Source of the DNA: a virus
Length of the DNA: 64,000 nt
Direction: 5' to 3' (one strand)
Virus record (IMG/VR): IMGVR_UViG_3300042463_001805
Span: 1-64,000 of that record
Positions 1 to 64,000 of the stretch are shown here, piece by piece (position 1 is the stretch's first letter; each line of letters begins with the position of its first letter). The position numbers were made by a program, and so were the translations under genes. The notes under the pieces were generated by a model. That model ran no database searches, had not been told where the DNA came from, and was given only the letters and a program-made list of their open reading frames with translations.

Positions 1-1209
1 ATGAAAAATAGATTTGTCATATCAGAAAATGATAGACGAAGTATTTTGTCTATGTATAATCTAATAAATGAAGATGAGAATAAAACTAGAATTGTAGGTA
101 CAATTCAAGTTGTTCCTACTTATTTTAGAGCGCAAAATATTGAATTAAGTTTATATGGTAACAATCAAGATGATTCGTATGAACCAATAGATGGTCTTGA
201 TATTGAGGATATGGTTTTATTAGGTAAAACAAAAACAAACAATAATGGAAATTATGTTTTTAATAATGTTACTGATTTTGATAATTTATTTATTTCATTT
301 GAAGGAAACGATTTTTATGACTCAATAAATTATAGAGTTGTAAAATTAACCCCGAATAAAGACAATACTGTAGATTTTGATATTAAAAGTAAAAACGGTA
401 AAAAACCAGACGATGAAGAAAAGAAAAAGAAACCAAAAAAAATAAAAAAATGCGAAAAAAAGGAATCGGATAATAATAAATTTTATGGTTATGGTGAATA
501 TATGATTGATGGAGATACTGAAGAAATAATAAAAGGAGAACCATTCAAAAAAAATGTTCAAGGAAAAATGTATCAAGAAGCATCAAAAGTTGCGGTAAAA
601 GACGCGTTATTTGATTACTTGGATTTGTACCCTAATAAGGTTGTTAGTTTTGATACGTTATATAAACATATTTTAAATATAATCGGTACACAAGATCTTA
701 AAAAATTAACAATCACATGTAAAAAAGTTTTTTATGAAAACGGTAAAATAGTGGCAACAACAATAGTTAAATTTAAAAAAACATTTTTAGATCAAGAAAT
801 AAAAAAATTAGAACCTAAAATAATTCCTGTTGTAAGAAAAATTGATTTTGAAGATATTGATTTTCAAAAAGCATTAGAAGATTCTTTTAAGAATAAAAAG
901 AAAATATTTTTATTTTTCTGTACAGATAATCAAGAATGTAATGGTCTATTAAAAAACTTTGTTGAGTTAGGTGATTTAGATAAAAAATTAGGCGGTTGGA
1001 TCAAACTGTATTACAAAGTAGACATGAGTCAAGAAAAAAAATATGTGGTGGCTTCAGAAACACTAAAAGTATTTACATACCCGACTGTTGTCATTTTAGA
1101 AGCCAGCAAAGATCCAACAAAAAACTATATAAAAGATTCGGTACGAATTATTAAAAAAATTACATCATTTGATGAAACAATTTCAGGAATGAGTAATTTA
1201 TTAAACTAA
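1..1209 (+). CDS. Probable head-cargo protein with thioredoxin-like C-terminal domain
   Basis: 402 aa. The N terminus is a short charged amphipathic segment (ISENDRRSIL) ending LINE24 before DE, which fits the [ILV]xE prohead-protease signature shared by many proteins here. Residues 30-125 look like a beta-sandwich of the carboxypeptidase-regulatory type (NNNGNYVFNNV), followed by a Lys/Glu-rich linker near 130-155. Residues about 280-400 resemble a thioredoxin fold: a hydrophobic strand KIFLFFC, then C307 and C313 (a CxxxxxC in place of CxxC), and FTYPTVVIL with the cis-proline position. The altered spacing makes classical disulfide reductase activity doubtful. The start at base 1 is accepted because it gives the shared N-terminal motif. 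Function is unknown; delivery inside the head is inferred. Confidence 0.6.
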   Translation: MKNRFVISENDRRSILSMYNLINEDENKTRIVGTIQVVPTYFRAQNIELSLYGNNQDDSYEPIDGLDIEDMVLLGKTKTNNNGNYVFNNVTDFDNLFISFEGNDFYDSINYRVVKLTPNKDNTVDFDIKSKNGKKPDDEEKKKKPKKIKKCEKKESDNNKFYGYGEYMIDGDTEEIIKGEPFKKNVQGKMYQEASKVAVKDALFDYLDLYPNKVVSFDTLYKHILNIIGTQDLKKLTITCKKVFYENGKIVATTIVKFKKTFLDQEIKKLEPKIIPVVRKIDFEDIDFQKALEDSFKNKKKIFLFFCTDNQECNGLLKNFVELGDLDKKLGGWIKLYYKVDMSQEKKYVVASETLKVFTYPTVVILEASKDPTKNYIKDSVRIIKKITSFDETISGMSNLLN

Positions 1210-1214
1210 TAATA

Positions 1215-1221
1215 TATTTAT
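1215..1221 (+). promoter_or_regulatory. TATTTAT box
   Basis: 13 nt before the ATG of the acidic repeat gene at 1235; followed by an A-rich leader. Confidence 0.5.
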
Positions 1222-1234
1222 AAAAAAAACAATT

Positions 1235-1867
1235 ATGAAAAATTTAAGACAAGAGTTAAATGAAATGAAATTTTTATTTGGATACAAGCCAGGTAAACTA
1301 TTATCTGAACAAAATATACCAACTGAAGAAGAGTACGGTATGGAAGAAATGTATGACATGGAAGAAATGTATGACATGGAAGAAGGAGAATATCCTATGG
1401 AAGAAGATTTTGAAATGGAAGACGATATTTTAATGGCAGATCCTGATGTAATGGAGCCTGAAGTTAAACCTGACACAGATAGGGGCGTTGAGGAAAGACC
1501 ATCTAGACCCGGAAGACCAGATAGAGACCCAAGTAGATTACCATATACCGATCCCGATACACACCCACAAGGAGAATATGAAGATGATTTAATTATGAAA
1601 AAGGGATATGCTGAAAAAAAAGACCGTGATGAGGTTGAATACGAATTAGAAATTGACGATGAACCAAGAAGGTCTAGAGACGAGGTTGAATACGAATTAG
1701 AAATTGATGACGAACCAAGAAGACCAAGACCTATGAGAAGTATGAGTAGAAGAGGGTCTATGGATCGTGAAGAAATGAATGAACCATTTGTTGATGATGT
1801 TGATTCAGAATACGAAAATAGCGATTTAGGAGATTTAGTAAAAAAATATTTAGGTAAAAGACGTTAA
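1235..1867 (+). CDS. Acidic repeat protein with capsid-targeting-like N terminus
   Basis: 210 aa, very acidic. It starts with a helix ending KLLSE25 before QN, a good match to the T4-type prohead cleavage pattern. Residues 30-70 are tandem MEEMYD/YPMEED units, and residues about 125-165 hold two copies of DEVEYELEIDDEPRR. The YGMEE and PMEE units also occur in the scaffold protein at 52048, suggesting a prohead-core or head-internal role for both. A TATTTAT box lies 13 nt before the start. It is followed after 1 nt by the gene at 1869. No enzyme motif is visible. Confidence 0.6.
   Translation: MKNLRQELNEMKFLFGYKPGKLLSEQNIPTEEEYGMEEMYDMEEMYDMEEGEYPMEEDFEMEDDILMADPDVMEPEVKPDTDRGVEERPSRPGRPDRDPSRLPYTDPDTHPQGEYEDDLIMKKGYAEKKDRDEVEYELEIDDEPRRSRDEVEYELEIDDEPRRPRPMRSMSRRGSMDREEMNEPFVDDVDSEYENSDLGDLVKKYLGKRR
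1345..1440 (+). repeat. Coding tandem repeat (MEEMYD units)
   Basis: In-frame 18-nt units GAAGAAATGTATGACATG and degenerate copies in the acidic repeat gene. A longer repeat of about 50 nt lies at 1630-1720. Confidence 0.7.
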
Positions 1868-1868
1868 T

Positions 1869-2867
1869 ATGCGAAGAAATAGGTTGATTTATGAAAGACC
1901 TGTAAGTGATTACTTACCTGATGAATTTAAAAAAGGGGCAAAAGAGGCGAGTAAACGTTTATATGATGACCCAACTAACCCTGCGCCTAGTAGTAATCAA
2001 GTAGGTATGTTAATGATGGGTTTACCAAGAATGGAATCAGGTAAACAACAACAATTAGTTAATCTTGCGTTAGAATCATTTTACGGAATGTATCCACATA
2101 TTAAAAAATTAGTGGATCAAGGTAAAATTATAATGGATGTTCAGTTAGGTAGTGCTGGTGGTAGAATGAAAACTCAAACACCCGCAAGACCTTCAGTAGA
2201 AAAGGCTAAAGAAACTGATCCTGACTTTGATGAAAGAATAAAACAAAGACATTTTATTAACGCTAAGACACAAGGTAAGGCTTGGTTAGACGGTTTTGGT
2301 GCCATCAAGAAGATGAAAAGTAAAATTGAAGCAATTGATCCTAGTTTATATCAAAACTATGACGGATTTGTTAGAGGAGCTTCAAGATTTTATTGGGAAA
2401 ACACCGAAATGTTAGAAAGAATGGCAGCATCAGGAGCTGGTCGTATGGCATATTGTGATGTTTATCCTGACAAATCAAAAAAAGGTGTGTTTGTTATAGA
2501 AGTAAGAGCACCACATCTTCCATTATTAATGCATGAGTTAGTTAAAGGTGCCGAATACTACGATAGTTTATTTTCATTACCTGGTCAGAAAGAAGTTGGT
2601 GATGTTTTAATGGGTATTACTGACGTTCACAAACACGAAATTCAAAATATGAACTACGGTAGGTCTTTGTGGTCAAAAATTCGTTACATCTTAGAAGAAT
2701 TTGTAAGTGGTTATGATAGATCTATGGAAAGTGATCTTACTTTTATGTTAGAAAGTCTTGGACCTAAAGTTTATAATAGATTTATGGATGGTATTGTTAA
2801 AGATGATAACAAAATTATTCAAGAGTTTATTGCCGAGTGTGAAGAATTAGTAAAAGAATTAGATTAA
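1869..2867 (+). CDS. Conserved-looking phage protein of unknown function
   Basis: 332 aa, soluble, mixed helical. The N terminus RRNRLIYE9 could be a very short cleaved leader, but this is weak. Notable stretches are a Gly/Met-rich segment (MLMMGLPRM), an Arg/Lys-rich middle, and LPLLMHELVKG near residue 222. The last resembles a metallopeptidase HExxH helix but lacks the second His, so I do not call a peptidase. It starts 1 nt after the acidic repeat gene and ends 12 nt before the next gene, so the three are probably co-transcribed. Confidence 0.55.
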   Translation: MRRNRLIYERPVSDYLPDEFKKGAKEASKRLYDDPTNPAPSSNQVGMLMMGLPRMESGKQQQLVNLALESFYGMYPHIKKLVDQGKIIMDVQLGSAGGRMKTQTPARPSVEKAKETDPDFDERIKQRHFINAKTQGKAWLDGFGAIKKMKSKIEAIDPSLYQNYDGFVRGASRFYWENTEMLERMAASGAGRMAYCDVYPDKSKKGVFVIEVRAPHLPLLMHELVKGAEYYDSLFSLPGQKEVGDVLMGITDVHKHEIQNMNYGRSLWSKIRYILEEFVSGYDRSMESDLTFMLESLGPKVYNRFMDGIVKDDNKIIQEFIAECEELVKELD

Positions 2868-2879
2868 AACACCAATCCT

Positions 2880-3539
2880 GTGGAAGAGTCACAAGCAAAA
2901 CAACTTTTTATTGATTTATTTGGTAAAGAATTTAAAATTTATGGTCTTTTAGTAAAATTAATTAGTGTACATTACGGAGAAGTAAAAAATTCAAACAAAA
3001 CTTACTATTTTAGTTTTGAAATAACTAATTCAAATGACGTTTCTTATTATTATTTACCATTTAAATGGGAGATTGCTGATATGTTAACTGATTTTAGTAA
3101 ATATGTTGATGTAAAAACCAAATCAGAAGTATATTTTGATACCAACCAAGGTGATTTATACTTTAATCTAGAGAAAACTAAAGAAATTGAAAGGTCATTT
3201 AAGAAAGTTGGCACAATAAAGTTCACAACAGGGACTCCTTTTATTGGTTATAAGCGTTATGAACTAAAAATTGAGTCAGTTGGTTACAAAAAAGGGTATA
3301 ATTATGAAAACATATGGTTAGAAAATATTGCTAAACCTATAAGTGCCACTAAAAATGGTGAACCATGTGAGATTGATGAGGTAATTTTACAGTACTACGA
3401 AGAATTTTTACCTCAACAAGAAACATATTGGGAATCAGAGAACCTTTATCAACATTTAGACCAAGTTTTATCGACAATACCATCTATTGGTAACAACGAT
3501 ATACTATTAGAGTACTCAACAACCTTACTTCGTAAGTGA
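2880..3539 (+). CDS. Unknown protein, GTG start
   Basis: 219 aa. The frame is the same as that of the preceding gene, whose stop lies 12 nt upstream, so no start further upstream is possible; GTG at 2880 is the only plausible long start. The protein is rich in Tyr and Phe with alternating beta-like segments and no recognisable domain. Its 3' end overlaps the end of the convergent uvrC-like gene by 15 nt. Confidence 0.5.
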   Translation: MEESQAKQLFIDLFGKEFKIYGLLVKLISVHYGEVKNSNKTYYFSFEITNSNDVSYYYLPFKWEIADMLTDFSKYVDVKTKSEVYFDTNQGDLYFNLEKTKEIERSFKKVGTIKFTTGTPFIGYKRYELKIESVGYKKGYNYENIWLENIAKPISATKNGEPCEIDEVILQYYEEFLPQQETYWESENLYQHLDQVLSTIPSIGNNDILLEYSTTLLRK

Positions 3540-4799
3540 TTTACTACGTTTTTTACGGTGAAATGTGATAACAAACCTGTGAACCTCATCTTGAATGGTT
3601 GCAAGTAGGTTAAAAAACTTAGAATTTTCAAATTTTACAGTATTTCCGTCAATAAAATGTAAAATATCTGACTTATGAGACGAATTTTTACTAATTGAGA
3701 CTAAATCTACCCTATCAAGTATAGAAAGTTCGTTAAAAACCCTTTTTGCTACCCCTAATTGACCCTTACCACCATCAATTATAACCATATCAGGTAGTTT
3801 TTTCTTCTCTGATAGTAATCTTTGGAACCTACGACGTAAAACTTCATCAAAAGAAGCATAGTCATCAGGACCTTCTACTGTTTTTATGTTGAATTTACGG
3901 TATTCAGAGGTGTTTTTCTTACCATTAGTGTATCTAACTAAGGCAGATACCTGGCAATCACCTCCTGTATGGGAGTTATCATACATTTCTATGTCAATTG
4001 GGGTGTTTTTTAACCCATAAGTGGTCTTAAAGTCGTCTGCAAGTACCAAATAACCACCAATTCTTGTAGTTTCTACACATTTTTCATACTTATTTAGAGC
4101 ATATAACCTGAATTTGATGTCATTTGCCTTCTCAAACTCCATATTCTTACTGTATTTACCCATCAAACGGGATAACTTACCTCTATATTGATCAATTTTA
4201 TAAGAAATTACGTCTTTTAGGTCTGAAATGGTGGAGTTATAGGCAAATTTATTGATATTACCAACACATGGAGCGTCACATCTACCCATATGGGACTCTA
4301 AACAGGTAGAAAACTTAGTATTTTCAACATTTTCAGGTGTAATATCATAAGAACATGACCGTAAATTGAATATATCATGTAGTAAATCATACATTTCATA
4401 GCAAATATTACTACTTGTAACACAAATTAGGGGATCTGAGTCTAAATTTGTCTCATTTTTAACTTCTAAACGTGGAAAAACCTCATTTGATAGGGTTAAA
4501 TACCATTTTTTTGACCGATCATCCTTTAATTTAATGTTAAATTTAGGTTTATGGGATTTAATTAGGTCATTTTCAAGTGTAAGTGCGGAATTTTCGTCTA
4601 AAGTGGTCAAAAAATCAACATCTGAGACGTTTTCTACCAATAATTTGGTCTTATCTGAATGATTTTTGTGAGAAAAGTATGATTTTACCCTGTTTGGAAG
4701 GTATTTTGCCTTACCAACATAGATAATTTGACCTTTTTTGTCTTTAAAAAGGTAACAACCACTAGATTTTGGAATATTTTTTAGTTTTTCTTCTAACAT
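3525..4799 (-). CDS. uvrC-like: UvrC-like excinuclease lacking the C-terminal HhH domain
   Basis: 424 aa against about 600 in cellular UvrC. The N-terminal GIY-YIG nuclease spans residues 10-95 (GCYLF...IIYVGKA). Four cysteines at 149, 166, 174 and 178 match the conserved cysteine cluster of UvrC. A UVR (UvrB-binding) helix pair lies at about 203-238, and the RNase H-like second nuclease runs from 268 to the end (DNSHTGG, IIDGGKGQLG, DEVHRFVI..HR). The protein stops just after HRKKRSKSL, where the tandem helix-hairpin-helix would begin. It may work with host UvrB in repair or act as a stand-alone nuclease. The gene is convergent with the 2880 gene. Confidence 0.88.
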   Translation of the reverse strand: MLEEKLKNIPKSSGCYLFKDKKGQIIYVGKAKYLPNRVKSYFSHKNHSDKTKLLVENVSDVDFLTTLDENSALTLENDLIKSHKPKFNIKLKDDRSKKWYLTLSNEVFPRLEVKNETNLDSDPLICVTSSNICYEMYDLLHDIFNLRSCSYDITPENVENTKFSTCLESHMGRCDAPCVGNINKFAYNSTISDLKDVISYKIDQYRGKLSRLMGKYSKNMEFEKANDIKFRLYALNKYEKCVETTRIGGYLVLADDFKTTYGLKNTPIDIEMYDNSHTGGDCQVSALVRYTNGKKNTSEYRKFNIKTVEGPDDYASFDEVLRRRFQRLLSEKKKLPDMVIIDGGKGQLGVAKRVFNELSILDRVDLVSISKNSSHKSDILHFIDGNTVKFENSKFFNLLATIQDEVHRFVITFHRKKRSKSLTK

Positions 4800-4845
4800 T
4801 TAGGCTAAAATACGACTTTTTTAGGTAAAAACCAACAATTTTGAC

Positions 4846-4852
4846 TATTTAT
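4846..4852 (+). promoter_or_regulatory. TATTTAT box
   Basis: 4 nt before ATG 4857. If this is a -10 element, the transcript would have almost no leader. Confidence 0.5.
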
Positions 4853-4856
4853 TTGT

Positions 4857-5405
4857 ATGAAAATAGTAATAACTGAGTCTCAATACCAAAAATTGGTTGA
4901 AAATATTGAAATAATTGACGATATTTTAGATAAATTAGGTAAAATTGGGTACGAAAACCTTGAAAATGACGAAAAAATGACCCTAAATAGGTACTCAGAG
5001 TGGTTAAATTCGGGTCAAAAAGGTGAATTTATGGGTGAAATTACCCCTAAAAACACTGATTTTGAGGCCAAAATAGGTGAAATATTCACTACAAATATGA
5101 GTGATGATAGTGAATTAACATTTCAATATGATTACTCGGATATATTAAAACACGAAAACATACATTACGGTACCGTAAAATGGCATGGAGAAGAGTGGAT
5201 AGGTTTAATTGCAACAGATAAAAATGATAAAATAACTGAAATTGATTTTGTTTTAGATCAAGATTTTTATTTAGATAGTGATGTAGAGAGTTTTAGCGAA
5301 TATGACGACAGTAATGAAAAAAGATTACAAGACGAAATAGGTAAAGATTATAAAAGATTAGAATATTTCTTTCAAGAAGACGTAATACCTTATTTAACCG
5401 ATTAA
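4857..5405 (+). CDS. Probable cargo protein with DUF6576-like motif
   Basis: 182 aa. It begins MKIVITESQYQKLVE15, a short amphipathic segment with two [ILV]xE sites. Residues 20-50 (IDDILDKLGKIGYENL) resemble the small helical motif found at the C terminus of Bacteroidetes rhomboid proteins (DUF6576). The remainder is acidic, with a beta-like KWHGEEWIGLIA segment. A TATTTAT box sits only 4 nt before the start. Its end overlaps the convergent PAP2 gene by 12 nt. Function is unknown. Confidence 0.55.
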   Translation: MKIVITESQYQKLVENIEIIDDILDKLGKIGYENLENDEKMTLNRYSEWLNSGQKGEFMGEITPKNTDFEAKIGEIFTTNMSDDSELTFQYDYSDILKHENIHYGTVKWHGEEWIGLIATDKNDKITEIDFVLDQDFYLDSDVESFSEYDDSNEKRLQDEIGKDYKRLEYFFQEDVIPYLTD

Positions 5406-6002
5406 ATTTTCTTTTTTTAAATAATCAAATAGAGATTTTGCCAACTTCTCACCAAATTTTATATCTGATGGGTAATGTGCTTTAGCCATTTGTCTTGAAT
5501 AGACGATATCATCTTTGATTTTTTTTAATTCAGATTTAAATTTTGGGTATTTGTAAGATAAAACTAAATAAAGTAAATTAGATTGTGTTGAATGACCCGA
5601 TGGGTATGCGAAACCTTCCATAGATTTAAGCATTGGATCCGATAATTTTGAATCAATTCTAAAAGGTCTAGGTCTTTTATAAAAATTTTTTAACTCAAGT
5701 ATTATTTCTCTAACGTCAAAAATTAACTTATTTATTAATTTATTTTCTTTTATATTTTTTTCTTTTAAAAAATTAATAAAGTTTTGAGGTATATTATCTT
5801 TTTCTTGTACAAATTTTTTTTTAAGGTCTATACTTTTTAAAAAATTAATTTCTTTTTTTGTTTGTGTACTGTTATTTGATGGTGGATATAAATTTTTAAA
5901 TGGGTAAAGATCAAAATTTTTGAATATATTATTTTTAATGGATTTAGTTTCCTGAATACTCATTAAATTTTTAATCCTATTAATTTCTTCATGTAATAAC
6001 AT
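5394..6002 (-). CDS. PAP2-family phosphatase with capsid-targeting-like N terminus
   Basis: 202 aa. All three PAP2 signatures are present: K105-x6-R112-P113, PSGH137, and S169-R170-x5-H176-x3-D180. This predicts phosphohydrolase activity on a lipid phosphate, undecaprenyl pyrophosphate or a similar substrate. Membrane PAP2 enzymes have several transmembrane helices; here the region around PSGHST is only mildly hydrophobic, as in soluble acid phosphatases. The N terminus (EEINRIKNLMSIQE18) matches the amphipathic helix plus [ILV]xE pattern seen in other genes here and is not a secretion signal. The gene diverges from the Dps-like gene at 6031. Confidence 0.75.
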   Translation of the reverse strand: MLLHEEINRIKNLMSIQETKSIKNNIFKNFDLYPFKNLYPPSNNSTQTKKEINFLKSIDLKKKFVQEKDNIPQNFINFLKEKNIKENKLINKLIFDVREIILELKNFYKRPRPFRIDSKLSDPMLKSMEGFAYPSGHSTQSNLLYLVLSYKYPKFKSELKKIKDDIVYSRQMAKAHYPSDIKFGEKLAKSLFDYLKKENLIG

Positions 6003-6019
6003 ATTTATAAGTATCTATA

Positions 6020-6026
6020 TATTTAT
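6020..6026 (+). promoter_or_regulatory. TATTTAT box
   Basis: 4 nt before ATG 6031 (Dps-like gene). A second copy at 6002-6008 abuts the divergent PAP2 start. Confidence 0.5.
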
Positions 6027-6030
6027 TACT

Positions 6031-6456
6031 ATGATAACAAAAAAAGATTTTTTAAATGGAGGCGGTTTAATAGTAGAACAAAAAACCTCTAATAGTGATT
6101 ATGTTGAAATGATTTCATTGTTATTACATTCAAGAACACAGTCACATACACTACATTTACAAACAGAATCATATCCAGAACATATGGCTTTAAATGGGTA
6201 TTATGATGGTATTGGAAACATCATTGACGGATTAGTGGAATCATATCAAGGGAAATATGGTATATTGAAGGGATATAAATCATACCCAATTTCAGAATAT
6301 AAATCTACCGAATCAACAATTAAATATTTAAAAGATTTATGTTCTAAAATAGAGAAATTAAGAAGTTGTTGTAAAGATTCATACATACAAAATCAAATAG
6401 ATACTGCATGTGAATTAATTAATTCAACATTATATAAACTTAGATTTTTAAAATAA
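6031..6456 (+). CDS. Ferritin/Dps-like protein (DUF5856 type), probable head cargo
   Basis: 141 aa. After MITKKDFLNGGGLIVE16, a likely cleavable leader, comes a four-helix-bundle pattern: LLLHSRTQSHTLHLQT, YPEHMALNGYYDGIGNIIDGL, then two Cys-containing helices. The spacing of His and acidic residues (H..H, EHxALxxYYDxI) is that of Dps/ferritin-like folds, as in the DUF5856 family of myoviruses. Iron binding or ferroxidase activity is not certain. A TATTTAT box lies 4 nt before the start. It is followed 7 nt later by the gene at 6464. Confidence 0.6.
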   Translation: MITKKDFLNGGGLIVEQKTSNSDYVEMISLLLHSRTQSHTLHLQTESYPEHMALNGYYDGIGNIIDGLVESYQGKYGILKGYKSYPISEYKSTESTIKYLKDLCSKIEKLRSCCKDSYIQNQIDTACELINSTLYKLRFLK

Positions 6457-6463
6457 AAAAAAA

Positions 6464-6871
6464 ATGGCAAAAGAAATTTTAATTAAGGAATCAGATCTTA
6501 TCAGAATGATAAAAAGAATGGTTAGCGAAGTAAAAAAAGAACAAGAAATGAAAGAAGGTCTATTTGGTCCAAATAGAAAAGATTTAGAGTTAAGAAAAAC
6601 TGATCTAATTAGAAAAATAGACGACTTAATGGAAGAGTTAGAATTAACTGATGAAGATTTATATAACTCAATTGATTCGGTAATTAGACAAGCAGAAGAA
6701 CATAACTACGATGGTGAAGTTGATGTTAAACAAGGAAGAACAGGAAGAATTGTATTGATTTTTAGACCAACACCATCTAAATTCCATCAATCAGGATTTT
6801 ATAAAAATGTTGTAAGCCCTATGGTTGGTGGTATGAGGGGCGGTCATACATTTGGTGGAGGAAGAGACTAA
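6464..6871 (+). CDS. Small cargo-type protein
   Basis: 135 aa. The N terminus contains KESDLIRMIKRMVSE22, closely related to the TESDLTRIVRRVINE leader of the paralogs at 38900, 39538 and 40830. The mature part has an acidic helical region (about 45-85), a basic beta-like segment (VDVKQGRTGRIVLIFRP) and a Gly-rich C-terminal tail. No known domain is recognised. The gene ends 22 nt before a strong terminator hairpin. Confidence 0.6.
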   Translation: MAKEILIKESDLIRMIKRMVSEVKKEQEMKEGLFGPNRKDLELRKTDLIRKIDDLMEELELTDEDLYNSIDSVIRQAEEHNYDGEVDVKQGRTGRIVLIFRPTPSKFHQSGFYKNVVSPMVGGMRGGHTFGGGRD

Positions 6872-6892
6872 AATTAACATATTAAAATAGTC

Positions 6893-6921
6893 AAGGTGGT
6901 TATTTAACCACCTTTTTTTTG
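6893..6921 (+). terminator. Rho-independent terminator
   Basis: AAGGTGGTTA-TT-TAACCACCTT stem followed by T-run; ends the 6031-6871 transcript and overlaps the stop of the convergent small membrane gene. Confidence 0.85.
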
Positions 6922-7196
6922 TCCAATAAATTGTGTATCATTTCTAATGATTTAAGACTAACCTTATGGTATTTTAAATAATTGTAAGATCTTATAGTCT
7001 GTTGAGTGAAAAAAATAGATGTTACTGAAAAAATAATTATTGGTATTGTACCTAAAGATAGGTTAACTGTACAAATGACTAACATTGAAATAAAGAAAAA
7101 CAAACTGTGAGCTGAAAAATTTAATTTTAACTCCCATTTGTTTACTAGTTTTTTAGCGTCATTAATTTGATTTTGTTTTTTTTCTTCGTAATTCAT
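6900..7196 (-). CDS. Small membrane protein, two transmembrane helices
   Basis: 98 aa. A basic N-terminal amphipathic stretch is followed by two adjacent hydrophobic segments (about 30-48 and 50-66) and a Lys-rich C terminus, which predicts a hairpin in the inner membrane with both ends cytoplasmic. Its stop codon lies inside the terminator hairpin at 6893. Upstream are both a TAnnTTTG host-type element and a TATTTAT box. Function is unknown; holin or membrane-modulator roles are possible but unsupported. Confidence 0.5.
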   Translation of the reverse strand: MNYEEKKQNQINDAKKLVNKWELKLNFSAHSLFFFISMLVICTVNLSLGTIPIIIFSVTSIFFTQQTIRSYNYLKYHKVSLKSLEMIHNLLDKKKVVK

Positions 7197-7200
7197 ATTA

Positions 7201-7212
7201 CAAATATAAATA
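7201..7212 (-). promoter_or_regulatory. Overlapping TATTTAT box and TATATTTG element
   Basis: Upstream of the small membrane gene at 7196. TATATTTG (7208-7201) fits the Bacteroidetes -7 element; TATTTAT is 7212-7206. No TTG at -33. Confidence 0.45.
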
Positions 7213-7232
7213 AAAAATTTAATACTAAAAAA

Positions 7233-9008
7233 TTAATCTAAACTATTTTTATATTTTTTAAAAAATTCTAAAGGTATTTTTTCGTGACTCAAAGAAGTCT
7301 TAGATAGTATCCCCTTTTCTTCTAAAGATTTTAATCTATCTCTAGTATTTGGATATCCTGTCCAATTGGCGTGATTTGATAAAGATGCGACATTTGAGGG
7401 TAATCCCCCGTTTTTGTATTTTTCATAATGATTTTCTTCAGTAGATGGATCTATTAATCCTATAAATGAATATTGATTACTATTTGAAATAATTTCATCC
7501 CACACATCAATACCACCGGCAGAAAACCCTAATATTTTATTAACTTGATTATTTTTCTTTATGTTTGGTAAATCTGTAGAAGTGTAAGGTAAAAATATAA
7601 CGTCTTTTTCTGATAGACCCGCAGCAACCCATTGAGATTTCATCCATTCTGGCGTTGCATAATCAGTACCACCAAAAACCACCGTTTTTGATGGAAATAC
7701 GTTTTCTTCATCCTCAATATATTCTTGACCACCAATGTAGTATAAATGCCACGGTTCGGCACCTCTAAGAGGTCCTTGAGTTTTATAAGTCACCTCAAAC
7801 CCATAATCTTCACATTTGTTTGCGACCCAATTTTTTACTTTAGGATTTGTATCCCACCACGATGGGTCTGTACTAAATATATCAAAAGCCTTTCCTGTAT
7901 GGTGTTGACTAAACCCTGGTAATGAGTTCCATTTTTGAGTATCATCTATACCCCTAACTTTAGCCTTTGAACCAAAATTGGTGACTTGATCTTCAGGTGG
8001 TGTAGAAATACTTCTATAACCTGATACTATGTTATAAGGATATTTAACTGAGGGGTTTGCTTTTTTACAATCATTTATTAATTGGTTAATTGCTGCTAAC
8101 GCATCTGAATTAACACTGCCGGCATCGTCTCTGGTTTGACCTTCTTGTTTCATTTCACGATCCAAATGTAATTCAGTAATTTCTACACCCCAGTCCGTTT
8201 TTAATTTTTTAATTGCATTTTGTACAGGTATTGGTAATCTATCAAATATTTTAACATTTGAAGATCCTCCACCTGAGTTGTTATAACCACCGCCTGACCC
8301 AATGTCCTCTATATTTTTTTTAAAATTATCTTCCATTCCTGGATTTATAAAAACAATATACTCGTCATCAATTTCTGCCGGATCAGTATCTTTAACTGTT
8401 TTTTTAACTCCATTTTTTTCTTCAAGTCTATCAGTTGCGTTTGGTGGGTAATATTCAAAATGTTCGTGGGGACCTGTTGATGGTTGGGTATTACCTACCT
8501 CTTGGAAAATGGATCCCGCAGGTATTATGTCCCCTTCATTAAAAAAAACTTTACTGTAATGACAATGTTTAGTTTTGGATCCGTCGTCATGTTCTATAGT
8601 AAAACATAATGGTCCTATTTTACCCATTTTGCCTGATTTAAGTATGGCCATTGGTGTGCCAAAAGGCGCACCATAATCTCTTCCTGCGTGCCAGTGCCAA
8701 TTACAATATCTTGGTTTTCCTTGTGCACATAAACTAGCGATAGGCCCCCTCCACCCATATTTATTACCTCTTCTTACGGATGCTAACGTTATGTACGATG
8801 GGTTTAATTTACTAACATTTATTTGATTTGCAGACCCCTTACCAATCTCACTTGGACTAATATATCTAACAAATTCTCCTTTATCTCCAAATTCTACAGC
8901 ACCTATTACATCTCCGGTCTTTTCACCTGTTGGTAAAAAAGTATTTTTTCTGTATAAACCTTGCTCAGAAATTTGATTTTTAAGTATATCTAATAATTTG
9001 ATTGACAT
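7233..9008 (-). CDS. Three-domain cell-wall hydrolase: M23 endopeptidase, VanY-type M15 carboxypeptidase, alpha/beta hydrolase
   Basis: 591 aa from ATG 9008. This start is preferred because it gives the leader SIKLLDILKNQISE15 and the TATTTAT boxes at 9014-9024 then fall upstream of it. Residues about 80-195 are an M23 (LytM) fold with HAGRD (H107, D111) and HEH (H181, H183). Residues about 320-425 are an M15B D,D-carboxypeptidase with SxHxxGxAxD (H369, D376) and EPWH (E418, H421). Residues about 440-591 carry GFSAGG (nucleophile S496), LIDP and SHEK, an apparent Ser-Asp-His alpha/beta hydrolase. A Gly/Ser-rich linker (about 238-250) separates the first two. Together they could cut peptide cross-links, trim stem peptides and attack an ester. 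Confidence 0.82.
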   Translation of the reverse strand: MSIKLLDILKNQISEQGLYRKNTFLPTGEKTGDVIGAVEFGDKGEFVRYISPSEIGKGSANQINVSKLNPSYITLASVRRGNKYGWRGPIASLCAQGKPRYCNWHWHAGRDYGAPFGTPMAILKSGKMGKIGPLCFTIEHDDGSKTKHCHYSKVFFNEGDIIPAGSIFQEVGNTQPSTGPHEHFEYYPPNATDRLEEKNGVKKTVKDTDPAEIDDEYIVFINPGMEDNFKKNIEDIGSGGGYNNSGGGSSNVKIFDRLPIPVQNAIKKLKTDWGVEITELHLDREMKQEGQTRDDAGSVNSDALAAINQLINDCKKANPSVKYPYNIVSGYRSISTPPEDQVTNFGSKAKVRGIDDTQKWNSLPGFSQHHTGKAFDIFSTDPSWWDTNPKVKNWVANKCEDYGFEVTYKTQGPLRGAEPWHLYYIGGQEYIEDEENVFPSKTVVFGGTDYATPEWMKSQWVAAGLSEKDVIFLPYTSTDLPNIKKNNQVNKILGFSAGGIDVWDEIISNSNQYSFIGLIDPSTEENHYEKYKNGGLPSNVASLSNHANWTGYPNTRDRLKSLEEKGILSKTSLSHEKIPLEFFKKYKNSLD

Positions 9009-9013
9009 AATAT

Positions 9014-9024
9014 ATAAATAAATA
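9014..9024 (-). promoter_or_regulatory. Two overlapping TATTTAT boxes
   Basis: 5 and 9 nt upstream of the wall hydrolase ATG at 9008, supporting that start. Confidence 0.5.
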
Positions 9025-9098
9025 TACAATATAATAATTACATATAGTTAAATGTTAAACTATTCAATATTTAACACTACTAATTTATTTTTTAAACG

Positions 9099-9105
9099 TA
9101 TTTAT
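9099..9105 (+). promoter_or_regulatory. TATTTAT box
   Basis: 7 nt before the first secreted-cluster gene at 9113. An inverted repeat TGTTAAA/TTTAACA lies upstream around 9052-9075. Confidence 0.5.
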
Positions 9106-9112
9106 TGTATAT

Positions 9113-9706
9113 ATGAAATTTATAATTACCATTTTATTTTTATTTATTTTTACAATTACATTTGGTCAATGTAACGGTGTACAATCTTTTACTTTAACAC
9201 CTCCTCCCGTTGGTGGTACTTATTTACCTGGTCAAGTTGTAACCATGTGTTATACTATGAATGGGTATACTCAGGCAGGGGTCAATTGGATTGAGGGGTT
9301 TGATTTAACATTAGGTCCAGGTTGGGCTTCAGTTGCTCCACAAACTGCACCTGCAAATTGTGGAGGAAATACTACAGGAGGACAATGGGTTTGGAATACA
9401 TCGGTAACATCTACAACCACCCCAATAGTTACTGTTGGTCCTGGATACTTTTTTGATTTAACAGTTGATGGTAATCCAGGAAATGATTTTGGTGATTCAG
9501 GTTCTTGTTTATGGACATTTTGTGTAACACTAACAGTTGCAAATGTATGTACACCACAAAACTTATTATTACAAGTCACTCCCGGTTCAGATGGTATGTG
9601 GGGTAGTTATACCAGTACAAGTTGTGATGTTGCAACACCATTTACAGTATTTAACGGAACAATAAACACAGTCCCAATTGTACTGGGACCAATAACACAC
9701 AATTAA
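9113..9706 (+). CDS. Secreted beta-rich protein, first of a three-gene secreted cluster
   Basis: 197 aa. A Sec signal peptide (hydrophobic residues 3-17, cleavage after FGQ) precedes a Thr/Gly/Pro-rich beta-sandwich-like body with several cysteines. The protein ends PIVLGPITHN, similar to the PIQHN end of the next gene. Such PxxSPIxHN ends are seen between modules of Bacteroidetes gliding-motility surface proteins. A TATTTAT box lies 7 nt upstream of the start, and the next gene follows after 6 nt. It may be a surface adhesin or a virion-associated host-like protein. Confidence 0.65.
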   Translation: MKFIITILFLFIFTITFGQCNGVQSFTLTPPPVGGTYLPGQVVTMCYTMNGYTQAGVNWIEGFDLTLGPGWASVAPQTAPANCGGNTTGGQWVWNTSVTSTTTPIVTVGPGYFFDLTVDGNPGNDFGDSGSCLWTFCVTLTVANVCTPQNLLLQVTPGSDGMWGSYTSTSCDVATPFTVFNGTINTVPIVLGPITHN

Positions 9707-9712
9707 ATTATT

Positions 9713-10294
9713 ATGAAAAAGGTTTTATTTATTTTAATGACAATGATTTCAAGTATTTCATTATCACAATTATCAACAGTTAACCCTGATACGGTTTGTT
9801 ATCAATCAACCGCACTTTCAACCTATACTATACCTTCGGTTGGTTCGGGTACTTATACTTGGACAGTTGCTGCTCCTGGAGTTATTACTGCAGGTCAAGG
9901 TACTAATTCAATATCTGTCAATTGGTCAACCGCCTCCCCTGGTTTGATACCAAATGGTGTGTCTGTTACATACTCATCACCAGCACCCGCAAACTGTCCT
10001 GCAACCCCTGTAAACTTAAATGTGTTGATCTATCAGGTTATACCTACAATCACGGCTTTAGGTCCATTTTGTGAATCTGATCCTTGTGTGACTTTAGTTG
10101 GGTCCCCTGTAGGTGGAACTTGGTCAGGAACGGGAGTTGTGGGTAATCAATTTTGTCCTGATAACGTAACGAATGGTACCAACGCAACTTCAACTGTAAC
10201 GTATACTGTTGGCTCTGCCGGATGTACATTTTCTACTTCAGTTGTTGTTCCTGTTTATGGGACACCGACATTGTCACCTATCCAACATAACTAA
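9713..10294 (+). CDS. Secreted Ig/PKD-like repeat protein
   Basis: 193 aa. Signal peptide MKKVLFILMTMISSISLSQ, with cleavage typical for Bacteroidetes around SQ. The mature part looks like two Ig/PKD-like modules: residues about 25-110 (YTWTVAAPGVI), and about 115-190 with GGTWSGTGV, the pattern common in gliding-motility surface proteins. It ends SPIQHN. It is immediately followed by the gene at 10295 with no gap, so the three secreted genes form an operon. Confidence 0.65.
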   Translation: MKKVLFILMTMISSISLSQLSTVNPDTVCYQSTALSTYTIPSVGSGTYTWTVAAPGVITAGQGTNSISVNWSTASPGLIPNGVSVTYSSPAPANCPATPVNLNVLIYQVIPTITALGPFCESDPCVTLVGSPVGGTWSGTGVVGNQFCPDNVTNGTNATSTVTYTVGSAGCTFSTSVVVPVYGTPTLSPIQHN

Positions 10295-10861
10295 ATGAAA
10301 TTTATTTTTTTCATATCATTTTTATTTATGTCCTTAGTTACTTCGGCACAACAACTTATTGAATTGTGTGCCGGAGAAACTAAAACCGTTACTTATTTCT
10401 CAACATCAACAGGTGATGGGACTACGTCATGGACTGTTAATGGTATTGTATATAACACAGATGAATTAACATACACATATAGTAATGAGGGAACATATAA
10501 TATCGTTGTGAAAAGAGAAAACGGTCCTTGTTATGTTGAAGAAACTTTACAAGTGGTTGTTACCGAGTGTCCTGGCGTAACTTATTGGGTTCCTAATTGT
10601 TTTACACCTGATGGTAATGAACATAACCAAGTGTTTGGTCCTATTATGATTGATGGGTTTGATGTTAATGGTTTTGAGTTCAGAATATTTAATAGGTGGG
10701 GTAATGTAGTTTGGGAATCACAAGACCCTAACGGAAAATGGGATGGTACATATAAAAATAAAAATTGTACTGACGGTGTATATATATGGACTTTAAGATT
10801 CAACATTTTTGGTGATGATGGAAAAGTTTTTGATCATGGTCATTTAACCCTTATCCGATAA
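10295..10861 (+). CDS. Secreted protein with gliding-motility-associated C-terminal domain (type B T9SS sorting signal)
   Basis: 188 aa. Signal peptide up to about SAQ20; a short PKD-like module at about 22-98; then residues about 100-188 match the CHU_C / TIGR04131 domain: VPNCFTPDGNEHNQVF, FRIFNRWGNVVWES, KWDGTYKNK, DGVYIWTL and the terminal GHLTLIR. In Bacteroidetes this domain routes proteins through the type IX secretion system to the cell surface. Its presence on a phage protein of only 188 aa, behind two other secreted proteins, suggests export by the host machinery or virion mimicry of a host surface protein. The stop overlaps the convergent small gene at 10851 by 11 nt. Confidence 0.88.
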   Translation: MKFIFFISFLFMSLVTSAQQLIELCAGETKTVTYFSTSTGDGTTSWTVNGIVYNTDELTYTYSNEGTYNIVVKRENGPCYVEETLQVVVTECPGVTYWVPNCFTPDGNEHNQVFGPIMIDGFDVNGFEFRIFNRWGNVVWESQDPNGKWDGTYKNKNCTDGVYIWTLRFNIFGDDGKVFDHGHLTLIR

Positions 10862-11030
10862 CCTCACTAATCATACCCATTTCAATTAGATTTTCTATTG
10901 TCTTATTAAAAGGTGCTTTAATAAAATAATTTTCACCTTCGTGTCTAAAAAAACACCACCCAGATAAAACCGTATTTAAATGATTAAACGTTTCTTTATC
11001 TTTTACTTTATATACTTTTAATCCCACCAT
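10851..11030 (-). CDS. Small unknown protein (59 aa)
   Basis: An open frame from ATG 11030 to TAA 10851. It starts MVGLKVYKVKDKE, contains LSGWCFFRHEGENYFIKAP and ends SEVIG. The ATG lies within the last codons of the upstream gene (13 nt overlap), which suggests translational coupling. The sequence looks like a compact alpha/beta protein with normal composition, unlike shadow frames. Function is unknown. Confidence 0.55.
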   Translation of the reverse strand: MVGLKVYKVKDKETFNHLNTVLSGWCFFRHEGENYFIKAPFNKTIENLIEMGMISEVIG

Positions 11031-11593
11031 CCTTCTATTTTTTCATTTAACATATTAAATAATAACTTTCTCGCCTTTTCTTGGTTGTGTGTTGCAACTA
11101 ACATACAAAGAGTTTCTTTATCTATTTCACCTTCTTCTTTTAAGACTTTTCTAACTGATGATTTGTACTTGTTTAAATATTCATCATATCTTTCAGATAA
11201 AACTTCAAATTTCATTTGTTTTAAACTTGTACCTTCAACCGGTATAGTCTCAACTTTCATTTCATAGTAATCTGTGTGTTCACTTTCATAGTAACCATTT
11301 TTTACTCTTTGAAGTAAATTTAAAATTATTGTCATGTCTCGGTTATCTTGCCAAACTCTTGTACTACGATTATCATAGACAATCTCTTTTCTTTGAAATT
11401 CTATTTTCTTTTGAAGTATTGTGTATATATGATATTGGTCCCAATCTCTATCTTTAAATAAAGTAGGTGCCCATTTTATTATGTTTTTACAACCTATAAG
11501 AAAGTTTCTGATTCTCCAATGTAAACTTCTCCATAAAGCGTTTCTATCCCAAGCAGAATCTTCAGGTATTATCAGTTTTTCGTAATTTTTCAT
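11018..11593 (-). CDS. Unknown soluble protein
   Basis: 191 aa, Trp- and Lys-rich and mostly helical (ALWRSLHWRIRNF; LATHNQEKARKLLFNMLNEKIEGWW-like end). No recognised catalytic motif. A host-type TATATTTG element lies 20 nt upstream of the start (11613-11620 on the opposite strand), which suggests an early or host-RNAP-transcribed gene. It overlaps the small downstream gene at 10851 and the end of the small membrane ORF at 11562. Confidence 0.6.
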   Translation of the reverse strand: MKNYEKLIIPEDSAWDRNALWRSLHWRIRNFLIGCKNIIKWAPTLFKDRDWDQYHIYTILQKKIEFQRKEIVYDNRSTRVWQDNRDMTIILNLLQRVKNGYYESEHTDYYEMKVETIPVEGTSLKQMKFEVLSERYDEYLNKYKSSVRKVLKEEGEIDKETLCMLVATHNQEKARKLLFNMLNEKIEGWWD

Positions 11594-11777
11594 TTTCCTT
11601 TTCTTTGTATTGCAAATATACGGAAAAAATAACTAAAAAGTTAACTAATACACAAAAAAAAGTTTCAAGAATCCAGTGCCAATCTGTTTGGGTCATTGAC
11701 ACATGAGTGCCGAACCACATAAATGAACCATACTTGTTCATAACCTCAACTAACAAATACTTTAAAAATTTGACCAT
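11562..11777 (-). CDS. Possible small single-pass membrane protein
   Basis: 71 aa with one hydrophobic segment (WILETFFCVLVNFLVIFSV) followed by a charged tail (YKEKENEKLRK). An internal Met (MNKYGSF) could be the true start. It overlaps the next gene by 32 nt and also contains that gene's promoter element, so it could be a chance frame. The amino-acid composition is reasonable for a small membrane protein. Confidence 0.4.
   Translation of the reverse strand: MVKFLKYLLVEVMNKYGSFMWFGTHVSMTQTDWHWILETFFCVLVNFLVIFSVYLQYKEKENEKLRKTDNT
11613..11620 (-). promoter_or_regulatory. Host-type TATATTTG element
   Basis: Upstream of the gene starting at 11593. The -33 position has TTA rather than TTG, so a weak match. 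Confidence 0.4.
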
Positions 11778-11802
11778 ATAATTATTATTACAATTATAAT
11801 TA

Positions 11803-11809
11803 TATTTAT
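11803..11809 (+). promoter_or_regulatory. TATTTAT box
   Basis: 4 nt before ATG 11814, start of the 11.8-14.5 kb operon. Confidence 0.5.
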
Positions 11810-11813
11810 TTAT

Positions 11814-12143
11814 ATGGAAAAAAGAAATCTTAATGAACCAAATCCCAAATTAAAAGAAGGTGATAGAATCATTTTAATATATATGGACGGGGAAGAAATC
11901 CCCATAGGTTCAAAAGGAATTGTTGTTGGGATAAACGGACAACCTAGATTTAGACCAACAGATTCTGGTATGGGTTATTGGGTTGAGTTTTATGATCCTG
12001 AAGATAATCAATTTATTTCCAAATTAACATTAATACCCGAAGATGATGTATGGGTATACGATAAAGATTATTATGAAAATGAGACTTTAAAGGAAAGTTT
12101 ATTTTTTATAACTAAAAAAAATATAAACAAAGTAAAATTATAA
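11814..12143 (+). CDS. Small SH3-barrel/KOW-like protein
   Basis: 109 aa. Residues 12-80 have the pattern LKEGDRIILIYM...IPIGSKGIVVGI...YWVEFYD...SKLTLIPEDD, characteristic of small beta-barrel domains in phage and Bacteroidetes proteins of unknown role. A TATTTAT box is 4 nt before the start. It is followed by two further short genes with 2 nt and -1 nt spacing. Confidence 0.55.
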   Translation: MEKRNLNEPNPKLKEGDRIILIYMDGEEIPIGSKGIVVGINGQPRFRPTDSGMGYWVEFYDPEDNQFISKLTLIPEDDVWVYDKDYYENETLKESLFFITKKNINKVKL

Positions 12144-12145
12144 TT

Positions 12146-12673
12146 ATGAGAGGATTTGTAGGATTAACCGCAAAAGAAAAAGAAGACATTATTAAAAAAC
12201 ATAGTCAACCATACGATGGGTATGCAACTATGGGCCAAAGTGGTAATATGTACCCAATCACGGTATATAACGATGCAAGAGACAATCAAGGTATTACATT
12301 AGATAATAAGAATAACCCAACACAATATAAAAACCACAGAATTAATGAAATTGCCGCAAAAAATTTACATTATGATGAAATAGAACCGGCATATGAGTTT
12401 GATTCAAGTGGACCTGGAGACCCAAATTTAGGTTATGATGTTTATAACCAAACAAAAAATGCTTATGATTTTGATTCACAAGGACCCGCAGATCCTTTTT
12501 ATGGTGGTGGTTATCAAACGGGTTTTGAGGATCATGGAGAAGACTCAGACAATGATTTTGAGTTTGATATGGTGGATTTTGAAGATTATATTGAAGGTGA
12601 GGATAAAGGTAACATAGAGGAAAGTGTTAATAAAACAATTGATATGTTTAAAAGATTTAAAAAATATAACTAA
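12146..12673 (+). CDS. Acidic protein with duplicated FDSxGPxDP motif
   Basis: 175 aa. The N terminus (LTAKEKEDIIKKHS) is related to the TEEEKKHI/SEDEKKHI leaders of the large cargo-type proteins at 15164 and 25227, but no clear [ILV]xE site follows. Residues about 91-120 carry two copies of AY(E/D)FDSxGPxDP followed by Gly/Tyr-rich residues. The C terminus is strongly acidic, then helical. The stop shares a base with the next ATG. Function is unknown. Confidence 0.55.
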   Translation: MRGFVGLTAKEKEDIIKKHSQPYDGYATMGQSGNMYPITVYNDARDNQGITLDNKNNPTQYKNHRINEIAAKNLHYDEIEPAYEFDSSGPGDPNLGYDVYNQTKNAYDFDSQGPADPFYGGGYQTGFEDHGEDSDNDFEFDMVDFEDYIEGEDKGNIEESVNKTIDMFKRFKKYN

Positions 12674-12975
12674 TGGAAGTTATTGAAATAATTTCTCATT
12701 ATATTGATAAAACCCAAAATTTAATAAATGTTGAATTCAAAATGTTGGGTGACGAGGACGATATGGTTAGAGAAGATTTTATTGAATATTCTTTTTTTGA
12801 AGAATTTGGTTATGACAAAACAAAAGATTTTGGAATATTTGAAAATGTTTTAGAAGAAGATGAATGGGAAGAAGATGACTACGATTATTTTGATAATGAG
12901 GATAACCTCATATCTTTTTTAAATGAGTACTATGTAGTATATCCAAAAAAAATACCTAAAGTTGAAATTAAATAA
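12673..12975 (+). CDS. Small acidic protein
   Basis: 100 aa with a Glu/Asp-rich centre (LEEDEWEEDDYDYFDNED). No known domain. Its ATG shares one base with the preceding stop and the next gene starts 3 nt after its own stop, so translational coupling within the operon is likely. DNA mimicry or a structural core role is conceivable from composition only. Confidence 0.5.
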   Translation: MEVIEIISHYIDKTQNLINVEFKMLGDEDDMVREDFIEYSFFEEFGYDKTKDFGIFENVLEEDEWEEDDYDYFDNEDNLISFLNEYYVVYPKKIPKVEIK

Positions 12976-12978
12976 ATT

Positions 12979-14532
12979 ATGAATTTTTTATCAGAAATTA
13001 AAAAAATTAGAAGTCTAATAAATCTTTTTGAAGGTAAAGATAAAATTGAACCGGTAGCAATAATTGGTGATAATATTGCAAAATTAGTGAGTACAAATTT
13101 TAATAATGAATATTCAGAACTGATTGATGAAAATATGGATTATGAATTATTGTATAATAAATTAAGTAGTTATGAAAATGTAGAAGATCAGGTTGAAGAC
13201 GTTTTTTTGTCAATAGGGTCGGAAGATTTTTTTGATAATAGAATAGATGTTGGTACGTTATTAGATAATTTGGATAGAATCTTTCCTAACGCCAAAATAC
13301 ACATAATAAAAGGTTATATTGATTCAGTAGAAAATAACTTAGATACTAAAAATATTGAATTATTAGAAGATAACTCCGTTTCTTTTTATAGGATTTTTCA
13401 AAAAAATAATATTAACGTTGTTGGTGATCATAAAATCTTTGGGTCGGTTAAATTAGATATTGGTGAAAATTTAATTATTGATTTAGTAGAGATAATTAAA
13501 CAATATTTTGATTTTAATGAAAGAGAAGAAGAGGATGAAGAAGAAAAAGAAGTAATTTTTAATGATTTAGATATTGACGAAAGAACGGATTTTGATGTTA
13601 TATATGAGTTTCTTTCTAATTTAGAAAAAATGGTTAAATCTAAAAATGTTTACAATACAGAATTGAAAGATAAGTATTTGGGTGATGTTGAAATAATACA
13701 AATATCTTTAAAATTTTTGGGGGTATCTTTTAGTGAGTCTTTAGAAATAAATGGAAAATATGATGAAAAAACTAAAAGATGTGTTGAGGAGTTTCAAAAA
13801 ACTAAGGGTATATCTCCCGATGGTATTGCGGATACCGATACTTTAGAAGAAATATTATGGGATTTAAAAATAAAAAGTTTTGATGATGACGATTTATTTA
13901 AATTCCTTTCAGGTGAAGAAATTGAAATGAAAGTTTATACACCTGACGTGTACGATCTAGAGGATATAATAGATAATATTATTAACAATATTGAGGGTGG
14001 GTATGCGGCAACTGAACATTTTATGGCCAACGCACATAAACAAAAAGACCCTACAGTGAGAGACGCTCTTTTAAACTCAGGTGAAACTATGTTCGGTATT
14101 GATAGAAAAAATGGGCCACAGATGGATGAGTTTTGGGAAATAGTAGATGAAAATAGTGGGTATGCCCCCGAATCTGCCGATAAAGATAAATGGACTCATG
14201 GTTATATGGGTGGTGATGTTGAAGATGAACTAAGAGAACTTGTCTATGAATGGGCAATTCCACTTTACGAAGACTACAAAAATAGTAAAATGTCTTCTGA
14301 ATTAAGAAGGTTGGTAGATGAAGATAAGAGATTGGCAACACACTTTATGTACGCATGTTGGAATGGGATAGTATTTTATAATCAATTTAAAAATATTTTA
14401 GAGTCCGAAATAAGTAATGGTAATACAGATAGAGATTCACTATGGAAAGTGGCAATTGACTCAAGAAAAAATCACTCAAATGGGGTTGCTAGATTGACAG
14501 CACCAAAAGTTGAAAAAATTGCAAATATGTAA
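12979..14532 (+). CDS. Muramidase-like enzyme with peptidoglycan-binding domain and possible SGNH-like N domain
   Basis: 517 aa. The leader FLSEIKKIRSLINLFE18 fits the cargo pattern. Residues about 25-165 (VAIIGDN, VFLSIGSEDFF) resemble an SGNH-type esterase layout, but the usual catalytic Ser is replaced in GDN, so activity is doubtful. Residues about 225-300 are a PG_binding_1 domain (GKYDEKTKRCVEEFQKTKG). Residues 335-517 resemble lysozyme-like GH108 (IEGGY with candidate catalytic E339; SGETMFGI). I infer a cell-wall enzyme delivered with the virion. Family assignment of the last domain is moderate. Confidence 0.62.
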   Translation: MNFLSEIKKIRSLINLFEGKDKIEPVAIIGDNIAKLVSTNFNNEYSELIDENMDYELLYNKLSSYENVEDQVEDVFLSIGSEDFFDNRIDVGTLLDNLDRIFPNAKIHIIKGYIDSVENNLDTKNIELLEDNSVSFYRIFQKNNINVVGDHKIFGSVKLDIGENLIIDLVEIIKQYFDFNEREEEDEEEKEVIFNDLDIDERTDFDVIYEFLSNLEKMVKSKNVYNTELKDKYLGDVEIIQISLKFLGVSFSESLEINGKYDEKTKRCVEEFQKTKGISPDGIADTDTLEEILWDLKIKSFDDDDLFKFLSGEEIEMKVYTPDVYDLEDIIDNIINNIEGGYAATEHFMANAHKQKDPTVRDALLNSGETMFGIDRKNGPQMDEFWEIVDENSGYAPESADKDKWTHGYMGGDVEDELRELVYEWAIPLYEDYKNSKMSSELRRLVDEDKRLATHFMYACWNGIVFYNQFKNILESEISNGNTDRDSLWKVAIDSRKNHSNGVARLTAPKVEKIANM

Positions 14533-14557
14533 GTGATTTTTAAATAAAAAAATACCA

Positions 14558-14564
14558 TATTTAT
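14558..14564 (+). promoter_or_regulatory. TATTTAT box
   Basis: 4 nt before ATG 14569. Confidence 0.5.
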
Positions 14565-14568
14565 ATTC

Positions 14569-14835
14569 ATGGTAGGTTTTTTATTAGATAAATTTACAGG
14601 TACACTTATGTTGTCCAAAACTAAGTTTTTTGGTTTAAAAAAATATCATGCAGAAATTCTAATAACCCAAAATTTAAAGATAATTTCAGTAAAAACAAAT
14701 ATAAAAGATTTGCCAAATAAAAATGGAGACATTATAGATTTTTTAATTATAAAAAATTGGGCAGAATCAAATGGTTACGATATAGTCTTAAAAACAAAAA
14801 ATAATAAATTAAAACGTTTATTTTATTTTATTTAA
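14569..14835 (+). CDS. Small unknown protein
   Basis: 88 aa, Lys-rich and beta-like, with a pair of strands followed by a helix (IIDFLIIKNWAESNGYD). No recognised family. A TATTTAT box is 4 nt before the start, so it seems to have its own transcript start. It is followed 19 nt later by the gene at 14855, which has its own box. Confidence 0.5.
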   Translation: MVGFLLDKFTGTLMLSKTKFFGLKKYHAEILITQNLKIISVKTNIKDLPNKNGDIIDFLIIKNWAESNGYDIVLKTKNNKLKRLFYFI

Positions 14836-14843
14836 TCTTGAAG

Positions 14844-14850
14844 TATTTAT
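14844..14850 (+). promoter_or_regulatory. TATTTAT box
   Basis: 4 nt before ATG 14855, heading the giant cargo genes at 15164 and 18212. Confidence 0.5.
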
Positions 14851-14854
14851 TATT

Positions 14855-15154
14855 ATGGATAAATTATTTGAAGATATTCGCAGAATAAAGTCTTTGATGG
14901 AGTTAAAAAATGAAGATGTTGAGGAGTCAGAAATCAAAGAAGAGGGTGAGGAATCATCTAGTGCGGGATCAACCGGAGGTGGGGGTTACCCTACTGTAAA
15001 AAAACATTCAGACACTTATCAAACAAAAAGAGGTAAAGCGAATACTTTAGATATGAAAACTAAATGGGAAAGTGGTGTTGCAAGAGGTAAGGCCAATAAA
15101 ATAGATAATTCAAAATGGGAAAGTGGTAGAACAATGGGTTCCACAGGTCCTTAA
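14855..15154 (+). CDS. Small low-complexity cargo-type protein
   Basis: 99 aa. Starts with an amphipathic helix (LFEDIRRIKSLMELKNE20), followed by Glu-rich, Ser/Gly-rich and Lys-rich low-complexity segments with two related units TKWESGVARGKAN and NSKWESGRTMG. It lies 9 nt before the 1013-aa gene. Disordered character and leader suggest a head-internal protein like the T4 internal proteins, by inference. Confidence 0.5.
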   Translation: MDKLFEDIRRIKSLMELKNEDVEESEIKEEGEESSSAGSTGGGGYPTVKKHSDTYQTKRGKANTLDMKTKWESGVARGKANKIDNSKWESGRTMGSTGP

Positions 15155-15163
15155 ATATGTGTT

Positions 15164-18100
15164 ATGAAGGGTTTAATAATTACAGAAGAAGAAAAAAAAC
15201 ATATTAGGGGTTTGTACTCTTCAAAAAATCAAAAATCTTTGATTACCGAAGAAGAAAAACCAACAATTGCAGGTGCTAATGAAATATGGCAGTTCCAAAG
15301 TTGGATTTGGAATAAAGTTGAGGGTAAGGGAGATCCTGAGAATGCAAATCCGGATTATTTATTTACCTCTATGTTATGTACCACACCAAATAGTAAATGT
15401 TATGTGTATGGTGTAAGGAAAAGAGTACCTGGTACTAATTATGATGCTTGGTACCCACCAGCAGCTATTGATGGTATGTGGGGACCAAAACTTTTAGAAT
15501 TATGGGATAAATACTGGAAAAGATACACCAAAGAAAATCCAGGATGGAGAGTACCAAAACCTGAAGTTAATGCAAAATTATTGGGTCAAGAAATACCAAC
15601 AACATTATTACAAGCTAAAAATTTCCAACAATGGTATTTAGAAGAAATAGAAAAATCAGTTCCAAATAAATACGGTTTATACACTACAAAACTTTGTAGT
15701 TCTCCATGTAATTTAAACACTGCAGTAAGTGGTACATTTAACAAACAAACACAAGACCTTTGGTTAGAATATAGAGAAGCATATATGGCGGTAAATAAAC
15801 TTTGGATGGTTGAAAAAAAATGGACCGCAGCTGAACAAAAAGTCGTTGACATGGCAAATTCAATAACAAATGAAGATATTGCAATGTTAAATTTACCAAA
15901 TTTTTATGAAGATCCGTCAGGGTGGGATGGTATTACACCAATGCCTGCGGTTCGTACTGATTTATGGGGTGATTGGAATGGAGAACTTTGGGTTCAAGAT
16001 AGTAATGCCCAATATTGGGGTGGAAAAAATAATGGTTGGAATGAAAATACATCTGTTTTTCCATACCCTAGAAAATATACTCAAGAAGAAATTAATATGT
16101 TTACTGGTGGTCTTGGCGGTAAAACCTATAAAGCATCATCAATGGATTATTATAGGTATTTAGACCCCTTAGATCCCAAATTAGCACAGGCAACTGTTTC
16201 TGATAATACAAGGGTTAATATTAATCCAGCAACCGATAAAACCTCTTCAATACCAAACATTTCAAAAGAAATTGAAAATAAAATAAAAGAGGTACAAGCG
16301 GCAGAAATTCAAGCCAAAAAACAAATTGGATATGCGATGACAAACTGGAATAAGGATCTTGATAGACAGAGCACGGATATTCCAAAATATTGTAAATATA
16401 TAGGATTAACGATTGATGGTGTTAGAAAATATATAAATCCAGAATTGTTGTGTAGTGGTAGGGGTGGTCTTTGGGTGTATGAAACGGGAACTAAACAAAA
16501 GTCATGTGGATGTAGGGCAGGAACACCTAATGTTGATGTAATGAATCAATCAAATGGAAAAAGTTTTTACATTAATCCATCTAAATTAATGAAAAACACC
16601 GAACAAAGAAGAGAATTCAGATATGATGATGTAACTGATTGGGCAGATATTGTAAATGAAATAGTTCCTGTAATTTCAATACCTTTAGCTATTTTTGGAG
16701 GAGCATTCATTGCAACGGGAACAGTTGCTAGAATTGTATTCGCATTAGATATGGTAGATGCCGCCGCTTATGCTGTTAAAGGGGACGCGTATGGGTTTGG
16801 GCTTGCATTAACATTCGGTATAATAGGTGGTTCGGAAATTTTTAAAGAAATGCCAGCAGTCCAACAAATTTGGAACGGATATGATAATACATTAAAATCA
16901 GTAATGAAAGAAGGTCAAGAATTATTTGAAAAAATAAGATTTGGTAGATTAGATAATGCAGGAAGAAAGGCTCTTGCAAGATGGTCTAAAGCCTTAAAAG
17001 AAATTGCCGAAAAAATAAAGTCTGGTTGGTTAACAAATAAAATATATGCAGCATCTAAAATTACAGGAGAAGCATTACAAAAAGTAACAGTTTCCGCAGC
17101 AAAAATCGCCTTTAACATTTTTAAAATATCAGGTAAGGTTTTACTTGATGTGATTATGTTTTTGATTAAATCTGATAAGTTACCAATCTCTTTTTTAAGA
17201 AATTTTGGGGTAAATGTTGCTGGAGGATTTTTAACTTGGGACGCAATTGCTTATTTTATGGGTATTTGTAATACAATGCCAATGACAAAATCTATGAATG
17301 AATTGGTAAAAGAAATTGAAGAACTTAAAAAGAAAAGCGTTTTTGCATTAGATGAAGAAGAAAGAGATATTTTAGATGGTGAACCATGGAAGGCAACCGT
17401 GGCCTTTGTTAAAACGTTAGGTGCCTTTCAGCAACTATCAACACCATGTTCAAAGTTGAATGTTTTTAATGAAATGAAAAAAAATAAAAAACTACAAGAA
17501 GACATACTAAAATACGAGGCTGAAAAATTCTCAAGTTCAAATAAAGCAATCTATAAAAAAGAATTAGAAAAAATTGGAGTTAATGGTTATACAGACATTA
17601 TGGATGCGTTTGACCCAACGATTTATTCAATTCAGTGCGTGTTAAAACATTGGGCGGATAAAAAATCTTTAGCTAAAGAAATAGATAATTGGGGTGTTTA
17701 TGACCAATCAACAAAAGACTTGGTAAAAGAATTTAAAAAATATGCCGGGATAACATACTATAGAGATAAAACTGAAGATGAAAAAAACAAGACCCTTACA
17801 AAAACAAAAATAAATAAAACCGGTTTATCGGATATTGGTGCCGAACCTGATGTTATTGAAGACATTAGTATTGAAAAAACAGAATCAATAGACAATCGTT
17901 TGGTGGAGTCTTTAATAAAATTTATAGATCAAGTACCTGAAGATATGAAAAATTATAACAACTTTGATTTTTCTTCTAAAGGATTAGAAGATTTGAAAAA
18001 AATGACGGTAGATTTAATTGAGGGATCTAAATCAAAAGGACCGTCTAGCGAAGAACAAGGAAAGATCAAAAAACCAATTGAAGATTTAGATGGAGTTTCC

Positions 18101-18205
18101 GAAGAACAAAAAAAGGCAAATATTAATGGACTTGAAAATATAATAAAAAGAGAAAAAATGATAGAATTAATTAAATCACTTGATCCAAACATAACTAAGC
18201 AATAG
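15164..18205 (+). CDS. Giant cargo-type protein with peptidoglycan-binding-like modules and membrane segments
   Basis: 1013 aa. The leader (ITEEEKKHIRGLY...SLITE29) fits the cargo pattern. Residues about 38-140 and 145-215 hold two related modules with FQxW, paired cysteines, DGMWGP/SGTFNKQT and LWxxY; a third at about 835-885 (GVYDQSTKDLVKEFKKYAG) is close to PG_binding_1. Hydrophobic segments at about 492-555 and 660-705 could insert into a membrane. The C terminus is charged and helical. This layout suits a protein that leaves the virion and contacts the periplasm and inner membrane during DNA entry, but no enzyme motif is seen. TAG is the stop codon. Confidence 0.6.
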   Translation: MKGLIITEEEKKHIRGLYSSKNQKSLITEEEKPTIAGANEIWQFQSWIWNKVEGKGDPENANPDYLFTSMLCTTPNSKCYVYGVRKRVPGTNYDAWYPPAAIDGMWGPKLLELWDKYWKRYTKENPGWRVPKPEVNAKLLGQEIPTTLLQAKNFQQWYLEEIEKSVPNKYGLYTTKLCSSPCNLNTAVSGTFNKQTQDLWLEYREAYMAVNKLWMVEKKWTAAEQKVVDMANSITNEDIAMLNLPNFYEDPSGWDGITPMPAVRTDLWGDWNGELWVQDSNAQYWGGKNNGWNENTSVFPYPRKYTQEEINMFTGGLGGKTYKASSMDYYRYLDPLDPKLAQATVSDNTRVNINPATDKTSSIPNISKEIENKIKEVQAAEIQAKKQIGYAMTNWNKDLDRQSTDIPKYCKYIGLTIDGVRKYINPELLCSGRGGLWVYETGTKQKSCGCRAGTPNVDVMNQSNGKSFYINPSKLMKNTEQRREFRYDDVTDWADIVNEIVPVISIPLAIFGGAFIATGTVARIVFALDMVDAAAYAVKGDAYGFGLALTFGIIGGSEIFKEMPAVQQIWNGYDNTLKSVMKEGQELFEKIRFGRLDNAGRKALARWSKALKEIAEKIKSGWLTNKIYAASKITGEALQKVTVSAAKIAFNIFKISGKVLLDVIMFLIKSDKLPISFLRNFGVNVAGGFLTWDAIAYFMGICNTMPMTKSMNELVKEIEELKKKSVFALDEEERDILDGEPWKATVAFVKTLGAFQQLSTPCSKLNVFNEMKKNKKLQEDILKYEAEKFSSSNKAIYKKELEKIGVNGYTDIMDAFDPTIYSIQCVLKHWADKKSLAKEIDNWGVYDQSTKDLVKEFKKYAGITYYRDKTEDEKNKTLTKTKINKTGLSDIGAEPDVIEDISIEKTESIDNRLVESLIKFIDQVPEDMKNYNNFDFSSKGLEDLKKMTVDLIEGSKSKGPSSEEQGKIKKPIEDLDGVSEEQKKANINGLENIIKREKMIELIKSLDPNITKQ

Positions 18206-18211
18206 TTTTTT

Positions 18212-21200
18212 ATGAAAAAAGAACTTATTTCAGAAATATCACGTATTCATAAAATAATGGGGGTTAAAAATGCAACAATCATTAAAGAAAGTACTGGTTG
18301 CCCATTATGCGATGTTATTAATTCAAAAATTGATGATTTGGCAAGAAAGTTTGCCAATAAAGAAATTGGATATTCAAGATTTCAATATGAGGTTGATGAT
18401 CTAATAAAAAAAGTAGAATCCGGTGTTGATAACACTGGTAAAAAAATATTAAACTCTGCAGAATTAGAAGGACTTACACAAATCAAAAAAAATCTAGATA
18501 ATCTAAAGAAAACTTCAGATAATATTGATTCATATAAAACAGCAGTAAAAAACACAATTAATAATGCAGACCTTTTAAGTAAAAAAACATTTCAAGAGGC
18601 ATCAACAATAAAAACAAATATTATTGATAACATTGATTGGGATGCCATTAGCAAAACTCAAGAATATTCAGACTATGTTTTTAAAAATTCATCGGAAGTG
18701 AATGGTACTTTGTCATCATTTGATTCAGATTGGTTATCTAAAACTGAAGATCAAATAAAAAAATTTATTGATACGTATAAAACAATTGATGTGTATGCTG
18801 AAAACATTAAAAAGGTAATGAAGTCTTATTTTATTGAAAGCGGTATTGAGGAAACTTTATCTGAAAACCTATCAAATATGTTCAAAACATGGACAAAGGA
18901 AAACCCAAACATAAATAAACATTTTGTTGAACCAACAACAATTTATAAAAAGGCAGAAGATAGAACAGTACCACAAAGGTTTGGTAAAAATTATGATGAT
19001 ATAGATAGTGAATATTATGCATCCTTAGAATTAAATGAAGTGGATCCTCATTTTATTAAACCTCTTGATTTAGATAATGGTGTTGGGTATAGTATGGAGA
19101 ATTTTACTGATTCTAAAACTTTACAAGATTACTTGGGTGGGGGTAATAAAATTTCTGAAAAAATGGCAGATGACATAAAATTGTCTATTGAAAAGGCACA
19201 TGATAATGGATTATGTCATGGAGATTTAAATACTAATAACATTTTAATTAAAAATGATGGATCAGATTTTAGAATCATAGATCCCGTTGGTTATCCGCCA
19301 AAAGATGAAGGGTTTAAAGATTTTGATTTGGCAAAGGCCGATGATTTAGAAAAATTAAAACTGATAATAGATCCAAAAAATATAAAAGTAGATGAAACGT
19401 TTAACCCAAAAAATTTCACAATAGTTTCTGACTTTAACAGTGATAAATTTCTTAATTTAATTAATCAATTTGTTGAATCTTCAGACCCAATTAAAAGAGT
19501 GTCAATATTGAAAATTTTAACTAAAACAAAAGGAGAAAAAGATATATTAGATGCGTTTGTGACTAAATTTTCTGATAACATTTCACAGACAGAAAAAATA
19601 CAAAGTATTGATCAATTATTTGACCCAAATAAAATTGTTGATTTAACAAATTTAGCGAAAAGTTTGGTTCAAAATAAACAAACTTTGGTTAAGGGTGTAT
19701 ACCCACAATTCAATCAAGTTAGATACCCAAATTTAATTGAATTTGCATCAAGTTCAAACGCTTTGATAAGAGAGATTAAATCAAAAATGACGGACGTTGA
19801 TGTGGATAATGTTGTTTCTTATGTAAAAAATGGGGTAGAAGGGTTATCGTCTGAAAGTGTTGAAAAATTAAGTAATGGTTTACAAAACATTAATAAATCA
19901 ACAACTAATCCTGATGTTAAAAAATTTATAGAAAATGTTTTATTGGATGTTAATAAATTGTCTGATGATTTAACAAATGTTAAATTTCAAATTAATAGAT
20001 TGACTACCGCTGCCGAAAATTTTGAAGTAAAACAAGTTGCTGGTGTTAAAATAAATGAATCAGAATTAAAAAACATACAAAGAATCGTTAAAGAAAGGGG
20101 TGTTATGGAATGGGGTTGGGATAGGTCACTAGACGAGCCGTTATTTGAAAATGTAACCATAAATGGGGAACCTGTGAAATTTACAATTTCAAGAAAAGGT
20201 CCAAGAAGATATGACGGTAATAGGGCATATCAAGATAAGATTTACGATCAATTTGAAGAAGAATATCTTAAAGAATTTAATGTTAGTAACATATCTTTTG
20301 AAGATTTTTTAAAAAAACAGTTTAAAAATGATCAATCTATGCTTGATAGATATTTTCCAAAATACAATGTTAGTGGTGGTGTAAAAATGGCCGATGATGA
20401 TGGTTTTACTTGGGTTATTGTAAATCCTGAGCTGACGAAGAAAAAAAATATTGATTTTGTAACATTTCATGAAATGACTCATGTAGGTCAGAAATCTGAT
20501 TATATGAGTACTTCAAGTAATTATAGATCTCGTTTTAGTTCTTCACAAGATGCTCTAGAGTTTATGAATTCCAAAACCAATTACTCTTTTGAAAAAGGAT
20601 TGTCACCTGATAAAGAATTTGAATTTTGGAAGTTTAGAATAAGCCCAGAGGCCGGTGATGTAATTGCAAATTACAGAAAACTCACAGGTGGTGCGGATCC
20701 TTTTGGTGACTACAATGATTTTTTACCATTTAAAGAATGGGCATTGAAAAATCAATCTTTAGTTGGAGAGAAATTTTTCAAAAATGCAAAAATTTATGAA
20801 AATATAGAAAAGAATAATTTTAGTACTGACGTAAAAAGAAGGTCTTTATTATTATCATTAGAAGAAACAAGAAAAAGAGCCTATCAAAATGGTATTCCTG
20901 AAGGAATTGAAAAGATTGAAAAAATGATTGATAACGTTAAAAATTTACCTGAAGATAAATTAAATCGTTATTTAAAAAATAATGTTGACGACCCCATGCT
21001 AAGTCATAACATCATAGATTCTGCAAAAAGATTAGGTTATGGGTTAAATATACAAGAAATGGAAGCCAATTTTACTGCACTAATAAGAGAGTTAATGGAA
21101 AACGGAACAAATAAAGAAAATGTAGGTTTAGCAACGTGGATAGTTAATTATTTGAAAAAAAATAATAAGTTAGAAACATTATCAAATCTACAAAACAAAC

Positions 21201-21529
21201 AAGATTTTTCAAAACAGGTTTACAGTTATATGCCAAATTTAAACATAGCACAAAAAAGTAGGGCAGAAAAATACGCAAATAATTCATCTGAACAATTTTG
21301 GGAATTTTTAGAAAAAATAGAAAAAGAATATAAGGCGGTTTATCCTGATGATGCGCAAAAACTTTATAGTAAGTTGTATAAACAGGCTTACCAAATTATT
21401 AGTAAAGGATTTCCTGTCGTTGCTGGTGTTGTATTTGCGGATGGAATTACAGATATTGGTGGTGGAAGTGAAGTAACCACTGAATCTTTTGTTAAATTTA
21501 AACTAAAAGAGTTTTTTGAAATACAATAA
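18212..21529 (+). CDS. Polyvalent-type giant protein with kinase-like catalytic loop and zincin motif
   Basis: 1105 aa. The leader (SEISRIHKIMG...IIKE26) is followed by CPLCD and a helical domain, up to about 235, shared with the next gene. Residues about 255-360 resemble a protein-kinase or aminoglycoside-phosphotransferase-like lobe with H336-G-D338...N343 and a DFG-like D357. Residues about 640-800 contain a metallopeptidase helix H753-E-M-T-H757. The rest is helical. The combination in one polypeptide, plus the packaging-type leader, matches the concept of phage polyvalent proteins injected with DNA to modify host targets. Substrates are unknown; the kinase N-lobe is not obvious. Confidence 0.65.
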   Translation: MKKELISEISRIHKIMGVKNATIIKESTGCPLCDVINSKIDDLARKFANKEIGYSRFQYEVDDLIKKVESGVDNTGKKILNSAELEGLTQIKKNLDNLKKTSDNIDSYKTAVKNTINNADLLSKKTFQEASTIKTNIIDNIDWDAISKTQEYSDYVFKNSSEVNGTLSSFDSDWLSKTEDQIKKFIDTYKTIDVYAENIKKVMKSYFIESGIEETLSENLSNMFKTWTKENPNINKHFVEPTTIYKKAEDRTVPQRFGKNYDDIDSEYYASLELNEVDPHFIKPLDLDNGVGYSMENFTDSKTLQDYLGGGNKISEKMADDIKLSIEKAHDNGLCHGDLNTNNILIKNDGSDFRIIDPVGYPPKDEGFKDFDLAKADDLEKLKLIIDPKNIKVDETFNPKNFTIVSDFNSDKFLNLINQFVESSDPIKRVSILKILTKTKGEKDILDAFVTKFSDNISQTEKIQSIDQLFDPNKIVDLTNLAKSLVQNKQTLVKGVYPQFNQVRYPNLIEFASSSNALIREIKSKMTDVDVDNVVSYVKNGVEGLSSESVEKLSNGLQNINKSTTNPDVKKFIENVLLDVNKLSDDLTNVKFQINRLTTAAENFEVKQVAGVKINESELKNIQRIVKERGVMEWGWDRSLDEPLFENVTINGEPVKFTISRKGPRRYDGNRAYQDKIYDQFEEEYLKEFNVSNISFEDFLKKQFKNDQSMLDRYFPKYNVSGGVKMADDDGFTWVIVNPELTKKKNIDFVTFHEMTHVGQKSDYMSTSSNYRSRFSSSQDALEFMNSKTNYSFEKGLSPDKEFEFWKFRISPEAGDVIANYRKLTGGADPFGDYNDFLPFKEWALKNQSLVGEKFFKNAKIYENIEKNNFSTDVKRRSLLLSLEETRKRAYQNGIPEGIEKIEKMIDNVKNLPEDKLNRYLKNNVDDPMLSHNIIDSAKRLGYGLNIQEMEANFTALIRELMENGTNKENVGLATWIVNYLKKNNKLETLSNLQNKQDFSKQVYSYMPNLNIAQKSRAEKYANNSSEQFWEFLEKIEKEYKAVYPDDAQKLYSKLYKQAYQIISKGFPVVAGVVFADGITDIGGGSEVTTESFVKFKLKEFFEIQ

Positions 21530-21599
21530 CATAAAAGGATAAACCTGACATATATACATTAAAAAGATAATTTACATTAGTTAAATTGTTTTTAAGATA

Positions 21600-21606
21600 T
21601 ATTTAT
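21600..21606 (+). promoter_or_regulatory. TATTTAT box
   Basis: 5 nt before ATG 21612. Confidence 0.5.
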
Positions 21607-21611
21607 ATATT

Positions 21612-24314
21612 ATGAAAAAAGAACTTATTTCAGAAATATCACGTATTCATGAGATAATGGGGGTTAAAAATGCGATAATTCTTAATGAAAACGTCGCCTG
21701 TCCATTATGCGATGTTATTAATTCAAAAATTGATGATTTGGCGAGAAAATTTGCCAATAAAGAAATTGGATACTCAAGATTTCAATATGAGGTTGATGAG
21801 CTAATAAGAAAAGTAGAATCAGGCGTTGACGATACTGGTAAAAAAATACTAACAGGTAATGAGTTAGCGGGTCTTTCACAAATTAAAAAAAATCTAGATA
21901 ATCTAAAGAAAACTTCAGATAATATTGATTCATATAAAACAGCAGTAAAAAACACAATTAATAATACCGGATCTTTAAGTGACAGACCTTTATCAAGTGC
22001 AAAAAATATTAAAACAAAAATTATTGATAACATTGATTGGGATGCCATTAGCAAAACTCAAGAATATTCAGACTATGTTTTTAAAAATTCATCAGAAATA
22101 TCCGGCACTTTATCAGATACTGATAACCTTTGGTTATCTCAAACTGAAGAACAAATAAAACAATATGTTGATTTTTATAAAACAGTTGATGTTTATGCTG
22201 AAAACCTTAAAAAAACACTTAAACAATATTTTATTGGAAAAGGTTTTGATGAAACGTTTGCGGAGAATTTATCAGAAGCATTTAAAACATGGACAAAGGA
22301 AAACCCAAACATAAATAAACATTTTCCAAATACTTCACCTGTAATTGATGATGGTGCGGATGACGTTGTTGATGACGTTGTTGATGATGTAGGTACCGAT
22401 CTAAATCCCCCTGAAATTAAAAAAACAAGTGATTCTGAAATAAAGACAATGTTTGAAGAAAATAGAACTTCTGTTGATATTGAAGGTATAAAAAATGTTG
22501 ATCATCTTAGAAAAAAAGTTGCTAGCAACAATAAAACCGATTCTAATTGGGGTGTTGTTGATGAGGTAAACACCGCAATCATGAAAGGTAAAAAAATTGA
22601 TGTTTCAACATATTCAGATGATTTAATAAAAAATGCATTTAAAGAAACTGGCGAATTTTCTGACGAACAAATAAATACATATTTAAAACTTTTAAGAAAC
22701 CCTGTTAAGGGTTATGGTATTGCCGATTACGTTTGGTGGAATATTTTTGAACCAATATTTAAAAAGTTTACCGTATTAATACCCGAAATAATCACAAAGG
22801 TTAAAGTTGCGTTAGGAATGATGAAAAAACCAACACAACAAGATCTTGTTGATAATTTTATGGAAAAAGTACAAAAAATGATGTTGACTCCAGACATTAT
22901 GTCGGACCCAAGAAAATTATCAGCAGCATTAAAAGAATTAAGAGTTAAGTTTGGTCAATTAAGATCTATAAATCCATCCGCATATCCATATTATCAAACA
23001 ATTTGGAAAGATTTGGACAGTTTTATGAGAAAAGAATTATCTGGTAGTGTTGACTCAATAAAGTTATGGGATGAATTTATTGATGCGACTAAAGCACAAA
23101 AAGATGGATTTTTGAGTTCTAGTTGGAATTATTTATTAAAACGAACAATAGATGAAAAGGGGTTAGCTAATGACATTGATTTAAGTATATTACCAATGTA
23201 CGGTGCACAAAAAAAGGCTGTAGAACAAGTTATAAAAAGTAGTAAAACACAGGCATTTTTTAAAAAATTAAAAAATTCATTACTAGGTTATTTTTTAGCA
23301 AATACGTTTAGAACACCAAAACAAATGGAACAGTTTTTTATTGATAATGCGTATAGAACAAAAGGAACTAAATGGAGTTTAAAAAATCCTTTAGGTGTAG
23401 GTAGTGCTGCTGTTGCAAATTTACTTTATGGTCCAATAATACGTTATATTTATATTCCTGTGGTTGGGACCGCACTGATTGGATTTACAGAAATGCTTAT
23501 GTCAAGTGGTAGTAACGTGGATCCAATACCTGGAGATCTTGAAGATTATTTTAAAATGTTTATTAATGGTTTTAATTTGGATGGTCCATTAGATTTTAGT
23601 GGTTACCCTGAATGGTATCAAATAATAAAAAATAACAAGGTGATTGATTGGTTTACTCCTCCCGCCGCAGATGTATTATTACAGTTAACTGCTTGGTATA
23701 CTATGGAAAAAGTACCTATTGAAAAAGCAATAGAACAAAAATCTCAAGAAGGATATAAAGAAGGAGTAAAAACCGCAAATGAAGAAGCGTTAAAAAAATA
23801 TGAAAATAGTAATGAAGCAACTAAAGAAGAAATTAAAAAAAGAAGTCAATATACCACGACTTTAGATTTATTAACAACTCGTGGATACCGATCACCTAGT
23901 AGAGTACAACAAGATTGTTTAAAAAATAAAATATTATTTGAACCAACACCAACAATAGGGTTTGAACCAAAGGTAGACGTTAAAAAAATTGATGTTAAAT
24001 CTACTATAGATGCAGTTAAAAATACAAACCCAAAAGATTTGATAAATTCTGATGAGATAAAAAAACAAATTACCGCAAACGTTATTGGTAATACGGTTTT
24101 TAAAGCTAAAGACGGTAAAAAATATGTTTTAGTTCCTGCCTATTCGGGCAACGACCCTTTGGATGTTTTGGATAAAACTGACAATAAATCAATTATTGAT
24201 GATGGTGCTGCGATTGTTTTACCAGCATATGAAGACATAAAACCTGGTATTACAAAATATACGTTTATTAGTTTAAAAGAATTTGCAGATAAATACATAG
24301 AATGTTCTAAATAA
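21612..24314 (+). CDS. Giant cargo-type protein, paralogous N terminus to the preceding gene
   Basis: 900 aa. The first about 235 residues are nearly the same as those of the 18212 gene, including the leader (cleavage candidate ILNE26) and CPLCD; the remainder differs. An Asp/Val-rich linker (DDVVDDVVDDVG, about 250-262) leads to a helical region. Hydrophobic stretches near 590-650 (IIRYIYIPVVGTALIGF) suggest membrane insertion. No catalytic motif is recognised. It has its own TATTTAT box 5 nt upstream, and an 82-nt gap separates it from the preceding gene. Confidence 0.6.
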   Translation: MKKELISEISRIHEIMGVKNAIILNENVACPLCDVINSKIDDLARKFANKEIGYSRFQYEVDELIRKVESGVDDTGKKILTGNELAGLSQIKKNLDNLKKTSDNIDSYKTAVKNTINNTGSLSDRPLSSAKNIKTKIIDNIDWDAISKTQEYSDYVFKNSSEISGTLSDTDNLWLSQTEEQIKQYVDFYKTVDVYAENLKKTLKQYFIGKGFDETFAENLSEAFKTWTKENPNINKHFPNTSPVIDDGADDVVDDVVDDVGTDLNPPEIKKTSDSEIKTMFEENRTSVDIEGIKNVDHLRKKVASNNKTDSNWGVVDEVNTAIMKGKKIDVSTYSDDLIKNAFKETGEFSDEQINTYLKLLRNPVKGYGIADYVWWNIFEPIFKKFTVLIPEIITKVKVALGMMKKPTQQDLVDNFMEKVQKMMLTPDIMSDPRKLSAALKELRVKFGQLRSINPSAYPYYQTIWKDLDSFMRKELSGSVDSIKLWDEFIDATKAQKDGFLSSSWNYLLKRTIDEKGLANDIDLSILPMYGAQKKAVEQVIKSSKTQAFFKKLKNSLLGYFLANTFRTPKQMEQFFIDNAYRTKGTKWSLKNPLGVGSAAVANLLYGPIIRYIYIPVVGTALIGFTEMLMSSGSNVDPIPGDLEDYFKMFINGFNLDGPLDFSGYPEWYQIIKNNKVIDWFTPPAADVLLQLTAWYTMEKVPIEKAIEQKSQEGYKEGVKTANEEALKKYENSNEATKEEIKKRSQYTTTLDLLTTRGYRSPSRVQQDCLKNKILFEPTPTIGFEPKVDVKKIDVKSTIDAVKNTNPKDLINSDEIKKQITANVIGNTVFKAKDGKKYVLVPAYSGNDPLDVLDKTDNKSIIDDGAAIVLPAYEDIKPGITKYTFISLKEFADKYIECSK

Positions 24315-24334
24315 AAAAAAATATAACTTAAATT

Positions 24335-25201
24335 ATGAGTAAAAGATTTGACGAAGATAATTTTAAACACTGGAAAGACACATTCAAGTTCCAATCATAC
24401 GATGAGGAAAATGGTGAGTATAAAGATGTTAAAATTAAAATGGAAGATGTAATGGATAGAATTGACCATTACAGAAAAAAATATGACGAGGATGATTCCT
24501 TTGTTAGAGCAGTAGTTGATACTCATGAAGATGTTGTAAAAATTATGTTTACAAAAGATTTGGCACACTTAACTGAATCAACAAGGTTGGTTGGGTTTGC
24601 AAAACTACTTCAAAACATAACTGAAAGTAGAGGTGAAATGGAAATATGGTCAGTTGCTAGACCTGCAGATGGAAACTGGTTTTTAGTAAAAGGGTCTTTC
24701 AATAAAAGACAATTAGCAAATATGGATTTACATAAAAAAGAAAGACCAGATAAAGAACCTGAACATAGAGAAAAACCCGAACAAGGGTTAAAAAAAAAAG
24801 AAGAAAGCGCAATCCAAACACTGAAGACTAATGAAGTTCAAGGACTTGAGTTACTACCCGTTAAAATAAAACAAAAGGTAAAAGAAAAAATGTCCAAAGG
24901 ATGGACAACTGAAACTCCTTTTGATTTTTTTAGTGATTTTTATACAACAAGTGAAATAAATTCAGTTTTTAATGAAAAAATTAAAATTTATAAACTTAAA
25001 GCCACTCATGAATTTTTTAACGCATTAAAAGAACATTCTGCAAAAATATCACTGAAAAGAGGTTTATGTAGAGCGATTTATTTGGCAAAAAATGATTCTG
25101 ACATAACACAAGATCAAGAAAAAGTCGTAAGACACGTTATTAATAGATGTGATCAAAAATTTGAAGGTAAATTAGGAATTTATAGGTCACAACCGAATTA
25201 A
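24335..25201 (+). CDS. Unknown charged protein
   Basis: 288 aa, with an acidic N-terminal half, a Lys/Glu/Pro-rich linker (about 128-155) and a helical C-terminal domain with several Cys and His. No clear [ILV]xE leader. It lies between two cargo-type giants (20 nt after one, 25 nt before the other), which suggests a related structural or chaperone role. Not recognised. Confidence 0.5.
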   Translation: MSKRFDEDNFKHWKDTFKFQSYDEENGEYKDVKIKMEDVMDRIDHYRKKYDEDDSFVRAVVDTHEDVVKIMFTKDLAHLTESTRLVGFAKLLQNITESRGEMEIWSVARPADGNWFLVKGSFNKRQLANMDLHKKERPDKEPEHREKPEQGLKKKEESAIQTLKTNEVQGLELLPVKIKQKVKEKMSKGWTTETPFDFFSDFYTTSEINSVFNEKIKIYKLKATHEFFNALKEHSAKISLKRGLCRAIYLAKNDSDITQDQEKVVRHVINRCDQKFEGKLGIYRSQPN

Positions 25202-25214
25202 ACAAATTATCAAA

Positions 25215-25221
25215 TATTTAT
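25215..25221 (+). promoter_or_regulatory. TATTTAT box
   Basis: 5 nt before ATG 25227 (MORN protein). Confidence 0.5.
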
Positions 25222-25226
25222 TGTAA

Positions 25227-27692
25227 ATGAAAAGAAGTTTACAAATAAGCGAGGATGAAAAAAAACACATCCTAAACAAATATAACTTATTAAAAGAGGC
25301 GCTAGACCCTAGAGTAAAATCAATTACTTGTGGAAGTGGTAACACAGAAAAAGGTCAAGGGTTAGATTGTGTAATTGAATACACAAATGGGGATTCTTTT
25401 GAGGGGATGACCCAAAACGGATTACCACAAAATGGTAAATATATCTTTGCTGACGGTCATTTCTATTATGGTTCCTTTGAGTTCACCGAAAGTCATTCCA
25501 AATTACACTATCAAGGATGGGGTATGGATGGTGACGCATATAGAAAAGTTGATACTGAAGATTTAATTGATTATCACAAAAAATTTATTGGTTCATCTGA
25601 TGATGAAGAAGAAGTTAAACCCGAAGATAAACCCGAAGATAAGCCTGAAGAAATAGTAAAACCTAATGAAGTAACTATTTCTGACGAGTTAAGAAAAAAA
25701 TGGGAAGGGTGTGTAAAAACTCAAGATCCGGCATTTCATTTTGATGGAGGAAGAACAGGAAGTAAAGATTTAGGCACATTAACTAAAATGCCTGAAATGG
25801 GATTTGCAAAATTCAAAGGAACCGTTGATGGTAAAACCATTGAGTTTAGGGGGTGTTTTGATAAGTTCAAAATGGTTAGGGGGTTTGAAACAGGAGATAG
25901 AGGGTCTTTTGATGGTTATTACTATACAGAAGATGAAACCGCATCATTTTTTCTTGGTGATGAAACTAAGGGAAATAAATTCATGTGGGGTCAATTAAGT
26001 AAGTCTAAAGATTATAAATTTCACGATGCCGATTGGGTCTACACGGGTAGTTTTGTTGATGGTAAAATCAACGGGACTTCTAAAGATATACCTCCTGTTA
26101 CTGCTGACATACATTTTGGGGATATTAAATTTAGTGACGGTAAAAAATATGAAGGAGATTTTGAAGGAGAACAAATAAACGGTAAGGGAATTTTCTTATT
26201 TCCAAATGGAATGAAGTTGGAAGGAGATTTCAAAACAAATGCCGAAGAAGGCGTTACTATAAGTGTTACCACAAATGAAAATCAGTTTATTCCCGACATA
26301 TTCAAATATAATGAAACGTACAAACACGTTACAAAAAAAGAAGAGAAAAAAACAGTCGGAGCAATAAAGACAAGTAATTTTAATGGTATTACTAAATTTA
26401 AATTTAATTTAGAAAGTAAAAAAACAGGCAAGAAAAAAGATTTTCAAGGACCACTACCTTATGTTTTTGTGAGAATAACTAATACCAAAGACAGAAAAAT
26501 ATTTTTTGAAACTAAATCTGACTCGTCAGGTAATTTTAAAATACCAAATGTACCATACGGAACCTACAAATTATTTTTTGCGGTGGATGGCAATATAAGA
26601 GAATTTATTTATAAAAAATCAAAATATGTGATTAACAAAGAAGAACAAAAAGTTAGTGTTCCTCTTAAACCATCAAAATATTTATATAAATCTCTACGTT
26701 TTGATGTAATTAATTTTGATAGATCTGAAACAAGGTCAGATGGTAGTACCTTTTTACCAGGTACAGGTGCAGAAACATATGATTTATTAGGTATGACCAA
26801 TGAAGAAATGATAGAATACGTATTTTCAAGTATTCATCAAACTGACGACAAAGATTGGTTATCTGATTTAATTGCCGGTAGATTTGAAAAAAAATATGGT
26901 GAGGTGACAAGCAAAGAAGCGTGTTTAAGAGAATTTAAAAACTACGCCGACATAATCAGAAAAATACAAAAAAAGGAAATAGATTTAGAAATACTAAAAA
27001 AACCAGGTAATGATTTACAACCAACTAAAGAATATCTAAAAAAATGTGTACAAGTTTATGGTAAACAAATCAACGACAAAGATGATGTAAAATTAGTTGC
27101 AAACCCACCTGGTGAAGCCTATGGTTATGGGGTAAGATTAGAAAATAAAAATAAACAAAATATTTATAAAGATATGGGACTTTCAAGAACAATTAATAAA
27201 GTGGTTACTGAACACGCAAATAATAAAAAGTCTTTAATTCAAGAATCAAGAATTATTAATAATAGGTTGAAAATGATAGCTGAAAGTTATAATTTAAATC
27301 GTAAATCAGAAAAAAGATTAGCATTCAATGAGTTAAGAAATGAAAAAATAAAATTAATAAGTTTGGGTTATGACCGAAACATTGTGAAAGAATCTTTTAT
27401 AGATGTTATGAAAGGTTTATTTGGTAGTACAGGTCAAGACCCAATTGCTGACTTTAAAAAGGGTTTAAGTGAAAAATTATCAACACCGATAGATTTGAAA
27501 GTGATTGCAAATGAACTTGATGTTGCGATTATAGAAGAAGCGTTTAAAACTGAAAACCCAAAAGATTTAATATTAGAAACCATAATAGAAAAAATAAAAG
27601 AAAAGATAGATCCACAAATTGATGTTGTATTTCAAAATATTAATAAAAAAATGGATGACTTTCGCAATGCCGTTGGCGGATTACAAGTATAA
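25227..27692 (+). CDS. MORN-repeat and carboxypeptidase-regulatory-like cargo protein
   Basis: 821 aa. Leader SEDEKKHILNKYNLLKE24. Residues about 50-115 and 285-340 contain MORN-type repeats (KKYEGDFEGEQINGKG, GMKLEGDFK). A Pro/Glu/Lys linker lies near 128-145. Residues about 410-475 form a carboxypeptidase-regulatory-like beta-sandwich (SGNFKIPNVPYGTYKLFF). The C-terminal 150 residues are helical, with a pattern like other cargo leaders repeated internally (MIAESYNLNRKSEKR). MORN repeats can bind phospholipids or act as spacers. A TATTTAT box is 5 nt before the start, and a terminator follows at 27760. Confidence 0.6.
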   Translation: MKRSLQISEDEKKHILNKYNLLKEALDPRVKSITCGSGNTEKGQGLDCVIEYTNGDSFEGMTQNGLPQNGKYIFADGHFYYGSFEFTESHSKLHYQGWGMDGDAYRKVDTEDLIDYHKKFIGSSDDEEEVKPEDKPEDKPEEIVKPNEVTISDELRKKWEGCVKTQDPAFHFDGGRTGSKDLGTLTKMPEMGFAKFKGTVDGKTIEFRGCFDKFKMVRGFETGDRGSFDGYYYTEDETASFFLGDETKGNKFMWGQLSKSKDYKFHDADWVYTGSFVDGKINGTSKDIPPVTADIHFGDIKFSDGKKYEGDFEGEQINGKGIFLFPNGMKLEGDFKTNAEEGVTISVTTNENQFIPDIFKYNETYKHVTKKEEKKTVGAIKTSNFNGITKFKFNLESKKTGKKKDFQGPLPYVFVRITNTKDRKIFFETKSDSSGNFKIPNVPYGTYKLFFAVDGNIREFIYKKSKYVINKEEQKVSVPLKPSKYLYKSLRFDVINFDRSETRSDGSTFLPGTGAETYDLLGMTNEEMIEYVFSSIHQTDDKDWLSDLIAGRFEKKYGEVTSKEACLREFKNYADIIRKIQKKEIDLEILKKPGNDLQPTKEYLKKCVQVYGKQINDKDDVKLVANPPGEAYGYGVRLENKNKQNIYKDMGLSRTINKVVTEHANNKKSLIQESRIINNRLKMIAESYNLNRKSEKRLAFNELRNEKIKLISLGYDRNIVKESFIDVMKGLFGSTGQDPIADFKKGLSEKLSTPIDLKVIANELDVAIIEEAFKTENPKDLILETIIEKIKEKIDPQIDVVFQNINKKMDDFRNAVGGLQV

Positions 27693-27759
27693 CGGTAGAA
27701 ACTTTGGGTAGAATCTTAGTTTCATAAACCTTAAAGAAAGGGAGGTGTTCTAAATCTAA

Positions 27760-27793
27760 GAAAGGTGTTCCGAGAGGAATACCTTTTCTTTTA
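27760..27793 (+). terminator. Rho-independent terminator
   Basis: AAGGTGTTCC-GAGA-GGAATACCTT (one internal mismatch) with T-rich tail after the MORN gene. The 120-nt gap also holds a GAAACT/AGTTTC inverted repeat; nothing else seen. Confidence 0.75.
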
Positions 27794-27799
27794 TTAGGG

Positions 27800-27806
27800 T
27801 ATTTAT
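27800..27806 (+). promoter_or_regulatory. TATTTAT box
   Basis: 5 nt before ATG 27812, just after a terminator, so it must head a new transcript for the fibre genes. Confidence 0.55.
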
Positions 27807-27811
27807 TATAT

Positions 27812-28168
27812 ATGGAATTTAATATCAGAAAAAGGGCAACGTTACCATATTTAGAAGTTGATTTGTTTAAATCAGGTAGATTAGATTATAATTTTAAAAA
27901 TACTAACTTATCTGAGGCAACAATTTATTTGTATATGAAAAATGTTGAAACAGGGATATATAAAATCGCTAAAGGTGTTTGTGTGTATTCACAAGAAAAT
28001 AATTCAATATATTATCAATTTACAAAAAAGAATACATCAGATATTGGTAGGTTTGAGGTTGAGTTTAGAATTTCAAACGATCAAGGTGAAATCACATTAC
28101 CATTAACTGAAAAAATTTTTGTTAATGTTTTAGAATCATTTTCAAATAGCGACTTTTGTTGTACATAA
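27812..28168 (+). CDS. Small tail/baseplate-tip protein, BppU-N-like
   Basis: 118 aa, almost all beta. The order of strands (EVDLFKSGRLDYNFKNTNLS, ATIYLYMKN, IGRFEVEFRI) is like the N-terminal domain of phage baseplate upper or fibre-anchor proteins. It precedes the probable fibre genes at 28203 and 29063. A TATTTAT box lies 5 nt upstream. The assignment rests on pattern and context. Confidence 0.5.
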   Translation: MEFNIRKRATLPYLEVDLFKSGRLDYNFKNTNLSEATIYLYMKNVETGIYKIAKGVCVYSQENNSIYYQFTKKNTSDIGRFEVEFRISNDQGEITLPLTEKIFVNVLESFSNSDFCCT

Positions 28169-28182
28169 AAAATACAAAAAAC

Positions 28183-28189
28183 TATTTAT
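28183..28189 (+). promoter_or_regulatory. TATTTAT box
   Basis: 13 nt before ATG 28203 (fibre gene). Confidence 0.5.
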
Positions 28190-28202
28190 TAAATAAAATA
28201 GA

Positions 28203-29066
28203 ATGGCGAATAAAAAAATCTCCGAATTACCATATATAGATGGTGGTAAAATATCAGGAAATACTTTGGTTCCTTTGGTTACGTATTTTAGTGCCACGAC
28301 AGGCGATACGGTACACACATACGTTAGTGATTTACAAACATATTTAACTTCAGGAATAACGGGAAATACGGTGGTAGTTGGTGATTTTTTACCATTAAGT
28401 GGTGGAACTGTTACAGGACAAACGTTTTTTACATCAGGATTAACTATTACGGGAGATACGATTATAATAGACTCAACAGGTACCTCAACCGCCATTGATA
28501 CATCAACAAGAGAATTGGTGGATCCATCATCCTTTGTGAGTGTAGATTGGGGTCAAAGAAGTATGTACGATGATTTAGGTACATCCGCCTTAGAGTGGGC
28601 TTCAAGTAAAAGAAAACTATTAGATATAGCTTCAGCTGGCTCTGTAAATTGGGGGGATAGGATTTTAACAAAATCTGACGGAGCAACGATTTCTTTTGAT
28701 TGGGAAAACGGAATATTAACAGGCCAAACAAATATTGAGTCCTCAACAATATACGCAACAACATATTTGAATTTACCTAATGGATATTATGATACTACAG
28801 GTATAACAAGTTCTCAATCTATAACGTGGGATAAAACATATTGGGGGGTAAGTGGGTTAACAAATGTTGATATAACTTTACCGTCAACAACATCAAAAGA
28901 TGGGTATAGTTTAATAATAAAGGATGAAGGAGGAACCGCAGGAACTTATCGGATTAGGGTAACACCAACGTCAGGTTTGATAGATGGTAATAGTTATATA
29001 GATATGAACATAAACTATATGTCACTTACTTTTGTGGCAAGAAATAATAATTGGTGGATAATATGA
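28203..29066 (+). CDS. Tail fibre-like protein
   Basis: 287 aa. It starts with KKISELPYIDG and ISGNTLVPLV, motifs typical of the N-terminal region of phage fibre or appendage proteins, continues with Gly/Thr-rich beta-helix-like repeats (LPLSGGTVTG, TITGDTI) and ends with a compact beta domain (WDKTYWGVSG, LVARNNNWWII-like end). Probably a trimeric receptor-binding or fibre-shaft component. Its TGA overlaps the next ATG (ATGA). Confidence 0.7.
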   Translation: MANKKISELPYIDGGKISGNTLVPLVTYFSATTGDTVHTYVSDLQTYLTSGITGNTVVVGDFLPLSGGTVTGQTFFTSGLTITGDTIIIDSTGTSTAIDTSTRELVDPSSFVSVDWGQRSMYDDLGTSALEWASSKRKLLDIASAGSVNWGDRILTKSDGATISFDWENGILTGQTNIESSTIYATTYLNLPNGYYDTTGITSSQSITWDKTYWGVSGLTNVDITLPSTTSKDGYSLIIKDEGGTAGTYRIRVTPTSGLIDGNSYIDMNINYMSLTFVARNNNWWII

Positions 29067-30283
29067 GTTTCATTTTTAACAATAAAGTTTCTTATTCTGA
29101 TAGCCCAAATCTTGACGCTTTTGGTAGACTAAGAACTGCCGCGGTACAAAATTTAGTGGATATAAAACACGTTTATGATAAAAACCCACTACAAATAAAC
29201 GAAGTTACTGCAGGAACCGCAACATCAATATTTAATCAAGAGTATGCTAGAGTTAGAATGTCAACATCCGCAAATAATGATTTGGTAATTAGACAAGGTA
29301 AAACACACCCAATTTATCAACCAGGGAAGAGTCAATTATACCAAGCGAGCTTCTCAAATTTTCAATTAGAAACAAATATCATAAAAAGAGTTGGGGCTTT
29401 TACAACAATAACAGGGTCACCATACAATTCGGTTTTTGATGGATACTTTTTGGAAAGTAATGGGGTTACAAATGAAATAAGTTTTCAGATATGGAGGTCG
29501 GGTACAACGATATATAGTGCCGCAACAACAGTGTGGGATATTAATGGGTTTGACCCAGTAGGAATAAATTGGTCTAACACTAATTTAATGTCGGTTGATT
29601 ATCAATGGTTAGGTGTTGGTAGAATGAGATTTGGTTTGGATATTGCGGGACAATTATTTTATTTTACAGAACATAATTGTGCAAATAATGAACCAAACGT
29701 TTATATGTCATCACCCAATCAACCAATTAGATATGAGATAAGACAGATTGGTGTTGGTTCGGGGTATTTTGATATGATTTGTTCACAAGTGTGTTCAGAA
29801 GGTGCATTAAACGGGTTGTACTCAACTGTTGGAGTTATAAACTCAACAGTAGCAACTTTAGATTTATCAGGTACAAAATACCCATATATTGGTTATAGAC
29901 TTAAACAAGGTTATAAATCAGTTACATCACAATATAGTAGTTTGAGTATTTTAAACACCTCAAATGACAATTACCTACTAACCATTGAATATAACCCTAC
30001 ATTATCTGTAACCCCAAGTTGGACAGACATACCAAATTCACCATTTCAATATTCAGTTTACAACGGAACTGTGACGGCAACAATAACATCGCCAGGTCAC
30101 ATTATGTCATCCTTAATTGGTGAATCTGGAACATCAGCACTTACAACGATTAAGGTGGATGATAACCAAATTAGAGTTGGTTCTAATGTTAATGGAACAC
30201 TTGATGAAATGTGGGTGTGTATAACACCATTAAGTGCAAATGCAACATTTTTAGGTACTGCAGAAGTATTATATTATTTATGA
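29063..30283 (+). CDS. Virion structural protein with DAFGRLR motif
   Basis: 406 aa from the ATG that overlaps the previous stop; this start is chosen because the 4-nt ATGA overlap indicates coupling. Residues about 10-20 carry SPNLDAFGRLR, a hallmark near the N terminus of structural proteins of many large myoviruses. The rest is beta-rich, with repeated NG/GT turns and no coiled coil. It probably forms part of the tail tip or fibre. The gene abuts the convergent gene at 30284. Confidence 0.65.
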   Translation: MSFIFNNKVSYSDSPNLDAFGRLRTAAVQNLVDIKHVYDKNPLQINEVTAGTATSIFNQEYARVRMSTSANNDLVIRQGKTHPIYQPGKSQLYQASFSNFQLETNIIKRVGAFTTITGSPYNSVFDGYFLESNGVTNEISFQIWRSGTTIYSAATTVWDINGFDPVGINWSNTNLMSVDYQWLGVGRMRFGLDIAGQLFYFTEHNCANNEPNVYMSSPNQPIRYEIRQIGVGSGYFDMICSQVCSEGALNGLYSTVGVINSTVATLDLSGTKYPYIGYRLKQGYKSVTSQYSSLSILNTSNDNYLLTIEYNPTLSVTPSWTDIPNSPFQYSVYNGTVTATITSPGHIMSSLIGESGTSALTTIKVDDNQIRVGSNVNGTLDEMWVCITPLSANATFLGTAEVLYYL

Positions 30284-30769
30284 TTAACTGAATACCTCAA
30301 AATACATTCTCTCTTTAGTACCAACCATTTGTTTATACCACAATCCTTTATCATCCATCCAAACATAAGGATCTTCAGGATTATCAGTCCACCCGTGTTT
30401 TGAATAATAATCAAAATCTTTTCTTAATAAGTTGGATCTGTGAGATGCATGAAATTCAGGATCACCCAACCAATGAGGTAAAATAAACTCACCTTCAATA
30501 GTTTCATATTCCATTGTGTTTTTAAATCCACGAGACTTCCACACGTCAATAGAGTCGTTGTAATACAGTTTAAGAGCATTTACATAATCACGCCACATAA
30601 CAGAACAAGGATGTGATGTCCAACCCTTATATGGTTGTCCATTCTTTTTTGGTCTGCCCGTGATTGCAGATATAATTTGGTAAGCCTCAACTCGTTGTTT
30701 ACCGAGTCGTTTATTATCTAAAGATTCTAATGACCTTTTAAAATCTAAATATGGAAGGAATGTTTGCAT
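30284..30769 (-). CDS. Pyrimidine-dimer DNA glycosylase-like protein (Pyr_excise / MSMEG_6728-like)
   Basis: 161 aa from ATG 30769. It begins MQTFLPYLDFKRSLESLD, then KRLGKQRVEAYQII, WTSHPCSVMWRDYVNAL and FHASHRSNLLRK, a motif series of the family related to T4 endonuclease V. That family excises UV dimers from DNA, though many bacterial members are uncharacterised. A perfect Bacteroidetes promoter (TTG-N19-TATCTTTG) sits immediately upstream, and its position supports this start rather than one 6 codons earlier. It would complement the UvrC-like nuclease in DNA repair. Confidence 0.62.
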   Translation of the reverse strand: MQTFLPYLDFKRSLESLDNKRLGKQRVEAYQIISAITGRPKKNGQPYKGWTSHPCSVMWRDYVNALKLYYNDSIDVWKSRGFKNTMEYETIEGEFILPHWLGDPEFHASHRSNLLRKDFDYYSKHGWTDNPEDPYVWMDDKGLWYKQMVGTKERMYFEVFS

Positions 30770-30773
30770 ATCA

Positions 30774-30803
30774 CAAAGATACAACAATTTTTGATATAAC
30801 CAA
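30774..30803 (-). promoter_or_regulatory. Bacteroidetes-type promoter
   Basis: TTG (30803-30801), 19-nt spacer, TATCTTTG (30781-30774), directly upstream of ATG 30769. Perfect TTG-N19-TAnnTTTG match. Confidence 0.65.
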
Positions 30804-30862
30804 TTGACTTAAATGATTTTTTATGATATATATTATATAAATAAACGTTTAATTTTTATAAA

Positions 30863-31048
30863 ATGAAAAAGTTAGTATTAGTGTGTCTTACGGTTTTGAC
30901 CACAATTTCTCTATTGACTTCTTGTGGTGAAAAAACGGCAACTCAAAATGCTACTGAAGTGGCTACACCTACAGCGTCACCTGAAGCAACTGCGGTTGAT
31001 TCTACGGCAACTGCTACAGACGTTGTTGTTGACACAACAAAAAAGTAA
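30863..31048 (+). CDS. Small predicted lipoprotein
   Basis: 61 aa. Signal peptide of type II with lipobox LTSC (Cys21), followed by a Thr/Ala/Val-rich, probably disordered tail. After processing the product would be about 40 residues anchored to a membrane. Small phage lipoproteins can block superinfection by masking receptors; this is a family-level analogy, not shown by the sequence. The gene is followed by a strong bidirectional terminator shared with the tmRNA gene. Confidence 0.7.
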   Translation: MKKLVLVCLTVLTTISLLTSCGEKTATQNATEVATPTASPEATAVDSTATATDVVVDTTKK

Positions 31049-31067
31049 TTAGGGTTTAACCTAAAAA

Positions 31068-31098
31068 ACAAAACCCACTTCAAAAGAGTGGGTTTTTT
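31068..31098. terminator. Bidirectional terminator
   Basis: AAACCCACT-TCAAAAG-AGTGGGTTT flanked by A- and T-runs; serves the lipoprotein gene (+) and the tmRNA gene (-). Confidence 0.85.
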
Positions 31099-31101
31099 AA
31101 T

Positions 31102-31506
31102 TGGTGGAGGTGCGGAGGCTCGAACTCCGGTCCATAATATCCTGTCAGATAAGGACTACACGTTTAGGTTAACATTTTCTAATGTTCCAAAATAGATGGT
31201 TTTTTAAAATCCGAACCAACAAACAGATACAATCAAATGACCCCCTGATTATTAGGGGTTGTTCCTTTTCGGGTAGAAACCACACCTTTGTAAAGACTTC
31301 TGTTGCTAGGTTATATGTCCACCGACCCCCCGTTTCCGTGCTTAACTTAAGCTACAGTAACTTGCTCAGTTGAAATTAAACCAACCACTGAAAGGTTATC
31401 AAGTACGTTGCCGTATATAAATGTGAATCAGTTTTTAAGGAGATTAATTCAGTCCCCACGTGCCCTTATTCCTCAGCCGATACCTGTCAAATCCAAAAAC
31501 ACCCCC
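31102..31506 (-). ncRNA. ssrA: Transfer-messenger RNA (tmRNA) with a non-canonical tag
   Basis: 405 nt. The 5' GGGGGUG pairs with 3' CACCUCC to give a 7-bp acceptor containing G3-U70, the alanine identity pair (31504 with 31108), and CCA is encoded (31104-31102). The D-like segment GGAUUUGACAGG and the T arm CGGAG-UUCGAGC-CUCCG (31129-31113) are intact. Long-range P2 pairs AUAAGG and CACGU with ACGUG and CCUUAU. Pseudoknot 1 forms from GGGGA/UCUCC and UGAAU/AUUCA. Eleven nt after it comes resume codon GGC (31412), preceded by UAUAC, like the E. coli UAGUC. The open frame runs 21 codons to UAA at 31347, starting GNVLDN and ending EQVTVA, not the usual YALAA. Confidence 0.93.
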
Positions 31507-31526
31507 ATATTTTCAAAGAACTTATA

Positions 31527-31557
31527 CAAAGATAATATATTTGTTTCTATTATCCAA
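31527..31557 (-). promoter_or_regulatory. Bacteroidetes-type promoter of the tmRNA gene
   Basis: TTG (31557-31555), 20-nt spacer, TATCTTTG (31534-31527), 20 nt before the mature tmRNA 5' end at 31506, leaving room for a short RNase P leader. Confidence 0.65.
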
Positions 31558-31559
31558 TA

Positions 31560-31566
31560 TATTTAT
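31560..31566 (+). promoter_or_regulatory. TATTTAT box
   Basis: 6 nt before ATG 31573, abutting the divergent tmRNA promoter. Confidence 0.5.
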
Positions 31567-31572
31567 ATAAAT

Positions 31573-32769
31573 ATGTTGAAAAAAAAGTTTATTTTTGAAA
31601 ACGAAGATGAAGATCCTGACAACTGGTCTGATTATAAAAACATCATGCATTTAGCAAAAAATAGAATCAGTCCATATAGAGTTACTTTTGAAACATCTGA
31701 TGGTAAAAGTTTTGATGATATTATTGAAGTTACTCGCGATGGTATAATTTTTACTTTTGATGGGTTAGAAGATTATTTAAAATTTTTCTTTCCTGATGTT
31801 TACGGTGAAGATGATGATGGTGAATATGATGCTAGATATTATGATGCGATGTATAACGGTAGATGGGAGTGGTATGATGACTTTTATAATAGAGATAGTG
31901 ATGATTGGAAAGAAGGATATGTTACAGATCGTTTTAGAAAAAATCATTTAGAATTAATTAGAGATATAACAAAAACCATTTCACCAAGACTTTATACAAA
32001 ACTATCAAAAATGTTGGAAGAAGGAACTCCTCTTGAATCAGAATTAAATATTGAAATAAGAGATTTTTTAGAGACGATAAATATTGGTGATGAAATAACA
32101 GAAGCCTACACAGATGCGAATTATGCTGCAGTTGTAGATGAAATACCAAAAGGAATTAAAGACACATATTGTGATTGTTTAAAAAATGTTGGTGTTGAAA
32201 GGTATAGTCAAAAATATTGTTTTTGGAAATATCAAATGGATTGGGGATCTTGTATGATGTTATATGCTCGTTTTGGAACTGATGAAGATAAACTTTTAGA
32301 TTTATTATTTGAAGCCATTAAAAAAGATGGTATTAGACATTTGCCGGTTTATTATGAAATGCAATATGAATTTTGGGATAGTCAAAAATTTGACGAGACT
32401 TGGAATAGTGGTGTTGAAAGAGTATTAGAAAAGAAATTGGAAGAAATACAAAGTGATTCTGAAAAATATGATGAAAAATATTTTGAAGTTTTAGATAAAG
32501 TAATGGAACTTGGGGGTATTAATACTTGGATCAGAACAAAAGACAAAAAATATGAAATATTAATTGATGATATTGAACCAAGTACTAGTTTAATTAGATA
32601 TAAAATTAAAGAACCTTATCTTCAAAACTTAATTCATAATAAGTGGAATACTAAAGTAGGAAAAACTGATATTGATAGTTTAATTAGTATGATTTATAAT
32701 GAAAAGTTATTTAACATGATGGAGCATCTTGATAAATTTTCAATACTTAGAAATAAGACGTTCCTTTAA
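31573..32769 (+). CDS. Unknown acidic protein, possible cargo
   Basis: 398 aa from ATG 31573. A longer in-frame start at 31408 is rejected because it would lie inside the tmRNA gene, and because a TATTTAT box is 6 nt before 31573. The N terminus LKKKFIFE9 before NEDED could be a minimal cleaved leader. The protein is rich in Asp, Tyr and Trp (YDARYYDAMYNGRWEWYDDF) with a cysteine cluster near 197-205 (YCDCLKNVG) and an acidic helical C-terminal half. No known domain. Its 3' end overlaps the convergent M20 peptidase gene by 30 nt. Confidence 0.55.
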   Translation: MLKKKFIFENEDEDPDNWSDYKNIMHLAKNRISPYRVTFETSDGKSFDDIIEVTRDGIIFTFDGLEDYLKFFFPDVYGEDDDGEYDARYYDAMYNGRWEWYDDFYNRDSDDWKEGYVTDRFRKNHLELIRDITKTISPRLYTKLSKMLEEGTPLESELNIEIRDFLETINIGDEITEAYTDANYAAVVDEIPKGIKDTYCDCLKNVGVERYSQKYCFWKYQMDWGSCMMLYARFGTDEDKLLDLLFEAIKKDGIRHLPVYYEMQYEFWDSQKFDETWNSGVERVLEKKLEEIQSDSEKYDEKYFEVLDKVMELGGINTWIRTKDKKYEILIDDIEPSTSLIRYKIKEPYLQNLIHNKWNTKVGKTDIDSLISMIYNEKLFNMMEHLDKFSILRNKTFL

Positions 32770-33780
32770 TATCTCATATAAGTAAACCAAGTCATCATCA
32801 TTTATAAAAAGATTATTACCATCAAAAATATCTGATATTGTAATACCATCTTTTTCTTCAATTACATCAATACTTTCTAATTGATGAACAGGGTAATCTT
32901 CTTCCTCATCTTGAAATTGTAATAACGAGTTCATAACAGTTTGTGGTGTATAAACAATTGGTTTATATTCGTATTTATATTTTTTCAAACCCAATTCTTT
33001 AACCATATTTAATCCTGCTGTAATTGCATTTTCAACATCTTCTATTGAAATAAATTCTTGGTTTGAGTGCATGTTATAATAACCACAAGACATATTGATA
33101 CAACAAACATCAATTTTCTTTTTTAATTGTGATATATCAGTATAGGGGTGTGATTGAACAAGCATTTCATTTCCAAACGCATTTTCAATAACATCTAATG
33201 TTTTAATAAAAAATTCACTATCACGTTCAAATAAACGAACTCCCGAGCAAATCTCGGAGATTAAATGATTTCCTGGTGCATCATATTGCGTAATGTATCC
33301 AACATCTTGTAAAAAGTTTTCATCACATTTTGAAGATCCGTGACAACCTGTCTCTTCTGAAACAAATAGACCAATTTTTACTTTATCTAAAGTTTTTAAT
33401 AACTCTAAACAGATAAAAATACCACATTTATCATCACCACCAATACCTGTTGGATTACCATCTTCGGTGTACGCCTTTAAACATGGGACTTTAACCTCAT
33501 CAAACTTTTTTCCAAATGTATTGGGTCTGATGAGGTCTTCTTCTTTAACTACTATTTTATCTACCTTATGATGAACGGTGTCCGTGTGTGCAATAAACAT
33601 TGGGTAGTATTCACCTTCGTTTAATTCACCTTTAGTTGCATATATATTCATCATATCATCTCGGTAGTAGGAGACGCCTGGAATTGTGTCAAGTTCATTA
33701 CAAAGATATTCTACCATATCTTCTTCTTGATATGTTTTAGAAGGGACTGATAGCAACTCTTTGAATTTATTTATGTTCAT
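32740..33780 (-). CDS. M20-family zinc aminopeptidase (peptidase T-like)
   Basis: 346 aa. Metal and catalytic residues of the M20 fold are in place: H65-T-D67, bridging D116 in GGDD, E142-E143 general base pair, D167 in QYDAPG, and a C-terminal NMHSNQEF histidine. No signal peptide, so it should act in the cytoplasm on short peptides. Upstream is a host-type promoter (TTG-N20-TATCTTTA, 33823-33793). It could recycle peptides released by Clp proteolysis, an inference from the proteostasis genes nearby. Confidence 0.82.
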   Translation of the reverse strand: MNINKFKELLSVPSKTYQEEDMVEYLCNELDTIPGVSYYRDDMMNIYATKGELNEGEYYPMFIAHTDTVHHKVDKIVVKEEDLIRPNTFGKKFDEVKVPCLKAYTEDGNPTGIGGDDKCGIFICLELLKTLDKVKIGLFVSEETGCHGSSKCDENFLQDVGYITQYDAPGNHLISEICSGVRLFERDSEFFIKTLDVIENAFGNEMLVQSHPYTDISQLKKKIDVCCINMSCGYYNMHSNQEFISIEDVENAITAGLNMVKELGLKKYKYEYKPIVYTPQTVMNSLLQFQDEEEDYPVHQLESIDVIEEKDGITISDIFDGNNLFINDDDLVYLYEILKERLISKY

Positions 33781-33792
33781 TTAATTTTTTTA

Positions 33793-33823
33793 TAAAGATA
33801 GTATATTTATATAGAAAAAACAA
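33793..33823 (-). promoter_or_regulatory. Bacteroidetes-type promoter of the M20 peptidase
   Basis: TTG (33823-33821), 20-nt spacer, TATCTTTA (33800-33793); one mismatch in the -7 element. It overlaps the + strand TATTTAT box at 33804. Confidence 0.5.
33804..33810 (+). promoter_or_regulatory. TATTTAT box
   Basis: 18 nt before ATG 33829, inside the divergent M20 peptidase promoter. Confidence 0.5.
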
Positions 33824-33828
33824 ATTTT

Positions 33829-35562
33829 ATGAAAAAAAATTTATTAGAGAGTGAAATTAAAAGGTTTCAAGAATTATCAAATTACGACGCAAATAATAAT
33901 AGTGTATTATCTGAAAATAAAATAGATTTTTATGATAATGAAAATGAAAGAATTTTAGAAATGCACCATAGAGCAATTAATAAAGAATTTTTAACTGAGG
34001 ATGAAGATGATCCTGTAGTTAGAAAAAAGTTTGATTTTGGTGCAAAAGTCAAAGGCCAAAAATACCCAAGGTGGTGGGGTAAACATGGTGGAGGGGCCGA
34101 AGCTAGATTAACTTTAGATTACAAAAAATATAGAGAAATAGATAAAGAACTTAATACCGGTGCCGATCTACTAGCAAAAATGAATGAAGATATAGGTGGT
34201 AATAAAGATTGGGCAATGATACCACCAAATGTTAAATCTGCACTGGCTAACGGATTCAACGAATTTTTACAAGTCGCATCAAAGTCAGAACACATAAAAA
34301 AATTAAGCAGACAAAAAAGAAGAGATTTAAGAAAAATATTTAAAAAGGCTCAAAGATGGAAATTCAAAATAGTTGATTTAAAAAATAATCTATCACAACC
34401 CGAAGAAGGTAAAAAGAAAGCGTCAAAAATAAAACCAGAACTTACAGTGACGTTTCCACAAGGAGAGGGAGCACCAACAGAAGAACAAATAATAGCAGAA
34501 ATAAGAGAAAGTTTAAATGATATTAACATGGCTAACTGTGAAGGTCCAACTATTGGTGCACCTAGTTGTAGTGCTTTAGTAGGTCAAAATGTGACTGTCA
34601 CTGAAGATGATGGTACAAGTTACACTTTAGTACAACCTGTATCTAGAGAAGTATCAAAAGGTGCGTTAGAAACCGCAGTTGTTTATGAGATGATAACACC
34701 AGCATCATATAAAAGAGGTGAGGGGGGGACGTATTTTTTACAAGACACCAAACAAATTGTTATACCTAATGAAGATTCAGGTTTTGCCCCTGGTAGCGAT
34801 GTTGTTGATACCACTTATGTTGATAAAACTGTTCAAACAATATATGATCAACTTATGAATACCACCTTTGAACTTACAGATGAAAAGACAAAAAAAGTTA
34901 TAGTTACTAAAACGGGTAGGGATATAGTTGATGATATAAATGCTGGATTAACAAAATCTGCAATTGTGTTTGAATATATGGACACCACCTCATCGGCAAG
35001 TAATATTTGGTCAGGAAAAAAAGCTTTAGATTTTACACATAAAAATGATGGAACAAAGGTTAAAAACCTTAATGACTTACCTACAACTGGTGAGGATAAA
35101 TCGAACACAAACTTAGCAATAAGAAGAAATAAAAATTTAACAGCAGCAGTACTTGCGGCTTTAGACAAACTACCGGGAATTAAAAGGTATGGTGATTTTA
35201 AATTAAGTCAAGAATTGAGGGTTACCGATACGGGTGGTAAAACAGATGATACAAGAGATAAAAGTAAATATCCTAATATTGGACAATATGGAGGATTTAA
35301 AGTTGGGTTTATGGCATATGTTGAAGAGGCTGTGGTAAAGAAGGAAAAAACGGGAGTAAAAGGTAAGATCGGCCAAAGTTTAATAAAACTTGTATGGGTT
35401 GGTGCCCCTGATACGGGTGTGGAATTTAATTTTGATATTGACTTTGACTGGTGGCCAGGAACAACAAATAGAATAGTTCATAAAAATATTTTTACGGGTC
35501 AATTACAGGCAGGAGGTGCTTGGTGGAGTAAAAATTTAAGAGGTTATAATAAAGTTTTTTAA
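33829..35562 (+). CDS. Large cargo-type protein of unknown function
   Basis: 577 aa. The N terminus contains a helix (LLESEIKRFQELS) and candidate cut sites SVLSE29 before NK and EFLTE57. A basic, Trp/Gly-rich stretch follows (KYPRWWGKHGGG), then a helical region, a central beta region with Thr/Val-rich strands, and a C-terminal beta region (VEFNFDIDFDWWPG). No recognised enzyme motif. A TATTTAT box is 18 nt upstream. The end overlaps the convergent CAP gene by 4 nt. Confidence 0.55.
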   Translation: MKKNLLESEIKRFQELSNYDANNNSVLSENKIDFYDNENERILEMHHRAINKEFLTEDEDDPVVRKKFDFGAKVKGQKYPRWWGKHGGGAEARLTLDYKKYREIDKELNTGADLLAKMNEDIGGNKDWAMIPPNVKSALANGFNEFLQVASKSEHIKKLSRQKRRDLRKIFKKAQRWKFKIVDLKNNLSQPEEGKKKASKIKPELTVTFPQGEGAPTEEQIIAEIRESLNDINMANCEGPTIGAPSCSALVGQNVTVTEDDGTSYTLVQPVSREVSKGALETAVVYEMITPASYKRGEGGTYFLQDTKQIVIPNEDSGFAPGSDVVDTTYVDKTVQTIYDQLMNTTFELTDEKTKKVIVTKTGRDIVDDINAGLTKSAIVFEYMDTTSSASNIWSGKKALDFTHKNDGTKVKNLNDLPTTGEDKSNTNLAIRRNKNLTAAVLAALDKLPGIKRYGDFKLSQELRVTDTGGKTDDTRDKSKYPNIGQYGGFKVGFMAYVEEAVVKKEKTGVKGKIGQSLIKLVWVGAPDTGVEFNFDIDFDWWPGTTNRIVHKNIFTGQLQAGGAWWSKNLRGYNKVF

Positions 35563-36155
35563 TCTAATTTTTTATTAGATAAAACCGAAACAACACATAA
35601 GGTATTAGATTCTATATTAAAATAAACACTGACCCCTATTTTATTTAATCTACTATTTTCTACTGTATATTTGTGACCTTTAGAGTTTAACCAAGCATTT
35701 AAAACGTAATTTGATATAATTTTTTCACTTCTATCGGGATTATTGATTATTCGTGATAAACCACCTATTCCAAAAATAATTTCATAAACATTATTGAACT
35801 TATTTTCTTTGTCAAATTTTAATACTCTATCATCTGAAGTTTTTAATATTTCATTATCACCCACATATGTTAATTTGTCTACGGTTCTAACTTCGGTGTG
35901 TGATATGTAGAAACTTTTTGAATTATCCCCATTTAAAACCTTTAAATATTCATTATGATAACTTGACGCACTATCTAAAACAGATTCTCTATTTACTGTG
36001 ATGATATTATTTTTTGTTCTGTGTTCGTTAATACTTTCAATAATTGAATTTTCAAGATCTAAAATAAATTTTGAAATACTGTCATGTCTATCTTTTTTTT
36101 GAGAAAAAGAAAACAAAGATAAAAATAAGAATAAAGAAAAAAGAAAAGTTTTCAT
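35559..36155 (-). CDS. Secreted CAP-domain protein
   Basis: 198 aa. Signal peptide MKTFLFSLFLFLSLFSFSQ. Mature part matches the CAP/SCP (PF00188) layout: INEHRTKNN at the first helix, SSYHNEYLK, SHTEV, and AWLNSKGHKYTVEN...IGVSVYF corresponding to the conserved W-x-x-SxGHxxN...IGV block. It would act in the periplasm or outside the cell. A host-type promoter TTG-N19-TATGTTTG lies at 36211-36182. Bacterial CAP proteins are poorly understood; immunity or wall interaction is possible. Confidence 0.78.
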   Translation of the reverse strand: MKTFLFSLFLFLSLFSFSQKKDRHDSISKFILDLENSIIESINEHRTKNNIITVNRESVLDSASSYHNEYLKVLNGDNSKSFYISHTEVRTVDKLTYVGDNEILKTSDDRVLKFDKENKFNNVYEIIFGIGGLSRIINNPDRSEKIISNYVLNAWLNSKGHKYTVENSRLNKIGVSVYFNIESNTLCVVSVLSNKKLD

Positions 36156-36181
36156 ATGTGTTATATTAAATAATTATAATA

Positions 36182-36211
36182 CAAACATACGAAAACTTTT
36201 GATATTTACAA
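36182..36211 (-). promoter_or_regulatory. Bacteroidetes-type promoter of the CAP gene
   Basis: TTG (36211-36209), 19-nt spacer, TATGTTTG (36189-36182); 26 nt upstream of ATG 36155, just after the clpC-like gene ends. Confidence 0.65.
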
Positions 36212-36213
36212 AA

Positions 36214-38250
36214 CTATTTTTTACGTTTTGTTGGTTTTTTTATTTTAACCTCAGTTTTTTTATCTTTTTCATTATATGATAAAATAAACTTGGATCCTTT
36301 TTCAGGGTTATCGCTAATTACTTTATCGGTAACCGCATCATCAACCCATTTTTGAATGGTTCTTTTTAATATACGAGCACCAAATCTAGTGTCTGTACCA
36401 ACAGTTATTATATGTTTTTTTAATGTCTCATCCACTTCTAATTCAAAATCAATTGCAGATACTCTTTCATAAACTTTTTCAAGTTCTAGATCTACAATTT
36501 TTAATAAGTCAGTTTCATTAAGGTCTTTAAAATAAATTATCTCATCAAAACGGTTAATGAATTCAGGTGCAAACTTTTTGAATAATTCTTTTTCTAAAAG
36601 TGATTTTACCTCCTCTTCTTTTTTCTCAACTTTTGAATTTGTTGCAAACCCAACACCGGTACCAAAATCTTGAACTACCTTTGTCCCAACGTTAGAAGTC
36701 ATTAAAATTATACAATTTTTAAAATTAATTTTTCTACCATGACCGTCAGTTAAAAAACCTTCATCTAACATTTGTAAAAATACATTAAAAATTTCAGGAT
36801 GTGCCTTTTCTATTTCGTCTAACAATATTACAGAATAAGGTTTATTTTTAATTTTATTTAAAAATGGAGAACCATCTTCATAACCAACATAACCCGGTGA
36901 TGTTCCTGTTAATTTTGATGTTGCAATTTTATCTGAAAATTCACTCATATCTAATCTAATAAGTGCGTCTTCGGTATTAAACATATGTTTTGCCAATTGT
37001 TTTGCTAACTCAGTTTTACCAACACCCGAATTACCAATTAATAATCCACTAAATATTGGTTTTTTAGGGTCGTTTAATCCGACCTTATTTCTTTGAATTG
37101 ATCTTGATATTTTTGCAACAGCATCATCTTGACCAATAACTTTTGTTGATAAAGTATCTTTTAAAGTTTTTAATTGTTCGGTTTCGTCTGTTGAAATTTT
37201 TGATATTGGAATTTTTGTCATTAATGATACAACATCATATACAATATCGTCAGTTACTTCTCTTTTAAATAAATTTCTATTTTTTTCAAATTCAGCCTTT
37301 TCTCTTTCTAAATCATTTAAAACTTTTCTTTCTTTATCTCTAAGATTTGCGGCCTCCTCATATCTTTGACTATTGATAACTCTAACCTTTTCTTCTTTGA
37401 TTTCTTGAGCTTGCCTTTTTAGGTCCTCAATAATCTCAGGTAATTTAATTTCAACTTGAGATCTTGCGCCAACCTCATCAATAATATCAAATGCTTTATC
37501 AGGAAACTCTCTATCTGTAATATAACGGTCAGCTAACTCAACACATAATTTTAATATATCATCACTATAAGTTACTTTATGGTGGTTTTCATATCTATCT
37601 TTTGAATTTTGAAGTATCTGTAAGGTTTCTTCTTTTGTTGATGGATCAACCATTACTTTTTGAAATCTTCTTTCTAATGCTCCGTCCTTTTCAATGTTTT
37701 TTCTATACTCTTCAAGTGTAGTTGCACCAATACATTGTAATTCACCACGAGATAATGCCGGTTTAAATATATTTGACGCATCCATTGATCCCGATGAATT
37801 ACCCGCACCAATCATTGTATGTATTTCATCAATAAAAATAATTATATCAGGATTGTTGTATAACTCTTCAATAATTACTTTCATTCTTTCTTCAAACTGA
37901 CCTCTATATTTTGTTCCCGCAACAATTGATGTCATGTCTAATGAAACAATTCTTTTTCCTGATAAATTCTGTGGACAATCACCCTCAAATATTTTTTTAG
38001 CCAATCCTTCAACTATTGCCGTTTTACCACAACCTGGTTCACCTAAAATAATTGGGTTATTTTTCTTTCTTCTAGAAAGTATTTGAGCGATTCTATTAAT
38101 CTCATTTTCTCTACCAACAACAGGATCCAATTTTCCTTCTTCCGCCAGTTTTATAAGGTCTCTTGAAAAGTTATCTAAAACAGGTGTTTTTGTTTTTGTC
38201 TCTGTATTTTTACTTTTAGATTTTTCTGATTCGTCAAATGATTCAATCAT
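36214..38250 (-). CDS. clpC-like: ClpC/ClpA-like AAA+ unfoldase without N-domain
   Basis: 678 aa. NBD1 at about 25-265 with Walker A GEPGCGKT (70-77) and Walker B IIIFIDEIHT; a short middle region with a UVR-like helix RYEEAANLRDKE (about 303); NBD2 at about 360-665 with Walker A GNSGVGKT (about 406) and the SNVG sensor. V533-G-F535 lies where ClpC and ClpA carry the [LIV]GF loop that docks ClpP. The N-terminal substrate-adaptor domain of about 150 aa is missing, replaced by a Lys/Thr-rich tail. I infer an unfoldase feeding host ClpP. It is divergent from the UVR-motif gene at 38426. ClpB is less likely because its long coiled-coil M domain is absent. Confidence 0.88.
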   Translation of the reverse strand: MIESFDESEKSKSKNTETKTKTPVLDNFSRDLIKLAEEGKLDPVVGRENEINRIAQILSRRKKNNPIILGEPGCGKTAIVEGLAKKIFEGDCPQNLSGKRIVSLDMTSIVAGTKYRGQFEERMKVIIEELYNNPDIIIFIDEIHTMIGAGNSSGSMDASNIFKPALSRGELQCIGATTLEEYRKNIEKDGALERRFQKVMVDPSTKEETLQILQNSKDRYENHHKVTYSDDILKLCVELADRYITDREFPDKAFDIIDEVGARSQVEIKLPEIIEDLKRQAQEIKEEKVRVINSQRYEEAANLRDKERKVLNDLEREKAEFEKNRNLFKREVTDDIVYDVVSLMTKIPISKISTDETEQLKTLKDTLSTKVIGQDDAVAKISRSIQRNKVGLNDPKKPIFSGLLIGNSGVGKTELAKQLAKHMFNTEDALIRLDMSEFSDKIATSKLTGTSPGYVGYEDGSPFLNKIKNKPYSVILLDEIEKAHPEIFNVFLQMLDEGFLTDGHGRKINFKNCIILMTSNVGTKVVQDFGTGVGFATNSKVEKKEEEVKSLLEKELFKKFAPEFINRFDEIIYFKDLNETDLLKIVDLELEKVYERVSAIDFELEVDETLKKHIITVGTDTRFGARILKRTIQKWVDDAVTDKVISDNPEKGSKFILSYNEKDKKTEVKIKKPTKRKK

Positions 38251-38324
38251 AATAATTTTTTTAATTTTTTATTTGTTTAAAAGTTAATTAAATATAGATT
38301 AATAATCAATAATTTTTAATTTTT

Positions 38325-38358
38325 TGTCATCATGTCATATATACTGACATTTTGTCAT
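38325..38358. promoter_or_regulatory. TGTCAT repeat cluster, operator-like
   Basis: TGTCAT at 38325, 38333 and 38353, with an inverted copy at 38345-38350 making ATGTCA-7 nt-TGACAT. Lies between the divergent clpC-like and UVR genes, so it could be a regulator site controlling both. Confidence 0.45.
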
Positions 38359-38425
38359 GTTTTTATGTTTGGCATTTAATTGGTGTAAAATCATACCAAA
38401 ATAAACTTATAAAAAAAATAAAATT

Positions 38426-38791
38426 ATGTTTAGTAGAAATTTTGAAAAATTATTTAATGAACTATGGTCATCAGATCCATTATTTAATGGTGATAATTGG
38501 GAAAGAAAAAACTATAAGTCTGAAGATGGTAGTATCTCATTTACCTACGTTACAAATAAACGTGGGGGACTTAATAAACAAGATGAAATATCTTTACTGA
38601 AACAAAAATTAGATATTGCTGTTGATGAACAGAATTTTGAAGAGGCGGTAGAGTTAAGAGACAAGATTAAAAATTTAGAAAAAAATAAAGAAGAACTTAC
38701 AAAACTTAATAAAGAACTAGATGAATATGTAAAAAAACAAGATTTTGAAAATGCAATCAAAATAAGAGATAAAATTAGAAGTTTAAAATAA
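38426..38791 (+). CDS. UVR-motif protein, McsA-like candidate Clp adaptor
   Basis: 121 aa. An N-terminal aromatic segment (FEKLFNELWSSDPLF) and beta strand are followed by two UVR motifs: AVDEQNFEEAVELRDKIKNL (about 68-87) and YVKKQDFENAIKIRDKIRSL (about 101-120). UVR motifs occur in UvrB, UvrC, ClpC and the ClpC regulator McsA. Position next to a divergent clpC-like gene, separated by 175 nt with TGTCAT repeats, suggests a ClpC partner. A UvrB-like role with the UvrC-like protein is the alternative. No Zn-finger cysteines as in true McsA. Confidence 0.65.
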   Translation: MFSRNFEKLFNELWSSDPLFNGDNWERKNYKSEDGSISFTYVTNKRGGLNKQDEISLLKQKLDIAVDEQNFEEAVELRDKIKNLEKNKEELTKLNKELDEYVKKQDFENAIKIRDKIRSLK

Positions 38792-38813
38792 AAATGTTCT
38801 TATTTTAGTTTTT

Positions 38814-38845
38814 AAACCTGTCCGTAAGGATGGGTTTTTTTTTTT
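38814..38845 (+). terminator. Rho-independent terminator
   Basis: AAACCTGTCC-GTAA-GGATGGGTTT, 10 bp with two G-U pairs, long T-run; ends the UVR gene. Confidence 0.85.
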
Positions 38846-38873
38846 GATTTACAACTTTTTTTTAAAAGGAATA

Positions 38874-38880
38874 TATTTAT
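38874..38880 (+). promoter_or_regulatory. TATTTAT box
   Basis: 19 nt before ATG 38900, immediately after a terminator. Confidence 0.5.
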
Positions 38881-38899
38881 TTGAAAAGAAAATAAAATT

Positions 38900-39517
38900 A
38901 TGAAAAGAATAGTTAGACTAACAGAATCAGATCTTACAAAAATTGTAAGAAGAGTAATAAATGAGCAATATGACGATAATTGGTTTGCGGGGATACAGAG
39001 TATGGTCGCATCAGTTAACTCAAAATTACCAAAAGGATGCCCAAAATTAAAAGCGATTGGGCCGGATCCACACCCAACTTCACCAAATTCAAGAACCGCA
39101 TGGGTTACTGTGGATTTTAAAAGTTTAGGTAGCTCAACCGATGGTTTATTAATGATGTTTAGTGTTTTGAGACAAAAAGACGGTGTAGTTACATCTGTTA
39201 ACCCTACCTTTAGAAACCCTATAAACGACGGATCTGTTGTTTTTGGTTCAATGAAAACGATTGACCCCACTACAAAAAAATTAGAAGTAGGCCCTGGTGG
39301 TCAAATCAGTACAGGTACTTTATTTACGGTTGGGTCTGCATTACAAAAGACTCCTGATAAATCAGTACAACTACTTGGTTCGGTTTTAAAAGGCCAAAAA
39401 GGAAAGAACGATAAAGGACAAATAGTTTATGATTATTCTGCAATACCTACTGAAATTGTTAATTCTTTTAATTCTGTAATAAAATCATTACATACGATGG
39501 TAAAAGCAAAGGCATAA
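38900..39517 (+). CDS. Cargo-type protein, paralog 1 of 3
   Basis: 205 aa. Leader contains TESDLTKIVRRVINE22 before QYDD; INE is the same tripeptide as at the major capsid protein cleavage site. The body is alpha/beta, with a C-terminal region (SALQK...LGSVLKGQKG...YSAIPTEIVNSFNSVIKSL) shared in pattern with the paralogs at 39538 and 40830. A TATTTAT box lies 19 nt upstream. Function is unknown; likely head-internal. Confidence 0.65.
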   Translation: MKRIVRLTESDLTKIVRRVINEQYDDNWFAGIQSMVASVNSKLPKGCPKLKAIGPDPHPTSPNSRTAWVTVDFKSLGSSTDGLLMMFSVLRQKDGVVTSVNPTFRNPINDGSVVFGSMKTIDPTTKKLEVGPGGQISTGTLFTVGSALQKTPDKSVQLLGSVLKGQKGKNDKGQIVYDYSAIPTEIVNSFNSVIKSLHTMVKAKA

Positions 39518-39537
39518 TAAATAAATAAATAAATAAA

Positions 39538-40158
39538 ATGAAAAGAATAGTTAGATTAACAGAATCAGATCTTACAAGAATTGTAAGAAGAGTAATAAAT
39601 GAGCAATATGACGATAATTGGGCATCCGCATTACAACGTATAGTTGATGATGTAAATTCAAAGCTACCGGCAAATAGTGCAAGACTTATTGCATATCAAC
39701 CTAACATTACAAAACAACCTGGCGGTACAGAACAAATCAATGCGTCTATAGGTATAGATATGAAAAATTTAGGTATGGGCGGTTCTGGTTTACTTTTCCG
39801 TTTTGGGGTTTTAAAAATGAAAGACGGAGTTGTTCAGGCCGTCTCAGTAACATTAACAAATCCTATAGGTGATAAACAAGTGGCAAGAGCTCAAAAAACT
39901 TTAGATGTACAAACTAAAAAATTAAAATATCCTGTTAGTCCGGATTTTAATTATACACCAATATATGAGATTGCAAAGGCTCTTGAGACTAGTGGAAACC
40001 CAAAACTTACAATATTAGGTAACGCTTTATATGGAAGAAAAAGTAGAAATACTAAAACAAATGAAGTAACTGATTTTTCACAAATACCAGGAAAAATTTT
40101 AACAGGAATTAATTCGGTTAAAAAAGCAATACAGACATTTATACCTGTAAATGCATAA
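39538..40158 (+). CDS. Cargo-type protein, paralog 2 of 3
   Basis: 206 aa, 20 nt after paralog 1 and probably co-transcribed. The first about 30 codons are nearly identical in DNA to paralogs 1 and 3, while the body is diverged (shared pattern: DVNSKLP, GLLFRFGVL, LGNALYGRKS, DFSQIPGKILTGINSVKKAI). Leader ends RRVINE22 before QYDD. Followed by a bidirectional terminator and then by a convergent secreted-protein gene. Confidence 0.65.
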   Translation: MKRIVRLTESDLTRIVRRVINEQYDDNWASALQRIVDDVNSKLPANSARLIAYQPNITKQPGGTEQINASIGIDMKNLGMGGSGLLFRFGVLKMKDGVVQAVSVTLTNPIGDKQVARAQKTLDVQTKKLKYPVSPDFNYTPIYEIAKALETSGNPKLTILGNALYGRKSRNTKTNEVTDFSQIPGKILTGINSVKKAIQTFIPVNA

Positions 40159-40173
40159 CAAAAAATTAAATAA

Positions 40174-40207
40174 CAAAAAAAGGAGGATTTGATCCTCCTT
40201 TTTTATT
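40174..40207. terminator. Bidirectional terminator
   Basis: A-run, AGGAGGAT-TTG-ATCCTCCT, T-run, between cargo paralog 2 and the convergent secreted gene. Confidence 0.85.
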
Positions 40208-40218
40208 TTATAGTAATA

Positions 40219-40704
40219 TTAGTTTACTGGTATGTACTCAACTAAAATAGTTACATTTTCACTTTCATCATAAAAATAACGACAAGGACTTTTTGACATA
40301 TCTGAGGTGTAAACAAAATTCATATCATATTCTTGAATTATTGATCCATTTTTCCACTTGTATCCTGTGTAAACAAATTTAATTGAGTTTGTTTCTTTTT
40401 TGAAATTAAATACTTGTCTTTGTAATGCTACTAAATCATTTTCATCAATAACTATAAAATCTTGATGACTTACCTCATCTATCAACACCATTACCTTTTC
40501 GTTTTTTGGTGTTACTATTGTGTCGTAACTTTTGTTTTTAATGTTGTAAAAACTTTGTCTTCCTTTTGCTTTATACATTACTTGACCACTTGAAAGGAAC
40601 TCTATTTTTAAATTCCACGGACCTTCATCACTACTATATTCTTGTGGTTGTGAAAAAGAGATAAAACTTAAAACTGTAAGTAAGAAGATCAATAGTGTTT
40701 TCAT
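40219..40704 (-). CDS. Secreted protein, paralog of 41463 gene
   Basis: 161 aa with signal peptide ending SFISFSQ. Mature part is beta-rich with GQVMYKAKGR, DFIVIDENDLVALQRQ, YTGYKWKNGS and CRYFYDESENVTILVEYI. The same order is found in the gene at 41463 (about 40-50 percent identity by eye). No known domain. It has a good host-type promoter (TTG-N19-TATATTTG at 40766-40737). It faces the cargo gene at 39538 across a bidirectional terminator. Confidence 0.62.
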   Translation of the reverse strand: MKTLLIFLLTVLSFISFSQPQEYSSDEGPWNLKIEFLSSGQVMYKAKGRQSFYNIKNKSYDTIVTPKNEKVMVLIDEVSHQDFIVIDENDLVALQRQVFNFKKETNSIKFVYTGYKWKNGSIIQEYDMNFVYTSDMSKSPCRYFYDESENVTILVEYIPVN

Positions 40705-40736
40705 GTGGTTTATTTTTTAGGTTAATAATTATATTA

Positions 40737-40766
40737 CAAATATAATAATATTTTTTTAATCTACAA
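40737..40766 (-). promoter_or_regulatory. Bacteroidetes-type promoter of secreted gene 40219
   Basis: TTG (40766-40764), 19-nt spacer, TATATTTG (40744-40737), 32 nt upstream of ATG 40704. Confidence 0.65.
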
Positions 40767-40787
40767 ATTTTTTTTGTGTTTTTAATA

Positions 40788-40794
40788 TATTTAT
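40788..40794 (+). promoter_or_regulatory. TATTTAT box
   Basis: 35 nt before ATG 40830 (cargo paralog 3). Confidence 0.45.
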
Positions 40795-40829
40795 TAGTTA
40801 GACATCAAATAAATAAATAAATTAAAAGT

Positions 40830-41438
40830 ATGAAAAGAATAGTTAGACTAACAGAATCAGATCTTACAAGAATTGTAAGAAGAGTATTAAACGAACAATA
40901 TAATGATAGTTATACAGGGGCGCTAAAACAACTTGTTGATAACGTTAATTCAATGTTACCTAAAGGTGGGTATAAGTTAGCGTTCGGTGGACCAAATGAA
41001 AGAAAAATTAACAATTGTCCTATGGGTAAACAATATTCATCATATATAAGTGTAGTTAATTCGGCAGGTCAACCTTTGGGTAAATCTTCAGTAACTTTAG
41101 CTATGTTTACAGTGACAACTAATTGTAAAGTTGAGGGGCAAGTAGGGTTATCTAGCGTTACTATATTTGGTTTAGGAGACACCCAAATTGGTAATTATAG
41201 TAAAAACTCTCAGCAAAAAGGAGGGACAGCAATTCAAGGAGGTGCTTTATATCAAGCGGCTACAAGTTATATAAAAAGTGGAGACAAAGGTTTACAACAA
41301 CTTGGTTATGCTCTTAGAGGTACAATATCCACTAATGCTCAAGGAGTTAAAACGGATTATTCAAAAATACCTACTACCTTACTTACCGGTCTTAATTCCG
41401 CAAAAAATTCAATAGAAACTTTAATAAAAACAGTATAA
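40830..41438 (+). CDS. Cargo-type protein, paralog 3 of 3
   Basis: 202 aa. Leader ends RRVLNE22 before QYND; body diverged from the other two (LVDNVNSMLPKGG, LGYALRGTIS, YSKIPTTLLTGLNSAKNSI). A TATTTAT box lies 35 nt upstream, within the region also serving the divergent secreted gene at 40219. Followed by a terminator and the convergent secreted paralog at 41463, repeating the arrangement of the preceding pair. Confidence 0.65.
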   Translation: MKRIVRLTESDLTRIVRRVLNEQYNDSYTGALKQLVDNVNSMLPKGGYKLAFGGPNERKINNCPMGKQYSSYISVVNSAGQPLGKSSVTLAMFTVTTNCKVEGQVGLSSVTIFGLGDTQIGNYSKNSQQKGGTAIQGGALYQAATSYIKSGDKGLQQLGYALRGTISTNAQGVKTDYSKIPTTLLTGLNSAKNSIETLIKTV

Positions 41439-41466
41439 AAAAAGGGAGTCTAACTCCCTTTTTTAT
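41437..41466. terminator. Bidirectional terminator
   Basis: AAAGGGAGT-CTA-ACTCCCTTT with A- and T-runs, between cargo paralog 3 and secreted paralog 2. Confidence 0.85.
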
Positions 41467-41936
41467 TTTACAACAATATACTCAATTAATACTGTTAGAT
41501 TTTCAATCTTATCGTAAAAATACTTACAAGGATTTTTAGACAAATTTTTTGTGTAAATGAAATCAATATCATATTCTTGTTTAATCAAACCACCCTCCCA
41601 TTGGTATCCTGTGTAATAGAATTTATCTTCATTTGGTTTTTGTTCAAACCCATATATTAATCTTTGTAGAACAGTTATATCATTTTCTTGAATCACAATA
41701 AAATCATTTTGAGAATATCTGTCAACTAAGATATTAATATTCTCATCAATCATTGTCACCGAACTATCAACCGAATTAGATTTTATGTCCTCAAATGATA
41801 ACTTACCTTTAGCTTTATACATTATTTGACCTTTGGATTTAAATTTTAATTTGTAATCCCATATATCTTCATTTTCTTGTGAAAAGGAAAAAGAAGAAAT
41901 TAAAAAAAGAAAAGTTAATTTAAAAAAGGTTTTCAT
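41463..41936 (-). CDS. Secreted protein, paralog of 40219 gene
   Basis: 157 aa, signal peptide ending SSFSFSQ. Shares GQIMYKAKGK, DFIVIQENDITVLQR, YTGYQWEGG, YDIDFIYT and CKYFYDKIENLTVLIEYI with its paralog. A TATATTTG element lies 32 nt upstream (41975-41968), without a clear -33 TTG. The tandem duplication of a cargo gene and a convergent secreted gene suggests the two products act together, for example cargo effector and envelope partner or immunity; this is inference. Confidence 0.62.
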   Translation of the reverse strand: MKTFFKLTFLFLISSFSFSQENEDIWDYKLKFKSKGQIMYKAKGKLSFEDIKSNSVDSSVTMIDENINILVDRYSQNDFIVIQENDITVLQRLIYGFEQKPNEDKFYYTGYQWEGGLIKQEYDIDFIYTKNLSKNPCKYFYDKIENLTVLIEYIVVK

Positions 41937-41967
41937 AATGTTTATTTTTTGGTTAATAATTATACTA

Positions 41968-41975
41968 CAAATATA
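41968..41975 (-). promoter_or_regulatory. Host-type TATATTTG element
   Basis: 31 nt upstream of ATG 41936, the same distance as in its paralog, but no TTG at -33. Confidence 0.45.
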
Positions 41976-42029
41976 AATCTTTTTTCTTGATTTAAAAAAC
42001 TTTTTTAATATTATTTTTAATAAAAAAAT

Positions 42030-42278
42030 ATGGCAATTAAAAGAACGGATATTGATGGAACAAAAATTACTTGTGAGATAGACTCTAGTAATTTAAAAAC
42101 AACAACATATGATACTGAAACAAAGAAGTTAGTTGTTGAATTTAAAAATGGTTTCAAATATGAATATGATGAAGTTCCCCATAATATCTATGCACAATTT
42201 AGACTTTCAGAATCTCAGGGTAAATTCTTTAATACTCAAATATCAAAAACATTCAAATATAAAAAAATAGATAAATAA
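42030..42278 (+). CDS. KTSC-domain protein
   Basis: 82 aa. Residues 20-80 match the KTSC domain (PF13619): SSNLKTTTYDTETKKLVVEFKNG with FKYEYDEVPHNIYAQF and GKFFNTQI. KTSC domains are small folds found alone or fused to lysyl-tRNA synthetases and in phages; the function is not established. No TATTTAT box directly upstream. The nucleotidyltransferase-like gene follows after 22 nt with its own box. Confidence 0.8.
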   Translation: MAIKRTDIDGTKITCEIDSSNLKTTTYDTETKKLVVEFKNGFKYEYDEVPHNIYAQFRLSESQGKFFNTQISKTFKYKKIDK

Positions 42279-42289
42279 ATATTACGCCA

Positions 42290-42296
42290 TATTTAT
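42290..42296 (+). promoter_or_regulatory. TATTTAT box
   Basis: 4 nt before ATG 42301. Confidence 0.5.
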
Positions 42297-42300
42297 ATAC

Positions 42301-43053
42301 ATGGCAATTGATAAAAAAATAATCAAAAGTTTTTATTTACAGGATGAATTAAATCCCGAAGTTTGGGAAAGTTCAAAAAACACAACAAAACCTAAATTAG
42401 ATACCCAAATAAGGGATAGGTTGTTAAAGATCGCAAATTTATTTATTGATTTTTTAAACGTGGAGATTTTTGTTCACGATGTTTACTTATTAGGATCTTT
42501 AACTGGTTATAATTGGAGTGAGTTTTCTGATTTTGATTTACATATTATTTATGATTTCAATGACGCTGGTGAAAAAAAAGAAACATACGAAGAGCTATTC
42601 AGATTAAAAAAAACAGTTTTTAATTCTTCTCATGATATTAGAATAAAAGGTTATGAGGTTGAGTTATATGTACAGGACCTTAATGAAGAAAACGAAAGTA
42701 TGGGTGTATATTCTTTAATTTATGACAAGTGGTTAAAAACACCACAAAAAGAAGACTTTAAGGTCAATGAGAAAAAATTAAAAGAAAAGGCACAACAATG
42801 GATGGATATTATTGACGGTGTTTTAGAAAATGCTGAAGATGAAGATTTAGAAACCGCCACAAAACTAATTGATAAGTATAAAGAAAAAATTAGAAAATAC
42901 AGATCGTGTGGTTTAAAAAAAGAAGGTGAGTTTTCTTATGAAAATTTAGTTTTTAAATACCTAAGAAGAAGTGGATATATAGGTAAACTTAACGATTATA
43001 AAAATACTATGATAGATAAAAAATTATCTTTAGAACAAGAAAATTACGAGTAG
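42301..43053 (+). CDS. Nucleotidyltransferase-fold protein
   Basis: 250 aa. Residues about 61-83 contain LLGSLTGYNWSEFSDFDLHI, the GS...SDxDxH signature of polymerase-beta-type nucleotidyltransferases. A third acidic residue is in VELYVQD (about 120-126). The C-terminal half is helical (about 150-240). Proteins of this type occur near the head genes of T4-like phages; substrate unknown (protein, RNA or small molecule). TATTTAT box 4 nt upstream; TAG stop. Confidence 0.68.
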   Translation: MAIDKKIIKSFYLQDELNPEVWESSKNTTKPKLDTQIRDRLLKIANLFIDFLNVEIFVHDVYLLGSLTGYNWSEFSDFDLHIIYDFNDAGEKKETYEELFRLKKTVFNSSHDIRIKGYEVELYVQDLNEENESMGVYSLIYDKWLKTPQKEDFKVNEKKLKEKAQQWMDIIDGVLENAEDEDLETATKLIDKYKEKIRKYRSCGLKKEGEFSYENLVFKYLRRSGYIGKLNDYKNTMIDKKLSLEQENYE

Positions 43054-43077
43054 TTTGCAAAATACAAAAAAACAATA

Positions 43078-43084
43078 TATTTAT
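43078..43084 (+). promoter_or_regulatory. TATTTAT box
   Basis: 66 nt before ATG 43151, heading the terminase/portal operon; the longest leader seen. Confidence 0.45.
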
Positions 43085-43150
43085 ATAAAAAAATGTTTTA
43101 GGATTAAACACCCTAATACTTAATGTACTAAACAATTAAAACAAATTAAA

Positions 43151-44557
43151 ATGGCAGATTTAAGACCTTTAGGTAGTGAAAAATTACAAGGTATGGATAA
43201 AATTAGACGTATCATGGAAATTGCACGATATAATGAAGTACCTAAACAAGAGATTAATGAACTTTCTACCACAAATTATACTATAACTTTATCAGATGGT
43301 AAAACATATGGTATTGTAAAAGAAAAATTAGGTTATATAATTAAAAGCGGATTAAATGAATCTACTTTGGATTATACAGAATCTATGAAACATAGAAGAC
43401 ATTATAAATCTTATTCAGAAGCAATGAAAAGATTGAATATCATGGCCGGAGAAATTAATAGATCCACAGGTTATGAATATGGTATTCCTTTGATTGGTGA
43501 ACAAGCTGAAGGAAAAAAAAAATTCGTATTAAAACAAAATAAACCAAAAACCACTGACGCCCCACCAGCTGATATGGGAGCAGGAGCCCCACCAGCCGAT
43601 ATGGGAGCAGGAGCACCACCATCTGATATGGGAGCAGGATCGCCACCTATGGACGATATGGGAGCAGGATCGCCACCTATGGACGACATGGGTGCAGGAG
43701 CACCACCAGCTGATATGGGTGCAGGAGCACCACCAGCCGATATGGGTGCAGGAGCACCACCAACAGACGCAGGAGCACCACCTATGGACGACATGGGAGC
43801 AGGATCACCACCATCAGATGATATGGGCGGAGAAGGAATGGAACCACCAATGGACGATATGGGCGAACCTGAAGATGGTGAAGAACCATCAGGACCTTCA
43901 GGATTAAAATCAATTCAAAAACTAACAGGAAGGTTAAGTCAAAAAATTAGATCTTTTGATAAAGACAAAGGTATGGATTCTCAAGATATTAAATATGTTG
44001 TAAATTCCATATTATCTGCGATAAATTTAGAAAATTTAGATGAGGATGATAGAGATGATATTATGGCAAAATTTGACGAGGTTGATGAATATGATATGGG
44101 TGATGAAGAAATTGATATGGAGGGAAGTGACGATTTAGGAATGGAAGAACCTGATATGGGTGGTGAAATGGATATGGGTGGTGAAATGACACCTCCTGAT
44201 ATGGGGACATCGCCAGCACCTGAGAAAACAGAAGGTTATTCTCACATTATGGATTCATTATTTGCTGAATCTAAAGTAGAAAAAGTTTTATCTAAATATT
44301 TTGATATCAAACCTGAAGAAAAACCAATTCTTGAGGAAAAAAGAAAAAAGGATTTTTTAAAGGAAAAATTAAAAAGAATTGAAGTTAAAAAAGAATTTAT
44401 AAAACTTAGTGAAAGTCTTTCTCAATTAGAGTCAGCCAATGAATTTTATAAATCAAATAAAAATGCAAAATTTTTAGGTAAATCAAATAAAGAAAACTTA
44501 ATTTTTGTTGTTGAAAACAAACAATATAAAGTAACACCAAGAGGAATAATTATATGA
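43151..44557 (+). CDS. Pro/Gly/Asp repeat protein, probable head-core component
   Basis: 468 aa. N-terminal helical region with KIRRIMEIARYN and candidate cut sites EINE and LIGE118 before QAEG. Residues about 137-240 are a collagen-like low-complexity region of AGAPPADMG and AGSPPMDDMG units. Then an acidic helical part with MGGEMDMGGEM, and a basic C-terminal domain (about 360-468). Similar Pro/Gly-rich sequence ends the portal protein. It overlaps the next gene by 4 nt (ATGA) and begins the head operon, so an assembly role is likely. Confidence 0.55.
   Translation: MADLRPLGSEKLQGMDKIRRIMEIARYNEVPKQEINELSTTNYTITLSDGKTYGIVKEKLGYIIKSGLNESTLDYTESMKHRRHYKSYSEAMKRLNIMAGEINRSTGYEYGIPLIGEQAEGKKKFVLKQNKPKTTDAPPADMGAGAPPADMGAGAPPSDMGAGSPPMDDMGAGSPPMDDMGAGAPPADMGAGAPPADMGAGAPPTDAGAPPMDDMGAGSPPSDDMGGEGMEPPMDDMGEPEDGEEPSGPSGLKSIQKLTGRLSQKIRSFDKDKGMDSQDIKYVVNSILSAINLENLDEDDRDDIMAKFDEVDEYDMGDEEIDMEGSDDLGMEEPDMGGEMDMGGEMTPPDMGTSPAPEKTEGYSHIMDSLFAESKVEKVLSKYFDIKPEEKPILEEKRKKDFLKEKLKRIEVKKEFIKLSESLSQLESANEFYKSNKNAKFLGKSNKENLIFVVENKQYKVTPRGIII
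43560..43830 (+). repeat. Coding tandem repeat (AGAPPADMG units)
   Basis: About nine imperfect in-frame units of 24-30 nt in the head-core candidate gene. Confidence 0.75.
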
Positions 44558-44967
44558 TTTTAGTATATGTAAACGAATTAGGACCAAACTATAAAGGAGA
44601 TAATATATATGAATTTATATTTTCAGACTTGGATGATGTTTGGGGTGAAGATTGGGATGCCGAACCAGCATCAGGAAAACCGTTACCGCCTAATTTTGAT
44701 TACATAAAAAAAGTTGGGGTTTTAAAAAATTCAGAAATTGATTTAAACTTAATTCAAAACTCTGATTTTTTTGGTGTTTATGATGCAATTGACGGTGTCA
44801 TATCTTTAGCTTGGGAAAGATCAGATAGTGATGAAATTTTAATACACAAAAGAAAAAGATTAGTTTTTCAATACGGAGATACCGTAGAAACAGTAGAAAA
44901 TAAATTATACGAAAGAGACATCGTATTAAAATGGGAAAAAAACTTAGTTCAAGATGAAACATATTAA
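44554..44967 (+). CDS. Unknown small protein upstream of terminase
   Basis: 137 aa. Acidic, with WGEDWDAEPASGKPLPPNFDY and FFGVYDAIDGVISLAWER. Translationally coupled on both sides: ATGA overlap with the preceding gene and a 14-nt overlap with the next. No known domain; many T4-like phages have a similar-sized gene here. Confidence 0.55.
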   Translation: MILVYVNELGPNYKGDNIYEFIFSDLDDVWGEDWDAEPASGKPLPPNFDYIKKVGVLKNSEIDLNLIQNSDFFGVYDAIDGVISLAWERSDSDEILIHKRKRLVFQYGDTVETVENKLYERDIVLKWEKNLVQDETY

Positions 44968-45556
44968 TCCTAAAATAGCAATCCTTTTACATGAAGGATT
45001 TTCAATTTCAACTTTAGAAAAAATGTCTAACGACCAACTTAATTTACTTTATAGTAAAGTAGTAAAAGAACAAACAGTTCCCCCAAACAAAACAGAGACA
45101 GTAACTGCAACTAAAACAACCGTACCACAGGGTGGAAATGCGACAGTTGCAGCAGGTTCTAAAGTTGAGGTTCAGGGAAATAGCGCTATTATAACAACAA
45201 CCGAAACCGAATTAGGTGAAGAAGAAAAGGTTGGTAAAAATAAAGAGGTTAAAGAAAAGGCAATGTCAAAAAAACAACAACAATTTTTTGGTATTGTAAG
45301 AGGAATGCAAAAAGGAGATACACCAAAAAAAGGTAAAGCCGGAAAAGTGGCTAAAGATATTGATCCTGAAGATGCCGAAGATTTTGCTAAAACAAAACAT
45401 AAGGGATTACCGACAAGAAAAACAAACAAAAAATCAGATTCAAAAGAAGATGTTAAAAAATTAGAAGAAGGAATAATGAGATTGATTGAAAGTCATTTAC
45501 CTCCACACACAACAAAAGGTGAATTATTATACGCAATCAGAAGAAACAAAAGATAA
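44954..45556 (+). CDS. Lys-rich protein directly upstream of the large terminase
   Basis: 200 aa. N-terminal helix (EKMSNDQLNLLYSKVVKE39 before QTVP), a Thr/Val-rich linker, then MSKKQQQFFGIVRGMQKGD and DPEDAEDFAKTKHKGLP, short motifs I have seen in small proteins of T4-like phages, and a basic C terminus. Position immediately before the large terminase raises the possibility of a small terminase or DNA-binding role, but the usual small-terminase coiled-coil domain is not evident. The next gene starts 3 nt after its stop. Confidence 0.5.
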   Translation: MKHINPKIAILLHEGFSISTLEKMSNDQLNLLYSKVVKEQTVPPNKTETVTATKTTVPQGGNATVAAGSKVEVQGNSAIITTTETELGEEEKVGKNKEVKEKAMSKKQQQFFGIVRGMQKGDTPKKGKAGKVAKDIDPEDAEDFAKTKHKGLPTRKTNKKSDSKEDVKKLEEGIMRLIESHLPPHTTKGELLYAIRRNKR

Positions 45557-45559
45557 TGA

Positions 45560-47344
45560 ATGTCGTTAACAAAAGAACAAGCGTTATTAGAATATGCAAA
45601 ATGTGTAAATGATACTCCTTACGCATTAAAAACATATCTACAAACATACGACAATACACAATCCAAATACGTACCGTTAGAATTATTTAATGATCAAGTT
45701 ACCCTTGTAAAAGATTACGATACATGTGAAGAAAATATTGCATTAAAGTATCGTCAGGCGGGCGTGTCTACTGTGACTTCTGCATGGGCATCAAAAAGAT
45801 TAGTTTTCGCTCGTAAAGAAAAACCTGAAAAAATCCTTATAATTGCCAACAAAATGGATACTGCCGTGGAAATGGCAAATAAAGTTCGTGCGTTTGTTGA
45901 CCAATGGCCAAAATGGATGGGTGTTGGGTTTTCTTCTGAAAAAAACTCACAGAGACACTTTAAATTAACTAATGGTTGTGAGGTTAAGGCAGTTGCAACA
46001 TCAAAAGATGCCTTACGTGGTTATACACCAACAATATTGATATTTGATGAGGCCGCGTACATCAATGCGGACGAGGACTTTTGGTCTGCTTGTATGGCGT
46101 CCCTTTCAACAGGAGGTAAAGTAATTGTAATATCAACACCAAACGGATTTGATCCAATTTATTATTCTATTTACAGTCAGGCAGTTAAAGGAATGAATGA
46201 CTTTAGAATAACTGAAATGTATTGGTTTAGAGATCCAAGATACTCTAAAGATTTACGACTAATTAAATGTGATGATATTGTTCATTACATGTTAAATAGA
46301 GGTGATTATGTTGATACAGATATCACAATTGATTATGGTAATATAAAAGTTAGTGAAAGAAACTTTGAACAGATAAAACAAAAAATAGAAAACGAAGGGT
46401 ATAAGGCTTATAGTTCTTGGTTTGAGGCTATGGCCAAAAAATTAAAGTTTGATAAGAGAAAGATTTCACAAGAGTTGGAATGTAATTTTTTAGGTTCGGG
46501 GGATAATGTTATACCTGCTGAAACTATGAAAAAAATTAAAGAAAAACATATTAAAGAACCCGAAAATAAATTTATGGGTGGTGCTCTTTGGCAATGGAAA
46601 GAACCTATTGTCGGCCACAGATATATTATGGGGGTTGACGTTTCAAGAGGAGATAGTGAAGATTTTACAACATTTACAATTATTGATTTTGATGAAAGAG
46701 AACAGGTTTTAGAATATTTAGGAAAAGTCCCACCTGATGTTGTAGCAGAAATTGCATATAAATGGGCAACCATGTATAATGCGTTTATTGTTACTGATAT
46801 AACTGGAGGTATGGGTGTTGCAACATCAAGAAAATTACAGGAACTTGGGTATAAAAATTTATATGTGGATGGAGTTAATCCGGCTGATAAATGGAAATGG
46901 GATCCAAAATCACAAGATAAAATACCTGGAATTAATTTTAACTCAAAAAGAGTTCAAATAATCGCAGCTTTTGAGGAATCATTGAGACATGGTTTTGGTG
47001 TTAGATCACAAAGATTATTTAATGAGTTAAACACATTTGTTTATGTAAATGGAAGACCCGATCACCAAAAGGGACAACATGATGATTTAATCATGGCATT
47101 AGCTATGGCGATATATGTTGGGGAAAATTCTTTCGCCCAATTAGAAAAGGCAACCGAACACGCTAAAGCAATGTTGAATTCATGGTCCACAGAAAAAAAA
47201 GAATTTAGAGAATCCCACCAAAATTTTAATCCAGGCGTTCCTGTAAGTTACATGGATAGAATGAATATGGGTATGAGTAGAAGTTCCTTAACACAAAGTG
47301 ATTACCAAAACTATTTATGGTTATTCGGAGGAAAAAGAGTTTAA
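45560..47344 (+). CDS. Terminase large subunit (T4 gp17-like)
   Basis: 594 aa. ATPase domain: Walker-A-like YRQAGVST (R65-T71), Walker B TILIFDEAAYIN, motif III VISTPNG. Nuclease domain: GVDVSRGD, FIVTDITGGMG and HDDLIMALAMA supply the three acidic clusters of the RNase H-like headful nuclease. It packages DNA through the portal encoded just downstream. The position of the Walker A lysine (GKT in T4 gp17) is valine 69 here, unusual for an active packaging ATPase. Length is normal for gp17 (610 aa in T4). Confidence 0.93.
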   Translation: MSLTKEQALLEYAKCVNDTPYALKTYLQTYDNTQSKYVPLELFNDQVTLVKDYDTCEENIALKYRQAGVSTVTSAWASKRLVFARKEKPEKILIIANKMDTAVEMANKVRAFVDQWPKWMGVGFSSEKNSQRHFKLTNGCEVKAVATSKDALRGYTPTILIFDEAAYINADEDFWSACMASLSTGGKVIVISTPNGFDPIYYSIYSQAVKGMNDFRITEMYWFRDPRYSKDLRLIKCDDIVHYMLNRGDYVDTDITIDYGNIKVSERNFEQIKQKIENEGYKAYSSWFEAMAKKLKFDKRKISQELECNFLGSGDNVIPAETMKKIKEKHIKEPENKFMGGALWQWKEPIVGHRYIMGVDVSRGDSEDFTTFTIIDFDEREQVLEYLGKVPPDVVAEIAYKWATMYNAFIVTDITGGMGVATSRKLQELGYKNLYVDGVNPADKWKWDPKSQDKIPGINFNSKRVQIIAAFEESLRHGFGVRSQRLFNELNTFVYVNGRPDHQKGQHDDLIMALAMAIYVGENSFAQLEKATEHAKAMLNSWSTEKKEFRESHQNFNPGVPVSYMDRMNMGMSRSSLTQSDYQNYLWLFGGKRV

Positions 47345-47382
47345 TTTATAAATTCTAAAACTATTTTTAAAATAAAAAACAT

Positions 47383-49200
47383 ATGGCACAAGAAAAATAT
47401 ACAGTTTGGCAGAGGTTGGGTAAGGTTTTTGGACCTAACGCAACTTTAGATCAACAGGCACCAGTATTTAAATTTGATAAAAAAGAATTATTAAAAACTA
47501 CAGATAAAAAAGAATTTGAGATTGAAAAGTTACAAGCTCAACAATCATTATATATTGGGCAACAATGGCAAAAAGTTGAAAGTAACCTGTACCAACAAGC
47601 GGTCTATTACGAACCAACAAGAATGGCGTCGTACTATGATTACGAATCAATGGAATATACTCCTGAAATTTCAGCGGCTTTAGACATTTATGCGGAAGAA
47701 TCAACAACGCCAGATCAAGACGGATTAATATTAAAAGTTTATTCTGAATCAAAAAGAATAAAACAAGTTTTAACGGATCTTTTTACAAACAAATTGGATA
47801 TAAATACTAACTTACCTATGTGGACAAGAAATACATGTAAGTTTGGTGATAATTTTGTGTATCTAAAATTGGATCCCGAAAAAGGGATAGTTGGGTGTCA
47901 GCAATTACCAAATATTCAAATTGAAAGATTAGAAAAAGGTATGAGATTTCAACCAGACAAATATTCTCAAGAAATGGAGAACGATGCACTTAAATTTGTT
48001 TGGAAAGAAAAAAACATGGAATTTAACACTTGGGAAGTTGGTCATTTTAGAATTTTAGGTGACGATAGAAAACTTCCTTACGGTACATCTATGTTAGAAA
48101 AAGCAAGACGTATTTGGAAACAACTACTATTATGTGAAGACGCTATGTTAATTTATCGTGTATCAAGAGCACCCGAAAGAAGAGTATTTAAAGTGTTTGT
48201 TGGTAACATGGACGATAAAGATGTTGATGCATATGTACAAAAAGTGGCAAATAAATTCAAAAGAGATCAAATTGTAGATTCAAAAACAGGTAACGTTGAT
48301 ATGAGATACAATCAAATGGCGGTTGATCAAGACTTCTTTATCCCTGTACGTGACGCTTCGGCACCTGAACCCGTAACAACATTGGCGGGAGCATCAAACT
48401 TAGCTGAAATTGCAGATATTGAATATATTCAAAAGAAACTTGTTACTGCACTTAGAATACCAAAGGCTTATTTAGGTTTTGAAGAAGCTGTTGGTGATGG
48501 TAAAAACTTATCATTATTAGACATAAGATTTGCTAGAACAATTAATAGAATTCAAAAATCTATGATTGCAGAATTAAATAAAATAGCAATTATTCATTTA
48601 TTTTTATTAGGGTTTGAAGACGAATTAACGAACTTTACTTTATCATTGAATAATCCGTCTAAACAAGGAGAACTATTATCTTTAGAAATTTGGAAAGAAA
48701 AAATTACATTATATAAAGACGCAACTGCTGAGATTGCAAAATCATTAGCACCTGTTTCTGCTTCTTGGGCTAAAAAACACATATTAGGATTTTCCGATGA
48801 AGAAATTAGATTGGACATCCAACAACAAAGAGTTGAACGTGCGGTTTATGCTGAATTAGAAAAAACTGCAGAAGTTATCACTAAAACAGGTTTATTTGAT
48901 AATATTGATAAATTATACGGTAAAAAAGAAGGTGAAGCAGCTGGAGCAGCTGGAGGTGATGCCGCGGCAGGTGGAGCACCACCGGCAGGAGGAGACATGG
49001 GTGGAGGAGCACCTCCGCCACCACCACCATCAGGCGGTGCGGAAGGAGGAGGCGTCACTCCCGAAAGATTTGTAAGAAATGACTTAGATTTAATTTTGGA
49101 AGAGACGTTATTTAACGAATCAAATAATTTAGATTTATCAAAAGGTAGAAATTCTTTAGTGGAAATTGATCAAAAATTAAAAAATTTGATTGATAAGTAA
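47383..49200 (+). CDS. Portal protein (T4 gp20-like)
   Basis: 605 aa. Order and sequence match T4-type portals: ALDIYAEESTTPD, the IGxQ/REDM-like region around GTSMLEKARRIWKQL, the motif YRVSRAPERRVFKVFVGN, MRYNQMAVDQDFFIPVR, and IPKAYLGFEEA, then helical wing and crown. The C-terminal region (about 520-565) is a Gly/Ala/Pro-rich extension (GGAPPAGGDMGGG) followed by RNDLDLILEETLF, which is unusual. It forms the dodecameric DNA-entry ring on which the prohead is built. Confidence 0.93.
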   Translation: MAQEKYTVWQRLGKVFGPNATLDQQAPVFKFDKKELLKTTDKKEFEIEKLQAQQSLYIGQQWQKVESNLYQQAVYYEPTRMASYYDYESMEYTPEISAALDIYAEESTTPDQDGLILKVYSESKRIKQVLTDLFTNKLDINTNLPMWTRNTCKFGDNFVYLKLDPEKGIVGCQQLPNIQIERLEKGMRFQPDKYSQEMENDALKFVWKEKNMEFNTWEVGHFRILGDDRKLPYGTSMLEKARRIWKQLLLCEDAMLIYRVSRAPERRVFKVFVGNMDDKDVDAYVQKVANKFKRDQIVDSKTGNVDMRYNQMAVDQDFFIPVRDASAPEPVTTLAGASNLAEIADIEYIQKKLVTALRIPKAYLGFEEAVGDGKNLSLLDIRFARTINRIQKSMIAELNKIAIIHLFLLGFEDELTNFTLSLNNPSKQGELLSLEIWKEKITLYKDATAEIAKSLAPVSASWAKKHILGFSDEEIRLDIQQQRVERAVYAELEKTAEVITKTGLFDNIDKLYGKKEGEAAGAAGGDAAAGGAPPAGGDMGGGAPPPPPPSGGAEGGGVTPERFVRNDLDLILEETLFNESNNLDLSKGRNSLVEIDQKLKNLIDK

Positions 49201-49207
49201 TATTTAT
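49201..49207 (+). promoter_or_regulatory. TATTTAT box
   Basis: Directly after the portal stop, 13 nt before ATG 49221. Confidence 0.5.
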
Positions 49208-49220
49208 ATTAAAAAATAAT

Positions 49221-49952
49221 ATGAATACATTCGGTAACATTAAAACAAATATAGAAAATACAGCTATAGGGATTGCAAAAAAACCAAGTTTTAAAAAATT
49301 CATAAAAGAATTTAATACTATAGTTTTAGAGAATAAAGATCTGGCAGAACTATATTTTATATATGACGATCTATCATCTAACAAAGGTTTAGACATTGAT
49401 TTAGCAAATGATTATATTAACGAATCAATTGAGTATTCTCAAATTTTAATTGAAAATCAAACTTCAGATATTAGAAGATTAAATAATTGGATTACTTCTT
49501 GGAACAAAACAAATAAAAATAACTATTCTGATATAGATAATGTAATTTACACTAAAGGAATAAAAAATTTAGAATCAATATTAGAATCTAAAAAAAATAT
49601 CAAAAACTTATTAATAAAAGAACCAAGCAGAAAAGAAATTTCAGAAAATTATAATATGCCTATTTCTACTATGGTAAAAATCGCTAATGAGTCTTTGAAA
49701 AAAGAAATTTCAACATTACCAATATCTGAACAAAAAGAATTAGAAAGTATTGTTTCTTTAAGTTATGATGATTTAGTTGTGGAAATGAAAAATCTTAAAA
49801 ATGACGTGGTAAAAAAATTGAGGTCATCATTAAATGAATCAAAAGAAATTGATTTGAAGGAATCAATAAATAAAACAATCAATAAAGTAATGGATTCTAA
49901 AGTTAGCCATTATGATTATTATAAACTAAAAAAACTAAGTTTGGGACTATGA
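49221..49952 (+). CDS. Unknown helical protein in the head operon
   Basis: 243 aa, almost entirely helical and rich in Asn, Lys, Glu and Ile (ISTMVKIANESLKKEIS; KNDVVKKLRSSLNE). TATTTAT box 13 nt upstream. Its stop overlaps the next start (ATGA). Position after the portal is that of prohead-core or assembly-chaperone genes, but no homology is recognised. Confidence 0.55.
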   Translation: MNTFGNIKTNIENTAIGIAKKPSFKKFIKEFNTIVLENKDLAELYFIYDDLSSNKGLDIDLANDYINESIEYSQILIENQTSDIRRLNNWITSWNKTNKNNYSDIDNVIYTKGIKNLESILESKKNIKNLLIKEPSRKEISENYNMPISTMVKIANESLKKEISTLPISEQKELESIVSLSYDDLVVEMKNLKNDVVKKLRSSLNESKEIDLKESINKTINKVMDSKVSHYDYYKLKKLSLGL

Positions 49953-50221
49953 AAAAAATTTTTAGTGGGATTGGAAGATTGTTTACGGACAGCAAGGGAA
50001 ACCCTTCATCAAAAAGATTTATAGGAATCTTGTGTGGTGTTTCTCTTTGTATAACTTTATATGTTAATAGTTATACTCATGGTGACATTAAACCGTCAGA
50101 CACATTAGTGAATGCGGTTGCAATGTTAGCGTTCGGTTGTCTAGGTCTTACATCTACAGAAAAGATTTTTGGAAAAAAATCTGAAGAGAAAAAAGAGGAA
50201 GAAACTCAAGAAGTTGTTTGA
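49949..50221 (+). CDS. Small two-TM membrane protein, holin-like candidate
   Basis: 90 aa. N-terminal basic region with DSKGNPSSKRF, then two hydrophobic helices (about 27-43 and 53-70) and a charged Glu/Lys tail. This is the layout of many phage holins and of phage-encoded inner-membrane proteins. No lysin is adjacent, so the holin role is only a possibility. A + strand terminator follows at 50256, within the opposite-strand bS21 gene. Confidence 0.55.
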   Translation: MKKIFSGIGRLFTDSKGNPSSKRFIGILCGVSLCITLYVNSYTHGDIKPSDTLVNAVAMLAFGCLGLTSTEKIFGKKSEEKKEEETQEVV

Positions 50222-50394
50222 TTCTTCTGTTTGTATTGAGCCTTTTTAATTTGAGCCCTTCGTTTTACGGAGGGTTTTTTATATTCCTGCCTTTCTTGTA
50301 ATTTTTGTATTTGTTTTGTTTTATAAATTTTAAACTTATAAGTTTTTAATGCTTGTTCTAAAGAAGATGAATTTTTAACAGGTACTATAATCAT
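50206..50394 (-). CDS. rpsU: Phage-encoded ribosomal protein bS21
   Basis: 62 aa from ATG 50394. It starts MIIVPVKNSSSLEQALKTYK and continues with basic helices and KKPSVKRRAQIKKAQYKQK, the Bacteroidetes bS21 pattern; Bacteroidetes bS21 is of about the same length. A TATTTAT box at 50419-50413 lies between this ATG and the longer in-frame start at 50445, favouring the shorter form. bS21 binds near the anti-Shine-Dalgarno of 16S rRNA, and in Flavobacteriia it helps sequester it. A phage copy could exchange into host 30S subunits and favour phage mRNAs. Confidence 0.88.
   Translation of the reverse strand: MIIVPVKNSSSLEQALKTYKFKIYKTKQIQKLQERQEYKKPSVKRRAQIKKAQYKQKNQTTS
50256..50280 (+). terminator. 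Terminator embedded in the bS21 coding region
   Basis: CCCTTCG-TTTTA-CGGAGGG followed by six T, on the + strand, 35 nt after the holin-like gene stop. The same bases encode KPSVKRR of bS21 on the minus strand. Confidence 0.65.
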
Positions 50395-50412
50395 ATTTTT
50401 TTGGTTTACACT

Positions 50413-50419
50413 ATAAATA
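50413..50419 (-). promoter_or_regulatory. TATTTAT box of the bS21 gene
   Basis: 18 nt before ATG 50394; it decides the bS21 start because the alternative ATG at 50445 is upstream of the box. Confidence 0.5.
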
Positions 50420-50499
50420 GTAACAAAAAAATTAAATTTTGACAAGAACTAAAAGTTTTACTATAATTGTTAAAACAATAAACTTTCAAGATATGAAAA

Positions 50500-50949
50500 A
50501 TGAAAAAAGGAAAAACATCAAAACTCAATATTTTTGGTGATGCAAAATGTCAGTATGGTACGGTAGATTCAAAAAATTTAAAATCAATTTATATAATATT
50601 ACAAACTTGGATTGAACCAAACGATGACTACGAAAATTGGTCAAAATTAACAGGAGATTTAAAAAGAAATATTTTACATACACTTTTAGAAGTGATTGAT
50701 AGAACAATATTTGAAAAAAAATTTATTGTGGACTTAGATTTAAGAACTAGTGGGATACAAAAAAATAAAAAAAGTTTCCTCAATTTAGAAATAACATTAT
50801 TCGTTCATAAAGAAAATTTAGATTTCAAATCAATATTATTAAAAAATAAAATAAAAAATATTTTAACTTCTGTTTATAAAGACGACCTAAAAAATTCAAA
50901 GTATTTTACATTAAGTATGACTAAAACGAAACAAACTGTAAGTATATAA
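50500..50949 (+). CDS. Unknown protein between bS21 and prohead protease
   Basis: 149 aa, Lys-rich alpha/beta protein (SIYIILQTWIEPNDDYENW; VDLDLRTSGIQ; LNLEITLFVH). It sits where T4 has the small prohead-core genes 67 and 68, but the sequence is not obviously similar. No leader motif. It ends 20 nt before the protease start. Confidence 0.5.
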   Translation: MKKGKTSKLNIFGDAKCQYGTVDSKNLKSIYIILQTWIEPNDDYENWSKLTGDLKRNILHTLLEVIDRTIFEKKFIVDLDLRTSGIQKNKKSFLNLEITLFVHKENLDFKSILLKNKIKNILTSVYKDDLKNSKYFTLSMTKTKQTVSI

Positions 50950-50956
50950 TATTTAT
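50950..50956 (+). promoter_or_regulatory. TATTTAT box
   Basis: 13 nt before the protease ATG at 50970. Confidence 0.5.
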
Positions 50957-50969
50957 CATAAAAAAGATT

Positions 50970-51674
50970 ATGAAAATATTAGGACCTAAAGATACGGGTA
51001 AAGGAATACTTGTTGAGTGGGATGCTGGAATCATTAACCCAAATGAGTATAGAAACAGTCAAGTTTTAAAAGAATCGTATGGCCAACTAGACCACTCAAA
51101 ACCATTTGTTTTTTACGCTACTTTACAAAAATATGGAGTACCAAATAGAAATGGTAGAATTTATCCTGAAAAAATATTAAAAAGAGAAACTGAAAAGTAT
51201 AAAGAGATGATCAATAGAGGGATGTCTATTTCTGAACTTAATCACCCAGAATCTTCTCTGATTGATTTAGATAGAGTTGCTCACCTTATTACTGATGTGT
51301 GGTGGGAAGATAACGTATTGATGGGTAAAATTAAATTATTGACAACACCAGGATTTCATGAAAGAGGGATTGTTTCATCAAAAGGTGACATTGCGGCAAA
51401 CATGATGAGACAAGGTGTGACTATGGGTGTTTCTTCTCGTGGTGTAGGATCTTTAGTAAAAAAAGGAGAACAAAATGAAGTGCAGGATGATTTTGAATTA
51501 ATTTGTTTTGATTTGGTTTCTTCACCATCAACACCTGGTGCATATCTTTACCTTAATAAAGAAGATAGACCTAAATACGAAGAAAATTTAACAGAGCATC
51601 AAGAAATAGAATCAAATCCTTTGAGTAAATCTGTTGACTTAATGAAAAGATTATCCGATTATTTGGATAAATAA
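50970..51674 (+). CDS. Prohead core protease (T4 gp21-like)
   Basis: 234 aa. Motifs of the S78/gp21 herpesvirus-like serine protease fold: SELNHPE with catalytic His92, MGVSSRG with Ser155 or 156, and a conserved acidic position around DLVSSPSTPGA (Asp181). In T4 this enzyme cleaves head proteins after (I/L)xE during maturation and is packaged in the prohead with scaffold. It lies between portal and scaffold/capsid genes in T4 order, with a TATTTAT box 13 nt upstream. Predicted substrates here are the capsid protein, scaffold, and the many leader-bearing cargo proteins. Confidence 0.92.
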   Translation: MKILGPKDTGKGILVEWDAGIINPNEYRNSQVLKESYGQLDHSKPFVFYATLQKYGVPNRNGRIYPEKILKRETEKYKEMINRGMSISELNHPESSLIDLDRVAHLITDVWWEDNVLMGKIKLLTTPGFHERGIVSSKGDIAANMMRQGVTMGVSSRGVGSLVKKGEQNEVQDDFELICFDLVSSPSTPGAYLYLNKEDRPKYEENLTEHQEIESNPLSKSVDLMKRLSDYLDK

Positions 51675-51684
51675 AAATTAAGTT

Positions 51685-51894
51685 ATGGATGAAAAGTATT
51701 TTGTTGCAAGAGTTACCACAGACATGGTAGACGAGAACACAGGGAAAGTTAAAAAAATTAAAGAAGAAAAATTAGTTAAGGCTTTTTCACCAACAGACGT
51801 AGAGGCAAAAGTCACAAAGGCGTATGAAACATACACTATGGATTGGAGAATTACTGCTATTGTTGAAAGTAAAATTGATGAGGTTATTGAATAA
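51685..51894 (+). CDS. Small DUF4494-like protein
   Basis: 69 aa. FVARVTTDMVDENTGKVKKIKEEKLVKAFSPTDVEAKV has the pattern of the N-terminal half of DUF4494, a small Bacteroidetes and phage protein of unknown role. Between protease (10 nt upstream) and scaffold genes, followed by a terminator. Confidence 0.55.
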   Translation: MDEKYFVARVTTDMVDENTGKVKKIKEEKLVKAFSPTDVEAKVTKAYETYTMDWRITAIVESKIDEVIE

Positions 51895-51919
51895 TTAATA
51901 ATTTTTTATTTAAAATTTT

Positions 51920-51950
51920 AAGGGAGGTACGTTAAGTGTCTCCCTTTTTT
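51920..51950 (+). terminator. Rho-independent terminator
   Basis: AAGGGAG - 13-nt loop - CTCCCTT with T-run after the small gene at 51685. The rest of the 153-nt gap holds only the scaffold promoter box. Confidence 0.75.
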
Positions 51951-52006
51951 ATTTTTTAGTTTTTTCATTATAACACAAAAAAATAAGTTTTTTTCAAACA
52001 TCTACA

Positions 52007-52013
52007 TATTTAT
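52007..52013 (+). promoter_or_regulatory. TATTTAT box
   Basis: 34 nt before the scaffold ATG at 52048, downstream of a terminator. Confidence 0.5.
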
Positions 52014-52047
52014 TTAAAAAATAAACGCATAACATATTGTTTAAAAA

Positions 52048-53688
52048 ATGAGTATGAATGAAAAATCGGTAGTAGAAGACGCTTTATTACAAATTAAGGC
52101 GGTTGAAAATGCTATCAGTGAAAATGCAAAAGGAATACTTGCTTCTACTATGAAGGAAGAAATCAGTGAATTAGTAAGGGAATCTCTTGGAGGTTCAAAA
52201 AAAAGAAGTCTACGTGAACAAGAAGAACAAGGCCAAGAAGTTGGTGTAGAAGACGAAGAAGTAGACGTAGAAGAACCTGTTGATGGTATGGAAGGTGAGG
52301 AAGTTGTTGTTGATGACGAAACGGAAGTTGTTGATGATGGTGAAGAATTACCTGTAGAACCTGAAATGGGAGATAATCTAGGCGGTGAATTACCACCATT
52401 AGATATGACGCAATCATCAATTGGTGACGTAATCAAAGTTTTTAAATTAATGGGTGACGAAGATGGTATTATTGTTAAAAAAGACGAAAAAGGTATCCAT
52501 TTATCTGACCCAAAAAATGAAACAGAATATCTAATACAAATGGATGGTGACACCGAAAATCCACAAAATATGATGGAAAATTCAATGATAGATGCAATTA
52601 GATCAGTCAGACCAAATCAATATGAAAATTATGGATCTGAATTTAATGAGCAAGAAGAAACCGGTTTCGGGTACGATGAGTATGGTGATGAGGGTGAAGA
52701 CTACAGTGATTCTTATTTTGATGAATTAGAAGAAGAGTACGGTATGGAAGAACAAGATTTTCCTATGGAAGAGTACGGTATGGAAGAACAAGATTTTCCT
52801 ATGGAAGAGTATGGTATGGAAGAACAAGATTTTCCTATGGAAGAACAAGATTTTCCTATGGAAGAACAAGATTTTCCTATGGAAGAGTACGGTATGGAGG
52901 AAAACGTTTACGAGATAGATCAAGAAGCTCTTGAGTCTGTTTTGGAATCTTTTAAAGCTAAAGGACTTGGAATGGGTAAACCAGGTAATGGTTTCTCAAA
53001 AATGTCAGTTAACGATAAAGGTTTCAAAGAAGATAGAAAAAGTGGAGGTAAAGGTTTAACAGGTAAAGGTCCTAAATTCAAATATCCTAAAATCAAACAC
53101 GGAGTAACTGAAAATGAATTTGAAGAAGAAGAATTCAATGAGTGGGAAGACGAAACAAACGAAGAATTAATTGATACTAAAGAACAACCGGAAACTACTG
53201 AAGCCTCAAGAACTTTAGGTAATGGTAAATATTGGGGTAGAAAAGGTTTACCTAAACCAAGAACCGCACCTAGACACCTTAGAGTAGAATCAGTAAACGG
53301 AGAGTTAAACTTGTTGAGAGAAAAAAATGAAGAATACAAAAAAGCGTTAGATTTCTTTAGAACAAAACTTAATGAAGTTGCGGTATTTAATTCTAACTTA
53401 GCGTATTCTACACGTTTGTTTACAGAACACTCAACAACAAAACAAGAAAAGATTAATATTCTTAGAAGATTTGACTCAGTTGAATCATTAAAAGAATCTA
53501 AAAATCTTTACCAATCAATCAAAAGAGAACTTGACGGAAAAGGTACTCAACCTGTGGTTACTGAATCAATTCAGAGAAAAGTAACTAAAACTCCACAATC
53601 AGGATCAGCAACAAATTTGATTGAAAGTAAAACTTATGAAAATCCACAATTTATGAGAATTAAGGATTTAATGACAAAAATAAACTAA
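52048..53688 (+). CDS. Prohead scaffold/core protein (gp22-like) with acidic repeats
   Basis: 546 aa. N-terminal helix, then a very acidic region and about five tandem units of MEEYGMEEQDFP (about residues 230-288). A basic Gly/Lys-rich segment (KGLTGKGPKFKYPK) and a C-terminal helical coiled-coil-like domain (about 415-500: LREKNEEYKKALDFFRTKLNEVA) follow. Position between protease and capsid genes is that of T4 gene 22. Several [ILV]xE sites (AISE, LVRE, SLRE, FNE) would allow destruction by the protease. Assignment rests on context and composition. Confidence 0.75.
   Translation: MSMNEKSVVEDALLQIKAVENAISENAKGILASTMKEEISELVRESLGGSKKRSLREQEEQGQEVGVEDEEVDVEEPVDGMEGEEVVVDDETEVVDDGEELPVEPEMGDNLGGELPPLDMTQSSIGDVIKVFKLMGDEDGIIVKKDEKGIHLSDPKNETEYLIQMDGDTENPQNMMENSMIDAIRSVRPNQYENYGSEFNEQEETGFGYDEYGDEGEDYSDSYFDELEEEYGMEEQDFPMEEYGMEEQDFPMEEYGMEEQDFPMEEQDFPMEEQDFPMEEYGMEENVYEIDQEALESVLESFKAKGLGMGKPGNGFSKMSVNDKGFKEDRKSGGKGLTGKGPKFKYPKIKHGVTENEFEEEEFNEWEDETNEELIDTKEQPETTEASRTLGNGKYWGRKGLPKPRTAPRHLRVESVNGELNLLREKNEEYKKALDFFRTKLNEVAVFNSNLAYSTRLFTEHSTTKQEKINILRRFDSVESLKESKNLYQSIKRELDGKGTQPVVTESIQRKVTKTPQSGSATNLIESKTYENPQFMRIKDLMTKIN
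52735..52905 (+). repeat. Coding tandem repeat (MEEYGMEEQDFP units)
   Basis: Near-identical in-frame units of 36 and 21 nt in the scaffold gene; near identity suggests recent copy-number change. Confidence 0.75.
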
Positions 53689-53714
53689 AAAATAAACTTT
53701 TTTAAAAAACTGTA

Positions 53715-53721
53715 TATTTAT
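53715..53721 (+). promoter_or_regulatory. TATTTAT box of the capsid gene
   Basis: 44 nt before ATG 53766, followed by an A-rich leader without Shine-Dalgarno. Confidence 0.55.
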
Positions 53722-53765
53722 ATACAAAATAATAAAAAAATAAACTCTAATTAAAAAAATTAAAA

Positions 53766-55574
53766 ATGGGAGCATTATTAGAATCAGGTCTTGTTGGTAA
53801 CATCGGTCTTAAGCACTTGAAAGTTATCAAAGAAGATACAATTAACAAATGGGATAGATTAGGATTCCTAGACGGTCTTAAAGGACACGTTAAAGAGAAC
53901 ATGGCACAATTATATGAAAACCAAGCGTCTCACCTAATTAACGAAGCAGCATCTACTGACAGTTCAGGTTCATTTGAAACTGTAGTATTTCCTATCGTTA
54001 GAAGAGTATTCTCTAAATTATTAGCAAATGATTTAGTATCTGTACAAGCAATGAACTTACCAATCGGTAAATTGTTCTACTTTGTACCTAAAATTCAAGG
54101 TTATAACTCAGCTGATACCGCTGCAGGAACAAACCACTTCGCACCAATTGGTTCGGCAAACTATAACGCGGCTGATGGTACAGGTTATGATGGTGCTGAC
54201 GCTTACGCTAAAAATCTTTATGATTTATTTTATGAAGGTGCTGAGGCGGCATTAGATCCTCCAGGATTATTTGACTATTCTAAAGGTACATGGACTGCAG
54301 TTACAGCAACTACAACAATCCAAGTTTGGTCAAATGGATCATTAGTTGATTCATTGGCTCCAACAGGTGTTCAAAGAAAACTTCTTGTTAAAATGTGTGG
54401 TTTTTATGATAATGGTGTTGGTAAATTAATCGGACCTGATGGATCAGAGGTTGATAGTGAGACTTTCTTGTCTGACTTAAAAATTATCAGATCAACAGGT
54501 TTGAGTATTGCTGAAGGTAGTGCTTGTTCTGTTCCTACAGCAACTCCATTGTTGTTTAGAGTCGTTACTCAACAATACGGTAAAGGTATTGTTTCTCCTA
54601 CATATACACAAACACCAACAACATTCCCTAACGGAAATGGTGGATCTTATGATCAAGTTTGTGATCAAAACGGATGTATCTATTTAGAAGTTGATCTTTC
54701 TTGTCCTGTATGTGCTGATTGTAACGCATCATCTTTAGATGGTTATACAGGAGCAACAATCACTTCAGGTTCTTCGGGTACTTCTTTTGTAGCTGTATTT
54801 AGAAGATATGCTGAATTAGAATTTGAAGATAAAATTGGTGAAGTATCTTTTGACCTTGAGTCAGTTACTGTATCAGTTACAGAAAGAAAACTAAGAGCAC
54901 AATGGTCACCTGAATTAGCACAAGACGTTTCTGCATTCCATAACATTGACGCTGAGGCTGAATTAACAGCATTATTGTCTGAGCAAGTGGCAGCAGAAAT
55001 TGATAGAGAAATCTTGAGAGACCTTAGAAAAGGTGCAGCTTGGAACCTAAGATGGGATTACAACGGATGGAGAAGAATTCCAGGAAACATGACTTATACT
55101 CAAAAAGATTGGAATCAAACTTTGATCACAGCAATTAACCAATTGTCAGCACAAATCCACAAATCTACATTGAGAGGTGGGGCTAACTGGATTGTTGTAT
55201 CTTCTGAAGTTTCTGCTATCTTTGATGACCTAGAGTACTTCCACGTATCTAACGCTTCTCCGGAGCAAGATCAGTACAACATGGGTATTGAAAGAGTTGG
55301 TACATTAGCAGGTCGTTACCAAGTGTATAGAGATCCATACTTCCCAGCTAACCAAATCCTTATTGGACACAAAGGTTCATCTTTGTTAGATACAGGATAT
55401 GTTTACGCTCCGTATGTACCTCTACAATTAACACCTACAATGTATAACCCATTCAACTTTACACCTATCAAAGGTATCATGACCAGATACGCTAAGAAAA
55501 TGGTTAACAACCGTTTCTATGGTAGAATCACAGTTGATGGAGTTAGAACATTTGACTTACAAGAATTGAGATAA
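53766..55574 (+). CDS. Major capsid protein (T4 gp23-like)
   Basis: 602 aa. FPIVRRVFSKLLANDLVSVQAMN and LPIGKLFYFVPK near residues 75-110 are hallmarks of gp23-type HK97-fold capsid proteins, as are VSVTERKLRAQWSPELAQD and the C-terminal MTRYAKKMVNNRFYG. A delta-peptide-like N terminus ends INE60 before A61, matching the T4 prohead cleavage rule (E65 in gp23). An insertion with a cysteine cluster (SCPVCADCNAS, about residue 317) is unusual and could be a surface domain. The A-rich leader before ATG is as in highly expressed Flavobacteriia genes. Strong terminator after the gene. Confidence 0.95.
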   Translation: MGALLESGLVGNIGLKHLKVIKEDTINKWDRLGFLDGLKGHVKENMAQLYENQASHLINEAASTDSSGSFETVVFPIVRRVFSKLLANDLVSVQAMNLPIGKLFYFVPKIQGYNSADTAAGTNHFAPIGSANYNAADGTGYDGADAYAKNLYDLFYEGAEAALDPPGLFDYSKGTWTAVTATTTIQVWSNGSLVDSLAPTGVQRKLLVKMCGFYDNGVGKLIGPDGSEVDSETFLSDLKIIRSTGLSIAEGSACSVPTATPLLFRVVTQQYGKGIVSPTYTQTPTTFPNGNGGSYDQVCDQNGCIYLEVDLSCPVCADCNASSLDGYTGATITSGSSGTSFVAVFRRYAELEFEDKIGEVSFDLESVTVSVTERKLRAQWSPELAQDVSAFHNIDAEAELTALLSEQVAAEIDREILRDLRKGAAWNLRWDYNGWRRIPGNMTYTQKDWNQTLITAINQLSAQIHKSTLRGGANWIVVSSEVSAIFDDLEYFHVSNASPEQDQYNMGIERVGTLAGRYQVYRDPYFPANQILIGHKGSSLLDTGYVYAPYVPLQLTPTMYNPFNFTPIKGIMTRYAKKMVNNRFYGRITVDGVRTFDLQELR

Positions 55575-55597
55575 TCAATATCTTAACTGAATAAGAG

Positions 55598-55628
55598 AAA
55601 GGAGACAAGAAATTGTCTCCTTTTTTTA
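55598..55628 (+). terminator. Strong terminator after the capsid gene
   Basis: AAAGGAGACAA-GAAA-TTGTCTCCTTT, 11 bp with GAAA tetraloop and T-run. Confidence 0.9.
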
Positions 55629-55699
55629 TGAATAATAATTTAATAACACTAAATGTTCATTTGACACAAAATTTACTTTATAATTAAACGTTTTCAAAG

Positions 55700-55706
55700 T
55701 ATTTAT
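55700..55706 (+). promoter_or_regulatory. TATTTAT box
   Basis: 19 nt before ATG 55726, after the capsid terminator. Confidence 0.5.
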
Positions 55707-55725
55707 TAAGAAAAAATACTTAATT

Positions 55726-58305
55726 ATGAAAAATTTTTTAATAATACTATTCACCTTAGTTTCTTTTTTGGGTTTTACACAAGTATCAAGTCTTTATTCA
55801 TTTTCTGAGACAACCGGTACATATACGGCAATTGTTGGTGGTACGCAATTAGTAACAACAATTGGCGGTGCCGTCACTTATGATACTGATGGTAGTTATT
55901 TTACAATACCTTCCGGATCACAATTTCAGTTTAATAATACAACAATTACATCTGTTAATATGACAGCAGATGGTGCTTTGTTTTTAAACCCAGGAACAAC
56001 AACAACAGGAAATAGTGTAACTGGACCATTATCATCAACAGGTACTGCAGTGGGTGTTATTGCAGGTATGGGTATGGATTTAAGAAGTACGGCAATTGCG
56101 TCACAAGTATATGAAAGAAGATGGGAGGATGTAGGCACTGAAGTGGTGTTTCAATGGCAAAATGCCGCAAGATATTTACAAAGTAGTTCAGAAAGATTTT
56201 CATTTCAAATTAGAGTAAACAAATCAAATGGTCAAATAAGTGTTGTGTATGGTAATATGACGACAATTACAACAAGTACAACTTATCAACCAATGGTTGG
56301 TTTAAGGGGTTCCACAAATACAGACTACAATAACAGAAGATTAACAACTTCTATACCGGATGCAACACCAAATTGGGGAGCACCAAATGGTACAACCGCT
56401 GGAACATCTAATGCTCACAACGTAAGGTTTCGTAGTGGATGTGTCCCTTCAACAGGGTTAATATTTATTTGGACTGTGCAGTCTTGTATAGGTCCTACAT
56501 TACCAATAATATCGTACACTTCATCATCAACCGCAAATCTTTCTTGGACGGCACCTGGTTCTCCACCATCTAATGGGTATAATTGGGAACTTAGATCATC
56601 AGGTGCTGGTGGAAGTGGGGCAACAGGTCTAGTATCTTCAGGTTCTGTCGCCGCAGGAACAACATCTGCAACCGCAAACGGTTTAACACAACAAACATCA
56701 TATACTTTATATGTACAAAGTAATTGTGGTGGTTTAACAAGTTCTTGGGTTGCATCAACCGCAAGTACAAGTCCACCAACTAATAATGATTGTTCAAATG
56801 CAACATCTGTCACAGTAAACAGTTCTTCAACCTGTACCTCAACAACTTCCGCTAGTAGTGTTGGTGCAACACAATCTTCAGCGGCATGTGCCGGTACAGG
56901 TGCTGATGATGACGTATGGTTTTCTTTTGTTGCAACAAATACTTCACATGTTCTTACTGTCACACCAGGTACTATGGCTGATGTTGTTTTTCAAGTGTAT
57001 GGTGGTAATTGTGGTGGACTTTCATCACTATCTTGTATTGATGCGACGGCAGGTTATAGTGTAGAAACCACAACAGTTAATAGTTTAAGTATTGGTGTTA
57101 CTTACTACATAAGAATTCATAGTTACGCATCCACTGTTGGGTCAAGGGGTACTTTTACAGTTTGTATTACAACACCCTGTACGACACCAACAACCGCAGG
57201 AACACTTTCTTCTAACAAAACATCTACCGTTGTAAATGATGCTGTTACATTCTCAATTGTGGGAAATGGAGGTAGTGTAACATTATTAGAATGGTCTTTT
57301 AATAATTTTAGTACAGTTGACGGATCAATTACAAATCCAGTTATGCCATACACATTACAACTAAATGTTGCACAAACAAATATGTATTTTAGAGCAACTT
57401 CAGTAAATGGTTCTTGTCCTGCTGGTGTTACATCACCAATTTTAGTCACATTAGAACTTGCACCACCATATACTTATGGGGTTAGTGATGGTGATTATAT
57501 AACAAATGTAACTTTAAGTGATATTAATAATACATCTACTGAAGACGGAGACGCGTATTCTGATTACCTTTCAATTGTTGGTAATTTAGACATCGGTGGT
57601 GTTTATACAATATCTGTTTCAGGTACACTAACTTTTGGTTCGTACCCTGGTTATAGTGCTTGGATTGATTGGGACCAAGACGGGGTATTTCAAACAACAG
57701 AAAATGTATTATTATCGGCACCAGGTGCGATAGGTTCCGCATCTGTTAATGTACCAAATGATGCTATTGGGGGTACAGTTAAAATGAGAGTACTTTCTGT
57801 TTGGAATGCAACACCAACAAATGATGCTTATTATTCAACAGGATATGGTTATGGTGAAATAGAAGAATACAGTATACTATTAAGTGTCCCATTACCTGTT
57901 GAATTGAGTCAATTTGAAGGTGATTTATACCCATTATTTAATGTGATTAAATGGTCAACAGAATCTGAAAACAACTCAAGTCATTTTGATTTAGAATCAA
58001 GTAATGACGGTAATAATTGGAAGACTATTACAACAAAATCTGCCGCTGGTAATAGTAATGAAACTATAAGATATTCATATATTGATAATAATTTAAATAG
58101 TATTGTTTATTATAGATTACAACAATTTGATATTGACGGTAAATTTGAAACGTATGGACCGATAGTTATCACGAGGGATGTTACAGATAAAAAAATTATA
58201 GGTTATATTAATTTAATGGGTCAAGAAGTTAAACCTGAAAATGTACATGGAATTATAATTGAAATTTATGATGATGGAACTATGAGAAAAATAACCAAAT
58301 ATTAA
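55726..58305 (+). CDS. Secreted multidomain GEVED protein with T9SS-like C terminus
   Basis: 859 aa. Signal peptide ending LGFTQ; an N-terminal beta domain (about 25-245); FN3-like domain (about 250-350); a PPC-like domain (DDVWFSFVATNTSHVLTV, about 355-485); GEVED domain (about 590-720: DYLSIVGN, SAWIDWDQDGVF, GEIEEYSI); then LPVELSQFEG...VIKWSTESE...SYIDNN and a final module with LMGQEVKPENVHGIIIEIYDDGTMRKI. The last two are typical of type A T9SS substrates of Bacteroidetes. Directly follows the capsid gene and has a TATTTAT box 19 nt upstream. Probably acquired from a host; surface adhesion or virion decoration. Confidence 0.8.
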   Translation: MKNFLIILFTLVSFLGFTQVSSLYSFSETTGTYTAIVGGTQLVTTIGGAVTYDTDGSYFTIPSGSQFQFNNTTITSVNMTADGALFLNPGTTTTGNSVTGPLSSTGTAVGVIAGMGMDLRSTAIASQVYERRWEDVGTEVVFQWQNAARYLQSSSERFSFQIRVNKSNGQISVVYGNMTTITTSTTYQPMVGLRGSTNTDYNNRRLTTSIPDATPNWGAPNGTTAGTSNAHNVRFRSGCVPSTGLIFIWTVQSCIGPTLPIISYTSSSTANLSWTAPGSPPSNGYNWELRSSGAGGSGATGLVSSGSVAAGTTSATANGLTQQTSYTLYVQSNCGGLTSSWVASTASTSPPTNNDCSNATSVTVNSSSTCTSTTSASSVGATQSSAACAGTGADDDVWFSFVATNTSHVLTVTPGTMADVVFQVYGGNCGGLSSLSCIDATAGYSVETTTVNSLSIGVTYYIRIHSYASTVGSRGTFTVCITTPCTTPTTAGTLSSNKTSTVVNDAVTFSIVGNGGSVTLLEWSFNNFSTVDGSITNPVMPYTLQLNVAQTNMYFRATSVNGSCPAGVTSPILVTLELAPPYTYGVSDGDYITNVTLSDINNTSTEDGDAYSDYLSIVGNLDIGGVYTISVSGTLTFGSYPGYSAWIDWDQDGVFQTTENVLLSAPGAIGSASVNVPNDAIGGTVKMRVLSVWNATPTNDAYYSTGYGYGEIEEYSILLSVPLPVELSQFEGDLYPLFNVIKWSTESENNSSHFDLESSNDGNNWKTITTKSAAGNSNETIRYSYIDNNLNSIVYYRLQQFDIDGKFETYGPIVITRDVTDKKIIGYINLMGQEVKPENVHGIIIEIYDDGTMRKITKY

Positions 58306-58307
58306 GA

Positions 58308-58314
58308 TATTTAT
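58308..58314 (+). promoter_or_regulatory. TATTTAT box
   Basis: 8 nt before ATG 58323. Confidence 0.5.
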
Positions 58315-58322
58315 ATTAAGTT

Positions 58323-59033
58323 ATGAATATTAATTTAATTGTTAAAAACATATTGAAAGAGGCAAATTCTGACAGATATGCAGGTTATTATAATGGACCA
58401 TTAACAATGGGTGAAATTGATTGGGAAAAATCCTCTTTAGGTCCTTTTACAAATAAAGTTTCAAAATTTTTTAATGCTGAGCTAGAGTATGATAGTTATG
58501 ATGGTTCTTTGGACTCACATAAAAAAGATAGAAAAAAATTAGAAACAAAATCTCGTAAAATTTCTAAATACAATAAAAAACATCCTCAAGCAAATGATGA
58601 AGATGGTGGAATTATTAATCAAACACCAGGTAAAGGTAAAAGAATTGTTCCTGTTAATGAATGGGTTGAATTAGATAAAATACCATTAAATGAAGATTTA
58701 GCCGTTTGGTTTGGAAAAAAGAAAAAGCCAAAAGGATCGTCACAACCAAAAGGGCCGTGGGTGGATATATGTAGAAAAGTTGATGGTAAACATCCTCCTT
58801 GTGGTAGAAGTGACACTAGTAAAGGTGCGTATCCTAAATGTAGAGCCGCTGGTGTTGCTGGCAAAATGTCTGATTCACAAAAAAGATCTGCATGTCAACA
58901 AAAAAGAAGAGCGGAGAAAAAAGATACTCAGTCAGGTAAGGGGCAAAAACCTGTAATGACCTCTTATAAAACAAAAAAGACTCAAAAAGAGTCTTTAGAT
59001 ATCATTGTAAGAAATATTTTATCAGGTCTTTAA
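58323..59033 (+). CDS. Cargo-type protein with DUF5872-like Cys/Lys region
   Basis: 236 aa. Short leader MNINLIVKNILKE13 before ANSD, similar in form to the T4 IPIII capsid-targeting sequence. C-terminal part (about 140-205: WVDICRKVDGKHPPCGR, YPKCRAAGVAGKMS) resembles DUF5872-type basic Cys motifs in large phages and viruses. It ends with a second leader-like helix LDIIVRNILSGL. TATTTAT box 8 nt upstream. Overlaps the convergent gene at 59030 by 4 nt. A DNA-binding internal head protein is plausible. Confidence 0.6.
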   Translation: MNINLIVKNILKEANSDRYAGYYNGPLTMGEIDWEKSSLGPFTNKVSKFFNAELEYDSYDGSLDSHKKDRKKLETKSRKISKYNKKHPQANDEDGGIINQTPGKGKRIVPVNEWVELDKIPLNEDLAVWFGKKKKPKGSSQPKGPWVDICRKVDGKHPPCGRSDTSKGAYPKCRAAGVAGKMSDSQKRSACQQKRRAEKKDTQSGKGQKPVMTSYKTKKTQKESLDIIVRNILSGL

Positions 59034-59473
59034 CAATATGGTGGTGAACATCTTCTTTTACCGTCCAGTCCTTTAATTTTTCCTTTACAAACTTGTACAC
59101 CGTGACCATTACTATATGCACTTGGAAATACATCATATCTTGATTTAGCCGCCGCTTTACCTCTAGCACATAATTTAGTTCCCGTTTTTTTACGACCTTC
59201 TTCAATCATATCTTCTTCATAATCACTACCACCTTCCATTTCATTTTTTAAAAAATCAAAAACTTGGTCCATATTATTTTTAGCTTCAGAGATATGGTCT
59301 TGGGCCCAATCATGTCCGTTTTCTAAAATAGACTCAATTTCATCTTGATCCATATCCAATAACATTTCACACTGTCTCTTCATTTGTTCAAGATTTGAAA
59401 AGAACATATATCTACTTGAATGTTTTTTTTCTTCTTCTCTTAATACTCTTTTTATTATTCTACTGATATTCAT
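59030..59473 (-). CDS. Cargo-type protein with LCARGKAAAKSRY motif
   Basis: 147 aa. Leader MNISRIIKRVLRE13 before EEKK. Helical middle, then TKLCARGKAAAKSRYDVFPSA and VQVCKGKIKGLDGKRRC, a basic Cys-containing motif common in small proteins of large phages and related to DUF5872. The leader resembles that of the facing gene at 58323. Starts 3 nt after the gene at 59477 ends, so it is at the end of the minus-strand virion operon. Confidence 0.6.
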   Translation of the reverse strand: MNISRIIKRVLREEEKKHSSRYMFFSNLEQMKRQCEMLLDMDQDEIESILENGHDWAQDHISEAKNNMDQVFDFLKNEMEGGSDYEEDMIEEGRKKTGTKLCARGKAAAKSRYDVFPSAYSNGHGVQVCKGKIKGLDGKRRCSPPYC

Positions 59474-59476
59474 TTT

Positions 59477-61285
59477 TTAACTATTTAAACCATTTGGTCC
59501 TCCTAATACAACCATGTTTAATTGCATTATAGGGTTATTATATCCATCCGTATAAATAGGATGTGGTGTAGATACCGAGTTAACTGTACTTCCGGTTGAT
59601 CCACAATCACAACATATTACACATGCGTTGTATTCAGTATTTGCACTTCTTGGTTGATTTATATCTGGACAATACTGACAACTGTAGAAAAAATACGCCA
59701 CAGACATACTTTCAGTGGATGCTGAACTAGGTTGAGGACATACACTTGTAATTGTATAACAATTTTGTCTTTGATCTCTAATTGTATAATTTGGTAAAGT
59801 AAAACCATTTCCAATAATTGAAAGATAATTACTTAAACTAATTGTAACATAACTTTCTTCGTCCGTATCACAATTAATTAATCCGACAGTTATGTTGGAA
59901 TTACCTAAACAAGTTCCGCAACCATCATATAATTCAGTATTTCCTAAACTATCTTTTTTGGTATCATACCACGTTGAGCTGTCTGTACCTGGTACAGTAC
60001 TATCTAATTGAACACAAACGTATTCATTTGAACCCCACATTGCTTTTACAACGTTTCCTGTTGCTAATCCGGCAGATGAAACAGTTGTTACATAAATGTC
60101 TTGACCTGTTTCACAAATAGTTCCATACCACAATTCAATATTTGCGTTATAATCGACACAATCAGGACAATCATTAAAAGTATTTACACTATATAAGGTA
60201 TAATCACCACCAGTTGTAATATTACCTATAGTTGTACAGACTTGTTGATACGGATCAAAATAAGTAGTACCTGATGGTAAATATTGATACAAATAAACAG
60301 TTCCTGTGATTGGTTCTTCACTACAAGTGCTATACTCATATGCAACACCATTACATTCAATACAAGGATCACATCCTGGCGATGGAACAAAATTTAAAAA
60401 GTACGGGCTTGAAATTTCTTCAGTCGTTGGACCTACCACTCTAAAACATCCATCATCAGTTGAAAGGTGTGAATAATCACCAATACCAAATAAAGTTGAA
60501 GCCCAAACAACAAGTTGATTTCTTGGGTCTGTACAACTTTCAAGTAATATTTTTTGATTTTCTGTTGCTAAACAATCTTCACAAAAATTACCACCTTCAC
60601 CCGGATTACCATAATCAGAAACAAATGTCCATTCAGGAGTACCTATAGCTTGGTCATTAACAACACCACAATATATATTTGTACCATCAGTATATGATAT
60701 TGTATTTCCAGAATATCCAGGTAATAATAAAACGTAATCACTATTCTCTTCATTACAACGAATAACTTCATAAGTTGTTGCATTTGCTAAAAAACAATCT
60801 TCACAACCACTTCTACCTTCGTAAGATGTTACTTCACCAACTATTGAAGAAAAGATTCTACGATTATAAGCTTCTTCGTTACCGTATTGTTGTATTGATC
60901 CGACTTGCCAGCAAGTGGTAACCCTTTGAATTTCTCCTCCTTCTCCATCATTAACATCAACTGTACCATAAAAAGAATCGTTAACTATTGGTAAATAACC
61001 TAATTCAGATATTGGTACTTCAACACTTTTTATTGTACCATCACAAGAATCAAAAGTCACAGTACCATAGTTATTATTTAAACAGTCATAACAATCAGTA
61101 TAAATTGATTGAGCATACACTGTGGAACCAGTGGCGTCCACATCAGTAATTTCAAAACAACCAAACGTTTTAAAATCTGGTGAATTTGCATAAACAAAAC
61201 TACCAATAATTATACTTGGTACACTGTTATAGTTTACGTTTGTAGTAGTACCTGTGTTGTAACATAATTGAGCGTTACTTGCCAT
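59477..61285 (-). CDS. Cys-rich repeat virion protein (seven CxxC modules)
   Basis: 602 aa without signal peptide. About seven modules of 70-90 residues, each with a CxxC or CxDC core (CYDC, CEDC, CEDC, CDPCIEC, CPDC, CGTC, CQYC), followed by a beta segment such as TVTFDSCDG or EVIRCNEEN. The modules also share YVCVQLDS-like and CFEITDV-like strands. Ends Gly/Asn-rich. Upstream genes in the same operon are virion-like, so a tail or decoration role is likely. Pairs of Cys could bind metal or form disulfides outside the cell. Confidence 0.55.
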   Translation of the reverse strand: MASNAQLCYNTGTTTNVNYNSVPSIIIGSFVYANSPDFKTFGCFEITDVDATGSTVYAQSIYTDCYDCLNNNYGTVTFDSCDGTIKSVEVPISELGYLPIVNDSFYGTVDVNDGEGGEIQRVTTCWQVGSIQQYGNEEAYNRRIFSSIVGEVTSYEGRSGCEDCFLANATTYEVIRCNEENSDYVLLLPGYSGNTISYTDGTNIYCGVVNDQAIGTPEWTFVSDYGNPGEGGNFCEDCLATENQKILLESCTDPRNQLVVWASTLFGIGDYSHLSTDDGCFRVVGPTTEEISSPYFLNFVPSPGCDPCIECNGVAYEYSTCSEEPITGTVYLYQYLPSGTTYFDPYQQVCTTIGNITTGGDYTLYSVNTFNDCPDCVDYNANIELWYGTICETGQDIYVTTVSSAGLATGNVVKAMWGSNEYVCVQLDSTVPGTDSSTWYDTKKDSLGNTELYDGCGTCLGNSNITVGLINCDTDEESYVTISLSNYLSIIGNGFTLPNYTIRDQRQNCYTITSVCPQPSSASTESMSVAYFFYSCQYCPDINQPRSANTEYNACVICCDCGSTGSTVNSVSTPHPIYTDGYNNPIMQLNMVVLGGPNGLNS

Positions 61286-61298
61286 AATTTTATATTTT

Positions 61299-62759
61299 TT
61301 ATAATTTATTTACTATTTGAAATTGTAGTTCTCTTTTATAAGTATCTACGTTTTTATCAGTTATCACTTTTATATCAACAAAATATTCATTTGGTATTTT
61401 ATCAGTTGTATCAAAAACAAAATAATAACCATCTGGTGTTTTATTAACTCTTGTCCAATCTTGGACTTGTACTTCTGTATTTGCTCCTTCTCTAACATAA
61501 ATTCTATAATAACACTCCACTGGATTTAAAACAGAATTAGATGAATATGCTTGTTTGATTGTTAAATTTACTTTTCTAATGTCGGTATTTAGTACTTTTT
61601 CATTTTGTTTTATACCACTTACAGAAAATCCAAAAATTTTAGGGTTACTTGTAGTTGTTCCTATTTGATAATTTCCTGCGGTTTCAAGTACTGCGAATTC
61701 ATTTTCAACGTTTGATAAAGATGTGCCATTTATTGATAAACCCTTCCATACGTCAGAAAATAAACACGGTATTGATGTTGATGTGAACCCTGATAATGTA
61801 ACTTTATAAACCCCCTTTGTTACTAAACAAGTTGTAAGTGCAGTAAAACCAACCACAGGATCACCATTTGAATCCAAAATATCAACTGTTGGTAATGTGT
61901 CTAAATTAATTGGGTTACCATTTTCATATACATACAGGTATAAATTATTATTTACACCACCATAAAAATTATTTCTATCATCATCTATTAAGTCATCATA
62001 AGATGTTTCTAAAAATGGTTCATAAAAAGTTTGTGTATAAGGAGAAAAGAAACCAACCGAATAATTTTCAGTCATACCTGAAATATTTTCAACTTGAGGT
62101 AAAAAGGCAATTCCATAACCGGTAACACCCGTAGTACCGCCACTTAAAATTGAGTTTATTTCATTGGACATATTAAACTCTATATCTTCATTCCCAAACT
62201 CAAAGTGTTGTGTATCAATAATTGTTAATCCAGTATAATTCACACCTGTACCTGTGACAGAATTTGTGTTACTGTAAATACCAGGGGTCGTCCAACCACT
62301 TATAGTTAACGTCTCAAACCAATTTGATGGTCTTTGTGAAAAAGATCTATCATTTAAATTTGTTACACCAAAATCGTAGTAATCATAACCAACACCACTA
62401 TCCCATGGCTGATTCTGAGGGATTCTAAATAAAATTAAATCAAAAGACGTTGCCCTTCTTCTTCCTTGAGATGTTTTATCATTTATTAGTTCTTTATCAA
62501 AAAAAGATGTGTTTTTCATTCTTAAAGTGTGACTAATGTTGTTAAATTTAGTACACCCGGTTGATATTGTATAATCTAAAAATTTTTCAGTAAGTTTAGA
62601 TAAATCTATGTTAAATATATAACGGCTATATCCTATTGGTTGAGCCAAATTATTTACCCTACCGTAAAATAATTCAACAATTGGGTTTCTTGCCGTATTG
62701 GTATACGAATTATATATTAACGTGTTTGATTTATCAAAATAAGAACGGTAAATTGACAT
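61299..62759 (-). CDS. Virion structural protein, probably tail
   Basis: 486 aa, beta-rich. N terminus SIYRSYFDKSNTLIYNS...NPIVELFYG, then SGCTKFNN-like and QGRRRATSFDLILFRIP segments and an Ig-like region (about 270-350) with a C-terminal beta domain (about 375-486). Same operon and direction as the genes on both sides (13-nt gap to 59477 and 23-nt to 62783). Its own TATTTAT box lies 15 nt upstream. Family not recognised. Confidence 0.5.
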   Translation of the reverse strand: MSIYRSYFDKSNTLIYNSYTNTARNPIVELFYGRVNNLAQPIGYSRYIFNIDLSKLTEKFLDYTISTGCTKFNNISHTLRMKNTSFFDKELINDKTSQGRRRATSFDLILFRIPQNQPWDSGVGYDYYDFGVTNLNDRSFSQRPSNWFETLTISGWTTPGIYSNTNSVTGTGVNYTGLTIIDTQHFEFGNEDIEFNMSNEINSILSGGTTGVTGYGIAFLPQVENISGMTENYSVGFFSPYTQTFYEPFLETSYDDLIDDDRNNFYGGVNNNLYLYVYENGNPINLDTLPTVDILDSNGDPVVGFTALTTCLVTKGVYKVTLSGFTSTSIPCLFSDVWKGLSINGTSLSNVENEFAVLETAGNYQIGTTTSNPKIFGFSVSGIKQNEKVLNTDIRKVNLTIKQAYSSNSVLNPVECYYRIYVREGANTEVQVQDWTRVNKTPDGYYFVFDTTDKIPNEYFVDIKVITDKNVDTYKRELQFQIVNKL

Positions 62760-62774
62760 TAAAGTATTTTTATA

Positions 62775-62781
62775 ATAAATA
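62775..62781 (-). promoter_or_regulatory. TATTTAT box
   Basis: 15 nt before ATG 62759 on the minus strand. Confidence 0.5.
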
Positions 62782-62782
62782 C

Positions 62783-64000
62783 TTAGTTAATCCGAATATT
62801 ACTATTTAAAACTTTTTGATATGCTTCTTGCATTTTAACTAACAAATCGTTTGTACTTATTAATGATGCTCTTGATACCGATGTTGGTGGAAGCATTGGA
62901 TATGGGTGGTCATGAGTTATTAAAAAATTAACAATTAATTGTAATAAATCTAATAAAGGTTCACCTCTAACCATAGATGTTGTATTAGGCTCAATAACAT
63001 CAAAAATCGTGTCTGCGGTTATACCATATATTGTATTTGCTAAATCTATTTTACTTTTTCCTTGAACTTCTGAATCGTGACTTAATAAATACAATTTATT
63101 GGCTCCCATAATACCAACAGTATTATCTAAAACAGATGTTGTTACCGGTGTTACTTCTTCAGTTGTTACAGTAAATGGTAAAGGTGTTTTAAAATCTTTA
63201 TATATTAAACCGTAACCTGGTTTTATTTGTGTTGTATATATTTTAACTAAATTCACCAATTGTGACATGTTTGTTAAAGAAACAATATCCACATTTTCAG
63301 ATAGATTAGAAACTGTGTTTCTAATTGAGTCGTCAGGTCTATAAAAAAATGGAAATTGTTGGTTTCTATCTACTTCACAAAAAGCAGATGGACCATCATG
63401 AAAATTTCTGATAGTTTGACTAATTAATTTAGCAAATTCTTCTAAAGGTAACGGGTCACTTACAGGTGGACCAATAGTAAAATCATAAACTAAAGGATAT
63501 GAACTTTTACCAGTTAAAACTGTGTCATAATCTAAAACGTTTGATTGTGTTAAATAACTGTTTTCTTCCGGTAATTTATAAATGTAAATTCCGCCGGAGA
63601 ATAAATTAACTGAACTATTTGGTGTTGAACATCTATACTCTACTAAAAATTTTACAGGTTCGTTTTTATCTACGAATTTTTGAATTTTTTCAGAAGATCC
63701 CGTCTCTTTTTTCAATCCTAACTTACTTAATTGTAAAAACGCCCTGTTTGGGTTTGGTGTTGGTACTTCAGCTCTTTGAAACGGAAAGTGTTTTCCTGCC
63801 CTTAATAAAATTTCATTATCTTTTATAATAACATCTGCAGAGTCCCTACCATTTAAAGTAATATCCACAGGTTCAACAAACACTCCTGATTTTGCAGGGT
63901 CTTTATATGTGCCATCATTGTTTTTTATGTTTGGTAAACTAACTAATGAATTTTGATATCCGTCATCTAAATGAGTTCTTGATGAGTTATAGTCCTCTTT
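62783..64000 (-). CDS. Virion/baseplate-type protein, 5' end outside the window
   Basis: At least 405 codons. A GTG at 63883 is not the start: the frame stays open through 39 more codons to the window edge (KEDYNSSRTHLDDGYQ...), so the gene is partial at its 5' end. Features include SADVIIKDNEILLRAGKH, a region of Asn/Pro-rich linkers and LQLIVNFLITHDHPYPMLPP near the C terminus, a motif seen in baseplate proteins of large myoviruses. Baseplate wedge or tail-spike-associated identity is tentative. Confidence 0.55.
   Translation of the reverse strand, partial: KEDYNSSRTHLDDGYQNSLVSLPNIKNNDGTYKDPAKSGVFVEPVDITLNGRDSADVIIKDNEILLRAGKHFPFQRAEVPTPNPNRAFLQLSKLGLKKETGSSEKIQKFVDKNEPVKFLVEYRCSTPNSSVNLFSGGIYIYKLPEENSYLTQSNVLDYDTVLTGKSSYPLVYDFTIGPPVSDPLPLEEFAKLISQTIRNFHDGPSAFCEVDRNQQFPFFYRPDDSIRNTVSNLSENVDIVSLTNMSQLVNLVKIYTTQIKPGYGLIYKDFKTPLPFTVTTEEVTPVTTSVLDNTVGIMGANKLYLLSHDSEVQGKSKIDLANTIYGITADTIFDVIEPNTTSMVRGEPLLDLLQLIVNFLITHDHPYPMLPPTSVSRASLISTNDLLVKMQEAYQKVLNSNIRIN

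Follow-up and report, generated by a model that had tools for sequence, protein, structure and literature searches.

A shared short leader on many unrelated proteins of large lake phages: a probable capsid-targeting propeptide

The locus described here raises the question of why many unrelated phage proteins begin with the same kind of short amphipathic helix, and what this helix does. The DNA analysed (the window) comprises positions 1 to 64,000 of the IMG/VR record IMGVR_UViG_3300042463_001805. A sequence-only reading had listed 19 genes, and less clearly four others, whose leaders would target their products into the phage head. These genes and their N-termini are as it described, apart from two start corrections: gene 7233 (minus strand) most probably begins with the ATG at 9008, and the ATG at 31573 is internal to the ORF 31408-32769. 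The leader-bearing viruses are a group of large uncultured phages of lake bacteria. Judged from the sequences, the leaders are, with a probability of roughly 80%, capsid-targeting propeptides with a mode of action like that of the T4 CTS.

Three related classes of short amphipathic leader can be distinguished: T (LTESDLxRIVxRVIxE), E (EIxRIxxLM...IxE) and N (NIIKKVLxE). Crude regular expressions gave a high background (matches in 278/1201 N-termini, but also in 96 C-terminal, 71 internal and 120 shuffled segments) and were replaced by profiles, among which those for T and N include the site Glu. The first profiles were trained on the same data that they scored; a held-out version, trained on seven relatives only and with this genome excluded, was made separately. 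When proteins of at least 70 aa were scanned and the 0.2% threshold had to be passed in at least one of the three classes, the held-out profiles matched 19/100 proteins of the window record, compared with 2/100 C-termini, 0/95 internal windows and 2/100 reversed N-termini of the same proteins; one match, at 74000-74629 of the record, is probably false. This profile search, which the sequence-only reading had proposed, recovers 16 of the 19 main genes, with no held-out match for 6031, 7233 and 58323, and two of the four less clear ones (43151 and 44954, with no held-out match for 1869 and 31573). The shared leader on many unrelated proteins is real and, as the held-out profiles and the relatives indicate, extends beyond the window.

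In the window, the predicted site lies 9-39 residues from the leader start. On the plus strand, leaders with a held-out T match (score in brackets, after the predicted cut and its residue) are found at 1..72 of gene 1-1209 (LINE, 24; 14.1), 4857..4901 of gene 4857-5405 (LVE, 15; 20.7), 6464..6529 of gene 6464-6871 (VSE, 22; 22.2), 15164..15250 of gene 15164-18205 (ITE, 29; 18.2) and 25227..25298 of gene 25227-27692 (LKE, 24; 12.5), as well as in three paralogs, at 38900..38965 (INE, 22; 26.2), 39538..39603 (INE, 22; 27.9) and 40830..40895 (LNE, 22; 27.5). The E class is represented on the same strand at 1235..1309 of gene 1235-1867 (LLSE, 25; 14.6), 18212..18289 of gene 18212-21529 (IKE, 26; 13.6), 21612..21689 of gene 21612-24314 (LNE, 26; 14.6) and 33829..33915 of gene 33829-35562 (LSE, 29; 19.6), by the leaders at 12979..13032 of the PG_binding_1 gene 12979-14532 (14.8) and 14855..14902 of gene 14855-15154 (17.6), and on the minus strand by that of the PAP2 phosphatase-like gene 5394-6002 (5949..6002; IQE, 18; 19.0). 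Two family members of the PG_binding_1 protein carry a tandem N leader or an E leader, ending in LNE or LKE before QxISLPI. A single held-out N match is that of gene 59030-59473, with its leader at 59435..59473 on the minus strand (LRE, 13; 17.2).

The remaining assignments draw on other evidence. The leader of gene 58323-59033 (58323..58361, plus strand; predicted cut after LKE, residue 13) scores N 17.8 with non-held-out profiles and is clear from its orthologs, which give a mixed picture for the DUF5856 gene 6031-6456 (6031..6078, plus strand; predicted cut after IVE, residue 16, then Q). The calls for 7233, 1869 and 31573 were made by inspection. That of the M23 + VanY gene (7233; 8964..9008, minus strand; predicted cut after ISE, residue 15) scores N 11.4 with non-held-out profiles, above the 1% cut of 9.0 and below the stringent 13. 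Gene 1869-2867 begins with a short leader, MRRNRLIYE (1869..1895, plus strand), and in 6/7 members of its family from the other genomes the leader differs in length and ends in E before AP[IV]. A possible short leader, MLKKKFIFE, lies at 31573..31599 (plus strand), and two members of this family start with MKKRLLVE and MKKRRKLFE. Two further plus-strand N-termini are leader-like: that of gene 43151-44557 (43151..43219; held-out E 13.1), in whose family [IM]xE stands at 23 in 8/8 genomes, with a second one at 37 in the window, and that of gene 44954-45556 (44954..45070; held-out T 13.6), for which no site column is common to more than half of the 6 family members. Helices of the leader pattern also occur at some extreme C-termini, with similar ends in orthologs; by inspection, the protein of gene 58323-59033 ends in such a tag-like helix, ESLDIIVRNILSGL (58989..59030, plus strand). 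In an AlphaFold prediction for the 59030 protein (mean pLDDT 63, pTM 0.40), residues 3-14 form a helix, followed by a break and the passenger helices, which gives weak support.

Behind the helix, the motif [ILVM]xE is clearly more frequent than expected by chance. For the E class, whose Glu lies outside the profile, it is present in 91/107 leaders, with at most 54 in 500 shuffles and 29/107 further on, in a search window that begins two residues before the profile end; a stricter site is found in 60/107, with a shuffled maximum of 19 and 11 further on. A collection scan with the T-core pattern gave 101 matches (80 kept loci), each preceded by an in-frame ATG at a distance of at most 20 codons and closely followed by [ILVM]xE. 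In the 59030 family the leader class changes and the site is kept in 49/49 distinct N-termini (shuffles at most 41), and among 42 orthologs the P1 Glu is the sole invariant residue within the first 20. The site likewise occurs in 22/22 distinct ortholog N-termini of the 58323 family (shuffles at most 15), and in the DHH and PG-binding pairs the leader is swapped on one passenger and the site retained. In the DUF5856 family, leaderless homologs included, the site (27/34) is not above shuffles, which reach 28. In a weak ortholog-column test, 5/8 leader and 10/39 leaderless families keep a site column in 80% of their members or more, against 4/15 and 16/67, respectively, in windows further on.

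The window also encodes a protease suited to such a site. As the sequence-only reading had stated, a Peptidase_S77 (T4 gp21-like) prohead protease is present (50970..51674, plus strand; E 2.4e-23), and the capsid protein has the same kind of site: its propeptide (53766..53945, plus strand) ends in a predicted cut between LINE and A in 80/80 kept relatives, aligned with T4 FLTE before A. The window holds T4-type gp20, gp21 and gp23, with the portal gp20 at 47383..49200 and the major capsid protein gp23 at 53766..55574, and a large terminase at 45560..47344, all on the plus strand. These comparisons support a leader site that agrees with both the S77/gp21 rule and the site in the capsid protein itself. 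Between the protease and capsid genes, the position expected for a gp22/gp67/gp68-like docking core, lies a scaffold/core candidate (52048..53688, plus strand), named for this position, with no Pfam or PHROG match. It is poor in [LI]xE (1.5 per 100 aa vs 6.0 in T4 gp22), and its C-terminus has a form of R[MI][KR]DLM in 77/77 found genes. The idea that the leaders are copies of this C-terminus was rejected, since the median profile score was -3.6 bits, a value that chance alone yields in about 0.8 windows of each such stretch. Among leader families, the three kept most widely are 43151, 58323 and 59030, which lie at most 15 kb from the capsid gene in 8/8 genomes; no profile match was found for the 58323 family in 2/8 of these and for the 43151 family in 1/8.

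A promoter-like motif also joins the leader genes to the structural genes. The late-type core ATATTTAT precedes the capsid gene (53714..53721; score 12.7), and motifs of the ATATTTAT type stand before the scaffold candidate (52006..52013; 13.6), leader genes 1235 (1214..1221; 15.7), 33829 (33803..33810; 15.1), 38900 (38873..38880; 14.4) and 40830 (40787..40794; 11.9), and gene 43151 (43077..43084; 16.1), all on the plus strand. The motif precedes 51/90 leader genes and 16/31 structural genes, vs 45/334 others (Fisher p = 5e-16 and 2.5e-6, respectively); in the window alone, it stands directly in front of only 5/22 listed genes with upstream sequence. The counts support a motif, predicted to be promoter-like, that is common to leader genes and to head and tail genes.

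The cargo comprises peptidoglycan hydrolases, a phosphatase and many orphans, with sizes up to 1105 aa. Among the passenger labels, PAP2 phosphatase, VanY + M23 and PG_binding_1 are firm, as is DUF5856 for gene 6031, whose family PHROGs names a starvation-inducible regulator. The kinase label of 18212 is weak (E = 8e-4, below Pfam's cut-off; E 0.0014 against PDB sequences; PADLOC PD-T4-6, E = 9e-6), and its zincin label reflects a single HEMTH motif at residue 753. The 12979 protein had no match among PDB sequences, and PADLOC gave only weak matches (best E 6e-6). In a T4 relative, peptidoglycan hydrolases would be an unusual kind of head cargo. At least one profile match occurs in 173/609 protein families. 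Removal of mostly leaderless families and of proteins cut by stretch ends left 146 representatives, 113 of which were covered by the Pfam and PHROG scans; three tape-measure PHROGs were matched, each by a single member, and would suggest a place in the tail; some matches, including DnaJ and clamp loader/AAA, may reflect false leader calls. The same passenger bears different leaders, or none, among relatives. In four genomes compared, leader genes are less conserved between phages, and leader proteins are shorter on average in 3/4, which by length alone lowers the chance of finding homologs. A close-relative search returned nothing but 100% copies of cargo 18212, 33829 and 39538, from 1, 1 and 3 contigs, respectively; a distant relative of 33829 exists in genome G001.

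Three relatives of 229-296 kb bear leaders on 29/203, 44/306 and 49/265 proteins, i.e., 14 to 18.5%. The motif is not equally frequent in host proteins, the finding that the sequence-only reading had named as one that would speak against it: full profiles matched 0/502 proteins on 38 contigs with Bacteroidota titles except one unassigned MAG, and 2/597 on 42 contigs of other bacteria. The same profiles matched 0/80 proteins in two T4 stretches holding IPI, IPII, IPIII and Alt, leaving 'works like' the T4 leader supported but not 'same family'. The earlier proposal of a T4-like leader system is supported in part: the sequences bear out a modular tag, a fitting site and a shared motif, and not membership of the T4 IP leader family. 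Matches numbered 1/194 in the whole genome of Flavobacterium phage immuto and, in 50 kb each, 0/66 in Cellulophaga phi38:1, 0/70 in huge phage LR756511, 13/63 in huge phage LR756508, 0/50 in HTVC008M and 0/44 in P-SSM2. A tblastn search of cultured phages with a 26-residue leader gave one weak match (E = 4) in a mode insensitive for such short queries. The S77 protease is present in 12/12 contigs chosen by capsid protein and in 9/12 large contigs chosen by leader pattern. The other three T-leader contigs lack S77, gp23, portal and the window's capsid protein, and might seem to break the link between leader and protease. This was rejected for two of the three, which probably stop short of the head module. 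Their PhoH gene is 10 kb or 4 kb away from the contig end; in the window genome about 15 kb separate PhoH from the head module, so with PhoH in the orientation seen there the module probably falls beyond that end. The third (109 kb) also lacks PhoH.

If the leaders are capsid-targeting propeptides, the amphipathic helix at the cargo start would dock on the prohead core or inner shell during head building, together with other late proteins. The S77 protease would then cut after [ILV]xE, by the rule it would also apply to the capsid protein, and free the cargo inside the head before DNA packaging; the helix would be an exchangeable module on a large, fast-changing protein set, and the cargo would probably enter the host with the DNA. 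The leader, the site, the protease gene, leader exchange, the promoter-like motif and lower cargo conservation are all seen here; from them we infer docking, cutting and packaging of the leader proteins, and delivery and an effector role of the cargo are least certain.

Amphipathic helices commonly have a Glu close to their end, and [ILV]xE could be just the helix end if the leaders were uncut docking peptides that seat accessory proteins on a structural hub such as the core, inner shell, neck or tail. The three tape-measure matches would suit such a role, as would the helices at extreme C-termini, where removal is not obviously needed. We consider uncut docking unlikely, however, because the site is retained when the helix is swapped for another class, within the first 20 positions of the 59030 orthologs only the P1 Glu never varies, the stricter site is 3 times the shuffled maximum (60 vs 19), and the capsid site obeys the same rule. 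A target outside the head, such as a phage-induced compartment, the membrane, or one of the infected cell's chaperones or proteases, appears decidedly improbable, given that one motif is common to leader, head and tail genes, that the three most widely kept families stay close to the capsid gene and that the site fits the head protease; in its favour, several enzyme-like cargo proteins (DHH, PAP2, SET) are without a known head role.

There is hardly any room for the leaders as a by-product of recent gene duplication, or as a DNA or RNA element at gene starts with no protein signal, a reading already disfavoured. Some leaders are DNA-identical within one genome (G003, 235132 and 235706), the three 38900-type genes are paralogs, and the same-codon frequency of 0.60 is somewhat over the expected 0.50; yet about 40% of the codons for identical leader residues are different (expected 50%), and the passengers are spread over many families. 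The chances seem evenly divided on a general address-tag system, in which gaining one interchangeable helix, at the gene start or possibly the end, would make any gene head cargo, released by the protease and delivered at infection. About 1 gene in 6-7 would then belong to the payload, which would change between phages faster than the rest, and the leader classes may set copy number or core position.

If capsid targeting is correct, sequence alone would suffice to list what the virions of a large group of uncultured phages carry: a leader followed by [ILV]xE would predict head-packaged proteins, mostly unannotated. This would account for many orphan proteins with common first ~25 residues in these genomes, yield candidates for host-takeover and counter-defence proteins as well as new leaders for loading proteins into phage heads, and mean that one virus carries a large, swappable protein set into its host. 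The CTS, known from four T4 proteins, would become a widespread modular delivery system.

A literature search found no published description of this leader system. T4 offers the closest likeness: IPI, IPII, IPIII and Alt are otherwise unrelated proteins whose short N-terminal leader ends in xE and is cut by gp21, and T4 too has an S77 protease and a gp23 capsid protein bearing this type of site. PMC9026906 gives the gp21 rule as L/I-X-E, and this review also suggests that T4-like phages may use the CTS to acquire a variety of proteins. The leaders here differ in being unlike T4 MKTYQEFIAE, in forming several classes and in being borne by 14 to 18.5% of the proteins of three large relatives rather than by four named proteins; the cargo differs in its size of up to 1105 aa, its enzyme domains and the similar helices at some C-termini. 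The phiKZ-type giants SPN3US and phiKZ, whose prohead protease cuts inner-body and ejection proteins, resemble the present group in their large genomes and several head proteins with propeptides (PMC5694885, PMC10052503), but several SPN3US propeptides exceed 100 residues (PMC5694885) vs 9-39 here, and the available sections of these two accounts describe no single shared exchangeable leader. The P1 Dar proteins (DarA, DarB, Hdf) are head-packaged antirestriction proteins, DarB having an N-terminal signal and DarA being cut by the prohead protease Pro; they are few, however, about 9 kDa is removed from DarA, and no shared short leader is described in the available sections of the sources (PMC9024508, PMC12810830). 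The bS21-encoding freshwater Bacteroidetes phages (293-331 kb, 31-34% GC; Chen et al. 2022, PMC9723584) have terminase, portal, prohead protease and capsid genes around a reverse-strand bS21 gene, and the window has a bS21 gene at 50206-50394 on the minus strand; neither leaders nor packaged cargo are mentioned in the abstract or Results of that paper. Our best reading places the present group among these phages, with what appears to be T4-style targeting, leaders of its own and an expanded modular cargo.

Ungapped N-terminal profiles, built from mechanically called genes of seven relatives whose records span 49 to 296 kb, resolve the leaders into three classes: T, [IRL][ILM][TS]E[SE][DEQ]L..I...; E, EI.R[IM]..LM; and N,.II[KR][KR]VL.E. 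At stringent cut-offs, and with the window genome among the eight used for training, class T matched 142/1353 N-termini, compared to 2/1353 C-termini, 1/989 internal segments, 3/1353 shuffled and 0/1353 reversed sequences; class E matched 116 N-termini (controls: 10 C-termini, 0 internal, 0 shuffled, 2 reversed), and class N matched 126 (5 C-termini, 2 internal, 4 shuffled, 4 reversed). When the window genome was left out of training, 19 of 100 of its proteins scored, with controls at 0 to 2%, and these held-out profiles recovered 16 of the 19 main genes for which the sequence-only reading had proposed a leader shared by many unrelated proteins. The leaders extend to the three largest relatives, where they are found on 29/203, 44/306 and 49/265 proteins of at least 90 aa after removal of matches in mostly leaderless families. 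Nor is the motif equally common in host-type proteins, which would have spoken against that proposal: 0 of 502 proteins match on 38 contigs, all but one titled Bacteroidota, and 2 of 597 match on 42 non-Bacteroidota bacterial contigs. No match was found in T4 (0/80), phi38:1 (0/66), LR756511 (0/70), HTVC008M (0/50) or P-SSM2 (0/44), each scanned in part, and 1 of 194 proteins matches in the whole genome of the immuto phage. LR756508, an uncultured phage of 484 kb, is the exception: 13 of 63 proteins score in the 50 kb around its capsid gene (stretch L149, 150-200 kb), and it carries a T-leader variant of its own, such as MKLTERKLRNLVKEVLKES.

The helix ends at a predicted cleavage site. For class E, whose profile does not contain the Glu, [ILVM]xE lies in an 18-residue window at the helix end in 91 of 107 proteins (500 same-residue shuffles: mean 41, maximum 54), compared to only 29 in a window about 30 residues downstream; the stricter site [ILVM][SNKTRQ]E[QNGADSE] gives 60, against a shuffle maximum of 19 and 11 downstream. 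An IMG/VR DNA-pattern scan for TExDL[AST]RIVxRV, which excludes the site Glu, found at least 118 stretches; in the 80 loci retained, each of the 101 matches is preceded by an in-frame ATG no more than 20 codons away and followed directly by [ILVM]xE. The capsid protein itself carries LINE|A at about residue 60 in 80/80 of its best relatives (of at least 599 confirmed in IMG/VR), aligned with FLTE|A at 65 in T4, whose mature chain in the PDB (456 residues) is consistent with a cut there; the T4 gp21 cleavage rule is given as L/I-X-E (PMC9026906).

The same passenger can carry different leaders. In the family of gene 59030, the body is conserved (RYMFFSNLEQM) and the start is variable, with an N leader in most relatives and a T leader in 7 of 49 distinct starts; [ILVM]xE is kept in 49/49 distinct starts (79/80 loci; shuffles at most 41/49), and in an alignment of the window protein with 41 of 55 distinct relatives, Glu alone is invariant among the first 20 residues (42 orthologs). 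The 58323 family has the site in 22/22 distinct starts (shuffles at most 15), 41 of its 80 loci being unusable. A DHH protein bears a T leader or, in a second genome, an N-like leader, and either one ends in Glu before SGIR. For a peptidoglycan-binding protein the two alternatives, each from a different genome, are a tandem N leader and an E leader, and xE precedes QxISLPI in the two cases. A protein judged HAD-like by eye bears a leader in one genome and in a second begins near its domain. In the DUF5856 family, leaderless homologs likewise begin near the domain and leader-bearing ones end mostly in xEQ; its site count (27 of 34 distinct starts, 31/80 loci not usable) does not exceed that of shuffles (mean 21, maximum 28) because the leaderless homologs are included. 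A conserved site column occurs in 5/8 leader families compared to 10/39 leaderless families, and in windows further on the test gave 4/15 and 16/67; the comparison is no more than suggestive. Where two leaders share a residue, they encode it with the same codon at a rate of 0.60 (0.50 expected; 261 leader pairs), which implies that conservation lies in the peptide and not in the DNA; a few leader pairs are recent copies.

Where at least 40 bases upstream are free, the motif GGTATATTTATaaa, at a median of 26 bases before the start, precedes 51/90 leader genes, compared to 61/365 other genes and 8/455 shuffled sequences. Although trained on leader genes only, it is found at 16/31 structural genes (scaffold candidate, capsid, portal, terminase, protease, sheath, tube, gp25-like), compared to 45/334 remaining genes (Fisher against the latter: leader genes p = 5e-16, structural genes p = 2.5e-6). 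TAnnTTTG, the host-type consensus, which the motif does not resemble, shows the opposite trend (0/31 structural, 6/90 leader, 68/334 remaining genes). The motif has the look of a late promoter for this phage group, and since leader and structural genes share it, the leader genes would, like those of the head, be expressed late. In the window it lies upstream of 1235, 33829, 38900, 40830, 43151, 52048, 53766 and 55726, and directly in front of 5 of the 22 listed genes with upstream sequence; many others closely follow another gene. The three most broadly retained leader families (43151, 58323 and 59030) map no more than 15 kb from the capsid gene in 8/8 genomes, with leader profile matches in 7/8, 6/8 and 8/8 members, respectively.

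Leader genes are less widely conserved across genomes than the remaining genes (homologs elsewhere for 12/22 vs 61/73 and 15/29 vs 136/174, and in two further genomes 17/44 vs 167/262 and 18/49 vs 155/216), to which the shorter average length of leader proteins in three of the four genomes contributes. Pfam matched 28 families among 113 leader proteins; among the 25 listed, PG_binding_1 leads with 4 members, and single-member matches include VanY, phage lysozyme, SET, PAP2, M78 and DHH; some of the Pfam matches are probably false leader calls. PHROGs contributes several endolysin families and also three tape-measure families, each matched by one member, which speak against a head role. Two large leader-bearing proteins (15164-18205 and 21612-24314) have, by eye, hydrophobic, membrane-like stretches, which might fit insertion in the host envelope. 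A second, apparently exported set, whose genes lie scattered between the leader genes, has Sec-type signal peptides by eye (9113-10861; 35559-36155, 40219-40704 and 41463-41936, all minus strand; 55726-58305). Another contig, IMGVR_UViG_3300042301_004325 (stretches L314, L315 and L625), holds 100% copies of cargo genes otherwise almost without close relatives in the collection.

The virus record is 97,376 bases long, of which the window covers 1-64000, with a GC content of 31% and T4-type head genes (terminase, gp20 portal, S77 (gp21) protease, gp23 capsid protein). Between portal and protease lies a short bS21 gene (50206-50394, minus strand), identified by eye and from the position given in PMC9723584, which ties the window to the phages of that paper; its set of genes, its GC content and the 229-296 kb size of relatives assign the phage to the freshwater Bacteroidetes phages that encode bS21 (Chen et al. 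2022, PMC9723584). Stretch L002 (6613-18000, minus strand) has by eye a glycosyltransferase, sugar epimerase and methyltransferase-like block adjoining structural genes, and a comparable block beside structural genes is noted in bS21 phages (PMC9723584). The abstract and Results of that paper do not mention the leaders, and no report of them was recognised among the open-access PMC papers listed, where five leader strings used as queries gave no match.

In the simplest, T4-like account, the leader would dock the cargo, the docked cargo would become enclosed, the S77 protease would cut after [ILV]xE, and the cargo would remain with the DNA. A likeness of the leaders to the C-terminus of the scaffold candidate (52048-53688) was tested and rejected. 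E- and N-type helices also occur at some protein C-termini, with comparable ends in orthologs, which suggests that the helix itself may be the address. On stretch L003, the protein at 7352-7813 (minus strand) has the E-type helix SINEEINRINKLIKITQ at its extreme C-terminus, with comparable ends in four family members, and further proteins of the relatives G001, G003, G004 and G006 end in E-type-like helices. The same stretch encodes a small conserved protein (6664-7062, minus strand) beginning MKLLDSLKYVISE|AAS, whose relatives, for example MKLYNITKSLILE|MAS, closely resemble the T4 leader MKTYQEFIAE|AS.
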